From contig JAFGSL010000279.1 in assembly GCA_016934645.1 (NCBI GenBank), forward strand, positions 1 through 42,782: a DNA stretch of 42,782 nucleotides. Reading direction: 5' to 3'. This document shows, one piece after another, positions 1 through 42,782 of the stretch (position 1 is the first letter of the stretch; each line of letters begins with the position of its first letter). The notes beneath the pieces are model-generated. The model was given only the letters and a program-made list of their open reading frames with translations, ran no database searches and was not told the DNA's origin. Source of the stretch: Anaerolineae bacterium (lineage in GTDB: Bacteria; Chloroflexota; Anaerolineae; B4-G1; SLSP01). Made by a program: the position numbers and the translations under genes.

Positions 1-55
1 CCTCTTTTAAAAAAGTGTCAGGTGGCTAGATACCCAAAAGAGCTTCTATCTCGTT

Positions 56-367
56 TTGCAATGGGATGAGAAAACCTTGACTTATCGACTGTTCCAGTAT
101 GCGTTAGCTTTTCCTGACCCAGTTGCGCTTTCATGGTCAGCGCAAGGACGCCGTTTGGTCGGCGAGGACGCATCCGGTGTTATCATTGAATGGTATGGTC
201 ATTCTGGGGGACAGCTCAAGTATTACCCGCTCGTGGAACAAGCAGTCTGGGTTTCGGAGGTTTTTACGCTTGAACCACTTCCCAGAAGTGATGAGGGATA
301 TGGGGTACTGCGTAGGGTTCGTGAGTACTACCCGGAATTATGGCAACGTGCGTGTACGTTGTCGTGA
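56..367 (+). CDS. Hypothetical protein, doubtful small ORF
   Basis: This is an open frame of 103 codons from a TTG start; an in-frame stop lies at bases 8-10, so it cannot extend far upstream. There is no good Shine-Dalgarno sequence before the TTG. Residues around 25-47 (SWSAQGRRLVGEDASGVIIEW) vaguely recall one blade of a WD40 or beta-propeller repeat, but a single blade is not a domain, so this could be the remnant of a larger gene. A second frame (123-428) overlaps it, and I cannot decide between them from composition. It lies 60 bases before archease on the same strand. I do not recognise a family; it may not be a gene. Confidence 0.3.
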   Translation: MQWDEKTLTYRLFQYALAFPDPVALSWSAQGRRLVGEDASGVIIEWYGHSGGQLKYYPLVEQAVWVSEVFTLEPLPRSDEGYGVLRRVREYYPELWQRACTLS

Positions 368-427
368 ATTGGTGGCGTGGCCTAGAGCGCGTGTAAGACG
401 CCCTTACCATATTGTAAGGAAGGTGTG

Positions 428-835
428 ATGATGGGGTACTGGCAAGAGATCGAACATACCGCGGACCTCGCGCTGCACCTGTGGGCCGATGACCTGCCTG
501 ACCTGTTCGCAACGGCGGCACGGGGAATGTTCTCACTGTTCGTGGAGATCGACGCTGCTGCGCCGGTCAAGACGATGACGCTAACCCTGACGGCGATCGA
601 TGTGGAGACGCTGTTAATCGACTGGCTCAACGAGCTACTTTATCTGCTGGAGGTTCAAGGGACAGCATACACGACCTTCGAGTTTACAGCGTTGACATCC
701 ACTGCGTTGACAGTCACTTTGCACGGCAGCCCGGTTGCTGCCTATATTGCCTATGTTAAAGCTGCGACGTTCCACGATTTGGCCGTCGTCGCCGCGCCGG
801 AAGGATACGAGACGGAAATTGTTTTCGATACGTAA
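428..835 (+). CDS. Archease, RtcB ligase activator
   Basis: Archease is a small cytoplasmic cofactor that speeds guanylylation and turnover of the RNA ligase RtcB. The family signature is visible: an N-terminal EIEHTADLAL segment with the conserved His and Asp, a central IDWLNELLYL stretch, and the C-terminal block AYVKAATFHDL followed by a terminal VFDT. The length of 135 residues is normal. Three start codons stand in a row (GTG 425, ATG 428, ATG 431) behind the purine-rich AAGGAAGG at 416-423; 428 or 431 have the better spacing. The gene is followed on the same strand, 102 bases later, by rtcB, the usual partner, which supports the call. A GC-rich hairpin with a T run lies in that gap and might lower read-through into rtcB. 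Confidence 0.9.
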   Translation: MMGYWQEIEHTADLALHLWADDLPDLFATAARGMFSLFVEIDAAAPVKTMTLTLTAIDVETLLIDWLNELLYLLEVQGTAYTTFEFTALTSTALTVTLHGSPVAAYIAYVKAATFHDLAVVAAPEGYETEIVFDT

Positions 836-856
836 GGGGTATCTTTGTAGAAATTT

Positions 857-916
857 GGGGGATAGAGATTTGGAGCAGGCTTGCGCCTGCCCTAAATCCA
901 CTCTTCTCCCCTTTTT
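857..916 (+). terminator. Hairpin with T tract between archease and rtcB
   Basis: The inner stem is GCAGGC (875-880) and GCCTGC (885-890) around a TTGC loop. It is extended imperfectly by GATTTGG with CCTAAATC and by GGGGGA with TCTCCCC, and followed by CTTTTTG at 911-917. It looks like an intrinsic or partial terminator inside the archease-rtcB pair. It could instead be a word-type spacer repeat; its effect is inferred only. Confidence 0.45.
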
Positions 917-937
917 GAGATGATAATGGGGTGTAAA

Positions 938-2389
938 ATGGCGCAGAAAAACGATTTTGAACAGATTAACGATTACGTTTGGGAATTACCGGCGGATTAC
1001 GACGGTCGCATGCGCGTGCCTGCGCGCATCTACGGTAACGAGGAGGTTTTCGAAGCGGCGTTCCGCGATAAGTCTGTAGAGCAATTGATGAACGTGGCGA
1101 TGCTGCCGGGGATTGTCAAATACGCGATGGCGATGCCGGATATGCATCAAGGCTACGGTTTCCCCATCGGTGGTGTGGCTGCTTTCCGTTACGATGAGGG
1201 GATCATTTCTCCCGGTGGTGTCGGATACGACATCAACTGCGGGGTGCGGATGCTGGCCTCGCAGATCGACTATGCGATGCTTGAGCCGTATCTCAAAGAT
1301 CTCATCGCAACCATCGATCGCAACTGTCCGAGTGGCGTAGGGGGTAAAGGTGCGGTGCAACTGTCCGACCAAGAGCTAGACGATGTTCTGGAGCGTGGCG
1401 CAGAGTGGGCACTCTCCAAAGGTTACGCGCAGCGCGACGACCTTGAGCGCACCGAGAGCCGAGGGTACATCGCGGGTGCACAGGCCGGAACGGTGCCGCA
1501 GCGCGCCAAAGAGCGCGGTCGCCCGCAGATGGGATCGCTCGGTGCGGGCAATCACTTCTTGGAAATCGATGTGGTAGATGAAATCTACGATGCCGAGGTG
1601 GCTGACGTGATGGGGCTGTCGCGCGATCGCGTTGTCGTGCAGATTCACTGCGGTTCGCGTGGTCTGGGTCACGAGGTGTGCGGGCAGTATATCCGCACGT
1701 TACAGGATGCACCGCGGCGCTACGGCATCGATATTCCCGACCGGGAATTGGTCGCTGCGCCGGTGGACTCACGCGAAGGCCGCGAGTATCTGGCTGCGAT
1801 GGGGGCGGCGGCGAACTACGCCTTCACCAACCGGCAGGTCCTGGCGCATTTCGTGCGGCGCTCGTTCGAGCAGACGCTGGCAGGCAAGGTGAAGAACTGG
1901 AGCCTGCATCAGGTCTACGATGTGACGCACAACATCGCCAAGATCGAGGAACATAGCGTTGGGTCGCAGCGGATGCGCGTTATCGTGCATCGCAAGGGGG
2001 CGACGCGCGCATTCCCCCCGCGCCACCCCGAGTTGCCCGCTGTCTACCGCGAAATCGGACAGCCCGTGCTCGTTCCCGGCTCGATGGGCACAGCGTCCTA
2101 CGTTCTCGTGGGAACAGCCTCGGCGATGGATAACACCTTTGGCTCCACCTGTCACGGCGCAGGGCGGACGATGAGCCGCAACGCCGCGCGCAAGCGCGCG
2201 CGCGGTGAGAAGGTCCGTGCGGACCTATCGCAACAAGACATCGTAGTGCGTACGGGGAGTCTTAAAGGGCTGGCGGAGGAAGCGCCGTATGCTTACAAAG
2301 ATGTGAGTATTGTTGTGGATTCGGTGGTCGGCGCAGGGCTAGCACGGAAAGTCGCACGCGTGCGCCCGGTGGCAGTCATCAAAGGATAA
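938..2389 (+). CDS. rtcB: RtcB family RNA-splicing ligase
   Basis: RtcB joins RNA 2',3'-cyclic phosphate (or 3'-phosphate) ends to 5'-OH ends using GTP and Mn2+, in tRNA splicing or RNA repair. The family motifs are intact: PDMHQGYGFPIGG, GGVGYDINCGVR with the metal-binding Cys at residue 101, GAGNHFLEI, QIHCGSRGLGH, VLVPGSMGTASYVL, and CHGAGR containing the His (residue 406) that becomes guanylylated in characterised homologues. At 483 residues it has the usual long-form length. ATG codons at 920 and 926 are in frame, but GGGGTG at 929-934 gives a proper Shine-Dalgarno spacing to 938, and the protein then begins MAQKNDFEQI, so 938 is preferred. Archease sits directly upstream. A strong terminator follows at 2482-2510. 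Confidence 0.95.
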   Translation: MAQKNDFEQINDYVWELPADYDGRMRVPARIYGNEEVFEAAFRDKSVEQLMNVAMLPGIVKYAMAMPDMHQGYGFPIGGVAAFRYDEGIISPGGVGYDINCGVRMLASQIDYAMLEPYLKDLIATIDRNCPSGVGGKGAVQLSDQELDDVLERGAEWALSKGYAQRDDLERTESRGYIAGAQAGTVPQRAKERGRPQMGSLGAGNHFLEIDVVDEIYDAEVADVMGLSRDRVVVQIHCGSRGLGHEVCGQYIRTLQDAPRRYGIDIPDRELVAAPVDSREGREYLAAMGAAANYAFTNRQVLAHFVRRSFEQTLAGKVKNWSLHQVYDVTHNIAKIEEHSVGSQRMRVIVHRKGATRAFPPRHPELPAVYREIGQPVLVPGSMGTASYVLVGTASAMDNTFGSTCHGAGRTMSRNAARKRARGEKVRADLSQQDIVVRTGSLKGLAEEAPYAYKDVSIVVDSVVGAGLARKVARVRPVAVIKG

Positions 2390-2412
2390 TGAATGGCTTG
2401 GGTGGATAAATT

Positions 2413-2478
2413 GTCAGCAGATTGAGCAGATGAAGCAGATTTCAGGCTGGCAGTGAAAAATCTGCTCAATCTGCTGAC
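2413..2478. repeat. 18-bp inverted repeat with 9-bp word array
   Basis: The arms 2413-2430 and 2461-2478 are perfect 18-bp reverse complements. The left arm is part of three 9-base units at 2417-2443 (GCAGATTGA, GCAGATGAA, GCAGATTTC), so this is also one of the periodic word repeats of this window. It lies between rtcB and the convergent aminotransferase gene, just before an intrinsic terminator. Confidence 0.8.
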
Positions 2479-2481
2479 CTG

Positions 2482-2510
2482 GCCCGACTTGTATAAAGTC
2501 GGGCTTTATT
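2482..2510 (+). terminator. Intrinsic terminator of rtcB
   Basis: A 9-bp stem, GCCCGACTT (2482-2490) with AAGTCGGGC (2496-2504), around a short GTATA loop is followed by TTTATT. The T tract runs into the stop codon of the convergent aminotransferase gene (2506-2508), so the terminator overlaps that gene's end. Confidence 0.75.
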
Positions 2511-3732
2511 TGTGCTTCAGTTCGTCTTTTAGCGCGATACCAAGGCGGTGGATGCCTTCGACGATGAGATCTGGCTGCGCGTTGGAGAAATTCAGGCGCA
2601 TGGCATTGTATCCGCCGTCTTCGTGAGGGTAGAAATTGACTCCCGGCACGTAAGCCACTTTGTTTTCCAACGCGTGCGGCAACAGAGCTAGTGTATCGAT
2701 GCTCTCCGGCGCGCGTGCCCACAGGAAAAGTCCACCTTGTGGTTGTGTCCAGCTTGATTCCTCGGGCCAGAATTCGCTGAGAGAATCGAGCATCACGTCA
2801 CGGCGCTCCTTGTAGACCTGACGGATTTTGCGTACGTGGGCTTTCAAAATGCCGCGTTGCGCCACGTCATTCGCAATCATCTGATCGAAAGTGCTGCTGT
2901 GCAGGTCGGCACCCTGTTTGGCCTGCACCAGCCGGAGCGCAATCTCTGCCGGGGCGACGCTCCACCCGATGCGCAGGCCCGGTGTCAGTGTTTTCGAGAA
3001 CGTCCCCAGGTAGATGGTGCGCTCCGGGGCCAGCGCGGCGATGGGGATGATATCCTCGCCTGTATAGCGTAGCGCGCCGTAGGGATCATCTTCGACGATG
3101 AGAAGATCGTGTTTGCGGGCGATTTCCACGAGCAAGCGACGCCGCTCCTCGGGGAGGGTGGTGCCGGCCGGGTTGTGAAAATTGGGCAGGACGTAGATGA
3201 AGCGTATCGGGGTTTGTTTGACGATATCTTCTAGCAATTCCACTTGCATGCCGTTGTCGTCGAGTGGAACGGTGGTGAATTCAGCCTCGTAGGCGCGCCA
3301 TGCCTGGATGGCTCCCAGGTAAGTGGGGCGACCTGTGACTACGTAGCTTCCGGGATCGATGAAGATTTTGCCGATTAGGTCGAGGGATTGCTGTGAACCG
3401 GTGGTGATGAGGATGTTGTCTGGGCTGTGTTGGATGCCGTATTTGCCCATAGAATCGGCGAGAAATTCGCGTAAAGGCCGGTAGCCTTCGGTCGTGCTGT
3501 ATTGCAGTGACAGTTTGGGAGCTTCACGCAACAGGAAATTGCATGCTTCCTCGATCTCTCGCACCGGGAATAATTCCGGAGCCGGTAGCCCACCGCCAAA
3601 AGAAATCATGTCGGGTTGCTGGGTGAGTTTGAGCAGTTCCCGTATGGTCGAACTCTTCATCTTCCGCGCGCGTTTTGATAGAAAGCGTTCCCAGTCAACG
3701 TGTGTGGTTGCCGAATTTGCATAAACGGTCAT
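2506..3732 (-). CDS. PLP-dependent aminotransferase, LysN / 2-aminoadipate type
   Basis: This is a cytoplasmic fold-type I aminotransferase of the class I/II group that includes 2-aminoadipate aminotransferase (LysN), kynurenine aminotransferase II and the MocR enzymatic domain. Visible are ISFGGGLPAPELFP near the N-terminus, TTGSQQSLDLIGKI, YVLPNFHNPAGTTLP, VEDDPYGALRY and FSKTLTPGLRIGW, in which Lys247 should carry the pyridoxal phosphate. There is no N-terminal GntR helix-turn-helix, so it is not a MocR regulator. The frame is open for 32 more codons upstream, but GGGAGG eight bases before ATG 3732 fixes the start, giving 408 residues. The substrate cannot be read from sequence; branched-chain, aromatic or aminoadipate transamination are all possible. 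The upstream leader may carry an attenuator (features at 3754-3916). Confidence 0.9.
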   Translation of the reverse strand: MTVYANSATTHVDWERFLSKRARKMKSSTIRELLKLTQQPDMISFGGGLPAPELFPVREIEEACNFLLREAPKLSLQYSTTEGYRPLREFLADSMGKYGIQHSPDNILITTGSQQSLDLIGKIFIDPGSYVVTGRPTYLGAIQAWRAYEAEFTTVPLDDNGMQVELLEDIVKQTPIRFIYVLPNFHNPAGTTLPEERRRLLVEIARKHDLLIVEDDPYGALRYTGEDIIPIAALAPERTIYLGTFSKTLTPGLRIGWSVAPAEIALRLVQAKQGADLHSSTFDQMIANDVAQRGILKAHVRKIRQVYKERRDVMLDSLSEFWPEESSWTQPQGGLFLWARAPESIDTLALLPHALENKVAYVPGVNFYPHEDGGYNAMRLNFSNAQPDLIVEGIHRLGIALKDELKHK

Positions 3733-3753
3733 AATTACCTCCCAAAGTAAGGT

Positions 3754-3784
3754 AAAAAGCCTGTCAACACTTTGACAGGCTTTT
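3754..3784 (-). terminator. Terminator-like hairpin in aminotransferase leader
   Basis: On the minus strand a 13-bp perfect stem (arms 3784-3772 and 3767-3755) closes a 4-base loop and runs into UUUUU at 3758-3754, about 20 bases before the aminotransferase start codon. No gene ends here: the flanking genes are divergent, so there is nothing upstream to terminate. That position argues for an attenuator instead of an ordinary terminator. The alternative pairing is described in the findings. Confidence 0.65.
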
Positions 3785-3865
3785 ATTGATGCGAGTATGT
3801 CCCAGGCTAAAAAAGCCTGGATACACAAACAGGCATAGCATAATGCATAAACTGAATTGCCCCAT
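3764..3865 (-). CDS. Candidate leader peptide, 33 aa
   Basis: This short frame begins at ATG 3865, nine bases after AGGAG (3879-3875) on the minus strand, and ends with a TGA at 3766-3764 inside the terminator-like hairpin. It is rich in Leu, Phe, Cys and Ser (beginning MGQFSLCIMLCLF) and lies wholly in the leader of the aminotransferase gene. Size, ribosome-binding site and overlap with two alternative hairpins fit a leader peptide for transcription attenuation. The composition shows no run of a single amino acid that would name the controlling tRNA, so it may be a chance frame. Confidence 0.35.
   Translation of the reverse strand: MGQFSLCIMLCLFVYPGFFSLGHTRINKSLSKC
3802..3820 (-). promoter_or_regulatory. 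Upstream leader hairpin (competing stem)
   Basis: On the minus strand CCAGGCU (3820-3814) pairs with AGCCUGG (3808-3802) over a five-U loop, with further GUAU/AUAC pairing outside. Its 5' arm CAGGCUUUU (3819-3811) is also a perfect 9-base complement of AAAAGCCUG (3784-3776), the 5' arm of the terminator-like stem, so the two hairpins can be replaced by an antiterminator pairing. Confidence 0.6.
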
Positions 3866-3887
3866 GGATTTCGTCTCCTGTGCTCTT

Positions 3888-3916
3888 ATTGTATGCCAGG
3901 CGGATACCATCGTCAA
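3888..3916 (-). promoter_or_regulatory. Sigma-70 promoter of aminotransferase gene
   Basis: On the minus strand TTGACG (3916-3911) is separated by 17 bases from TACAAT (3893-3888). Transcription would begin near 3881, giving a leader of about 150 nt before the ATG at 3732. This is one of the best promoter matches in the window. Confidence 0.65.
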
Positions 3917-3964
3917 ACGTTATCTGGGCATGAATGAGGTGACTTTCCTCGTAATAGTTGTAAC

Positions 3965-3992
3965 TTGCCCTGCTTGTTCACTATGTTAAAAT
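3965..3992 (+). promoter_or_regulatory. Probable promoter of sugar transferase gene
   Basis: TTGCCC (3965-3970) and TAAAAT (3987-3992) are separated by 16 bases, placing a start near 4000, some 35 bases before the ATG at 4034. The intergenic region 3733-4033 thus holds two divergent promoters and the aminotransferase leader. Confidence 0.5.
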
Positions 3993-4033
3993 GTTACTGT
4001 TGATGGTATTAACTCGAATGTGAGGTTAGAGGG

Positions 4034-5446
4034 ATGAAAGCAGAACGTGCCAACCGTGTTTTTATCGCCTATCTGGTGTTGACCGATATGGCTATGGCGG
4101 CTTTGGCCTTTGGGTTGGCCTATGTCTTCCGTATAGTGCTACCGTTTCCTGAGCCGGCAAAGGGGATGCGTTCCTTTGGTGAGTATGTCCCTATGCTGTT
4201 CATCCATGTCTTCTCTGTGCTGGCGGTTTTCCTTTCCTTCCGGCTTTATACCCTGCGTCGCAGTTCCCGGGTCGATGAGTTCTACGGGATTGTAGGGGCG
4301 ACGTTTGTGGGTACGTTGATGGGGGTGGCCCTGGCGTCTTTAGGATTGCGAGGTTTTGTTGTAGGGCAGGATTACTCCCGTGTGATGGTCGCGTATGCCT
4401 GGTTCCTCTCGACGCTGTTAATGGCCGTCGGCCGGTTGTTCAATAGTTGGTTACGTCAATACCTGGTCCGACATGGGTGGGGGAGACGGCGGGTGCTGAT
4501 CGTTGGAACAGGGGATATCGCTCGTATGATTCTGCAGAAGATTATGTGGACGCCTGAATTGGGCTATGATATGGTCGGTGTGGTGAGTTTCCACGAAACG
4601 GATCAAACGACATTGCTGGAAGTTCCCGTCGTGGGCGCGGCCGATAAACTGGGGCAGATCATCTATACGCAACAGGCCGACGAGGTGATCATCGCGCTGC
4701 CGGAAGAAACGTCGCATCATGATATTTTGTGGCTGATCTCCGAGTGCGAGCGGGGCAGGGTAACGATTCGCGTGTATCCTGACCTGTTCCAGATTATGGC
4801 TGGTCCGGTTAGTATCGGCGAGATGGGAGGGATCCCGATCTTGACTGTCCGTGACATCGCCCTGACCGGCTGGCGGCGCAGTGCCAAGCGCCTGATGGAC
4901 GTTGTGGGATCGGCGGCAGCTCTCGTTTTCCTCTCGCCCTTTATGATTTTGACAGCGATCGCCATCAGACTGGAATCGCCTGGCCCGGTTTTCTTCGTGC
5001 AGGAGCGGATGGGATTGGATGCGAAACCTTTCCCGATCTTGAAGTTTCGTTCGATGCGCGCTGACGCCGAAAAACACGGCACCTGGACGGCCAAAAACGA
5101 TCCGCGCCGCACGAAGATTGGTGCACTGTTGCGTAAGACGAACATTGATGAGTTTCCGCAGTTCATCAATATCCTCCTCGGAGATATGAGTCTGGTCGGC
5201 CCACGCCCGGAGCAACCTTACTACGTAGAACAGTTCCGCCGCAGCATCCCGCGCTATATGGACCGGCACCGGGAGAAGGCCGGGCTGACCGGGTGGGCGC
5301 AGGTCAACGGCTATCGGCAGGACACGTCAATCGTCGAGCGCACGAAATATGATCTCTGGTACATCGAGAACTGGTCACTGCTTCTGGATATTAAGATCAT
5401 CATCCGTTCTGCTCTGCAATTCTTTCATTCGCCCAACGCTTATTAG
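4034..5446 (+). CDS. Undecaprenyl-phosphate sugar phosphotransferase (WcaJ/WbaP-like)
   Basis: This polyprenyl glycosylphosphotransferase is expected to move a sugar-1-phosphate (glucose or galactose type) from a UDP-sugar to undecaprenyl phosphate, the first step of exopolysaccharide or glycan assembly at the inner membrane. Four hydrophobic helices occupy about residues 10-135, followed by a Rossmann-like CoA-binding domain beginning VLIVGTGDIAR near residue 154. The catalytic bacterial sugar transferase domain starts KRLMDVVGSAAAL, with its membrane helix, and has the signatures FVQERMG, FKILKFRSMR-like PILKFRSMR, DEFPQFINILLGDMSLVGPRPE and GLTGWAQVNGYR. Its 470 residues are normal. The start ATG follows GAGGTTAGAGGG. 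The donor sugar is unknown. The next genes (methyltransferase, sortase) also suit the cell surface, but there is no glycosyltransferase cluster here. Confidence 0.92.
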   Translation: MKAERANRVFIAYLVLTDMAMAALAFGLAYVFRIVLPFPEPAKGMRSFGEYVPMLFIHVFSVLAVFLSFRLYTLRRSSRVDEFYGIVGATFVGTLMGVALASLGLRGFVVGQDYSRVMVAYAWFLSTLLMAVGRLFNSWLRQYLVRHGWGRRRVLIVGTGDIARMILQKIMWTPELGYDMVGVVSFHETDQTTLLEVPVVGAADKLGQIIYTQQADEVIIALPEETSHHDILWLISECERGRVTIRVYPDLFQIMAGPVSIGEMGGIPILTVRDIALTGWRRSAKRLMDVVGSAAALVFLSPFMILTAIAIRLESPGPVFFVQERMGLDAKPFPILKFRSMRADAEKHGTWTAKNDPRRTKIGALLRKTNIDEFPQFINILLGDMSLVGPRPEQPYYVEQFRRSIPRYMDRHREKAGLTGWAQVNGYRQDTSIVERTKYDLWYIENWSLLLDIKIIIRSALQFFHSPNAY

Positions 5447-5486
5447 TGCTCTGGTGGTGACTGATTTATGACCTTGGTAATGGCCT

Positions 5487-6290
5487 ATGACAGATAAACT
5501 CTCTTCCGGCACTGTGCCTTCAGCTTTGTATACCGAGCACTACTTCTTGGGGGTGTGCGAAGGATACCAGGAGTTCCTTTCCGGTGAGGGAATGTATCTC
5601 TCGCAGCGCCTGACCGAGGCTTTGGCTGTGGCGGGAATCGCGCCAGGCATGACTGTATTGGATGTGGGCTGTGGACGCGGTGAAATGCTGCGACACACCA
5701 CGCGTTTGGGCGCGTGTGCTTTCGGCATTGACTACGCTGAGGTGGCCGTGCGTCTTTCTCGGCAAATTGCGGCTGAAGTGGCCGATGAGGGTGGGGAGGC
5801 TGGCGTCTATCAGGCCTCAGCACTGTATTTGCCGTTTGAGGCAGAGACCTTCGACCGCGTGTTGATGTTCGATATCGTGGAGCATCTCTATCCTGAGGAA
5901 CTGGCACAGGCACTGGTAGAGGCACGGCGCGTGCTCAAACCAGGCGGACGGATCATCGTTCATACTGCGCCAAACGTCTTGTATGACCGGTATGCCTATC
6001 CCGTTGTGCGTCTGGTGCGCGTGTTGATGGGACAGGGGGCGCGATACCCTAAAAACCCACGTGAGATTATCCCCGAAAATGTCCACGTTCACGTCAACGA
6101 ACAGTCGCTCTTCAGCTTGGGGCGGAATCTGCACCGGAGTGGGTTCCAGCAGGTGAAATCTTGGCTGAGTACGCCGCCCCAGTTCAGACAGGAAAACGTC
6201 ATCTTCCGGCTGGCGCGCTGGCTATTGTTCACTGTGCCGCCGTTCAGTTGGTTTTTCGAGCGCGAGGTCTTCGCTGTGGGGGAGAGATGA
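5487..6290 (+). CDS. Class I SAM-dependent methyltransferase
   Basis: This 267-residue cytoplasmic methyltransferase has the Rossmann-fold motif I VLDVGCGRGEML near residue 57, an acidic motif II region, FDRVLMFDIVEHLYPEEL as motif IV, and VLKPGGRIIVHTAPN as post-motif. The layout matches the Methyltransf_11/UbiE-like group, whose members methylate small molecules, lipids or sugars; the substrate is not readable. The start codon at 5487 has only a weak ribosome-binding site, 40 bases after the sugar transferase, so it may be translated by coupling or start elsewhere. Its stop overlaps the start of the sortase gene (ATGA), so the two are translationally coupled. Confidence 0.88.
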   Translation: MTDKLSSGTVPSALYTEHYFLGVCEGYQEFLSGEGMYLSQRLTEALAVAGIAPGMTVLDVGCGRGEMLRHTTRLGACAFGIDYAEVAVRLSRQIAAEVADEGGEAGVYQASALYLPFEAETFDRVLMFDIVEHLYPEELAQALVEARRVLKPGGRIIVHTAPNVLYDRYAYPVVRLVRVLMGQGARYPKNPREIIPENVHVHVNEQSLFSLGRNLHRSGFQQVKSWLSTPPQFRQENVIFRLARWLLFTVPPFSWFFEREVFAVGER

Positions 6291-7249
6291 AAGACCATCG
6301 CTACGTGGATGAGCTGAGCCTGGAAGAGTTGGAAGAAGTGCTACAGGTGCGGCGACGCGACGAACGGATGAAGCGTATACAGAGCAAGTCGCCTTTGAAT
6401 GCGAGCAGGCCGAATGCAGTTAAGTCGCTCGACCCACTCCGTGATCAGGCTGCGCCCCCGGTACAGCCTCTCGATGTGGCACCGTCTGCAACACGCGATG
6501 CGGATTCTGCGCCGCGTTACAGCGCCTTTGTTGAACCCGGCAAACCCAAGCGCGAGCGTCGTCCGATCAAATGGCGCTGGATTGGGGATCGTTTATTGTT
6601 ATTGGTGGAGGTTCTTGCGCTATTTGGCTTTGTGCTGATCGTGGCGCGTATGGTCACGACGGTGCAAGGGCTAAATGAGGAAAGCCGTGTTGTCCAGGCA
6701 CCCCCGACGCCGACGCCTGCCCCTTTCATCGGAGTGGTGGTGCTGCCTGGCGGGCATACCCCGCCGGATGCGCAGCGCAATTCAGAGCCCGCACCAATTC
6801 CCGCGCACTTGCAGGGTTTGGTAGCGCAAATCACGCCGCTGCCTGTTCCCACGCCCGGCCCAGAACATCCACAGCGTATTGTCATCCCTATCATTGACGT
6901 AGACGCGCCGGTTGTCAAAGGTGACGATTGGGAATCACTCAAGATGGGGGCTGGATATCACATCGGTAGCGCCAATCCTGGGGAACGCGGCAACTGCGTC
7001 ATTTCAGCGCACAATGATATCTATGGCGAAATCTTCCGCGATTTATCGAAGGTGAACATTGGTGATGAAATTCTCGTGCATACGCAGACACAGGTCTATC
7101 GTTACGTCGTCGAGCAAACGCGCATCATCGAGCCGACGGATGTAAGTGTAATGGCCCCGACAAGTAGTCCGGTGCTGACGTTAATCTCTTGCTATCCCTA
7201 TGGCATCGATAGCCACCGCATCGTAGTTATAGCGGCGCTAAAGCCGTAG
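6287..7249 (+). CDS. Sortase, membrane-anchored transpeptidase
   Basis: Sortases cleave a C-terminal sorting motif of exported proteins and join them to the cell surface or to each other. This 320-residue protein has a charged, Pro-rich cytoplasmic N-terminus (1-100), one membrane helix (about 103-122), a Pro/Thr-rich linker (PPTPTPAP), and a C-terminal sortase barrel. The catalytic triad is visible: His242 in ISAHND, Cys302 in TLISCYPYG and Arg311 in SHRIVV. The pattern is closest to class D/E sortases. The frame is open further upstream (to 6161), but ATG 6287 overlaps the methyltransferase stop and follows GGGGGAGAG, so it is preferred. No LPxTG-type substrate was found in the window. The cytoplasmic extension of 100 residues is long for a sortase. 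Confidence 0.9.
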   Translation: MKDHRYVDELSLEELEEVLQVRRRDERMKRIQSKSPLNASRPNAVKSLDPLRDQAAPPVQPLDVAPSATRDADSAPRYSAFVEPGKPKRERRPIKWRWIGDRLLLLVEVLALFGFVLIVARMVTTVQGLNEESRVVQAPPTPTPAPFIGVVVLPGGHTPPDAQRNSEPAPIPAHLQGLVAQITPLPVPTPGPEHPQRIVIPIIDVDAPVVKGDDWESLKMGAGYHIGSANPGERGNCVISAHNDIYGEIFRDLSKVNIGDEILVHTQTQVYRYVVEQTRIIEPTDVSVMAPTSSPVLTLISCYPYGIDSHRIVVIAALKP

Positions 7250-7318
7250 TCCTAACCCGGATAGATCAGAACCAAAAGGTTCCTCGTTGTCCGTTGTGCA
7301 AGCGCCCGGGTGTTAGGC

Positions 7319-8008
7319 TTAATCCCCGAATTGGCGTAGGATGACCTCTGAGTCGAACTCCGAAAGCTGTCCCGTCACGGTAAACAGGATGCGCTCGCAG
7401 ATGTTTGATACACGGTCGGCGGCGCGTTCTAGGTTGTGGGCAGCCCACAGTAGGTAGTTGGCTTGCTCGGTGTTCGCCGGATCTGCCAGGATATACGTCA
7501 ACAACTCGTTGTAGACCTGTTCGTAAAGATGATCCACCTCATCATCATCGGCGGGGATCGCCCGTGCCGCTTCTACATCCTGCTGCACGAAAGCGTCCAG
7601 CGAACGCCGCAGCATGTCCAGCGCCTTTTCCGCCATCAAGGGGATGTCGATCAGCGGCTTGAGCAGCGGCCGTTCACCGATGAGTAGATTGATCTTAGCA
7701 ATCCCTTTCGCATAGTCCCCGATGCGCTCCAGTTCGGTAGAGATTTCTAGGATGGCAGCGAGGGTGCGTAGGTCACGCGCCACCGGCTGGTGCAGCGCGA
7801 TCAGAGCCAGCGTTTGGCCTTCGATGGCGTAGCGCTTGGCGTTGATCTCGACATCGTGTTCGATGAGGCGTTTGGCGCCTTTCAGGTCGCGGCGTTTGAG
7901 GAGATCGATGGCGGTCATCATAGCTTCTTCGACCATGCTGCCCAAGATCAGGACTTGATCCTGGAGTAACTGCAACTCGCGTTCAAAGGTTCGTCTAGGA
8001 CTTGACAT
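7319..8008 (-). CDS. phoU: PhoU phosphate-signalling regulator
   Basis: PhoU is a cytoplasmic two-repeat helical bundle that couples the Pst phosphate transporter to the PhoR/PhoB two-component system and limits phosphate uptake. The two halves are visible: the first with ALIALHQPVARDLRTLAAILEISTELERIGDYAKGIAK, the second with YLLWAAHNLERAADRVSNICERILF, each with the metal-binding E/DxxxD pattern. At 229 residues it is typical. The start at 8008 (MSSPRRTFER) is set by GAGGTG before it; the frame is open for 34 more codons upstream without support. No pst or pho genes lie next to it, so it is an isolated copy. It is convergent with the sortase gene. Confidence 0.95.
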   Translation of the reverse strand: MSSPRRTFERELQLLQDQVLILGSMVEEAMMTAIDLLKRRDLKGAKRLIEHDVEINAKRYAIEGQTLALIALHQPVARDLRTLAAILEISTELERIGDYAKGIAKINLLIGERPLLKPLIDIPLMAEKALDMLRRSLDAFVQQDVEAARAIPADDDEVDHLYEQVYNELLTYILADPANTEQANYLLWAAHNLERAADRVSNICERILFTVTGQLSEFDSEVILRQFGD

Positions 8009-8170
8009 ATTCACCTCAGATTGTTTTCGCCACAAACTAAAACGCTTGTCTGTGGGATTTCTCACCATTGCCCAACTCGTTGGGTAGTTCTTGGCTACAT
8101 GATCGCACACGGTGCTGATTAAGTCAAATGCGGTGTTGGATTTCCCATTTCCGTGATAGAAAGCGGTCGA

Positions 8171-8198
8171 TTGCCCACTTCATGATCTGCGGTATACT
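8171..8198 (+). promoter_or_regulatory. Promoter of the membrane protein-recO pair
   Basis: TTGCCC (8171-8176), 16 bases, then TATACT (8193-8198). Transcription would start near 8205, 40 bases before the ATG at 8244. It is divergent from phoU. Confidence 0.6.
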
Positions 8199-8243
8199 GT
8201 GCTTTTGATGCTTGCGCCTTCTGGCGGGCGAGGAGAGGAGACG

Positions 8244-8756
8244 ATGAAAGCGACGATAGTGGAAGAAGCCCACAATCATGTGGTGTGGGAGACCAGGACC
8301 TCAACACTTTGGATCGTGTTGGGACTGTTTCTTGGTGGATTGTGCGTTGCTGCGTTCCTCCTTCTTGTGCCGTTTATCCCACGCTGGGATTTGGCTGGGG
8401 TGATGATGGCATTAACTGTGTTAGTCGTTGTCTTCCTTGCCCTGACAACACCTCTCGCCGAGCGTGGAGAATTGGAGCGCACCCTGGATGGCGGAAGCCT
8501 CGTGCGTATGCGGCAGTGGTTGTTCTTCGGCAAGCGGCTTGCGTGGCAGGCGGAATTGGAATCCATCGTCGGCTTTCGGCCCGAGGCGCGTCTCTTCGAG
8601 GACACGGGTGAACAGCTATACACGCGGTCGCGGTTGTGGGTATTCCTCGCGGATGCTGATCCCCTGCCATTGACGGATTGGCTGGACGCGCCGTTTGTTC
8701 ACACTCTCGGTAAATCGCTTGCTAAAGCCGGGCGCTGCACGTTCGAACCGGAATGA
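8244..8756 (+). CDS. Small membrane protein, unknown function
   Basis: This 170-residue protein has two hydrophobic helices (about residues 21-42 and 49-68) and a soluble C-terminal part of about 100 residues. The start ATG 8244 follows AGGAGAGGAG, and the frame upstream of it overlaps the promoter, so the longer version is unlikely. Its stop overlaps the recO start (ATGA), so the two are co-translated. The C-terminal part (SLVRMRQWLFFGKRLAW, FRPEARLFEDTG) resembles small PH-like domains that follow a pair of helices in many bacterial membrane proteins, but I cannot assign it with confidence. Confidence 0.8.
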   Translation: MKATIVEEAHNHVVWETRTSTLWIVLGLFLGGLCVAAFLLLVPFIPRWDLAGVMMALTVLVVVFLALTTPLAERGELERTLDGGSLVRMRQWLFFGKRLAWQAELESIVGFRPEARLFEDTGEQLYTRSRLWVFLADADPLPLTDWLDAPFVHTLGKSLAKAGRCTFEPE

Positions 8757-9547
8757 GTAGCAAGGATAAGCTTTACCATCTGGAAGGTGTTGTCCTTAAC
8801 CGCCGCGACTACGGCGAGGCGGATCGCGTTGTGAAGCTGCTCACTGCCGAAGGTAGCGTGGATTTGCTGGCGAAGGGCATCCGCAAGCCACGCTCCCGCA
8901 AGGCTGGGCACTTGGAGCTTTTCGCCAAGACGCAGGTGTTGGTGTCACGGGTCACGGGATCGTGGGACATTATCAGCCAGGCGGAGGCCGTACATGTGCG
9001 CGCGCATCTTCAAGAGGATTTTCGCCTGGGCACGTATGCGCGCTATGTCGCCGAGCTGGCGATACGTTTTTTCGAGGGCGAGGCTGAGCCACACCTATAC
9101 GCTCTTGTCGATGACGTTTTCGCGCGCTTGGATAGCAGTATAGATCCAACGTTGTTGATCCGTTGGTATGAACAGCAATTGTTGGTGTTGGCGGGCTTTC
9201 GTCCAGAGTGGGGAACGTGTGTAGGCGAGCGGGGGGGCGATCTTTGTCACGCGCCACTGCGCCCCCGCGCCGACGACCAGCGACCCTACGGTCTCGATCT
9301 GGAACGCGGCGGCGCGGTGTGTCACGAATGTTTCGCGGCGGATACGCGCGAGCATACCGTGCGCCCGTTGTCGCCGAGCGCGCTTTCGTGGCTTCAGGCG
9401 TTGCAGCGGCGTGACTTTGACGATGTGACGCAGTTTGCCTTGCCGGAGCGCACCGCCAAAGAGCTAGCGCAGGCGATGGAGCAGTATATCGCCTACCACT
9501 TGGAGCGCCGGCCTGCTACATTACGCGTGTTTCACAATGGGAAGTAA
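8753..9547 (+). CDS. recO: DNA repair protein RecO
   Basis: RecO helps load RecA onto SSB-coated single-stranded DNA with RecR (RecF pathway) and can anneal complementary strands. The N-terminal OB-fold is recognisable from EGVVLNRRDYGEADRVVKLLTAEG and LLAKGIRKPRSRKAGHLELF. The helical middle domain follows, then a zinc-binding segment with Cys at GTCVG and LCHAP and the pair VCHEC. Its 264 residues are slightly longer than the E. coli protein and typical for Gram-positive-like forms. The start ATG overlaps the stop of the upstream membrane protein gene, making a two-gene operon. Confidence 0.93.
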   Translation: MSSKDKLYHLEGVVLNRRDYGEADRVVKLLTAEGSVDLLAKGIRKPRSRKAGHLELFAKTQVLVSRVTGSWDIISQAEAVHVRAHLQEDFRLGTYARYVAELAIRFFEGEAEPHLYALVDDVFARLDSSIDPTLLIRWYEQQLLVLAGFRPEWGTCVGERGGDLCHAPLRPRADDQRPYGLDLERGGAVCHECFAADTREHTVRPLSPSALSWLQALQRRDFDDVTQFALPERTAKELAQAMEQYIAYHLERRPATLRVFHNGK

Positions 9548-9551
9548 TTAG

Positions 9552-9594
9552 AGACTGGGGATCAGGGATTGGGCCATCGCTGAATTCCTGATCC
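9552..9594. repeat. Heptad word repeat and fold-back after recO
   Basis: Three heptads, GAGACTG, GGGATCA and GGGATTG, run from about 9551 to 9571. GGATCAGG (9559-9566) pairs with CCTGATCC (9587-9594), so the element can fold into a hairpin between recO and the next gene. There is no clear T tract. Confidence 0.6.
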
Positions 9595-9628
9595 TAAACG
9601 TGAACCTTTGTCATGAAAAGGATGGTTG

Positions 9629-10594
9629 ATGAACAGAATCGTTGACTGGCTGTTAGAAGGTGAGCCGTGGGTGGAATATCGCACACGGGTGGATTTGTTG
9701 GGCCAACCGGAAGGTGATCCCCAGGTTGTGGCTGCCCGTCAGGCAACGATCGCGCATCCGCAGATTCAGGGACTATTGGGCGAACTCGCTGAATGGCCTG
9801 GCCCGCCGTTGAAACGCCACAACGATGCCACGCACTTGCTGCACAAGCTGGCGTTTATCGCTGATGTGGGCCTGCGCGTGGGCGATCCCGGCGTCGATGG
9901 CATCGTCGGGCGCGTGCTGGCGCACCGATCCGCGCAGGGACCTTTTCAGGTGTTGACCAATATTCCCACACGCTTTGGCGGCAGCGGTAAAGATGAGTAT
10001 AATTGGATGTTGTGCGACGCACCGTTGCTGGTCTATGCACTTTTAAAATTGGGACTGCGTGATGATGCGCGGGTGCAGGCGGCGGTGGAGTATCTGGCAA
10101 GCTTGGTGCGCGATAGCGGCTGGCCCTGCGCTGCCGCGCCGGAGATGGGCAAGTTTCGCGGTCCGGGCCGAGTTGGCGACCCGTGTCCCTACGCCAATCT
10201 GCTTATGCTCAAGATGCTGGCGGAACTTCCCGCGTGGCGAGATTCCACAGCGGCCCATACTGGCGTAGAGGCAGCGCTCACGTTGTGGACGCAGCGCAAG
10301 GAGCGGCGGCCCTATCTTTTTGCGATGGGCACGCACTTCGCCAACCTTAAAGCGCCGTTGATCTGGTATGACGTCCTGCATGTCCTCGACGTACTCACGC
10401 GCTTCCCGTGGTTGCGCGACGATCCGCGTTTGCAGGAAATGGCAGCTCTGGTCGTCACAAAGGCTGATGCAAACAATCGATTCAAGCCCGAGTCGATCTG
10501 GATGGCGTGGAAGGGCTGGGACTTCGGCCAGAAACGCGCGCCTTCGCGCTGGCTGACCCTGCTCGTTGTGCGTATGTTGGAGCGACTATCGTGA
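9629..10594 (+). CDS. Alpha/alpha-toroid protein, prenyltransferase/terpene-cyclase-like
   Basis: This 321-residue soluble protein of unknown function shows the pattern of helical repeats seen in terpene cyclase / prenyltransferase toroids: VLAHRSAQGPFQV, VEYLASLVRDSGWPC, and a late ANNRFKPESIWMAWKGWDFGQKRAPSRW. Cyclase DxDD and QW motifs are not intact, so an enzymatic role in terpene chemistry is doubtful. ATG 9629 is preferred over the in-frame TTG at 9626; AAAAGGA lies upstream. The gene ends inside the GTGA overlap with the acetyltransferase gene, so the two are coupled. Conserved Cys, His and Trp residues (LKRHNDATH, WMLCDAPL, GDPCPYANLLMLK) suggest a binding site. The specific function is not known to me. 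Confidence 0.8.
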   Translation: MNRIVDWLLEGEPWVEYRTRVDLLGQPEGDPQVVAARQATIAHPQIQGLLGELAEWPGPPLKRHNDATHLLHKLAFIADVGLRVGDPGVDGIVGRVLAHRSAQGPFQVLTNIPTRFGGSGKDEYNWMLCDAPLLVYALLKLGLRDDARVQAAVEYLASLVRDSGWPCAAAPEMGKFRGPGRVGDPCPYANLLMLKMLAELPAWRDSTAAHTGVEAALTLWTQRKERRPYLFAMGTHFANLKAPLIWYDVLHVLDVLTRFPWLRDDPRLQEMAALVVTKADANNRFKPESIWMAWKGWDFGQKRAPSRWLTLLVVRMLERLS

Positions 10595-11172
10595 ACACAG
10601 AACCGTTTTTCGCGCCGGATCGATATGACACCGATGAATTCACCGTTCGCAGCTACGTGCTCGGCGATGGACCACTGTTGGCGGAGGCGGTCAATGCCTC
10701 GTATGACCACCTGAAGCGCTTCATGGCGTGGGCCAAACCCCATACCGAGGATGTCGAAGCCGAGAATATTGCCCGGCGTTTTCGTGGCGAGTATTTGCTT
10801 TCCACGAATTTTGTCCTGGGGATTTTCTCCCCGGATAACAAGCGGCTGTTAGGCGGTTCCGGCTTTCATTTGCGCGAGGGCGAGTTGAGCAACCGCGCCG
10901 CCGAAATCGGCATGTGGATTCGCGTCGACGCGACTCACAAGGGCCTTGGACCGCGAGTTCTGTGCGCAATTCTCACTTGGGGATTCACGGAATGGCCTTG
11001 GGAGCGCCTGACCTGGCGCTGCAATGAGGAGAACGTCGCCAGCCGCCGCACCGCTGAAAAAGCCGGAATGCAACTCGAAGGCCGCCTGCGGGCCAATGTC
11101 AGGCTGCCTGACGGGACCCGTGAAACCACACTCTGCTTTGCTGCCCTGAAAGATGAATGGGGGAAAGGGTAA
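10591..11172 (+). CDS. GNAT N-acetyltransferase, RimJ/RimL-like
   Basis: This 193-residue acetyltransferase uses acetyl-CoA. The fold is visible from FTVRSYVLGDGPLLAEAV at the N-terminus, the beta-strand pair FVLGIFSPDNKRLLGGSGFHL, EIGMWIRVDATHKGLGPRVLCAIL as the acetyl-CoA binding motif A region, and LTWRCNEENVASRRTAEKAGMQLEGRLR, typical of RimJ/RimL/Acetyltransf_3 members that acetylate protein N-termini or small amines. The frame extends upstream inside the preceding gene, but GTG 10591, overlapping that gene's TGA, gives the protein start MNTEPFFAPD. The target is unknown. Confidence 0.88.
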   Translation: MNTEPFFAPDRYDTDEFTVRSYVLGDGPLLAEAVNASYDHLKRFMAWAKPHTEDVEAENIARRFRGEYLLSTNFVLGIFSPDNKRLLGGSGFHLREGELSNRAAEIGMWIRVDATHKGLGPRVLCAILTWGFTEWPWERLTWRCNEENVASRRTAEKAGMQLEGRLRANVRLPDGTRETTLCFAALKDEWGKG

Positions 11173-11180
11173 GTGGGCTG

Positions 11181-11297
11181 ATTGAAAATTGAGAGATTGG
11201 AAATTTGTTGATTTGGGTGGGCGTCGCGTGATTGAGTAATGGAGTTACTCGCCGATTCTTTCATTCTGAATTCGTAATTCTTTATTTGCAATTCGCA
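11181..11297. repeat. Two heptad arrays before nitroreductase gene
   Basis: The spacer 11173-11310 contains two arrays with period 7. At 11181-11215 the units are ATTGAAA, ATTGAGA, GATTGGA, AATTTGT and TGATTTG. At 11263-11297 the units are ATTCTGA, ATTCGTA, ATTCTTT, ATTTGCA and ATTCGCA, and the next bases are the AAGGAGGT ribosome-binding site. A small hairpin GAGTAA/TTACTC lies between them. Confidence 0.75.
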
Positions 11298-11310
11298 AAG
11301 GAGGTCACCG

Positions 11311-11796
11311 ATGGACGTTTTCGAGGCCATTCGCACGCGGCGCAGTGTACGCGCGTTCACAGGGGAGGCGATCCCGCGTGAGGATTTGGAGAAGATCGTG
11401 GATGCTGGGCGGCTTGCCGCAACCGGCAGCAACAAGCAACTATGGGATTTCATTGTTGTCACCGACCGTACGATGATTGAGCAGTTGAAGACCGCCTCGC
11501 AGTGGATCGAGAAAGCCGCGGCAATCATCGCCGTAGTGCTAGACCCTGAAACGCGCTGGTGGGTGGAAGACGGGGCTGCCGCTGTGCAGAACATGCTCCT
11601 CGCTGCTACCGCGCTTGGCTACGGTTCGTGCTGGCTTGAGGGTTACACGCTCCGCAACGAGGATGCCTTCAAGGCGCTGCTCGGTGTCCCGGCGGAGAAG
11701 CGTCTGATGACGCTCGTGCCGGTCGGTGTGCCCGTGGAGTGGCCGACGAAGGAGAAGAAATCGCTCGAGGAAGTTATTCACTGGGAGAAATATTGA
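11311..11796 (+). CDS. Nitroreductase-family flavoprotein
   Basis: This 161-residue protein belongs to the FMN-dependent nitroreductase superfamily, dimeric NAD(P)H-dependent oxidoreductases. Visible are DVFEAIRTRRSVRAF with the FMN-phosphate-binding Arg cluster, the EDLEKIVDAGRLAATGSNKQLWDFIVV block, and the second FMN motif AVQNMLLAATALGYGSCWLEGY near residues 91-111. It is at the short end of the family, matching the small subgroup with two core motifs and little insertion. An AAAGGAGGTCACCG sequence precedes the ATG. The reaction is unknown; members reduce nitro compounds, quinones or enones, or act in flavin and dehalogenation chemistry. It lies two bases before the next gene. Confidence 0.92.
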   Translation: MDVFEAIRTRRSVRAFTGEAIPREDLEKIVDAGRLAATGSNKQLWDFIVVTDRTMIEQLKTASQWIEKAAAIIAVVLDPETRWWVEDGAAAVQNMLLAATALGYGSCWLEGYTLRNEDAFKALLGVPAEKRLMTLVPVGVPVEWPTKEKKSLEEVIHWEKY

Positions 11797-11798
11797 GT

Positions 11799-12461
11799 AT
11801 GACGCAGCAAAGAGTGCTTTTCATCGGCAATAGCTATACGTATTGCAACGATCTGCCCGCGATGGTTGCCCAGTTAGCGACGGCCGGCGAGAAGTCCGTA
11901 GACGTTCACCAGGTCACAGCTGGCGGAGTGACACTCGAATGGCACACGCAGAACGAAATCACGCTGGATGCGTTGCGTGACGGTGTGTGGGACTTCGTCG
12001 TGTTGCAAGAGCATAGCATCCGCCCTATCCAGGATACACCAAAGATGTTCCAGGCGGTTGGGGTCCTGCAAAGCCTGATTGCGCCGACCGGCGCGCAGAC
12101 GGTGCTCTACATGACGTGGGCCAGACAACACTTCCCGGAGATGCAGGCCGGGCTGGCGCGTGTCTACACCGTGCTCGCGCAGAAGATCGGCGCTCGCGTC
12201 GCGCCCGTGGGTCTGGCCTGGGAAGCCGCGCTGCTTGCCGATCCATCGCTGGCACTTTACCAGGAGGATAAGAGCCACCCGACATCCCTCGGCTCTTATC
12301 TGGCGGCGTGCGTCTTTTATGCGACTTTCTTCTGCGAAAGCCCTGTGGGCCTACCTGCGAAACTCACGGCGGCGGGTGGCGAGGTGCTGGTCGACATCCC
12401 GGAAGCGCAGGCGCAATTTCTGCAAAGTGTGACTTGGGATGTTGTCCGGCGACTTGGTTAG
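11799..12461 (+). CDS. SGNH/GDSL-type hydrolase
   Basis: This 220-residue serine hydrolase-like protein has block I as VLFIGNSYTYCNDLP, where Ser of GNS is the presumed nucleophile, VVLQEHS in the region of blocks II/III, and KSHPTSLGSYLAACVFYATFF, whose His preceded by Asp would complete the catalytic site. It resembles the DUF4886-like group of SGNH proteins. No signal peptide is seen, so it is probably cytoplasmic. Substrates in this superfamily are esters of lipids, sugars or acylated proteins. The ATG at 11799 lies 2 bases after the nitroreductase stop, so the frame further upstream (11739) is rejected. The genes are likely co-transcribed. Confidence 0.88.
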   Translation: MTQQRVLFIGNSYTYCNDLPAMVAQLATAGEKSVDVHQVTAGGVTLEWHTQNEITLDALRDGVWDFVVLQEHSIRPIQDTPKMFQAVGVLQSLIAPTGAQTVLYMTWARQHFPEMQAGLARVYTVLAQKIGARVAPVGLAWEAALLADPSLALYQEDKSHPTSLGSYLAACVFYATFFCESPVGLPAKLTAAGGEVLVDIPEAQAQFLQSVTWDVVRRLG

Positions 12462-12499
12462 CGCCGCAGAATGCAGCAGAGGGTGTTGGAGAAATCACA

Positions 12500-12928
12500 A
12501 TGAGGTCAGGAAGGGCAAAGAAACTGCGTGATGCGTGCTCCTTATTAGCTATTAGCCTGGTCGCTGTGTCCATAGCTGGGCTAGCCTTGACTGGGTTATT
12601 GAGTGCGCTCAAGCAGATGACGTGGGCAGTTGGTCTTTTTATCACGCTTAAGTTGCTCGCTGCCGTATTGTTCGGTGGAATTTTGGGGTTGGCAATAGGA
12701 CTCCTTATTGGGTACAAGAAAGTTGTCCTCTTGGGTCTTCTTGCACTCCTACTGATTGCGTCAATTATGTTCGTACACATCCGTGTCTCTGACCTGCTAT
12801 CTGTGCACACGCCGGCGATGAGTGGGTTTGTTGCACCTGTCGCAGAATCCTTGCGTGATATCGGATTCCTGGTGGGTCTTATCCTAGGTTCTTATCACTT
12901 TTTACACGCGCGAGGAAAGGGTGGCTGA
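12500..12928 (+). CDS. Small integral membrane protein, unknown
   Basis: This 142-residue protein has four likely transmembrane helices (about residues 14-36, 45-67, 72-92 and 110-132) and a basic N-terminus MRSGRAKKLRD. Start ATG 12500 has TTGGAG eight bases upstream. Its codon use is AT-richer than its neighbours, as seen in repeated Leu, Ile and Phe codons, but this fits a membrane protein. I do not recognise a family. It is 38 bases after the SGNH hydrolase and 64 bases before the GlyRS gene. Confidence 0.75.
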   Translation: MRSGRAKKLRDACSLLAISLVAVSIAGLALTGLLSALKQMTWAVGLFITLKLLAAVLFGGILGLAIGLLIGYKKVVLLGLLALLLIASIMFVHIRVSDLLSVHTPAMSGFVAPVAESLRDIGFLVGLILGSYHFLHARGKGG

Positions 12929-12992
12929 TGGCACACACACGAATTTCCGTTAAAATCTGTTCAATTCGTTGAGAATTTGAGGTGAATCACGC

Positions 12993-15900
12993 ATGCTGAC
13001 ATTTCAGGAAGTCCTTCTACGTTTACAACGCTATTGGTCCGACCAGGGCGCGCTGCTTTGGTTGCCCTACAGCGAAAAGGTCGGCGCGGGCACATATAAC
13101 CCGGCGACCTTCCTCCGTGTCCTGGGGCCGGAGCCCTGGAACGTGGTCTACATCGAGCCATCGTATCGCCCCGACGATGGGCGCTACGCCGAAAACCCCA
13201 ACCGAATGCAGATGCACACCCAGTTGCAGGTCATCCTCAAGCCTGATCCCGGCGATCCACAGGAACGTTATCTTAAGAGCCTGGAAGCCATCGGCATTAG
13301 CCGTGAGGAGCACGACATCCGCTTCGTTGAGGATAACTGGGAAAGCCCGGCGATTGGTGCCTGGGGGCTCGGTTGGGAGGTCTGGCTGGATGGCCAGGAG
13401 ATCACGCAGTTCACCTATTTCCAGCAGGCCGGTGGCATCAACTTAGAGATTCCCTCCGTGGAGTTGACCTACGGTCTGGAGCGCATCGTGATGTACCTGC
13501 AAAATGTACGCTCGGTGTGGGATGTGGCGTGGGACGAACACCATACGTACGGCGAGATTTTGGCCGATCAGGAAGTTGATCATTGCCGCTATGAGTTCGA
13601 ATATGCCGATATCGACCGTGTGCGGGCGATGTATGACCTGTTCGAGCAGGAGGCACTGCTTAATCTCAAGCATGGGCTGGTTGTGCCTTCGCTTGATTAC
13701 ATTCTCCGTTGTTCACACGCCTTCAATTTACTGGACTCGCGCGGGACGGTCGGCGTCACCGAGCGCGCAGTCTTCTTCAAGCGGATGCGTGACCTGTCGC
13801 GGCAAGTCGCCGAAGCGTATCTGGCGCAGCGCGATCGGGCCGGTTTTCCCTGGGAAGAGCGTCCCGGCCTGACTTCAGCCGCGACTTCACCGGGGGCGTT
13901 GATGCACCTGCCGTTGGAGGAGAAAGAGCCGTCTCCGGTGGAAACCGCTCTCGGCCAGGGCCGCGCCCCGTTCCTCTTTGAGCTTGGTGTCGAGGAATTA
14001 CCCGCCACGCACTTGAGCACCGCGCTGGCGCAATGGCGCGAGCTGATTCCCGCTGCTCTCGACGCGGCGAAGCTAGCTCACGGTGACGTTTACATCTGGG
14101 GAACGCCGCGTCGTCTCGTCGTCTACGTGCCGGAGATGGCCCTCGGGCAGGCTGACGAGACGTTGGAGGTCAAAGGGCCACCCGCCCGCGCCGCCTTCGA
14201 CGCAGACGGAAACCCGACGCGCGCAGCGCAGGGTTTTGCCCGTTCCAAAGGTGTGGACATGGCGGATTTGCAAGTGCGGGAGACAGACGGCGGTGAATAT
14301 GTCTTCGTCACCCAACACGTGCCCGGTCGTTCCGCTGCTGAAGTGCTGGCAGAACTGTTGCCCGACTGGGTCACGCAACTGCGCTTCCCTCGCGCTATGC
14401 GCTGGAACGAAACAGGCGTTGCTTTCAGTCGGCCCATTCGCTGGCTGCTGGTGATCCTTGGCGAGTACGAAATCCCGTGCACCTATGCGGAATTGCAAAG
14501 CGGGCGCATCACTCGTGGCCCACGCCCGGCAGGATCGCCCGAAGTAGCACTCGGCGCGGCGACGGATTACAAACCCACGCTGGCTTCCTACGGTGTTATT
14601 GTCGATCAAGATGCGCGTGCGGCTGAAATACTCCGTCAGGCGCAAGCCGTCGCCGCCGAAGTCGGCGGGCAGATTCCCGACGATCCGGCGTTGTTGGAGG
14701 AAGTGACCAACCTGGTCGAAGTCCCGACGGCGCTGCTTGGTTCCTTCGAAAAGCGTTACCTTACGCTGCCGCAGGATGTGCTCATCGCCGTGATGAAAAA
14801 ACACCAGCGTTACTTCCCCATACTGGATGCGCGTGGGCACATCATGGCCCACTTTGTCACCATCCGCAATGGTGGCCGCGACCATCTGGACCTTGTGCGC
14901 CAGGGCAACGAGGATGTCATCCGTGCCCGTTACGCCGATGCGGAGTTCTTCTACAACCAGGATTGCCGCCGTCCATTGGCGGATTATCGCGATGGTCTGG
15001 CGACGCTGACGTTCCAGGCTGACCTTGGCTCGATGTTGCAGAAGTCCGAGCGGGTGGAAAAACTCGTGGGGTGGGTGGGCGAACAGATGCGCTTGTCCGC
15101 CGAGGATATGGGGACGCTCAAACGGGCGGCCCATCTGGCGAAGGCTGATCTCGCCACGCGCATGGTCGTGGAGATGACGAGTTTGCAGGGCATCATGGGC
15201 CGCGAGTACGCCAAACGCTCTGGCGAACCGGCGGCGGTGGCTCAGGCCATCTTTGAGCATTATCTCCCGCGTTCGGCGGGGGATAAGCTGCCGGAGAGTG
15301 TGCCGGGCATCGCGCTGGCACTGGCGGACCGGTTGGATAGCCTGGCGGGATTGTTCGCCGTGGGGCTTGCTCCCACCGGCTCAGCAGATCCCTATGGGCT
15401 GCGGCGGGCTGCGGCGGGCATCGTGCAGATCTTGCTGGAACGAGAGCTTCCCTTCTCCACACGCGCGGGTATAGCTAAGGCGGCACTCACGCTGCCCGTT
15501 GAGGCTCCGCAATCAACGATCAATGCTGCCGTAGATTTCATTATCGGACGACTTCAAGTGATGTTGCGTGAGATGGGCCTGGCCTTCGATGTGGTCGAGG
15601 CGGCGCTGGCGGCGCGGGGCGAGAATCCCACACTGGCTCGCGAAGCCGCGCAGCAGCTCACGGCGTGGGTTGCCAGGGACGATTGGGCTTTCGTGCTCGA
15701 TAATTATGCGCGTTGTGTGCGTATTACCCGCGATCAGCCACGTTTCAAGCTGGACGCAACGGTGTTGCAGGAACCTGCCGAGAAAATGCTCTATGCAGCA
15801 CTATGTACTGCCGAAGCTGCTATTGGCCCTGAGAGCGATGTGGATAGCTTCCTTACGGCTTTTGTGCCGCTTGTCTCCTTTATTCAGACATTCTTCAATG

Positions 15901-16016
15901 AGGTTTTGGTGATGGATAAGGATAATGCCCTCCGGGAAGCACGGTTAGCGCTTTTACAGCGTATTGCCGGGTTGGCAGACGGCATCGTTGATTTGAGCAA
16001 GCTGGAAGGATTCTAG
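12993..16016 (+). CDS. glyQS: Glycyl-tRNA synthetase, fused alpha-beta subunits
   Basis: This enzyme charges tRNA-Gly with glycine. Bacterial-type GlyRS is normally an alpha2beta2 tetramer from two genes; here both subunits are one 1007-residue chain. Residues 1-290 are the alpha (catalytic class II) subunit, beginning LTFQEVLLRLQRYWSDQGALL and containing AGTYNPATFLRVLGPEPW, RMQMHTQLQVILKPDP, FTYFQQAGG and LTYGLERIVMYLQ. A Pro/Glu-rich linker of about 35 residues follows, then the beta subunit from FLFELGVEELPATHL (about 327) through IWGTPRRLVVYV, MRWNETGVAFSRPIRW, KKHQRYFPI, FVTIRNGG, an HD-like helical part (HLAKADLATRMVVEM) and a C-terminal anticodon-binding domain. GAGGTG precedes ATG 12993. 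Fused forms are known from Chlamydiae and some other phyla. No T-box fits in the 64-base leader. A strong hairpin follows. Confidence 0.96.
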   Translation: MLTFQEVLLRLQRYWSDQGALLWLPYSEKVGAGTYNPATFLRVLGPEPWNVVYIEPSYRPDDGRYAENPNRMQMHTQLQVILKPDPGDPQERYLKSLEAIGISREEHDIRFVEDNWESPAIGAWGLGWEVWLDGQEITQFTYFQQAGGINLEIPSVELTYGLERIVMYLQNVRSVWDVAWDEHHTYGEILADQEVDHCRYEFEYADIDRVRAMYDLFEQEALLNLKHGLVVPSLDYILRCSHAFNLLDSRGTVGVTERAVFFKRMRDLSRQVAEAYLAQRDRAGFPWEERPGLTSAATSPGALMHLPLEEKEPSPVETALGQGRAPFLFELGVEELPATHLSTALAQWRELIPAALDAAKLAHGDVYIWGTPRRLVVYVPEMALGQADETLEVKGPPARAAFDADGNPTRAAQGFARSKGVDMADLQVRETDGGEYVFVTQHVPGRSAAEVLAELLPDWVTQLRFPRAMRWNETGVAFSRPIRWLLVILGEYEIPCTYAELQSGRITRGPRPAGSPEVALGAATDYKPTLASYGVIVDQDARAAEILRQAQAVAAEVGGQIPDDPALLEEVTNLVEVPTALLGSFEKRYLTLPQDVLIAVMKKHQRYFPILDARGHIMAHFVTIRNGGRDHLDLVRQGNEDVIRARYADAEFFYNQDCRRPLADYRDGLATLTFQADLGSMLQKSERVEKLVGWVGEQMRLSAEDMGTLKRAAHLAKADLATRMVVEMTSLQGIMGREYAKRSGEPAAVAQAIFEHYLPRSAGDKLPESVPGIALALADRLDSLAGLFAVGLAPTGSADPYGLRRAAAGIVQILLERELPFSTRAGIAKAALTLPVEAPQSTINAAVDFIIGRLQVMLREMGLAFDVVEAALAARGENPTLAREAAQQLTAWVARDDWAFVLDNYARCVRITRDQPRFKLDATVLQEPAEKMLYAALCTAEAAIGPESDVDSFLTAFVPLVSFIQTFFNEVLVMDKDNALREARLALLQRIAGLADGIVDLSKLEGF

Positions 16017-16073
16017 TGATCAGCAGTTGGCCGTCAGCTCTCATTGGCTGAGGCGCGAGTTGATGACTCGCTT

Positions 16074-16108
16074 AAGAATACCAGGGGCACAAAGCCCCTG
16101 GTATTCTT
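16074..16108 (+). terminator. Hairpin terminator after glyQS
   Basis: A perfect 15-bp stem (16074-16088 with 16094-16108) over an ACAAA loop; the descending arm ends ATTCTTGTTGT, a weak T tract. It is placed 58 bases after the GlyRS stop. The intergenic region 16017-16344 holds this, a second hairpin and a promoter; I see no gene in it. Confidence 0.75.
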
Positions 16109-16210
16109 GTTGTAATCTGAAACCTCTTTGTTTGAATTACCCAGGGTTTTTTATCATTCTCGTGGTTTAGGAGACACTCGTGTGTTGTTTTGCCGCTAAA
16201 GCGACTTTTT

Positions 16211-16263
16211 AGGGGGATTTTTTTTGTGGCGGGGCTCTCTGCCGCCATAAAAAAATCCCCCTT
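16211..16263. repeat. Long inverted repeat with T8/A7 arms
   Basis: AGGGGGA plus eight T and TGGCGG on the left (16211-16232) matches CCGCCAT, seven A and TCCCCCT on the right (16242-16263), with one bulge. The transcript would form a hairpin of about 21 bp. It could be a second terminator or the relic of a small mobile element. It sits 24 bases before the promoter of the next gene. Confidence 0.7.
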
Positions 16264-16286
16264 TTATCTCTGGTCTTTTGCTGCAG

Positions 16287-16315
16287 TTCGCACATCTTTT
16301 GGCTTCTGCTATAAT
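16287..16315 (+). promoter_or_regulatory. Promoter of amidohydrolase gene
   Basis: TTCGCA (16287-16292), 17 bases, then a consensus TATAAT (16310-16315) preceded by TG at 16307-16308 (an extended -10). Transcription would start near 16322, leaving a leader of about 23 nt before GTG 16345. Confidence 0.6.
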
Positions 16316-16344
16316 GGGTGAACGTTGCATTGCAGGGGGGCTGT

Positions 16345-17118
16345 GTGGTCACGTTTGCGTTGGCGGTGAGTCAAGTTTCGGCAGATGCGGCGGCGAATCT
16401 GGAGACGATTGTAAAGATGGCGCACGAAGCTGCGGATGCCGGGGCGGACACGGTGCTCTTCCCCGAAGCGGCGTTGACTGGATTGATCAACAACGATGAC
16501 CCCGCGCATGATATTCCGCTTGGTCAGCCAATTCCAGGCCCAGTGACGGAGGTTTTGGCTGCTGTAGCCCGAACGCGCAATCTGTGGCTTGGCGTGGGAT
16601 TGCTCGAGCGGGATGGTGCGTCATTGCGCGACGGTATACAGTTATATGACACGGCGGTGCTGCTGTCGCCCGCAGGCGAGATCGTGCTCAAATATCGCCG
16701 TATCAGCTCCGGCTGGCACGGACGGCACGTTGATTTGGCGGTGTACGCACATGGGACCAACGTCCCGGCAGTGTCAACGCCGTGGGGGAGGGTGGTGTTC
16801 CTGCTTTGTGGTGATCTCTTCGACGACGCTCTTGTGCAGCAGGTGCGAATGCTAGAACCGGACTGGTTGCTCTTCCCCTTCGCGCGCAGTTTTGCAGATG
16901 GGGCCTGTGACCAGACACGCTGGGATCGTCAAGAACTAGGCGAGTATGCTGAACGTGTCCGCATGACAGGTGTGACAACGTTGCTCGTAAATTCTCTTTG
17001 CGGCGACGATCTGCAGGATGACGGAACTTTCGGTGGCGCGTGGGTCATTTCCGGTGCGGGCGAGGTTCTCGCGCAGCAGCCGTTGGGGCAGGATGATCTG
17101 CTGCTGGTGACATTGTAA
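16345..17118 (+). CDS. Nitrilase-superfamily carbon-nitrogen hydrolase
   Basis: This 257-residue cytoplasmic amidase-type enzyme has the Glu-Lys-Cys triad in order: Glu in LFPEAALTG, Lys in EIVLKYRRIS and Cys in VVFLLCGDLFDD. The region VLAAVARTRNLWLGVGLLERDG and the C-terminal GGAWVISGAGEVLAQ also match the family (CN_hydrolase fold). Substrates may be amides, carbamoyl compounds or nitriles; none can be chosen. The frame is open from GTG 16318, but that start lies within a few bases of the predicted transcription start, while GTG 16345 has AGGGGGG six bases upstream and begins the canonical strand VTFALAVSQVSAD, so 16345 is used. The HAD gene follows 36 bases later. Confidence 0.88.
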   Translation: MVTFALAVSQVSADAAANLETIVKMAHEAADAGADTVLFPEAALTGLINNDDPAHDIPLGQPIPGPVTEVLAAVARTRNLWLGVGLLERDGASLRDGIQLYDTAVLLSPAGEIVLKYRRISSGWHGRHVDLAVYAHGTNVPAVSTPWGRVVFLLCGDLFDDALVQQVRMLEPDWLLFPFARSFADGACDQTRWDRQELGEYAERVRMTGVTTLLVNSLCGDDLQDDGTFGGAWVISGAGEVLAQQPLGQDDLLLVTL

Positions 17119-17154
17119 TTGTCCACTCAACCCATTGAGTTTGGAGGGATTGGT

Positions 17155-17796
17155 TTGATCAAATACCTGTTCTGGGATGCGGGAGGGACGTTGTTTGACA
17201 CGTACCCAGCGGTTGTGGAAGCGTGCCGCGTCGCCTTGAATGGCTTTGGCAAGGAAGCGCCCTCGGAGTGGGTTTTATCGTTGTGCAAACGGACGACCTC
17301 TTACGGCCTCCATACACTGGCGAATACATTTTCTCTGGATGAGGAGGCCTTTCAGGAGCATTTCAGGCAATCGTATGAGGACATTGGCGAGCAGTACCAG
17401 CCGCCGTTCCCTGGTGTGGAAGAGGTTTGCCGCTATATCTGCGAAATCGGCGGGCAGAATTTTATCGTAACGCATCGTTCTCGGGCTTCGCTTGAGGCGC
17501 TATTGGAGGCCCATAAGATGACGCACTACTTTGCTGCCTCTATCGCTAAAGAAGACCCGTATCCGCGCAAACCTGATCCTGCCGCCCTGGAAGCGCTGAT
17601 TGCACACTATACGCTCAATCGTAGCCAATGTCTCCTCATCGGGGATCGTGATCTGGATGTCATGGCTGGTCAACGTGCCGGTATCCGCACGTGTTTCTTC
17701 GGTGGCGAGCCGCATAATACGCAGCCAGATCTGGTCATTACGGATTATGTGGCTTTGCATCGTTGGTTGCAGGTTGAAAATGCCGAACCAGGTTAG
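17155..17796 (+). CDS. HAD-superfamily hydrolase
   Basis: This 213-residue HAD subfamily IA protein has motif I as LFWDAGGTLFDTYP at the very N-terminus, motif II as FIVTHRS, the motif III Lys in YPRKPDPAALEAL, and motif IV as LIGDRDLDVMAGQRAGI. In motif I the second Asp of the usual DxDGT is replaced by Gly (DAGGT); the second Asp acts as general acid/base in phosphatases, so catalysis may differ, as in haloacid dehalogenases (DAYGT). TTG 17155 with GGAGGG six bases upstream is chosen because it places motif I directly at the start; the frame upstream to 17119 adds 12 unsupported residues. The gene follows the amidohydrolase closely. Its stop codon lies within the palindromic element 17795-17933. 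Confidence 0.88.
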   Translation: MIKYLFWDAGGTLFDTYPAVVEACRVALNGFGKEAPSEWVLSLCKRTTSYGLHTLANTFSLDEEAFQEHFRQSYEDIGEQYQPPFPGVEEVCRYICEIGGQNFIVTHRSRASLEALLEAHKMTHYFAASIAKEDPYPRKPDPAALEALIAHYTLNRSQCLLIGDRDLDVMAGQRAGIRTCFFGGEPHNTQPDLVITDYVALHRWLQVENAEPG

Positions 17797-17933
17797 GGCT
17801 ATCGCATTTGGTCAAACGGATGCTCCAGCCCCCGTCCTAGGGGGCGGCTTCGCAACGAGAGCGCCGGTTTTGCAGCTTGATTTGCCAGGACCGCCCCAGG
17901 GACAGGGCTTCGAGCGTTAAATGCGATAGCCCT
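17795..17933. repeat. 139-bp palindromic element with 15-bp terminal inverted repeats
   Basis: AGGGCTATCGCATTT (17795-17809) is exactly repeated in inverse at 17919-17933. Inside, GCTCCAGCCCCCGTCCTAGG-type sequence on the left partly matches the reverse complement of the right side (CCGCCCCAGGGACAGGGCTT), so the whole element can fold into a long imperfect stem. There is no coding frame. The structure fits a MITE-like non-autonomous element or a structured RNA; its left end overlaps the last codon of the HAD gene. I see nothing else in 17797-18040 apart from a promoter. Confidence 0.75.
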
Positions 17934-17975
17934 ACGAACCGGGTACTGTGTAAACCTGCTCATGCTCTTTTCCTG

Positions 17976-17981
17976 TATAAT
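17976..17981 (+). promoter_or_regulatory. Probable -10 box before DUF2156 gene
   Basis: A consensus TATAAT stands 60 bases before the ATG at 18041. No good -35 hexamer is at the right distance (AACCTG at 17 bases). The call is tentative. Confidence 0.4.
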
Positions 17982-18040
17982 AGACTAATGACTATCAAGC
18001 TGATCATGGCTAAGTTACTTTTAGGAGGCAAAATCGCTTT

Positions 18041-18949
18041 ATGACGACGTATCCAACTTTTCCGGATTTCAAGCCCCTCACTCTTGAGGACCGCGATGTA
18101 TTGCATCAACGGTTGTGGCAGTACCAACCGGACACTTCAGAACTAACGTTTATCAATTTGTATATCTGGCGCGAATATTACGATTTCCAATGGTCTGTTG
18201 TTGGAGATTGTTTATTGATCATCGCTAACTGCGCGGAGGAACCGTTCGCACTTCAACCGATTGGGCCAGTTTCGCGCGAAGCAGCGACGCGCGACCTGTT
18301 GTACTGGTTGCGTGATATACGGGGGATAGCTGCACCGTCAATCCGCCGCGCAGATCAGCGTTTGGCAGATGAGTTGCAGGGCTGCAACGAATTTGTGATC
18401 GAACCAGTGCGCGCGCACTTCGACTATGTGTATCGCAGTGAGGATCTGGGCTCGCTGGCGGGGCGCAAATACAGCAAAAAGCGCAATCACATCAATCAGT
18501 TCTTGCGATCTTACGCGTACACTTACGTGCCCATAACGCAGTCTCTCACCGACGACTGCCTGGCGCTGGCGGAAGTGTGGTGCGAACAGCGATTGTGCGA
18601 AGACGATATCAGTTTACTCCATGAATTTCGTGGGATCCGCGATGCTTTGGACAATTTCGCCGCCTTGGAACTTGAGGGCGGGGCCATTCTTGTCGATGGG
18701 AAGGTGCAGGCTTTCTCCCTGGGCGAAATATTGAACGAAACGACGGCAGTTGTCCATATCGAAAAAGCAAACCCGGAGTTCAAGGGTATTTATCCGATGA
18801 TCACGCAGCAGTTCTCGGAGTTGCGCTGGCAGGGGAAGGTCGAGTACATCAACCGTGAGCAAGACCTGGGCGATCCAGGCCTGCGGCGGGCGAAAGAATC
18901 CTACTACCCGGATCATCTCGTGGAGAAATTCAGTGTGCGTCTTGTGTAG
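18041..18949 (+). CDS. DUF2156 (GNAT-fold, LPG-synthase C-domain-like) protein
   Basis: This 302-residue cytoplasmic protein matches the DUF2156 group, which is related to the aminoacyl-transferase domain of phosphatidylglycerol lysyltransferase (MprF) and has two GNAT-like folds. The signature RSEDLGSLAGRKYSKKRNHINQF near residues 132-154 is characteristic; GGAILVDGKVQAFSLGEILN and VHIEKANPEFKGIYPMITQQF are the second GNAT half. It lacks the membrane part of MprF, so it is probably not a lipid lysyltransferase. The substrate is unknown. TAGGAGGCAAAATCGCTTT precedes the ATG, with slightly long spacing. It is likely a single-gene unit. Confidence 0.88.
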   Translation: MTTYPTFPDFKPLTLEDRDVLHQRLWQYQPDTSELTFINLYIWREYYDFQWSVVGDCLLIIANCAEEPFALQPIGPVSREAATRDLLYWLRDIRGIAAPSIRRADQRLADELQGCNEFVIEPVRAHFDYVYRSEDLGSLAGRKYSKKRNHINQFLRSYAYTYVPITQSLTDDCLALAEVWCEQRLCEDDISLLHEFRGIRDALDNFAALELEGGAILVDGKVQAFSLGEILNETTAVVHIEKANPEFKGIYPMITQQFSELRWQGKVEYINREQDLGDPGLRRAKESYYPDHLVEKFSVRLV

Positions 18950-19008
18950 CAGCGGCTTCAATCGCCCGCCTCTTCCGAAACGGCTAAAGTCGTTACTGCG
19001 CTGGGTGC

Positions 19009-20856
19009 GTGGGCACGGAGTGCATTAAGAACGTGGACGCGCGCTTGCTGGAAGTTTTACAACTAGCCCGTGAGGGACGACGGGAGACCGCTTTTTTGCG
19101 CCTGCGTTCGTATTTGCAGGCGCAACCTGAGGATGCGGATGCCTGGCTGGTCCTGGGCAGGTTGGCGCCGGATCACAAAATCGCGCTTTCGGCATTGCGG
19201 CGTGCGGTGCAGTTGTCGCCGGAGAACGAGGCGGCGCGTGATGCTTTGACTGTGCTGGAAGCGCAGGGCGATACTTCGTCTGCACCCCCGACGCTACCGG
19301 AATCCACCGTAGTTGAGGATGCGCTCTCGAAGTTGCCTGGCAATTTGGTTGTCCCTCATACTACATCACTTAGGACTGAGCCGGAAGTCGTTGCCGAGTT
19401 TTCGGAAGCGTCCGAACCCGATAAGGATGTCAAGGTTGATCTAGTCCTGCAACCGGCAGACGAAGGGTCGCCCGAGGCTGGAAGTGTGGAAGAACCCGCC
19501 GAAAGTGAGCCTGCTCAGGATACGGAGTTCCAGGCATTGCGGGATGCGCGTGCAGTCGTATGGCCGTTTGCTGCGCGTAGACAGAAAAAACGGACGTTAG
19601 GTGCGCTGTTGGATGAGAACCAGCTCACGCGCCAGGATTTACTGTGGGCTGCACAAGAAGCGCGCAATGAAGATGTTCGTAAAGCATCCCAGGTCATTCT
19701 GGAGACCACCCATCGTTTGACTGATGTGGCGATGAGTCCGGAGGATGCGCGGTTGATTGCCTGGCCTTTCCGTCGGCTAAACCGCCCGCTGGGTAAGCTG
19801 GTGGATACGGGTACGGTGAAGGTGAAGGACCTGCGCCGTGCGGCCTGGTATGCAAAAGACGCGCGATTACGCGAGGCCGCACGCGTGATGTTGCCAGTCG
19901 CGTTGAAGCGTCGCGAAGCAGAGAATCGCAAGCGGGCTGCGCAAAAGCAGCAGCAGGATGAGGCTGCACTCCAACAGGCGGCGCCACAGTCGCCGCCGGA
20001 GCGTGAATCCAATAAGGCCTGCGCATCTGATGTGCAGGCAAGCGCTCCCGGTAGGACTGAGCGCACCGGAACGGCATCAGATGACGCCATGGCGCGCCCG
20101 ATGCCAGTGATCCAAGGCTCTGATTATCTTGCCAACGAAGTACAGCGCCGGTATCGCAGGAATCTTCTTATCGCTGCCGTTATGCTCTTGCTTGTACTGG
20201 TCGGGATATTGCTCGTGCTGGCACTTATCGTAATGGCCATAGTCAGCCACAAAACGCCGGCGCTGTGGCTCTGGCCGCTTGTGGCGGTGTTGCTCCTACC
20301 GCTCTTCGCGCTAAGCGATCGTTTCGTTGAACTGTGGCAAGAAGAACAGAACTTCCGCCGTGGGCAACTTGGTGAGAGTGAAGTGGCACGGCTGTTGCGT
20401 TTAGGACTCGGCGGCGATTGGACGCTGTTTCGCAACGTGAAATTGCCGGGCAGTAACGTCGATATCGATATGGTTTTGTTGGGCCCTCCGGGTTTGTTCG
20501 CGCTGGAGGTAAAGGCGTACACGGGCAATTACCGGTACGCCAAACAACGCTTTTACCGGCGTGCGATGACCTGGCGAAGGATGCAGCACAATCCTGGAAA
20601 ACAGGCGCGCGCGGCTGCTGGCCTGTTGCACAATTACATCACTGAAACGTTGAACGAAGATATCTGGGTTGAGCCTCGTCTGGTGTGGGTAGGACCAGGC
20701 GATCTAATGCTGGAGGAGCCGGAAGTCTTCGTCTGGTTCATCGCGAAGCTGGATCAGGAGACTGAGCGGCTGCGCACGCTTTCCCGGAAACTATCTTCTG
20801 AGAAACGCGCTGCTCTTTCTGGTCTGCTGCGCGGCTTGTGTAGTACGTTGCGGTAA
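19009..20856 (+). CDS. Membrane-anchored NERD-domain protein with TPR-like N-terminus
   Basis: NERD (nuclease-related) domains are thought to be metal-dependent nucleases; the function in most proteins is unproven. In order: a TPR-like region (about 10-85: RETAFLRLRSYLQAQPEDAD and ALSALRRAVQLSPENE); a low-complexity acidic linker (85-175); two copies of a 45-residue helical repeat, WPF...RTLGALLDENQLTRQDLLWAA (about 183-230) and WPF...RPLGKLVDTGTVKVKDLRRAA (about 251-296); a basic/Gln-rich linker; two membrane helices (about 385-410 and 418-440); and the NERD domain (about 450-520) with LGESEVARLL, NVDIDMVLLGPPGLFALEVKAY. The active-site Glu and Lys are present in ALEVKAY. GTG 19009 or GTG 19033 could be the start; neither has a good ribosome-binding site. 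Confidence 0.85.
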   Translation: MGTECIKNVDARLLEVLQLAREGRRETAFLRLRSYLQAQPEDADAWLVLGRLAPDHKIALSALRRAVQLSPENEAARDALTVLEAQGDTSSAPPTLPESTVVEDALSKLPGNLVVPHTTSLRTEPEVVAEFSEASEPDKDVKVDLVLQPADEGSPEAGSVEEPAESEPAQDTEFQALRDARAVVWPFAARRQKKRTLGALLDENQLTRQDLLWAAQEARNEDVRKASQVILETTHRLTDVAMSPEDARLIAWPFRRLNRPLGKLVDTGTVKVKDLRRAAWYAKDARLREAARVMLPVALKRREAENRKRAAQKQQQDEAALQQAAPQSPPERESNKACASDVQASAPGRTERTGTASDDAMARPMPVIQGSDYLANEVQRRYRRNLLIAAVMLLLVLVGILLVLALIVMAIVSHKTPALWLWPLVAVLLLPLFALSDRFVELWQEEQNFRRGQLGESEVARLLRLGLGGDWTLFRNVKLPGSNVDIDMVLLGPPGLFALEVKAYTGNYRYAKQRFYRRAMTWRRMQHNPGKQARAAAGLLHNYITETLNEDIWVEPRLVWVGPGDLMLEEPEVFVWFIAKLDQETERLRTLSRKLSSEKRAALSGLLRGLCSTLR

Positions 20857-20929
20857 GAATGAGTGAATCGGCGAATGGGTAATAGTCCAATTCGCCGATT
20901 CTTTTATTCGCTCATTTGTTGATTTTGTT
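20857..20929. repeat. Octad word arrays forming a shared terminator
   Basis: The left side is built of 8-base units (GAATGAGT 20857, GAATCGGC 20865, GAATGGGT 20873). The right side has the complementary-word units ATTCGCCG (20890), ATTCTTTT (20898), ATTCGCTC (20906), ATTTGTTG and ATTTTGTT. The 12-bp arms 20865-20876 and 20890-20901 are perfect complements followed by TTTTATT, so the array works as a terminator for the NERD gene. It runs through the pyrG stop codon and encodes the last pyrG residues. Confidence 0.8.
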
Positions 20930-22525
20930 GACCGCCGCCTTTATAAATCCTCGGAAGAGAGGGTGGGGGCGTTGTAGTCGCGATTTGAACTCCGGGTGGA
21001 ATTGGCTGCCGAGCATCCACGGGTGATCGCGTAATTCGGCAATTTCGACCAACCGGTTGTCTGGCGATAAACCGCTGAAAACCATCCCTGCATTGCCTAA
21101 AACCTCGCGATAGGCGTTGTTAAACTCGAAGCGATGCCTGTGCCGCTCGTAGACCTCGTCGACGCCATACACGGCATGCGCCTTCGTCCCCGTTTGCAAT
21201 TCGCATGGATACCGTCCCAGTCGCATCGTGCCACCCATATCGAGCAGATCTTCCTGGTCAGGCATTAGGGCGATGACCGGGTGCTGCGTTTTATGCTTGA
21301 ACTCCGTGCTGTTGGCGTCATCGGTTTGGAGTACGTGACGGGCGAACTCGATGCACATCACCTGCATCCCCAGGCATAGTCCCAGGTACGGAATCTGGTT
21401 CTCGCGGGCGGTTTTTGCGGCTAGAATCTTGCCTTCGATGCCCCGTGAGCCAAATCCACCCGGCACGACGATCCCATCGGCCTGCAAAAGCCGGTCCACG
21501 TTTTCACCGCGCTCCAATGTCTCACTGTGGATCCAGTCAATTTCAACGGCATACCCGTGATACAGTCCGGCGTGGATCAGGGCCTCGCGGACGCTCATAT
21601 AGGCGTCGTGGAGTTCCACGTACTTGCCGACTAGGGCGATGCGCACCGTCGGTTTCTTGGATTTAAGGCGTGCAATGGCATCCTGCCAATCGTCTAAATC
21701 TGTCGGCTGTGCCTTATCTTGCAGATGTAGCATATCGATAACAAGGTCGCCCACCCCGACTTCCTCCAGCATCACCGGCACTTCATAGATGCTGCTAGCT
21801 GTCATCAAGGGAACCACTGCTTCGCGTTCGACATCGCAGAAGAGTGCGACTTTGGCACGGATATCTCCATCAATGGGAGAATCTGCGCGCAGTGCGATGA
21901 TGTCCGGCTGGATGCCCATGCCACGCAGTTCGCGGACGCTGTGCTGGGTCGGTTTGGTCTTCAGCTCGCCGCTGGCACTCAGATAGGGGAGCAGTGTCAC
22001 GTGGATGTAGAGGACGTTGTCGCGTCCCACGTCCTTGCGCATCTGGCGGATGGCTTCCAGATAGGGCTGCCCTTCGATATCACCCACCGTACCGCCGATT
22101 TCCACCAGCGCCACGTCGGCCTTCAGATCTTGCGCCGCGCGGATGATGCGCCGCTTGATCTCATTGGTGACGTGGGGGACGACCTGGATGGTGCCACCCA
22201 GGAAGTCGCCGCGTCGCTCCCGCGCGATGACCTCGCTGTAGACTTGCCCGGTGGTGACGTTGTTGAGCTTTCCTAGATTGTCGTCGATGAAGCGTTCGTA
22301 GTGTCCCAGGTCGAGATCGGTTTCCGCACCATCTTCGGTGACGAAAACCTCGCCGTGCTGGTAGGGCGCAATTGTGCCGGGATCAACGTTTAGATAAGGG
22401 TCCAGTTTTTGGATGGAGACACTCAGCCCACGGGCTTTGAGGATATGGCCCAATGACGCAGCCATGATGCCCTTCCCGAGAGAACTGACCACACCACCCG
22501 TCACAAAGATGTATTTTGTTGCCAT
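20912..22525 (-). CDS. pyrG: CTP synthase
   Basis: CTP synthase aminates UTP to CTP using ATP and glutamine, the last step of de novo pyrimidine nucleotide synthesis. The N-terminal synthetase domain starts [17 protein letters not shown] with the P-loop, followed by [37 protein letters not shown] and [18 protein letters not shown]. The C-terminal class I glutaminase has [12 protein letters not shown] with the nucleophile Cys and FHPEFKSR with the His-Glu pair. Its 537 residues are normal. GAGGAGGTGATC before ATG 22525 fixes the start two codons inside the open frame. No partner gene is nearby. The 3' end overlaps an octad repeat that may have shaped the terminal residues. Confidence 0.97.
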
Positions 22526-22548
22526 GATCACCTCCTCACGGGATTACT

Positions 22549-22576
22549 ATTCTACAGGCTTTTGCGGAAATGCCAA
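22549..22576 (-). promoter_or_regulatory. Promoter of pyrG
   Basis: On the minus strand TTGGCA (22576-22571), 16 bases, then TAGAAT (22554-22549), about 24 bases before the ATG. The leader would be short (about 15-18 nt), leaving no room for an attenuator. Confidence 0.55.
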
Positions 22577-22590
22577 CTGGTAAAAGTCAT

Positions 22591-22757
22591 CCGGTAGTCG
22601 TTAGTCGGATAGTCCAACAGTCAAAAGGCCTCGGCGCGCTTGAGGCGACTCCGGCAGACCAAGACTCGTGTTAGTCATTTTGGCTTTTGCGCGAGGTGGA
22701 CTATACTATCCGGGCTAAAGACTGTTCGACTAAAGACTGTTCGACTAAAGACTACCG
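22591..22757. repeat. AGTC/GACT word arrays facing each other, before ppgK
   Basis: On the left (22593-22623) words ending in AGTC are spaced 7-8 bases apart (GGTAGTC, GTTAGTC, GGATAGTC, CAACAGTC). On the right a 15-base unit CTAAAGACTGTTCGA occurs twice exactly (22715-22744), then once more in part, with GACT words at 7-8-base steps to 22757. The left words are complementary to the right words, so the 165-base region can fold back. It ends 15 bases before the ppgK ribosome-binding site; the stretch 22526-22778 has no gene. Confidence 0.75.
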
Positions 22758-22778
22758 GACTACTAGAGAGGTGGAAAG

Positions 22779-23525
22779 ATGGGGATTTTGGGTATTGATA
22801 TCGGCGGCTCCGGCATCAAAGGTACAGTGGTTGACATTGCCACAGGGGCGTTTCTAGCCGATCGTCATCGGATTTCGACGCCTGAGGGAGCGAAACCGGA
22901 TGAGGTGGCGACGGTGGTCGAGAAGTTGGCGAAGCACTTTGCCTGGAAGGGGCCGATCGGTTGCTGCTTTCCGGCTTCGATTCAGCATGGCGTCGCGCGC
23001 ACGGCAGCGAATGTAGACAAGAGCTGGATCGGAACCAATGCTGAGCGCTTGTTCTCTGAAGCGACCGGCTGTCCTGTACGTGTCCTCAATGACGCGGATG
23101 CTGCTGGGTTGGCTGAGATGCGTTTTGGCGCCGGTAAAGGCGTCGGTGGACTTGTACTGATTGTGACCATCGGTACAGGATTGGGTACGGCGCTCTTTAC
23201 GGATGGAGTCCTTGTCCCCAACACGGAGTTGGGCCACATCGAAATGAATGGCGAGGATGCTGAGCTGCAAGCTGCCGATTCCGCCCGCAAGCGGGAAGAC
23301 CTCTCGTGGAAAGCTTGGGCCGAGCGCTTCGACCAATATTTGAATACGATGAAGGCGCTGCTCTGGCCTGATTTGATCATCCTTGGTGGTGGCGCCAGCA
23401 AGAAGCTGGACAAATTCTCGCACTATCTTACCGTGGATACCCCTGTTGTGCCTGCGGCAACGCTGAATGATGCCGGCATCATCGGTGCGGCGCTGGCGGC
23501 GGAGTCGCTTAAAGCTAGAGGATAA
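22779..23525 (+). CDS. ppgK: Polyphosphate glucokinase (ROK family)
   Basis: This 248-residue kinase phosphorylates glucose to glucose-6-phosphate using polyphosphate (often also ATP). The ROK/ASKHA phosphate 1 motif is [16 protein letters not shown] at the N-terminus. The glucose-binding and polyphosphate glucokinase signatures are [14 protein letters not shown] and [20 protein letters not shown], then [15 protein letters not shown] (phosphate 2) and [16 protein letters not shown]. The adenosine motif is [11 protein letters not shown]. Length and motifs match actinobacterial and chloroflexotal PPGK rather than ordinary glucokinase. GAGAGGTGG precedes the ATG. The C69 peptidase gene starts 4 bases after its stop, suggesting one transcript, though their functions are unrelated. 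Confidence 0.94.
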
Positions 23526-23529
23526 CGCG

Positions 23530-24885
23530 ATGTGCGATACGATGGTGGCCCTGGGCAGTGCTACAGCAGACGGACGGGTGTTCTTCGCCAAGAATAGCGA
23601 CCGTGCGCCCAACGAGGCGCAGGCGCTCGTCATCGTTCCGCGCAGTACACACAAGGCAGGGAAGATGTTGCGCTGCACTTACGGCGAAGTCCCTCAGGTC
23701 CGCGAAACCTACGCCATACTGTTAAGCCAACCTTTCTGGATGTGGGGTTGTGAGATGGGGATCAATGAGCATGGTGTCACCATTGGGAACGAAGCGGTCT
23801 TCACCAAGGAACCTTACGATAAAAAGGGTGGACTGCTTGGTATGGATCTAATCCGCCTGGCGCTGGAGCGCACGACAACGGCGCGCGCGGCTCTGGATCT
23901 CATCACCGACTTACTGGCGATTTATGGACAAGGGAGAAGTGGCAGTTCTACGCACGCTTTGTATTATCATAACAGTTTCATCATCGCCGATCCGGATGAG
24001 GCCTGGGTGCTTGAAACGGCAGGGCATTATTGGGCTGCCGTGAAGGTGCGTGATATGGCTACCATCTCCAATGGGCTGACGGTTGGCGCGCAGTGGGACC
24101 TGGCATCGCCAGGACTTGTGGAGCACGCAGTCGAGAAGGGATGGTGCAGCTCAAAGGCGGATTTCCACTTCGCGCGTTGCTATGGTGACCGTTTGATGAG
24201 CCGAATCACGTGTTGTGCGCAACGCCAGCCGCGTTCGCTGGCGCTGTTGCGCGCTCAGGCAGGACGTATCGATGTGGCTACGATGATGAACATCCTGCGC
24301 GACCACGGCCCGGCAGCTCAAGAGGGCGCGTGGCATCCTGCTCCCGGCAACCCTAACCGGGTGTGTATGCATGCTGGCTTCGGTCCCACACGTGACTCTC
24401 AGTCCGTCGCTTCGATGGTCGCGCATCTTGATCCTGCGCTGCCGACCACCTGGGTCACAGGAACATCTGCGCCGTGTACCGGCATTTTCAAGCCGGTGTG
24501 GTTGGAGGCAGGATTGCCGGACATGGGGCCGCCACTCGCCGCGCAGTTCGATCCTGCTACATTGTGGTGGCGACACGAGCGGTTGCATCGCGCGGTGCTG
24601 AAAAACTATGAGGAACGCCATGCCGTTTATCGTGCGGAGCGCGATGCGCTCGAAGCGGGCTTTTTGGCGGAAGCCAAGCAGTTGGTTGCACAGCAGCGTG
24701 AAAGGCCGGTGGAAGATCGCCGGGCTATGCTGTCCGCCTTCAGCGCGCAGTGCTTCGCCCGCGCCGATGAAGCGACCGAGACATGGACGGCGCGCGTGCG
24801 CGAGGTTCCACAGCGCAGCAGGCTCCCCTTGCTCTACAGCATCGCGTGGCGACGAACAAACCGGCGGGCTAAGCTGCCCAGATAG
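23530..24885 (+). CDS. Peptidase C69 / secernin-like NTN hydrolase
   Basis: This 451-residue protein is of the C69 dipeptidase/secernin group of N-terminal nucleophile hydrolases. It begins MCDTMVALGSATADGRVFFAKNSDR: Cys2 is exposed once Met is removed and acts as the nucleophile, so the start at 23530 is fixed by catalysis, although the frame is open upstream inside ppgK. Other family features are WGCEMGINEHGVTIGNEAVF, GLLGMDLIRLALERTTTARAAL, SFIIADPDEAWVLETAGHYWAA and ISNGLTVG. No signal peptide is present, so it is cytoplasmic. C69 dipeptidases cleave a range of dipeptides; secernins lack a proven substrate, so specificity is open. It is convergent with the broken UroD-family gene, only 6 bases away. 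Confidence 0.93.
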   Translation: MCDTMVALGSATADGRVFFAKNSDRAPNEAQALVIVPRSTHKAGKMLRCTYGEVPQVRETYAILLSQPFWMWGCEMGINEHGVTIGNEAVFTKEPYDKKGGLLGMDLIRLALERTTTARAALDLITDLLAIYGQGRSGSSTHALYYHNSFIIADPDEAWVLETAGHYWAAVKVRDMATISNGLTVGAQWDLASPGLVEHAVEKGWCSSKADFHFARCYGDRLMSRITCCAQRQPRSLALLRAQAGRIDVATMMNILRDHGPAAQEGAWHPAPGNPNRVCMHAGFGPTRDSQSVASMVAHLDPALPTTWVTGTSAPCTGIFKPVWLEAGLPDMGPPLAAQFDPATLWWRHERLHRAVLKNYEERHAVYRAERDALEAGFLAEAKQLVAQQRERPVEDRRAMLSAFSAQCFARADEATETWTARVREVPQRSRLPLLYSIAWRRTNRRAKLPR

Positions 24886-24891
24886 CGGATG

Positions 24892-25963
24892 CTACGTGTA
24901 CGCCCCCAGTGTTTTTGCTAATTCGATGATATAGCGGTAATTTTCCAGACTGACGCTAGACGGCACGGAGTGGTCGGACGAGAAGATGTAGCCACCGTTC
25001 TCCTTGACCACGGGGATAACGCGCCGCATTTCCTCTTCGATGCGCTCTCTGTCATCCCACAACACGGCATTGATCCCGCCGTGCAGCAATAGGTCCTTCC
25101 CATAGGCTTGTTTGATGTGGATTGGATCCATCCCCGCCTTGACCTCTAGCGGATTCAGCCCGTCAATGCCGATTTCGACCAACTCCGGGATAAACGGATT
25201 CACGTCGCCGCACGAGTGTAGGCGCACTTTGACGCCTTTCGCGTGCGCCCATTCGACGGCGCGTTGGTGGACGGGCTTGAGCAGCTTGCGATACGTACGC
25301 AGCGAAAAGAACTGGTTGTGCTTGTACCCCATATCGTCGGGCCAGTTGATGGCATCGAAGGTGTAACCTGCATCCCAGACCTGATCGAGCAAGGCGATGT
25401 CCACGTCGAGGAAATGATTGAACATATCGATGCACCATTCGGGATCGGTCAGCAGCGCCATCAGCAGCCGCTCGGTGCCCACCGTCCAGGAATGGGTGAC
25501 GTCGAAGCCGAACCACAGCCCGGCTTCGATCCAATAGCCCTCATCCCGCCACCGTTTGTAGTTGGCCTTAAGGTGCTCCCACGGGATGCGATCCGCTGAG
25601 GGTGTCATCCGTGCTTTGGCTTCGCGCCACGCGTCCGGCCCGTTGATTTTGAAATCCATAAACTCCGGCGTCGAAGCGATGTGTTTCCAGTTTTTGAGCG
25701 TCGCGCCCCAGACCGTCGCGTTGACGATGTAATCCTCGGTTTCCTCAATGATTTCGACGGGATAGCGTGGGCTGTTGTCCACACCGATGTGGGCGATTTT
25801 GTCCAGCCCGAAGAAATCCACGTAGCTCACATCGGTCGGCATACCCTCGCGCTGCCAGCGTTCGATGGTCGCCCCCCCACGGCGAATCGGTGACAGGAAT
25901 ACGGTCGGCCTCCTCGTGTGCGTACATCCGCGTCATGCGCTCATATGTCGTCATCGTGTCCAT
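24892..25963 (-). pseudogene. UroD-family protein gene, frameshifted at a G7 run
   Basis: The gene encodes a member of the uroporphyrinogen decarboxylase superfamily (PF01208-type TIM barrel), in the branch near corrinoid methyltransferases MtaA/MtbA rather than true HemE. The C-terminal 316 residues are open from 25842, with GYTFDAINWPDDMGYKHNQF, VKVRLHSCGDVNPFIPELVEIGIDGLNPLEVKAGMD and a late YIFSSDHSVPSSVSLENY. The N-terminal part, MDTMTTYERMTRMYAHEEADRIPVTDSPWG, lies in another frame from ATG 25963. The two join if one G is removed from the seven at 25872-25878 (plus-strand C), restoring SPWGATIERWQREGMPTDVS. So a +1 frameshift splits an otherwise intact reading frame of about 356 residues. 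It may be a sequencing error, a true pseudogene or phase-variable. Confidence 0.85.
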
Positions 25964-26061
25964 ACGTTGCCCCCTGAAGATTGTCTGTGCTGCTGGGGGC
26001 ATTGTATCACCAAATCTGGTTCGCACAGTTTCAAGTCTAATGAAGTTCTAATGTCTTTTTC

Positions 26062-26090
26062 TTGACTTTAAGAAGATAGTCGTCTATAAT
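26062..26090 (+). promoter_or_regulatory. Strong sigma-70 promoter of msrAB
   Basis: TTGACT (26062-26067), 17 bases, TATAAT (26085-26090): the best consensus promoter in the window. Transcription would start near 26097, giving a leader of about 46 nt before ATG 26143. Confidence 0.75.
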
Positions 26091-26142
26091 ATTGATGTGA
26101 TGAAGCTGTGAGAATTGCAGGTTATTCTTGATGGAGGATGAA

Positions 26143-26694
26143 ATGATCCAAGATGTAAATGCGGAAGTCGCCACACTAGGTGGTGGGTGCTTTTGGTGTT
26201 TGGAAGCGGTTTTCGATAATCTGAAGGGCGTGCTCCATGTCGAGTCTGGCTACGCGGGTGGAACAGTGGCGAATCCGACCTACCGTCAGGTTTGTACGGG
26301 AACAACCGGACACGCGGAAGTCGTGCAGATCGCTTTTGACCCGGCGGTCATCTCGTACCGGGAGATTCTCGAGGTTTTCTTCGATATCCACGATCCGACG
26401 ACGCGAAACCGTCAAGGCGCTGACGTGGGTACGCAGTATCGCTCAGCGATTTTCTATCACTCGGAAGCGCAGAAAGCGACGGCTGAAGCTCTCATCGCAG
26501 AAATGGAAGCTGCGCATGTGTGGAAGTCGCCGGTTGTCACCGAGGTGGAGCCTTTTGAGGCGTTCTACCAAGCGGAGGACTATCATCAGGAGTATTTCAG
26601 GCAGCATCAACAGCAGCCGTACTGTCGTGCAGTCATCGCGCCCAAGCTGGCGAAATTTGAAAAGTATTACGTTAGCCGGTTGAAGATGGTGTAG
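26143..26694 (+). CDS. msrA: Peptide methionine-S-sulfoxide reductase MsrA
   Basis: MsrA reduces the S-epimer of methionine sulfoxide in proteins and free methionine, using thioredoxin. The catalytic motif [11 protein letters not shown] is near the N-terminus and is followed by [56 protein letters not shown] and AEDYHQEYF, all conserved. Resolving Cys residues include one in PYCRAV near the C-terminus. The length is 183 residues. ATG 26143 has GGAGG seven bases upstream and is preferred over 26128/26131. msrB follows after 11 bases, so both stereoisomers are repaired by one operon, probably driven by the promoter at 26062-26090. No signal peptide: cytoplasmic. Confidence 0.96.
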
Positions 26695-26705
26695 AGGAGG
26701 GCAGT

Positions 26706-27128
26706 ATGGTCGAGAAGATTGTGAAGAGCGATGCTGAGTGGCAGGAAGTCTTGACGCCGGAGCAATATCGTGTGATGCGTAAAAAAGGCACAGAACGCGC
26801 GTTCACCGGCAAGTACTATGCCTACAAAGAGGATGGCGTTTACCGCTGTGGGGCGTGCGGGCAGGAGCTTTTTAGCTCGGAGACCAAGTTTGATTCCGGT
26901 TCTGGCTGGCCGAGTTTCTACGCGCCGATTGGGCCGGAGCAGGTGACCGAAGCGAAAGACTTTAGTCACTTTATGGTGCGGACCGAAGTGACGTGCAGTC
27001 GTTGCGGTGCGCATCTCGGTCACGTTTTTGACGATGGCCCTGCCCCGACCGGGTTGCGTTACTGCCTCAATTCGGTCTCGCTCGACTTTGAGCCGCGCCA
27101 CGAAGATTCATCTGATACTGAAACATAG
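26706..27128 (+). CDS. msrB: Peptide methionine-R-sulfoxide reductase MsrB
   Basis: MsrB reduces the R-epimer of methionine sulfoxide. This 140-residue protein has the zinc-binding pairs CGACGQELF and [16 protein letters not shown], the [11 protein letters not shown] motif and the catalytic Cys in [12 protein letters not shown]. The start follows GAGGAGGGCAGT. It has no signal peptide, so it acts in the cytoplasm with MsrA, whose gene lies 11 bases upstream. The C-terminal tail ([12 protein letters not shown]) is acidic. A strong bidirectional terminator lies just after, shared with the large convergent gene. Confidence 0.96.
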
Positions 27129-27165
27129 GCTGGTTATCATCAGCCCAGTAAGTTCCGCGTGTCAG

Positions 27166-27197
27166 AAAAAGCCCGGCACTACTGTGCCGGGCTTTTT
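27166..27197. terminator. Bidirectional intrinsic terminator
   Basis: AAAAAGCCCGGCACT with the complementary GTGCCGGGCTTTTT gives a GC-rich stem with A and T tracts on both sides, so it can end both the msrAB transcript (plus) and the giant gene (minus, stop at 27222). Confidence 0.85.
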
Positions 27198-27221
27198 GTT
27201 GCCGGATTGTTAGCGGAATTG

Positions 27222-30200
27222 TCAGAAGTTCCGCAGAACGAGCGGCAGGAAGATGTATTCCAGACTGGTCTCGACCTGGATGGTAGCGTGGTAGCTGTCG
27301 CTGTAGCCGAGTGTGTCGGTGATGGTCAGAGTGACGGTGAAGGTGTCCTTGGTCGCGAAGGTGTGGATGACGTTTTGGGTGAAGACGAGCGGCGTGTTGT
27401 CGCCAAAGTTCCAGGCCCACGCGGCGATAGGCGGCACGTCTGTGGTCGAGGTGTCGGTGAAGTAGACCGTCACGCCGATTTCAGTCAGGGTAGCGCTCTG
27501 GTCAAAGGAGGCTGCCAGCGTGGGCGGATTGACCTGCACCAGGGAAGTGTAGAAATCGGTGTACCCTAGTGTGTCGGTCACGGTCAGTTTCACAGTGAAG
27601 TCGCCGTCGGTGCTGTAGGTGTGGCTGGCGTCTTGTGTTAAGACCGGCGCGCTCGCATCGCCAAAGTCCCAAGCCCACGCGGCAATCGGTGGTACATCCG
27701 TCGTGCTAGTATCCGTGAAGTGGACCGTCGTGCTGACAACGGTGCTGGCCGCACTCTGCGTGAAGCTGGCGACCAGGGTCGGGGCTGTGACCGTGACCAT
27801 GCCGGTCGTCGTCGCCGCATAACCACACGTGTCGGTGACGGTGAGGGTGACGGTAAAGGTGCCGTCGGTGATGTAGGTGTGGCTAGCGTTTTGTGTGAAG
27901 ACCGGCGCGCTATCGTCGCCGAAGTCCCAGGTCCATTCTGCGATGGCAGGCCCGTTCGTGGTTGATGTGTCAGTGAAGTACAGCGTGGTGTTGACGAGTG
28001 CGGTGGCTGCACTTTGGTTAAATCCAACATCGAGCGTGGGCGCGAGCACGGCGAAGCTGACCGGTGCGCCGACAGCGCTACTCACACCCTGGTCGCTGTC
28101 CACCACGCGATAGTCGTCGTTGATGACCGTACCCTGGCAGGGCAGTGTGGCTGCGAGTGTCTCCGTGGCGACGCCGCCAGCCACCAGTTCATCGATGTAC
28201 CACCACATCCATGGCTGGATGATTGTGCCACCGCTGACGTTTTCCAGCCCCGCTGGGATAGTATCGCTGAGGACGATGCCCGTCCCGACGCCATTGCCGG
28301 TGTTGATGACTGTCAGTGTGTAGGTGATGGGCTGTCCGGCGACTGCTGTGCTTTCGTAAGCTTTGCTAACCTCGAAGTATGGCAGATCGATAGCGACTTC
28401 GTAGCTGTCCACGTTGTTGTCGTAGAACGGCTCGATATCGACCATCGGTTGGTCGCTGGCGATCTCTACCCAGTTGGTGAAGCTATCCAGCCCATCGACG
28501 GTCTCCGTGATCCGCGCGGTCAGGTGGACCTCGTTCCAGTCCCCGCCATTCATTTGCCCGAGATGCCACGTGAGATCGTTACCATCGATGGCGGGCATCC
28601 AGGGACACCAGTTGCTTCCCCCACACCAGCGCAGCGTCGATGTAACGTATTCCATCTCTACCGGTAGTGTGTCTGTGAGCCAGGCATCGCCCGTCATATT
28701 CCACCACAACTGCCAGTGCTCGTTGTTGTTGCCGAAGGTCAGACTGAAGGTGACGAGTTCGCCGGGCAGGAAGTTGCCTGCGACGAGGTCTTTCTCGACG
28801 TAGAGGTCGGGGCCGGTGGTAAGGACTGCGTCGGCGGTGTTGTCTGCGCTGTTGGTGTCATCCGGCACGTTACCCACCTCGACGGTGTTGGTGAAGATCA
28901 GGCCGAAGGGCAGCGGCTCGGTGTCCGTGATGGTGTAGAAGTTGAAGTCGATGCGTTCTCCGGGATAGAGCGACTCTAGCGTGACGGTCAGGCTGTGGTT
29001 TGCCGGATCGTCGCCCCAGTTCCACCAGCGCCAGTAGTTCAGGCCGACGCCACTGTTCATATACATATCGGCCGGATAGGTGTCGGTGATCAGAACGGGT
29101 GCAATGACGTCGTCGCCGATGTTTTCGACGGTGACGTTCCACCAGGCCTGGCGTGTGTTCTCGCCCCAATCGTCCCAGCCGCCGCTCTTGTGGACGCGCA
29201 GGTTGGGGCCGTGGTCGTTGAGGGTTTCGGACCAATGGCTGACGTTGTCCTCGTAGCTGTCCTCGTCTGGCTGCGGGCTGATCTTGACCGTGTTCGTCAG
29301 CACTGTACCCGGTTGCGCGGCAGCGTCTATGTTCAGCCGCACTTCGAAATTGTCACCGTAGCCGTTGGGCAGCCCGGAGATTTCCCAGACCACGTACTCT
29401 GATGTGATCAGTACGGGTACAACCGGCGTTGAGCTGCCCTGATCGTGGTGCCACGCCTCGCGGAAGGTGGTACTCACCGGCAGTGTGTCGGTAATGTGGA
29501 TCGTGTCGTTGATCGCGACGTTGCCGTTGTTGTGATAGCCGATGTTGTAGCTAAGCTCGCCGCCGGGGACCAGTTGGCCCCAACTCCAGTCTTTATTGAT
29601 ACTCAGGTTGGTGTGCGGTTCCCCGACCCAAACGTCATTCGAGGTTTCGTTGTCATCAGACTCCAGGTCGTTGGACGCCGAGATCACGGCGCTGTTCCAG
29701 AGTTGCGTGCCGGGCTGGACGTCCGGCCAAACGTGCACGATCAGGTAGACTTCGTTGCACCAGCCACTCGGTATCGCCGGATACGTGACGACAAGATTGC
29801 TGCCATCGTTGAATACTTCCGTCCAGCCAGGATACTGTCCCCACCAATTGACCAGTGTCGTCGACATCGGCAAGGTGTCGGTGACGGTGACGCCGGTGCT
29901 GGTTGTGCTACCATTGTTACAGACGTTGACCGCCCACACGAAATCCGAGTCGGGGAGCGGATCGCCGGTCCAGGCGTTCTTGCCCACGTTGAGATGGGTG
30001 TCGTTCGACTGGACGTCGCTCCACATTTCTGTATACCTGTCGTTCGGGTCACCTGGATCGTAGGTGCTGGACGAGATACTCGCGCTGTTGCCGACCTGCT
30101 GGCCCGCGGAGGCGGTGACGTGGGTGAAAACGTAGAACTCGATCCATTCGCCGGGGTCGAGGGTGCCCAGGTCCCACATCAGCGGATCACCGGACGTGCC

Positions 30201-33200
30201 GGTGCCCGTGTGCGGGAGGCCGGAGGTGTCGGTGAGGTAGGTCATCCCGTACAGGATTGTGTCGCTAATCACCACGTTCTCGGCAGCGGCGTCGCCCTCG
30301 TTCCGGTATTGGATGCGCATCAGGAAGTTGCCGCCCTCCGCCGGCGCGCCGTAAGATTCCTTCTGGATGCGCAGATAGGGCGCTGGCTCGTGGAAGGCGT
30401 TGAATACCTGATCGCGATCGGGTTCGTAGTAGCTTACGCCGATCTCCTGACCCGGTTGGATGTCCCATTCTGTGCCCGGATCCCATCCGCAGTAGTAGGT
30501 GTCGATGCCGTCGGGATAGACGTTGTCTTGCTTGTTGGGCGCCCATCCATCCGCGCCCCAGGTGTGGCACTCAATGTCGATGACCTGCGCAATCTCCGGT
30601 GCCAGCACGGTACCTTCGATGTTGTCCAGGGCTGAATCGACGACACCTGTGATATCGCCGATGTGGAGGCTGTTGGTATACCCGTTGTCCAGCGCGCCAT
30701 GCACCCAGTCACCCGCTTCGATGTCCGGTCGTTCGGGCGACCAGGGATCTCCCAGGTTGCTGGAGAAGCCGGTGCGGTCGCCCCACCAGGGGATTACACC
30801 GGTGGTCATCTCCGCCGTGGCCTTGATGCTGCCACCACTGTCGGTGACGGTAATCCAGAGGGTGTGCCCTGCCTCGTACTCGCCTTCAACCCAATCGTGA
30901 CCATAGTTGACGTTGAGGCTCAGGTCGCGCGTCCGGAAGCGCTGGCTGATGTTGACCGCGGCGTAGTCGATCATCGTTTCGATGCGGACGTCGCCCTGGC
31001 TGGCGCGCGGAACGTCGCCGTAGGTTGCCGTGAAGTTGCCGCTGTCATCGGTCCACACGTTTTGATTGCCGCCGGGCCGGTGGATATTGACGTTCACCTG
31101 CTGGTTGAGCCAGCCGCCGATTTGCCCGTAGACGATGTCGGCTGTGGAGTCGGCCTCAGCCGTAAACGGATCGGGGATCTCGATGGTGATGGGCATACTG
31201 CCTTCGCCCGCTGCCACGACGAGCGTGTCGCCGGGTTCGAGCGGGCTGGCGCCGTTGGTATCCCAGCAACCATTGCAGCCGGGATCGGCCCACACGACGA
31301 CTTCGGTGTACGGTGTGGTGACGGTGACCCAGCCGGGGACAGCGTTGCCCCGGATGTCCGCGCTGCTGCCGGGGTACATCTGGATATCGACGCGATCCAC
31401 TTCGCCACGGCTAAAAGCGACGTCGGTGTAGATGTTGTCGGCAGGCGTTGGGTCGCCGGTGGGCGTGGTGATCTCCACGGTGTTGGTAAACCATTGCATC
31501 GGTTCTCCCGGATTGTCCAGGTCCATCTCGAAGTAGAACGTCAGGCTCCAGCCTGGATCAATCTGCTCTAGCTCCCAGAGAAGCTGACCATTGCCACTGT
31601 CGTCGGTGAAGGTGACGTTCCAGGGGAACCAACCTTCCCACCACCGGTTGCCGTTGAAGGTGGCATCTGCGGGGAGCGTGTCCGTGATGAGCACGTTGTT
31701 GATGGTCATATCGCCGACGTTCTGGACGTCGAAGACATATTGCAAGCGCCCGTAGTTGTCGCGCCACTCGTGCCACTTGGTCACGCGCAGGTTCGGCCCC
31801 TCGGGGTAAACCATACTTTCGGCACAGTGGGTATTGTTTGCGGGGGTGTTTTCGAGGAAGTCGCCCCCGATTTCTGCGCAGTTGGTGATGGGGCCGGGGG
31901 TGGCGGTTTCGTCGATGTCCACCTCGAGCATCAGGCCGGCGTTTTCGTTGACGGGGACCATGCCAAGGTCCCAGACGACGTAATCCTCGGTGATGGTAGC
32001 CGGTTCGATCGGTTCCCACCATCCGATGTTGCCAGACTGGACCCAGGTGTTCAATGCCCGGAGCGATGTCCCTTCGGGCAGCGTGTCGGTGAGCCAGGCG
32101 TGCGTGGCGATGTTGCCCCGGTTATTGAAAGAGATGCCGTAGTTTTGATGCCCGCCGGGCGTCTGTTGGCTCGGCCACGCGCTCTTCCAGACTTCCATAT
32201 CGTAGCGCGCGCCGCTGACGACGGTGTTGTTGTCGAAGTACATGTTGTTGTCCGGGTTGACGTCGCCATCGGTGGTGATCACGACAGTGTTCTCCAACCG
32301 CGTGCCAATGGGAACGCCGCCGTCTAGTTCCAGCGTCAGGCGGATGCGCCCGCCCATATCGCCGGGAATGCCCGCCGGTGCTTTGAGGACGAACTGCCCG
32401 CCAGTGGTGATGACTTCGGTCCACAACCCACCCCAGTCGTTTTCCTCTTCCCAACCGACGACGGTTGTGCCTGCCGGGAGGGTGTCCGTGAGCCATACAG
32501 TGCCGTTCGCGCCATTGCCGTCGCTGCCGTAATCGATGCCGTAGGTGAATTCCTGACCGGGCATTGGATCGTTGGGATCGGCGCCTTTGTTAACCCAGAC
32601 GCCGTGATCCGCGTTATCTACCCACACACCGCCGGAGCAACTGTTATCGTTATCTGTATCCGGGTCACCGGGGCTGGTGGTTGCAATCGTGACGCAGTTG
32701 TTCTCCAGGTCGGTCTGTGGTGGTGTCCCACCATCGACGTTGACCGCGACGTAGAACTCGAGGTTTGTATAAGGCGGGATATCCCCCACCGTAAACGTGA
32801 CGACGCTGCCGCCATCATCTACAGGAAAACCGGCTGAGTTGTCCGCATACGTTGTGTTGGCCGGGAGGTCGTCGACGATGGTGACGTTCTCGGCGATGCC
32901 GCTTTCCTGGTTGCCGTAGTAGATGCGGTAGAGATACGTCTCGCCGGGCACGGCGATGCCGGGCGTCGTTTGCTTCTCGATGTAGACGTCCGGTTGTGTA
33001 ATTTCGAAGGAGTATTGGGTCTGGTGATTATGGTTTCCGGCGTGGTGAACGTTGAATCGATCGCCATACCAGATGTCGTGGGGTGGGTTGCCGTCGCTGG
33101 CGAAGTCGGCGGTGTAGACGCCGCTACTATCGACCTGGACGCCGTCAATGGTGCTCCAGCACCCGCCGTCGCGGCAATCCACATTGATATGGATCTGGTT

Positions 33201-35939
33201 ATTTGCCGGCGCGGTGCCGGTGACGATGTCGGTGTCGATGTCGGGATAGCCCGTGATCGCCACGACCTCGACGTATTCGACGATGCCATTGCCGAAATCG
33301 ACCCAGACGACGCGCCCGGGCTGGATGGTGTTGTCCGGGAACTCCAACCGGTAGCTGGTGGGGCCTTGATCGCCGGAGCCTCCCAGGGTGGTACCTGTGT
33401 CTACAACTGCGCCACCGGATTCGGTGATGGTGATAAGAAGGGTGCTACCTGGTGTTGCACCGCTTCCCCAGACCTCATTGTAGCCGTTCGCCCTGTAGTT
33501 CGCGACGATCTGCGGCCAGTCGAAGTTCTGGCAGACCTGGTTCGCGTCCTCGTTTTGGTAGCATAGACGCACGCTTTGCCCCCATTCGAGGTCGCCGTTA
33601 CCATAAAAGTCCTGCAATTGATCGGGGACGATGGCGAAATCTCCGTTTTCATCGGTCGGGACGAACCCGCTGCCTTGATCACTGAGATTGACGTTTAGCA
33701 GTGAGTTGGGCGGGCCGTGACCGGTTACACGATCGCTGGCTTCGTCCATTTGAGCTAGAAGGTCTGGAATGACGACGACCTGATCGAATCCGGCGGAGGA
33801 CTGGATCTGGATTTCATCGCTCGCTTCGATCTGGACATTCTCGCTGTTGAAGTCGTTGAAACCGATACTGCCATCATCAAATGACGTACCGGTGAGTTGG
33901 GCCTTGAACCCCCCGCCGCTGTCACGCAGCGTGATCGTGTAAGGGGTGTTCCCCGGTCTTAGGCTTCCGAGGACGCCGTTGTACCCCGGCCAGACGCGCA
34001 CGTAGTCGACTAACTGCGTGATGCGGTCGATGTATTCATCGGCGGTGCGGTGGTTAATTTCGTAGACGACGGCATTGCGCACGTCGAAACCCACAACGTC
34101 GGCGGAGAAGGGGCTACCGGCCGTGATGAGGATGTCGAATGTACCGCCGACAGGATAGAGTACTTGGTTTGACCAGCCGTCCCAATGCTCGCCCCATATC
34201 TCGACGCGGTCGATGGACGGTTCAACCGTGCCGGTGAAGCGATCGTTGGCCGTGTCGGCTTCAGCGATGACAGTCATCACCTCAACGACGCCTTGCCAGC
34301 CGTATCCATCGCTCTCGACCGTGATCACGTCGCCGGGCGCGATGTCGGGCAGGCCGTCGTCCGGGTTGAAGGTGTAGTTACCCCACTCATCCGTGCCCTT
34401 ATCGTAGACGTAAGTCATACCATCCGAGGCGCTGGTGAGCGTCAGTGTCACTAAGTGTCCAATAGCCATATGCCCGGGGGGCGCGATGGCGTATCCGTTT
34501 ACGCTATCATAGACTTGGTTGACATCGACGGAGCCTTGGGCCGGTGCCCAGAGCGCAAGGTCGTCGCCTTCGGCATCGGCGCTATAGACGCCCCCCCAGT
34601 TTCCGGGCATCAGGTTCGCGATACCGCCGAATTCGATCGTGTACACGCCCGTGGCGTCGGCTACCGTGGCATTGGAGACGTGTTGGTAGCCGTTTGTCGT
34701 CAGGTTGCTAGCGCGACCGCGCACGACCGCGCCTGGCGCCGCCTCACCGAGGATACGGTCGTTTGCGGCGTCGATGATAGGCGGTGTGTAGTGCTCGACC
34801 GTGCGACTCATCACGATCCCGCCCTCAACCTCGACGACGATGATGTCGGTTTCCCCAAAATCCGGGGTTAGGTTAAAGTAACCATTATCGGCGCTGGTGG
34901 TGTCCACTGCCTGATCCCTGATGGTGACGCCATCCGAGAGATAGACCGTGGCCGTAACCGCGACGTTCGGTGTTGTTTTGGCGGTGATCGTACCGAAGGG
35001 GAATGGCAACACAGCTAACCGTGATCCGTAGATGTCATGGTAGACTTCGATGCCATCCCGAAGGTACGCGAGGGTCGCCGTCTCGTCGGCGAAGAAATCC
35101 CATGTGCTGAAGAGTTCGATGGTGAAATTGCCAAAGCTGTCTGTCCAGACGGTCTCGCTGACCGTCGGTGTGCCGGATAAACCGGTGTAGATGGTGACGT
35201 TCACCGGGGAACTCGTGCCGCCGATAGCGCCGGTCACGATTTCGTTATGTGGGTTGATCTGTGCCGTTATCGTGCGCAGCGTTGTGGCCGCGACCAGGAT
35301 GCTATTCTCGTAGATGGCGAGGGCTTCGCCGCCTACCAGGTCGACCTGGTCGCCCCAGTCGTCGTAGAGCGTCGTCCAGAAGAAGCCGATGCCGTCCGCC
35401 ACAGCCGCACCGACCTGCACGCCATCCACAGTTACGGTGACCGTTGAGCCTGGGCCGACGAGACCCCACACCTGGTTCCGGTCGAGGCTGACGACGAAGG
35501 GCGTGTCGCTGGGCAACGGTGGCGCAGCGATGAACGCTGGCTCTGCGGCGATGCCCGGCATGCCCGCATCTATACCTGCGAGGACAGACAGTGGGGTACC
35601 TAGAGTCGATGGTGCGTGGTCTGTCTGCTGCGCGAATTTGCCTGCATAGTCCCGATCCTGCTGCGGACGTATCCCAGTGGACGCGGCTGGCAGGTATTGC
35701 GGCGCAATACCGGTGATCGGTTCGGGACGTGTGTCCGGGACAGCTTCATCAGCGGGATCGTGTGTGACATCGACGAGGACGGCGTTGAGGGCGCCATCAT
35801 TCGCTGACGTGATTGGAGCTTCGACCAAAGGGTGCCCGAGGCTCTTTTGGGCTGCGGGGTGTAGCAAAACTGAAAAGACGATCAGCAATGTACCCGCTAA
35901 CCCCAGTGCCATAGAAAAAAGGAAAGATTTACGTTTCAT
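27222..35939 (-). CDS. Giant secreted DUF11/PKD repeat protein (2905 aa)
   Basis: This is probably a cell-surface or extracellular structural/adhesive protein. MKRKSFLFSMALGLAGTLLIVF is a Sec signal peptide; AGGAGG lies eight bases before ATG 35939. The region from about 165 to 980 holds Ig-like and carboxypeptidase-regulatory-like modules (repeated NDRxxGxxxP, VxGTAPxN turns). Ten DUF11-type modules (xVxKxxxP.PGexxxYxixxxNxG....vxDTLP) start near residues 983, 1111, 1245, 1380, 1851, 1978, 2106, 2241, 2373 and 2516; a second block of Ig-like modules lies at 1500-1850. Three PKD domains (WDFGDxSAPVxTQ, SHTYxTDGxFTVxLTVTD) fill 2633-2890, and the protein ends SLEYIFLPLVLRNF. It is acidic and rich in Trp, Asp, Thr and Asn. 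No enzymatic domain was seen. The C-terminal tail lacks an LPxTG, hydrophobic and basic signal. Confidence 0.92.
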   Translation of the reverse strand: MKRKSFLFSMALGLAGTLLIVFSVLLHPAAQKSLGHPLVEAPITSANDGALNAVLVDVTHDPADEAVPDTRPEPITGIAPQYLPAASTGIRPQQDRDYAGKFAQQTDHAPSTLGTPLSVLAGIDAGMPGIAAEPAFIAAPPLPSDTPFVVSLDRNQVWGLVGPGSTVTVTVDGVQVGAAVADGIGFFWTTLYDDWGDQVDLVGGEALAIYENSILVAATTLRTITAQINPHNEIVTGAIGGTSSPVNVTIYTGLSGTPTVSETVWTDSFGNFTIELFSTWDFFADETATLAYLRDGIEVYHDIYGSRLAVLPFPFGTITAKTTPNVAVTATVYLSDGVTIRDQAVDTTSADNGYFNLTPDFGETDIIVVEVEGGIVMSRTVEHYTPPIIDAANDRILGEAAPGAVVRGRASNLTTNGYQHVSNATVADATGVYTIEFGGIANLMPGNWGGVYSADAEGDDLALWAPAQGSVDVNQVYDSVNGYAIAPPGHMAIGHLVTLTLTSASDGMTYVYDKGTDEWGNYTFNPDDGLPDIAPGDVITVESDGYGWQGVVEVMTVIAEADTANDRFTGTVEPSIDRVEIWGEHWDGWSNQVLYPVGGTFDILITAGSPFSADVVGFDVRNAVVYEINHRTADEYIDRITQLVDYVRVWPGYNGVLGSLRPGNTPYTITLRDSGGGFKAQLTGTSFDDGSIGFNDFNSENVQIEASDEIQIQSSAGFDQVVVIPDLLAQMDEASDRVTGHGPPNSLLNVNLSDQGSGFVPTDENGDFAIVPDQLQDFYGNGDLEWGQSVRLCYQNEDANQVCQNFDWPQIVANYRANGYNEVWGSGATPGSTLLITITESGGAVVDTGTTLGGSGDQGPTSYRLEFPDNTIQPGRVVWVDFGNGIVEYVEVVAITGYPDIDTDIVTGTAPANNQIHINVDCRDGGCWSTIDGVQVDSSGVYTADFASDGNPPHDIWYGDRFNVHHAGNHNHQTQYSFEITQPDVYIEKQTTPGIAVPGETYLYRIYYGNQESGIAENVTIVDDLPANTTYADNSAGFPVDDGGSVVTFTVGDIPPYTNLEFYVAVNVDGGTPPQTDLENNCVTIATTSPGDPDTDNDNSCSGGVWVDNADHGVWVNKGADPNDPMPGQEFTYGIDYGSDGNGANGTVWLTDTLPAGTTVVGWEEENDWGGLWTEVITTGGQFVLKAPAGIPGDMGGRIRLTLELDGGVPIGTRLENTVVITTDGDVNPDNNMYFDNNTVVSGARYDMEVWKSAWPSQQTPGGHQNYGISFNNRGNIATHAWLTDTLPEGTSLRALNTWVQSGNIGWWEPIEPATITEDYVVWDLGMVPVNENAGLMLEVDIDETATPGPITNCAEIGGDFLENTPANNTHCAESMVYPEGPNLRVTKWHEWRDNYGRLQYVFDVQNVGDMTINNVLITDTLPADATFNGNRWWEGWFPWNVTFTDDSGNGQLLWELEQIDPGWSLTFYFEMDLDNPGEPMQWFTNTVEITTPTGDPTPADNIYTDVAFSRGEVDRVDIQMYPGSSADIRGNAVPGWVTVTTPYTEVVVWADPGCNGCWDTNGASPLEPGDTLVVAAGEGSMPITIEIPDPFTAEADSTADIVYGQIGGWLNQQVNVNIHRPGGNQNVWTDDSGNFTATYGDVPRASQGDVRIETMIDYAAVNISQRFRTRDLSLNVNYGHDWVEGEYEAGHTLWITVTDSGGSIKATAEMTTGVIPWWGDRTGFSSNLGDPWSPERPDIEAGDWVHGALDNGYTNSLHIGDITGVVDSALDNIEGTVLAPEIAQVIDIECHTWGADGWAPNKQDNVYPDGIDTYYCGWDPGTEWDIQPGQEIGVSYYEPDRDQVFNAFHEPAPYLRIQKESYGAPAEGGNFLMRIQYRNEGDAAAENVVISDTILYGMTYLTDTSGLPHTGTGTSGDPLMWDLGTLDPGEWIEFYVFTHVTASAGQQVGNSASISSSTYDPGDPNDRYTEMWSDVQSNDTHLNVGKNAWTGDPLPDSDFVWAVNVCNNGSTTSTGVTVTDTLPMSTTLVNWWGQYPGWTEVFNDGSNLVVTYPAIPSGWCNEVYLIVHVWPDVQPGTQLWNSAVISASNDLESDDNETSNDVWVGEPHTNLSINKDWSWGQLVPGGELSYNIGYHNNGNVAINDTIHITDTLPVSTTFREAWHHDQGSSTPVVPVLITSEYVVWEISGLPNGYGDNFEVRLNIDAAAQPGTVLTNTVKISPQPDEDSYEDNVSHWSETLNDHGPNLRVHKSGGWDDWGENTRQAWWNVTVENIGDDVIAPVLITDTYPADMYMNSGVGLNYWRWWNWGDDPANHSLTVTLESLYPGERIDFNFYTITDTEPLPFGLIFTNTVEVGNVPDDTNSADNTADAVLTTGPDLYVEKDLVAGNFLPGELVTFSLTFGNNNEHWQLWWNMTGDAWLTDTLPVEMEYVTSTLRWCGGSNWCPWMPAIDGNDLTWHLGQMNGGDWNEVHLTARITETVDGLDSFTNWVEIASDQPMVDIEPFYDNNVDSYEVAIDLPYFEVSKAYESTAVAGQPITYTLTVINTGNGVGTGIVLSDTIPAGLENVSGGTIIQPWMWWYIDELVAGGVATETLAATLPCQGTVINDDYRVVDSDQGVSSAVGAPVSFAVLAPTLDVGFNQSAATALVNTTLYFTDTSTTNGPAIAEWTWDFGDDSAPVFTQNASHTYITDGTFTVTLTVTDTCGYAATTTGMVTVTAPTLVASFTQSAASTVVSTTVHFTDTSTTDVPPIAAWAWDFGDASAPVLTQDASHTYSTDGDFTVKLTVTDTLGYTDFYTSLVQVNPPTLAASFDQSATLTEIGVTVYFTDTSTTDVPPIAAWAWNFGDNTPLVFTQNVIHTFATKDTFTVTLTITDTLGYSDSYHATIQVETSLEYIFLPLVLRNF

Positions 35940-36284
35940 GGGTAGGCCTCCTAGCGTTTGATGTTCTACATGAAGAAAAATGAACAGGCTATCAAAGTGT
36001 ATTCACTTCAACAGACAAACATGGTGGCTGCCTATTGTGCTGTGGGCAGCCAATGGCGGAATGAGCAGAGTGTTATCTGTGAGTTAGAGTGTATGAGTAT
36101 GAAGCCGCGGAATCTAGTGCAATGCATGATGATGTGGAAGCGGTAGATGCGCCAGCGTAATCATTACTGCTCTGTCCGTTCTCCTATCAGAGGAGATAAC
36201 TCTATTGTAGTCCCGATTTGACCAGAAGGCAATATTCGATTTGGAAAGGGCGTTATATAATGAGGACGAAAATCTTTCGCAATG
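35940..36284. other. Gene-free region upstream of giant gene
   Basis: No gene is supported here; a 62-codon frame at 35958-36146 has no ribosome-binding site and an odd composition. A small hairpin GGCTGCC/GGCAGCC sits at 36026-36051. TTGTCT and TTGATA on the minus strand at 17 bases spacing (near 36015-35990) could be the giant gene's promoter, a weak guess. TATAAT at 36255-36260 lacks a good -35. Confidence 0.4.
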
Positions 36285-36380
36285 TGTCACCCTGAGCGGG
36301 CGCCAACGCAGTTGGCGTGCGAGGGGGCTCGTTTTGCAGCAACGAGATTCCTCGACTCGCTTCGCTCGCTCGGAATGACA
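36285..36380. repeat. TGTCA...TGACA intergenic palindromic repeat
   Basis: TGTCACCCTGAGCG at the left matches the inverse of CGCTCGGAATGACA at the right. Inside are small stems CGCCAACGCAGTTGGCG and CTCGTT/AACGAG, then ACTCGCTTCGCTCGCTCGG. This style (TGTCAxxCTGAGCG ... CGCTCGGAATGACA) is a well-known dispersed REP-like intergenic hairpin in many bacterial genomes. It carries no gene. Confidence 0.75.
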
Positions 36381-36444
36381 CAATATAGCCATTTTCAAAG
36401 GAGTTTCTATGTAGCAAGCCACACCAACGACAATGAAAATGCTC

Positions 36445-36493
36445 GCGCCGGATCACAATCCGGCGCAGCGGGAACGGCGGATTGTGATCCGCC
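36445..36493. repeat. Paired hairpins with complementary loops upstream of reductase gene
   Basis: Hairpin 1: GCGCCGGAT (36445-36453), loop CACA, ATCCGGCGC (36458-36466). Hairpin 2: GGCGGAT (36476-36482), loop TGTG, ATCCGCC (36487-36493). The loops are complementary, and the cores GGATCACAATCC and GGATTGTGATCC are inverse copies, so the two stems can also pair with one another. It ends 38 bases before ATG 36531. It may be a repeat element, an operator pair or a leader RNA structure. Confidence 0.7.
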
Positions 36494-36530
36494 TTAAGCG
36501 TTGAAGTAAGCTATTTTCACAGGAGGCGCG

Positions 36531-37667
36531 ATGAACATCACTGTTTTAGGGGCAGGATTGGTTGGGAGTGCGATTGTCAAAGACCTGGCGCGGGAAACCG
36601 ATTTTCATGTGCGCGTTGTGGATATCAATTCCACGGCGTTGGACAAGCTACTAGGGGAACTCCCCGTGCAGGGCGTATGCGCCGACGTGCGCGAATCTGG
36701 CTGTGTCGCCGAGGTGACGGCGGATGCCGACCTCGTCATCTGCGCGGTGCCCGGCTTCATGGGCTTCGAGACATTGCGGCAGATCATAGACGCAAGGAAG
36801 AACGTGGTCGATATTTCCTTCTTCCCTGAAGATGCTTTCCTGCTGGATGATTTGGCGAAAGCGAAAAACATCACGGCGGTGGTGGATTGCGGCGTGGCCC
36901 CCGGTCTATCCAACATCATCGCCGGATATGTGAGTAGCCAGTTGGAGCGCGTCGAGCGTTTTATCTGCTACGTCGGTGGCTTGCCGGCGATCCGCCACTG
37001 GCCCTACGAATACAAGGCCGTCTTCTCGCCGGTAGACGTGCTCGAAGAGTACACGCGCCCCGCGCGTTTTGTCGAATACGGGCAGGAAGTGATCCGTCCG
37101 GCGCTTTCCGACGCTGAACTGTTGAACTTCCCTGGGGTGGGGACGCTGGAAGCCTTCAACACCGATGGTCTGCGCACGTTGCAGCGCACGCTTGATGCCC
37201 CGTTTATGAAAGAGAAAACGCTGCGCTATCCTGGTCACATCAACCTGATGCGCGTTTTCAGGGAAAGCGGCTTCTTCGGTACTGAGCCACTGGATGTCGG
37301 CGGTGTTGCCGTGCGCCCCATCGATCTTACGTCGAAGCTGCTCTTCGATCACTGGAAGCTGCGTCCAGGGGAAGAGGACTTCACCGTGATGCAGGTGATT
37401 GTGGATGGCGAGCGGGCCGGGCGGCGCGTCCGCTACACCTTTGATCTGCTGGACCGCTACGACCGTGCGACGCACACCACATCGATGGCGCGGACGACCG
37501 GCTATACCGCCACGCTGGTCGCGCGACAGGTTGTGCGCGGGCAGTTTGCGCAGAAGGGCATCTGCCCGCCGGAATTCATCGGACGCACGCCGGGCTGTTA
37601 CGCCGACTTGCTGGCCGGATATGCTAAACGCAATATCCGATTGGTGGAAACTGTCGTTGACCTGTGA
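36531..37667 (+). CDS. Saccharopine dehydrogenase-like oxidoreductase
   Basis: This 378-residue NAD(P)-dependent cytoplasmic protein is of the saccharopine/lysine-6-dehydrogenase group. The N-terminal Rossmann motif is ITVLGAGLVGSAIVKDLA; DADLVICAVPGFMGF and VVDISFFPED follow, and the central VVDCGVAPGLSNIIAGY is a hallmark of the lysine dehydrogenase-like branch. The C-terminal part (VRYTFDLLDRYDRATHTTSMARTTGYTATLVA) is the second domain. Which amino acid or imine it acts on is not known. CAGGAGGCGCG sits before ATG 36531. It starts a series of four co-directional genes that look like carbohydrate/organic acid catabolism, though separate terminator-like word repeats lie between them. Confidence 0.9.
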   Translation: MNITVLGAGLVGSAIVKDLARETDFHVRVVDINSTALDKLLGELPVQGVCADVRESGCVAEVTADADLVICAVPGFMGFETLRQIIDARKNVVDISFFPEDAFLLDDLAKAKNITAVVDCGVAPGLSNIIAGYVSSQLERVERFICYVGGLPAIRHWPYEYKAVFSPVDVLEEYTRPARFVEYGQEVIRPALSDAELLNFPGVGTLEAFNTDGLRTLQRTLDAPFMKEKTLRYPGHINLMRVFRESGFFGTEPLDVGGVAVRPIDLTSKLLFDHWKLRPGEEDFTVMQVIVDGERAGRRVRYTFDLLDRYDRATHTTSMARTTGYTATLVARQVVRGQFAQKGICPPEFIGRTPGCYADLLAGYAKRNIRLVETVVDL

Positions 37668-37687
37668 ACCAAAATACCTACAATGGG

Positions 37688-37760
37688 GGACTAGGGATTG
37701 GTGACTGGTGACTAGGTGACGAAGTTTGAAAACCCCAATCCCAAATTCCTAGTCCTTGTT
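37688..37760. repeat. Heptad arrays between reductase and GH78-like gene
   Basis: Heptads at 37688-37722: GGACTAG, GGATTGG, TGACTGG, TGACTAG, GTGACGA. A second set at 37733-37760: CCCCAAT, CCCAAAT, TCCTAGT, CCTTGTT. GGACTAGG (37688) pairs with CCTAGTCC (37748-37755), and GATTGG with CCAATC, so the two arrays form the arms of a hairpin followed by TTGTTTTT, possibly a terminator. The SD of the next gene starts 9 bases later. Confidence 0.8.
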
Positions 37761-37780
37761 TTTCTGAGGAGGACAATATA

Positions 37781-40219
37781 ATGACAAGTCTTAAACAAGA
37801 CCCATTTTTGATTTCCCCACCACAGGGCCCTGGCCTTCAACATGATTGGCATACGGGTGCGTGGCCTGCCCGTTGGATCGCGCATCCGGAAGCGGCTAAC
37901 CTGCCGAGTGTGACGGCTTACCGGCGGATCTTCACGGTAGCCGAGGATGTTGTGCTCTGCGTCTACGTCTCCGCCGACGAGCGGTACGCGCTGTACCTCG
38001 ACGGCGAGCGGATCGGGCGCGGGCCGGAGCGCGGCGACCGGCATCACTGGTTCTTCGAGACGTACACGCTGCGCCTGGCTGCCGGCGAACATCGTCTCGT
38101 GGCCCTGGTATGGGCCTTGGGCGAGAACGCGCCGCTGGCGCAGTTCAGCGTGTCGCCGGGATTCATCCTCGCCTGCGATGACCCGGAGCGGATGGCGGCG
38201 CTCGCCACCGGCATCGCGTCCTGGGAGGCGAAACGCCTGGACGGGTTCACCTTCTTCAAGAACAACCTGGGCTTCGGCGTCGGCGCGAACGTGGATATCG
38301 ACGGCGCGCGTTTCGCCTGGGGCTTTGCAGACGGCGCAGGCGATGGCTGGGTTGCACCGCTTGTCGGTAAGGAGGGTATCAGCGCGGGTGCTTTCGACCA
38401 ACACGGCACGCTCAGTACGGCGCACCATCTTGCGCCCGCCACGTTGCCGGCGATGCGGGCCGCGCTCTGGCGTAAAGGGACGGTGCGGCACGTTGCTCCA
38501 TTTGAGGGTGAAGGGAACGTTTTGAGCGTTCCCGTTAAAAGCGATGACGATCTGGTGGACGAACACGTGGCGTGGGAGACGCTGTTGCGCGACGGCGCGC
38601 CGTTGACCATCCCCGCGCATACGCAGCGCCGGGTCCTCATCGACCTTGAGGACTACGTGTGCGCGTACACCCATCTGGTGACCTCCGGCGGCGCTGATGC
38701 TGTGGTGCGCGTCAGTTGGGCCGAGTCGCTGTACGACGATCGCATCAGCGCGTGGTGGGACATCTTCCGCGCGCACAAGGGGAACCGGGATGCCGTTGAG
38801 GGCAAATACTACTGCGGTGAGGGCGACATTTTCCACCCGGACGGCGGCGACCATCGCGTCTTCGAAAATCTGTGGTGGAAGGCCGGACGCTACGTCGAGG
38901 TGTTGGTCGCTACCGCAGACGCGCCGCTGGTCATCGAAAGCCTTGATTTTCTGGAGACCCGTTATCCGCTGGAGCCGGAGGCCGAATTCCACGCGAGCGA
39001 TCCCCGTTTCGCGCAGGTTTGGCCGATTATGGTCCGGGCGCTGCAAATGTGCTCCCACGAGACGTACATGGACTGTCCCTACTACGAGCAGTTGATGTAC
39101 GTGGGCGATACGCGGCTGGAGGCCCTGGTCACGTACTGCCTCACCCGCGATGATCGCCTGCCGCGCAAGGCTATCACGCTCTTCGACGTCTCGCGCTTCC
39201 CGCACGGGCTGACGCAGGCGCGCTACCCGTGCCGCAGCACGCAACTCATCCCGCCGTTCTCGCTGTGGTGGTGCGGCATGGTCTACGATTACACCCTCTG
39301 GCGCGACGACGCCGATTTCGTCCACGCGCGGATGCCCGGCGTGCGCGCCGTGGTAGATGCGTTCCTGTCCTATCGCAATGCCAACGGGCTGGTCGAAGCG
39401 CCGCCCGGCTGGAACTACGTGGATTGGACGACCGACCCGGCCTGGCATCGCGGCGTCCCGCCGGATGGTGAGGGCGGCGTCAACGGCATTCTCAACTGGC
39501 ACTTCGCGCTCACACTCACCTACGTCGCGGCCCTGGAAGACTGGCTCGGGGAACCGGAAAGCGCGGCGCGGATGCGGCGGTATGCAGACGCTGTGGCCCA
39601 GGCGACCACGGCGGCTTTCTGGGACGAGGCCCGTGGCCTGTTCGCCGATGATCTTGCGCACGCGCACTTTTCCGAGCACGCGCAGTGCCTCGCCTTGCTC
39701 AGCGGCCTGGTGGATGCGGATAAACACGCGCGCGTCGCCGAAGGGTTGCTCACGGCGGACGATCTCACGCGCACGACGATCTACTTCAGCCACTATCTTC
39801 TCGAGACGTACCGGTTGCTGGGGCGCGTGGACCGGCTTTTCATTCACCTTGACGAGTGGTTCGCACTGCCAGATTCGGGCTTCAAGACGACGCGTGAGAA
39901 GCCCGAACCGTCCCGCTCGGATTGCCATGCCTGGGGCGCGCATCCGATTTATCACAGCTACGCCATCATCCTCGGCATCCGTCCGAACGGCCTGGGCTTT
40001 CGGGAGGTCATCATCCAGCCGATGCTTGGGGTGCTCACGGCGGTCAAAGCGACGTTGCCGCATCCCCAGGGCGAAATCGCCGTGGACCTGACGCAGCCCA
40101 AACCGGGCGTCCTGCACGGCACGATCAGCCTTCCCGCTGGCGTGACGGGCAAGTTCATCCTTGGCGACGCGACGTATCCCTTGCGCGAGGGTGCCCAGGA
40201 GATCCCTCAACGGATTTAA
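37781..40219 (+). CDS. GH78-like alpha-L-rhamnosidase family glycosidase
   Basis: This 812-residue protein has the layout of bacterial alpha-L-rhamnosidases (GH78): N-terminal beta-sandwich (WIAHPE, VYVSADERYALYLDGERIGRGPERGD), further beta modules up to about residue 420, an (alpha/alpha)6 catalytic barrel (MDCPYYEQLMYVGDTRLE near 429; NGLVEAPPGWNYVDW near 536; CHAWGAHPIYHSY), and a C-terminal beta-sandwich (GFREVIIQPMLG). The usual DCPQRDERLGWTGD is altered to DCPYYEQLMYVGD, marking a divergent subfamily; the substrate may be another deoxy- or uronic-acid-linked glycan. No signal peptide, so it would act in the cytoplasm on imported oligosaccharides. GAGGAGG precedes the ATG. It is followed by the sulfatase-like gene. 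Confidence 0.85.
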   Translation: MTSLKQDPFLISPPQGPGLQHDWHTGAWPARWIAHPEAANLPSVTAYRRIFTVAEDVVLCVYVSADERYALYLDGERIGRGPERGDRHHWFFETYTLRLAAGEHRLVALVWALGENAPLAQFSVSPGFILACDDPERMAALATGIASWEAKRLDGFTFFKNNLGFGVGANVDIDGARFAWGFADGAGDGWVAPLVGKEGISAGAFDQHGTLSTAHHLAPATLPAMRAALWRKGTVRHVAPFEGEGNVLSVPVKSDDDLVDEHVAWETLLRDGAPLTIPAHTQRRVLIDLEDYVCAYTHLVTSGGADAVVRVSWAESLYDDRISAWWDIFRAHKGNRDAVEGKYYCGEGDIFHPDGGDHRVFENLWWKAGRYVEVLVATADAPLVIESLDFLETRYPLEPEAEFHASDPRFAQVWPIMVRALQMCSHETYMDCPYYEQLMYVGDTRLEALVTYCLTRDDRLPRKAITLFDVSRFPHGLTQARYPCRSTQLIPPFSLWWCGMVYDYTLWRDDADFVHARMPGVRAVVDAFLSYRNANGLVEAPPGWNYVDWTTDPAWHRGVPPDGEGGVNGILNWHFALTLTYVAALEDWLGEPESAARMRRYADAVAQATTAAFWDEARGLFADDLAHAHFSEHAQCLALLSGLVDADKHARVAEGLLTADDLTRTTIYFSHYLLETYRLLGRVDRLFIHLDEWFALPDSGFKTTREKPEPSRSDCHAWGAHPIYHSYAIILGIRPNGLGFREVIIQPMLGVLTAVKATLPHPQGEIAVDLTQPKPGVLHGTISLPAGVTGKFILGDATYPLREGAQEIPQRI

Positions 40220-40222
40220 CGA

Positions 40223-40274
40223 AGTCGAACGGATTTTCCGACTTTCGACTTTAGACATTGGACTTTCGACTATC
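40223..40274. repeat. Five GACTNNN heptads before sulfatase-like gene
   Basis: GACTTTC, GACTTTA, GACATTG, GACTTTC and GACTATC occupy 40240-40274 without a gap. AAGTCG at 40223-40228 can pair with the first unit. The array ends 5 bases before AAGGAG, the ribosome-binding site of the next gene. Confidence 0.85.
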
Positions 40275-40288
40275 TAAAAAGGAGCATA

Positions 40289-41746
40289 ATGACCTCATCA
40301 AAGAAACTGACCGGACCCGAGTATGTTGCCACGCAACACCATGATCCCAACCACCCGATTACCGAGCCGCCGAACATCATCATCATCAACGCCGATACCT
40401 ACCGCTACGACAATCTCTTCGACCGCGCAGCGATGCCCGTGCGCACGCCTAACCTCGACGCATTTTCCGCGCGAGCGGTGAGTATGGAGCGCTTTTACAC
40501 GGGCAGCTTTCCCACCATCCCGGAGCGCACCGACTTGATCTCCGGGCGTTACGGCTGGCCCTGGTACGGCTGGAAGCCGCTCACCGAGAAAAACCTGATG
40601 CCCAAGCTGCTGCAAGAGCGCGGTTATGTGACGCAGTTGCTCTGCGATTGCCCGCATCTGTTCAATACCGACTTCCACAAGGTTTTCAACGGCGCGTATG
40701 CCATCCGCGGGCAGGAAGGCGACACGTTCTTCCTGCGGATGAACGCGCCGGTCCAGGAGATGATGCCGCGCGAGAAGACGCGTACCGGGCACCACTTCCA
40801 GGACAAGAACCTGGTGGATTTGCACCGCTGGATCAATCGCTATTGGGTGTGCGAGGACGATACCTTCCCGCCGCGCACCGCCGCGACCGCCGTCCGCTGG
40901 CTGGAGGAGAACGCCGAGTATCGGCCCTTCTTCCTGTGGGTGGACTTTTTCGATCCGCACGAACCGTGGGACCCGCCGGAGTACATGGTCAAGAAGTATG
41001 ATCCCGATTACACCGGCACGCCGATGCTGCATCCGAACTACGGCAAGGCCAGCGACTACACGCCGGAAGAGCTGTGCAACCTCCGCGCCCACTATTGCGC
41101 AGAAGCGGAACTGGTCGACCGTTGGGTGGGGCGCATCTTCCAGAAAGTCGATGATATGGGGTTGTGGGACAACACTATCGTCATCTTCACCACCGATCAC
41201 GGCATGAGCCTGGGCGAGCACAACCGCACCGGCAAGAGCAACATCAACGACAACGACGACCGCCGCTGGCCCCTCTATGCAGACGTTGCGCACATCCCCT
41301 TCCTGATCGCCGCGCCGGGCCTTGCGGGCGGGCGCGCCGTCGATCTGCTCGCGCAGCCTGTGGACATCCTGCCGACGCTCCTGGACCTGACCGGCCTCGA
41401 CGTGACGCCGCCGGTGCCGTTTCACGGGCAGTCTTTCGCTTCCGCATTGCGCGGCGAGACGCAGTCTCCGCTGCACGACTTCGTCATCACCGGCTCGCAC
41501 CTGCGCAAACGCGATGGCGCCATCCCGCACACCGCTGTCACGCCCGTGCTCTACACCGAGAAGTGGGCCTACGCCCCCATCGGTCCCGACAGCGAGCGCG
41601 AGCTTTTCGACCTGGACGCCGATCCGCTGACCGAAACCAACGTCATCACCGATCATCTTGCCGTCGCCGCCGACCTCCACGCCAACCTCATCGCCTGGCT
41701 GCGCGACCTGGATGCACCGGATGAGGCCATTGAGGTGTATTTATAG
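40289..41746 (+). CDS. Sulfatase-fold hydrolase with Thr in the formylglycine position
   Basis: This 485-residue protein has the alkaline phosphatase-superfamily/sulfatase fold: NIIIINADTYRYDNL as the N-terminal metal-binding strand, TPNLDAFSARAVSMERFYTG, the active-site region SFPTIPERTDLISGRYG, FFLWVDFFDPHEPWDPP, IVIFTTDHGMSLGEH and VDILPTLLDLTGLD. The consensus C/S-x-P-x-R, in which Cys or Ser becomes formylglycine, is TIPER here: Thr76 takes the place of that residue. It is therefore probably not a sulfatase that depends on formylglycine; a Thr nucleophile (as in nucleotide pyrophosphatases/phosphodiesterases) suggests a phosphoester or phosphonate hydrolase. No signal peptide is visible. 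Its neighbours handle sugars. Confidence 0.88.
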   Translation: MTSSKKLTGPEYVATQHHDPNHPITEPPNIIIINADTYRYDNLFDRAAMPVRTPNLDAFSARAVSMERFYTGSFPTIPERTDLISGRYGWPWYGWKPLTEKNLMPKLLQERGYVTQLLCDCPHLFNTDFHKVFNGAYAIRGQEGDTFFLRMNAPVQEMMPREKTRTGHHFQDKNLVDLHRWINRYWVCEDDTFPPRTAATAVRWLEENAEYRPFFLWVDFFDPHEPWDPPEYMVKKYDPDYTGTPMLHPNYGKASDYTPEELCNLRAHYCAEAELVDRWVGRIFQKVDDMGLWDNTIVIFTTDHGMSLGEHNRTGKSNINDNDDRRWPLYADVAHIPFLIAAPGLAGGRAVDLLAQPVDILPTLLDLTGLDVTPPVPFHGQSFASALRGETQSPLHDFVITGSHLRKRDGAIPHTAVTPVLYTEKWAYAPIGPDSERELFDLDADPLTETNVITDHLAVAADLHANLIAWLRDLDAPDEAIEVYL

Positions 41747-41749
41747 GCT

Positions 41750-41848
41750 GGATGTTGGATGTTGGATGCTTGAAGCTGGAAACTTGACTTTGGACTTTGG
41801 ACTTTCGACCTTCGACTTTCGACTAACGACTACCTGACTATCAGACTC
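41750..41848. repeat. Twelve-unit drifting heptad array before sugar isomerase
   Basis: From 41750 to 41833 twelve heptads follow without a gap. They start as GGATGTT (twice), change through GGATGCT, TGAAGCT and GGAAACT to TGACTTT and GGACTTT (twice), then to CGACCTT, CGACTTT, CGACTAA and CGACTAC. Two offset GACT words (TGACTAT, CAGACTC) follow to 41848. The next features are GAGGAGGTT (ribosome-binding site) and the ATG at 41866. This is the longest and cleanest of the periodic spacers. The region 41747-41865 holds nothing else. Confidence 0.9.
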
Positions 41849-41865
41849 TTTGAGGAGGTTACACT

Positions 41866-42684
41866 ATGCTAAAACTATCGTTTACAACTTTGGGTTGCCC
41901 CACCTGGAACTTGCGCCAGATTACGGAAAATGCGGCGGCGATGGGCTACGACGCGGTGGATTTTCGTGGCTTGCAGGACGCGCTAGACATCACAACCACG
42001 GCGGAGTTCACCACCGATCTGGCAGCGACGAAGCGCCTGTTCGCCGATCTCGGCGTCGCGATCTCCGGCATTGCCACGTCGGCGCGCTACGCCACCGCCG
42101 ATCCCGTCGAGCGCGAGAAGCAGTTCGACGAGACCCGGCGCAACATGGAACTCGCCGCGAAACTCGATGCGCGCGTTTTGCGCGTCTACGGCGGGCGCGT
42201 CCCGGAGGGCCACACCGTCGATTCGATCCTGCCGGCGCTCGTGGAGAACCTGCGCACCATCGGCGACGAAGCCGAGGCGTTCGGCGTGACGCTGGCGCTG
42301 GAAACCCACGACGACTGGACGGACTCCGCGACCTTCGCTCGCTTGATGCGCGAAGCCGACCATTCTCGCGTGCGGGTGCTCTGGGACTTGCACCATCCCT
42401 TCCGCACCAACGGCGAGCAGCCGGACGTGACCTACGCCAACCTCGCGCCGTACACCGTCAGCACCCACGTCAAGGACTCCATCCCTACCGCCGATGGGCA
42501 TCACCAATACGTCCTGCTCGGCGAAGGCGATGTGCCCGTCAAGCGAATGCTCGACCTGCTCGTGACGGGCGGGTACCACGGCTACGCCATCCTCGAATGG
42601 GAGAAACGCTGGATTCCTACCTTGCAAGAGCCGGAAATCGCCTTCCCGCAGTACGTCGCCAAAATGCGCGAGTGGCTGGAATAG
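41866..42684 (+). CDS. Sugar phosphate isomerase/epimerase (xylose isomerase-like TIM barrel)
   Basis: This 272-residue cytoplasmic AP endonuclease 2/xylose isomerase-like barrel is typical of sugar and inositol isomerases or epimerases. It begins LKLSFTTLGCPTWNLRQITENAAAMGYDAVDFR; EFGV-like VTLALETHDDWTDS holds the metal Glu and His, VRVLWDLHHPFRTNGEQP the Asp and His, and YTVSTHVKDS and ILEWEKRW the remaining metal-site residues. The substrate cannot be assigned. GAGGAGGTTACACT precedes the ATG. It closes the four-gene series that starts at 36531 and suggests processing of a released sugar unit. Confidence 0.92.
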   Translation: MLKLSFTTLGCPTWNLRQITENAAAMGYDAVDFRGLQDALDITTTAEFTTDLAATKRLFADLGVAISGIATSARYATADPVEREKQFDETRRNMELAAKLDARVLRVYGGRVPEGHTVDSILPALVENLRTIGDEAEAFGVTLALETHDDWTDSATFARLMREADHSRVRVLWDLHHPFRTNGEQPDVTYANLAPYTVSTHVKDSIPTADGHHQYVLLGEGDVPVKRMLDLLVTGGYHGYAILEWEKRWIPTLQEPEIAFPQYVAKMREWLE

Positions 42685-42706
42685 TCGGATAGTCTCTAGT
42701 GTTCTT

Positions 42707-42782
42707 TCAATAATTAAATGACGGGTAGAGTTGCTTGAGTTTGATGCGCGCATCTTGAGTAGTGAACTGCCAATTCACGGTA
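42707..42782 (-). CDS. IS630-family transposase, C-terminal fragment (runs off edge)
   Basis: On the minus strand, entering from the right edge, 24 codons read through to TGA at 42709-42707, including WQFTTQDARIKLKQLYP, which closely matches the usual C-terminal end of IS630-type DDE transposases (W-FTT-DAR-KL--LYP). It is too short to be listed as an ordinary ORF here but lies at the right place for an element's 3' end. The element boundary is probably between 42690 and 42706 (CTAGTGTTCTTTC), where a TA target-site could lie. Only the C-terminus is in view. Confidence 0.75.
   Translation of the reverse strand, partial: TVNWQFTTQDARIKLKQLYPSFNY

Follow-up and report, generated by a model that had tools for sequence, protein, structure and literature searches.

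The gene spacers of this Anaerolineae lineage carry short degenerate words repeated in strict register, and the words belong to families that recur from spacer to spacer. In the window (the whole 42,782-nucleotide stretch analyzed) and in related genomes, (i) the 9-bp AGCAGATT family has fixed ends, is dispersed, and is present or absent at a given site among species, and (ii) the 7–8 bp class uses words common to several loci and differs greatly in length at one orthologous site. We give about an even chance to the reading that the arrays are families of miniature intergenic repeats, built on a recognized short word, that were copied and later grew or shrank. For one 9-bp family, spread as a discrete element was observed. 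For the 7–8 bp arrays, copying between loci is suggested by shared words only, and chance and bias may contribute to this sharing, 7-mers being few.

Genome-scale counts were obtained from the related genome G368 (652 kb), in which 112 of 316 spacers held an array against 1.4 expected and 4/316 in the coding control. Genes and spacers came from a purpose-made simple ORF scorer and not from a standard gene caller; retrained on another set, the scorer gave arrays in 111 of 314 spacers. These counts bear out the genome-wide architecture of strict short periods proposed in an earlier account of the window made from its letters alone (the sequence-only reading), and the arrays lie, as also proposed there, between stop codons and ribosome-binding sites, with a median position 24 bp past the stop codon. 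The suggested preference for co-directional genes was weak (arrays in 87/229 co-directional, 10/35 convergent, and 15/52 divergent spacers); per kilobase, divergent spacers carried about half as many arrays. The period was 7 bp in 42 of the 112 arrays, 8 in 34, 9 in 26, 10 in 6, 11 in 3, and 12 in 1. Degenerate intergenic heptamer repeats are named STRRs in cyanobacteria. A 7-bp spacer period of this kind was found in 4 window arrays (11263, 37688, 40240, and 41750; each P ≤ 0.002), but period 7 alone does not describe the G368 set, which also has periods of 8–12.

The window contains the following features:

2413–2478, no strand assigned: one copy of the dispersed palindromic element built of 9-bp words, in the convergent rtcB/aminotransferase spacer
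2481–2505, plus strand: ordinary terminator-like hairpin with a T-rich tail, adjoining the 9-bp element (consensus match only)
9551–9601, no strand assigned: fold-back of GGGGAT(C/T)-like words
11263–11298, plus strand: 7-bp AATTCNN array that runs up to the AGGAGG ribosome-binding site of a nitroreductase gene
20857–20925, no strand assigned: 8-bp GAATNNNN/ATTCNNNN fold-back in the convergent NERD-protein/pyrG spacer, extending into the pyrG 3′ end
22589–22764, no strand assigned: fold-back of 8-bp GACT/AGTC words in the divergent pyrG/ppgK spacer, including a 15-bp tandem CTAAAGACTGTTCGA (TRF)
37687–37765, no strand assigned: 7-bp GGGACTA/GGGATTG array whose second arm is complementary
40236–40276, plus strand: 7-bp GACTNNN array immediately 5′ of the sulfatase ribosome-binding site
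41747–41834, plus strand: two 7-bp word arrays in series, TGGATGT then GACTTTC, from a stop codon to the next gene's ribosome-binding site

The sequence-only reading had described strict-period words at 9 loci. Compared with 1000 dinucleotide shuffles per locus, each locus being delimited as in that reading, 7 of the 9 exceeded chance, 6 of them at P ≤ 0.004: period 9 at 2417–2440 (P = 0.004), period 8 at 20857–20925 (P = 0.001), and period 7 at 11263–11297 (P = 0.001), 37688–37715 (P = 0.002), 40240–40274 (P = 0.001), and 41750–41832 (P = 0.001). The periodicity of 22591–22757 was weaker (P = 0.029), and 9551–9571 (P = 0.14) and 11181–11215 (P = 0.31) were no better than chance. When the window spacers were tested one by one, 6 of 21 reached P < 0.01. 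All 6 non-coding window arrays scoring at least 11 had a period of 7–9, and the 10 coding ones had a period of 6, 10, or 12. Facing complementary arrays had also been claimed. Strong fold-back was found at 2413–2478 (z −5.3), 9551–9601 (z −4.8), 20857–20911 (z −6.3), 22589–22764 (z −6.1), and 41747–41834 (z −3.6), that is to say, 5 of 8 stretches fold far better than shuffles; it was weak at 37685–37765 (z −1.8) and absent at 40236–40276 (z 0.0) and 11181–11297 (z 0.4).

The 9-bp element has the architecture RTC-(AGCAGATTN)3-loop-(inverted)3-GAY. Its window copy reads GTC-AGCAGATTG-AGCAGATGA-AGCAGATT-loop-AATCTGCT-CAATCTGCT-GAC, with 3 units on the left and 2 on the right. Homology searches had been expected to miss such arrays, yet this one was found elsewhere by plain BLAST: among the matches listed, copies with the same ends numbered, by eye, at least about 30 in G226, 25 in G195, 12 in G347, and 10 in G368. 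The pattern AATCTGCTNAATCTGC matched 217 times in G226 and 97 times in G195, and its reversed control 0 times in 298 genomes. The element ends are RTCAGCAG...CTGCTGAY, with R before in 46 and Y after in 47 of 48 copies, and in the 48 complete elements the word positions were 89–100% conserved and the linkers free. The family thus has the MITE-like traits of discrete ends, many dispersed copies, and presence or absence at orthologous sites. No plasmid matched window positions 2405–2485. The match on one viral contig was set aside as a plain TCAGCAGAT direct repeat, without an inverted arm in the stretch read, and not the element.

The arms of the element are kept as words rather than as a stem. 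Only 2 of 51 word changes in the 48 elements were mirrored in the opposite arm, and linkers matched less within an element's own arms (0.19) than between arms dealt across copies (0.36). Conditioned on one arm in G368, the opposite arm matched at 16 or more of 21 positions at 15 of 28 starts (shuffled mean 10.3), elements with two good arms being counted from both. The co-variation result bears on the proposal that the arrays are fast-evolving, interchangeable RNA elements, either transcription terminators or hairpins for mRNA processing or stability, which we judge very improbable. It would fit the folding of 5 of the 8 window stretches, the position of the arrays 3′ of genes, the GC-rich hairpins that, by eye, replace the element at 2390–2505 in G226 and G368, and the fold-back word pairs in 15 of 108 G368 arrays against 0.8 expected. 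However, the other 93 showed no fold-back by that test, the arms of the 9-bp family do not co-vary, arrays occur in divergent spacers as well, and the window copy adjoins a separate terminator-like hairpin. The flanks of the 48 elements (57% T before, 62% A after) are the reverse of those of a terminator; for this 9-bp family an intrinsic terminator is not supported, no T-run following the hairpin. The terminator or RNA-stability role suggested in the sequence-only reading is not supported by co-variation, flanks, or divergent placement. A structured RNA family is likewise unsupported, Rfam giving 0 matches in the window and the 9-bp arms lacking co-variation.

Most window words belong to families common to many loci in related genomes, which contradicts the proposed locus-specific words; GACTTTC, for example, fills further spacers in G195 and G368. 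In G368, word pairs alike at all or all but one position exceeded letter-shuffled words: 119 versus 4.1 at ≥7/8 positions for 8-bp words, 33 versus 1.4 at ≥8/9 for 9-bp words, and 58 versus 22.6 at ≥6/7 for 7-bp words. The families were partly drawn by eye, and a single loose cluster links 33 of the 42 7-bp words. Different families also combine. Among 37 adjacent pairs of 9–10 bp arms in G368, 32 face inward (24 same-family, 8 mixed-family); mixed elements include AGCAGATT/AACGGATT and AGCAGATT/CACAGAG. Mixed elements, word swaps at orthologous sites, and free linkers are compatible with a modular word system, in which arm cassettes of three cores in fixed register would be interchangeable and a putative word-reading factor would keep the cores and swap one cassette for another within a given stop-to-RBS gap; we hold this tentatively and think it rather unlikely. 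If true, the genome would carry a small shared vocabulary in place of homologous spacers.

The uptake-sequence idea, under which single words would be enriched throughout the genome, was tested with single-word counts in G368, spacer counts excluding scored arrays. AGCAGATT occurred 31 times in coding DNA (14 expected) and 22 times in spacers (2.4 expected), AACGGATT 19 (18) and 39 (2.5), and ACAGGATT 9 (13) and 9 (2.5). Only in coding DNA were GGGGATTG (45 versus 17 expected) and GTAGACGG (44 versus 10) in excess, and the remaining five words were close to expectation. Degraded or unscored arms may be the cause of the spacer excess. A universal cross-phylum vocabulary was rejected: three GACTTTN units were found in 24 of 194 Cyanobacteriota genomes, but the reversed control word, counted by eye, was found in 16/194, so that 7-mers common to different phyla are no evidence for it. 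A strict three-unit AATCCTGT pattern was found in 0 of 47 genomes across phyla.

One orthologous place can carry different words in different relatives; the words were identified by eye, and several score under the array threshold. (i) The element at 2390–2505 has an orthologous copy in G347 and G195 and is absent from G226 and G368. (ii) In G368 the counterpart of the 9551 spacer consists of a 24-bp GGGGATT array. (iii) At the 11263 site, 8-bp ATTCGCTG units are present in G347, and a mixture in G226. (iv) The NERD–pyrG spacer holds an 8-bp word common to the window and G368, and the AGCAGATT element, absent from both, in G195 and G226. (v) The pyrG/ppgK word at 22591–22757 is visible in the orthologous spacers of G195 and G226, with traces in G368. 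An empty orthologous site in G195 consists of TAA, 11 bp, and ATG, and an array-free one in G226 is 38 bp long. The flanks of the sulfatase orthologues (four loci, 70–73% identical) showed no clear counterpart of the 40236 or 41747 arrays.

These comparisons are also relevant to neutral microsatellites, in which polymerase slippage and unequal recombination would extend chance starting words wherever no gene forbids; we consider this explanation unlikely. The arrays avoid coding DNA, the pyrG/ppgK site has grown to about 30 units in G226, neighboring units are more alike than third neighbors in 34 of 50 arrays, and PMC4679880 and PMC4692102 cite an excess of period 7 for many bacteria. Against it stand a vocabulary common to many loci, discrete dispersed elements with fixed ends, the inward pairing of different families, and near-invariant cores next to near-random linkers (cores were defined on the same data with at most 1 core mismatch permitted, and AACGTT, being its own reverse complement, had its runs counted twice). 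The likeness of neighboring units, which slippage also predicts, counts against the copied-repeat reading.

Under the copied-repeat reading, repeat families, each with a short fixed core word, a strict register, and free linker bases, would invade the gap that runs from an upstream stop codon to the ribosome-binding site downstream. Words of 9–10 bp would form inward-facing, discrete elements with roughly three words and three inverted ones, and those of 7–8 bp open-ended arrays whose copy number may change through slippage or unequal recombination. A sequence-specific DNA-binding factor, either a mobilizer or a nucleoid-type protein, would recognize the core, and the core would be kept while linkers drift because it is the putative recognition word; the hairpin would be a by-product of paired sites and not a selected feature. 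Arrays of multivalent sites bound by a nucleoid or regulatory protein (a boundary or insulator, IHF/HU-like), selected for function and not spread parasitically, would share the fixed core, strict register, and free linkers, and IHF/HU binding has been put forward for the paired tandem 7–9-mers of Geobacter (PMC2700814). This alternative is quite improbable in our view: arrays are replaced or absent at orthologous sites, and none was found in 39 spacers sampled from G182, of the same family, which argues against an essential fixed role, and many different words would demand many readers.

The search for a mobilizer yielded no candidate, which also counts against the copied-repeat reading. Of 42 genomes, 32 contained Y1_Tnp, and its occurrence showed no evident link with array density (4 genes in G368, 2 in G226, 3 in G195, and 2 in G347, against 2 in array-poor G182; outside this comparison, 26 in G265, 1 in G322, and 2 in G401). 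A RAYT-like gene (L159, 13609–14173) is bordered by GGGGAACGCCAGTTCCCC palindromes and not by the array words. In the surroundings of this gene and of 9 further Y1 loci, a search for thirteen vocabulary words recovered one in-phase pair, ACGTAAA at L405. RAYT mobilization found no support: RAYT-like genes occur whether a genome is rich or poor in arrays, and the words do not adjoin them at the loci searched. Counter to this, 11-bp tandem arrays lie next to two of these Y1 loci (L409, score 50; L412, score 18). The AGCAGATT element resembles REP/RAYT and TIR families as a high-copy intergenic palindrome; unlike them, it lacks GTAG or CGTC end tags and has an internal 9-bp periodicity, which the available text on REP/RAYT does not describe (PMC3733652).

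Similar repeats are already known in other bacteria, although no match to six exact word strings was found in the literature. The following comparisons draw on the available portions of the sources. Geobacter metallireducens has multicopy "global regulator" sites of tandem GTTGCTYN ×4, TCTCCGTS[Y] ×3, and MTYCTGA ×5, which number in the tens and are described as forming mainly opposite-strand pairs (PMC2700814). The opposite-strand pairing is alike, and class 2 resembles, by eye, the CACAGAG family. By contrast, Geobacter has few classes with fixed words, whereas this lineage has many word families, mixed-family elements, and open-ended arrays, which occupy about a third of the G368 spacers sampled. 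The GGGNATC and GGGGA(C/T)T heptamers of Xanthomonas and Nostoc are intergenic, degenerate, near stops and starts, and, for a given gene pair, variable in length and sequence from one related strain to another; one G-rich word type was studied per genome, and a G-quadruplex was proposed (PMC4692102). The window GGGACTA/GGGATTG word is of this type, but several words and periods of 7–10 coexist here, most not G-rich. The TAACTGA repeats of Beggiatoaceae are likewise intergenic heptamer arrays just 5′ of start codons, for which a binding protein was proposed; that system is a single word, with related heptamers rarely repeated in the genome (PMC4679880). In Chloroflexota, Chloroflexus aurantiacus has (GATAGRA)n heptamer satellites, a single word with no paired element described, unlike here (PMC6749651).

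Intergenic 7–9 bp arrays have thus been reported piecemeal under various names, their role unproven in the published work as far as these sources extend. In this lineage many word families occur together, and orthologous spacers record their gain, loss, expansion, and swap. Spacers labeled as terminators or small RNAs solely by their fold energy may be repeats of this kind. One family separates two usually confounded things: the core word is kept and the hairpin is not, and therefore the question of a word-reading protein is directly testable.

In the window (58% G+C; assigned to Chloroflexota by protein similarity), several spacers contain arrays, in which a short word with fixed core letters and free linker letters is repeated at a strict period. 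The sequence-only reading had placed such words at nine spacer loci, each with a word of its own. Seven of the nine withstood comparison with 1000 dinucleotide shuffles (P ≤ 0.004 at six, P = 0.029 at one), whereas 9551–9571 (P = 0.14) and 11181–11215 (P = 0.31) did not; with 300 shuffles, P < 0.01 was reached in 6 of the 21 window spacers. Across the whole window, the non-coding sequence (4.5 kb) contained 6 arrays scoring at least 11 and the coding sequence (38.3 kb) contained 10; periods of 7–9 occurred only in the non-coding arrays, the coding ones having periods of 6, 10, or 12. A single minus-strand ORF of 2905 aa (27222–35939) contains several coding repeats of period at least 6. The proposed fold-back of the spacers held in part: five of the eight stretches examined folded far better than their shuffles and 37685–37765 was weak, but 40236–40276 and 11181–11297 showed no excess.

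Relatives were chosen by a glycyl-tRNA synthetase search of 396 genomes of the class, which yielded G226, G195, G347, and G368 at 86–88% identity. The short-period excess extends beyond the window: in 652 kb of G368, 112/316 spacers had an array (1.4 expected by shuffling), as did 4/316 coding pieces of equal length. Smaller samples, mostly picked as homologs of the window or of a single G368 stretch, gave 9/23 spacers in G195, 7/26 in G226, 5/34 in G347, and 0/39 in G182, a genome of the same family. In 31 further genomes of the class, 33/555 spacers had an array (3.9 expected), with an uneven spread, and 25 of these 33 had a period of 7–10. Among 80 pyrG loci from several phyla, period-7 arrays were present in some Chloroflexota loci (e.g., L003, L010, L013, L015, L031, and L033), and loci of other phyla mostly had other periods. 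Arrays of period 7–8 were also seen in an Obscuribacterales spacer (L064 14895, TTAGCAAC) and in Chloroflexota (L010 11617, AGTGATC; L013 2252, AAATCCT).

Co-directional arrays of G368 start a median of 24 bp past the stop codon and end 17 bp ahead of the predicted start, which agrees with the suggested proximity of array ends to ribosome-binding sites. The suggested preference for co-directional genes is weak: array density is lower in divergent spacers (0.91 per kb, about half of the 2.0 and 2.1 in other orientations), but there is little bias by spacer number (co-directional 87/229, convergent 10/35, divergent 15/52).

Words are common to several loci. Pairs of G368 consensus words alike at ≥7/8 positions numbered 119 for 8-bp words (4.1 after letter shuffling), those alike at ≥8/9 numbered 33 for 9-bp words (1.4), and those alike at ≥6/7 numbered 58 for 7-bp words (22.6). 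The word families of G368, named partly by eye, include the following:

7-bp words: GACTTTN, GGGGATT, GTAGACG, ACGAATN
8-bp words: ATTCGCTG, AACGTTCN, GACTANNN
9-bp words: AGCAGATTN, AACGGATTN, ACAGGATTN, CACAGAGNN
10-bp word: GATTCGTGNN

The window words AGCAGATT, ATTCGCTG, GACT at 8 bp, GACTTTC, and GGGATTG recur among these families. Therefore, the claim of one private word per locus is contradicted.

At orthologous spacers (words identified by eye; flanking gene ends extrapolated from tblastn matches), arrays were gained, lost, and exchanged between species. The window, G195, and G226 all retain the GACT word of the pyrG-ppgK spacer, traces of which occur in G368; the G226 array has expanded to ~30 units. 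The NERD-pyrG spacer has an 8-bp ATTC word in the window and G368 and a 9-bp AGCAGATT element in G195 and G226. The 836–937 site is reduced in G195 to TAA, 11 bp including a GAGGTG ribosome-binding site, and ATG; G368 has GGGGATT and AATTCGT arrays there, and the ACGGATT-like words of G347 and G226 fall short of the array threshold. The 5447–5525 site carries GACTTTC in G195, weak GACT words in G347, AGCAGATT and GACT in G226, and AACGGATT and AACGTTCC in G368; the 17797–18040 site carries GACTTTG in G195, AACGTTC words below threshold in G226, and three words in G368. In the area of L159, a G368 locus, three genomes (G368, G347, and G195) retain GTCTACC, with an extra 8-bp array in G195, and three (G368, G226, and G195) retain GGTAGAC; one site has AACGTTC in G368, CCCAATC in G195, and an array-free 38-bp spacer in G226. 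No array was found in any genome compared at 3733–4033 (window, G347, G195, and G226), L159 3168–3317, or L159 11340–11663. Thus, inheritance and exchange both occur. The G195 and G226 loci orthologous to 3733–4033 (L336 and L337) have short AGACTACAAAAGTCTC-type insertions that neither the window nor G347 contains.

Variation was uneven by phase (P < 0.05) in 19/50 longer arrays. Neighboring units differed at the following core and linker positions, respectively: AACGTT, 11/270 and 58/90; GACTA, 12/200 and 47/120; GATTC, 63/555 and 192/333; GACT, 7/44 and 14/33; ACGAAT, 8/60 and 5/10; GTAGAC, 2/66 and 9/11; AGCAGAT, 3/119 and 16/34; AACGGAT, 1/35 and 9/10. The contrast is overstated, because cores were defined on the same data with at most one mismatch allowed per core. 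Linkers this free would not be expected of freshly slipped arrays. Next-neighbor units were closer than third neighbors in 34/50 arrays, and such likeness is a mark of slippage.

The 9-bp-word palindromic element (window copy at 2413–2478) is dispersed and has fixed ends. Among the BLAST matches listed for the window's first 20 kb, 2411–2478 matched ~30 places in G226, 25 in G195, 12 in G347, and 10 in G368 (an approximate tally by eye, in which some places appear on both strands), with ends in common and 78–89% identity where the full length aligns. In 48 distinct complete copies, selected by BLAST with at most 3 mismatches per arm, the structure is R-TCAGCAGATTN-AGCAGATNN-AGCAGATT-loop (median 19)-inverted arm-TGA-Y, with R in 46 and Y in 47 copies and a length of 64–84 bp (median 77); the window copy (66 bp) is without one right-hand unit. 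Word positions are 89–100% conserved over the 96 arms, and positions 11, 19, and 20 vary. Because of the copy selection, we rechecked G368 by conditioning one arm only (two exact in-phase words, elements with two good arms being counted twice): the opposite arm matched at least 16/21 word positions at 15/28 places (shuffled mean 10.3). In 298 genomes, a sample outside which G347 and G368 lie, the pattern AATCTGCTNAATCTGC occurred 217 times in G226, 97 times in G195, and 1–5 times in each of 20 others, and was absent from the rest; the reversed control gave 0 matches. Another dispersed element (16178–16264; 22 G368 places among the BLAST matches listed, 78–85% identical) lies in a spacer that also contains a GGGGGATTTTTTTT...AAAAAAATCCCCC hairpin. 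A palindrome-ended stretch (GGCTATCGCATTTGG...AAATGCGATAGCC) occupies 17797–17931, with similar ends in the G368 pyrG-ppgK spacer.

The hairpin is not the conserved feature of this 9-bp family, whose arms do not co-vary: linker agreement was 0.19 for own arms versus 0.36 for arms dealt across copies, agreement over all 28 arm positions was 24.6 versus 25.0, and 2/51 word-position changes were mirrored on the opposite arm. The flanks (57% T 5′, 62% A 3′) are arranged the opposite way from those of an intrinsic terminator, a role that is not supported for this family. G368 has 37 adjacent 9–10-bp arm pairs within 60 bp, 32 of them inward-facing (24 one-family, 8 two-family). One mixed pair joins CACAGAG with AGCAGATT; the other seven join AGCAGATT with AACGGATT and, having alike loops by eye, look like copies of one composite. 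A complementary same-word array was present elsewhere in the spacer for only 15/108 G368 arrays (0.8 expected).

Mechanistically, a word-reading factor may act on the arrays, the 7–8-bp families may be copied from locus to locus, and array length would change through slippage. RAYT-like transposases, examined as the agent behind the arrays, do not fit, although two Y1 transposase loci adjoin 11-bp tandem arrays:

L409, left flank of a G195 Y1 locus: 11-bp tandem array CCCGTTATGTG, score 50
L412, right flank of a G336 Y1 locus: 11-bp tandem array, CACACGACGGG-like, score 18

In G368, a RAYT-like Y1 transposase gene (L159 13224–14809) is flanked by many GGGGAACGCCAGTTCCCC / GGGGATCGCCAGATCCCC palindromes, and similar palindromes occur at the orthologous place in G226.

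Earlier reports describe paired tandem 7–9-mers in Geobacter metallireducens, for which a role as IHF/HU sites was proposed (PMC2700814), heptamers of the GGGNATC/GGGGAYT type that lie between aligned genes in Xanthomonas and Nostoc (PMC4692102), TAACTGA repeats ahead of start codons in Beggiatoaceae, for which a binding protein was suggested (PMC4679880), and (GATAGRA)n satellites in Chloroflexus aurantiacus (PMC6749651). Therefore, the repeat kind is already known; its many-worded, cassette-like form with word exchange was not found among the open-licence papers searched.
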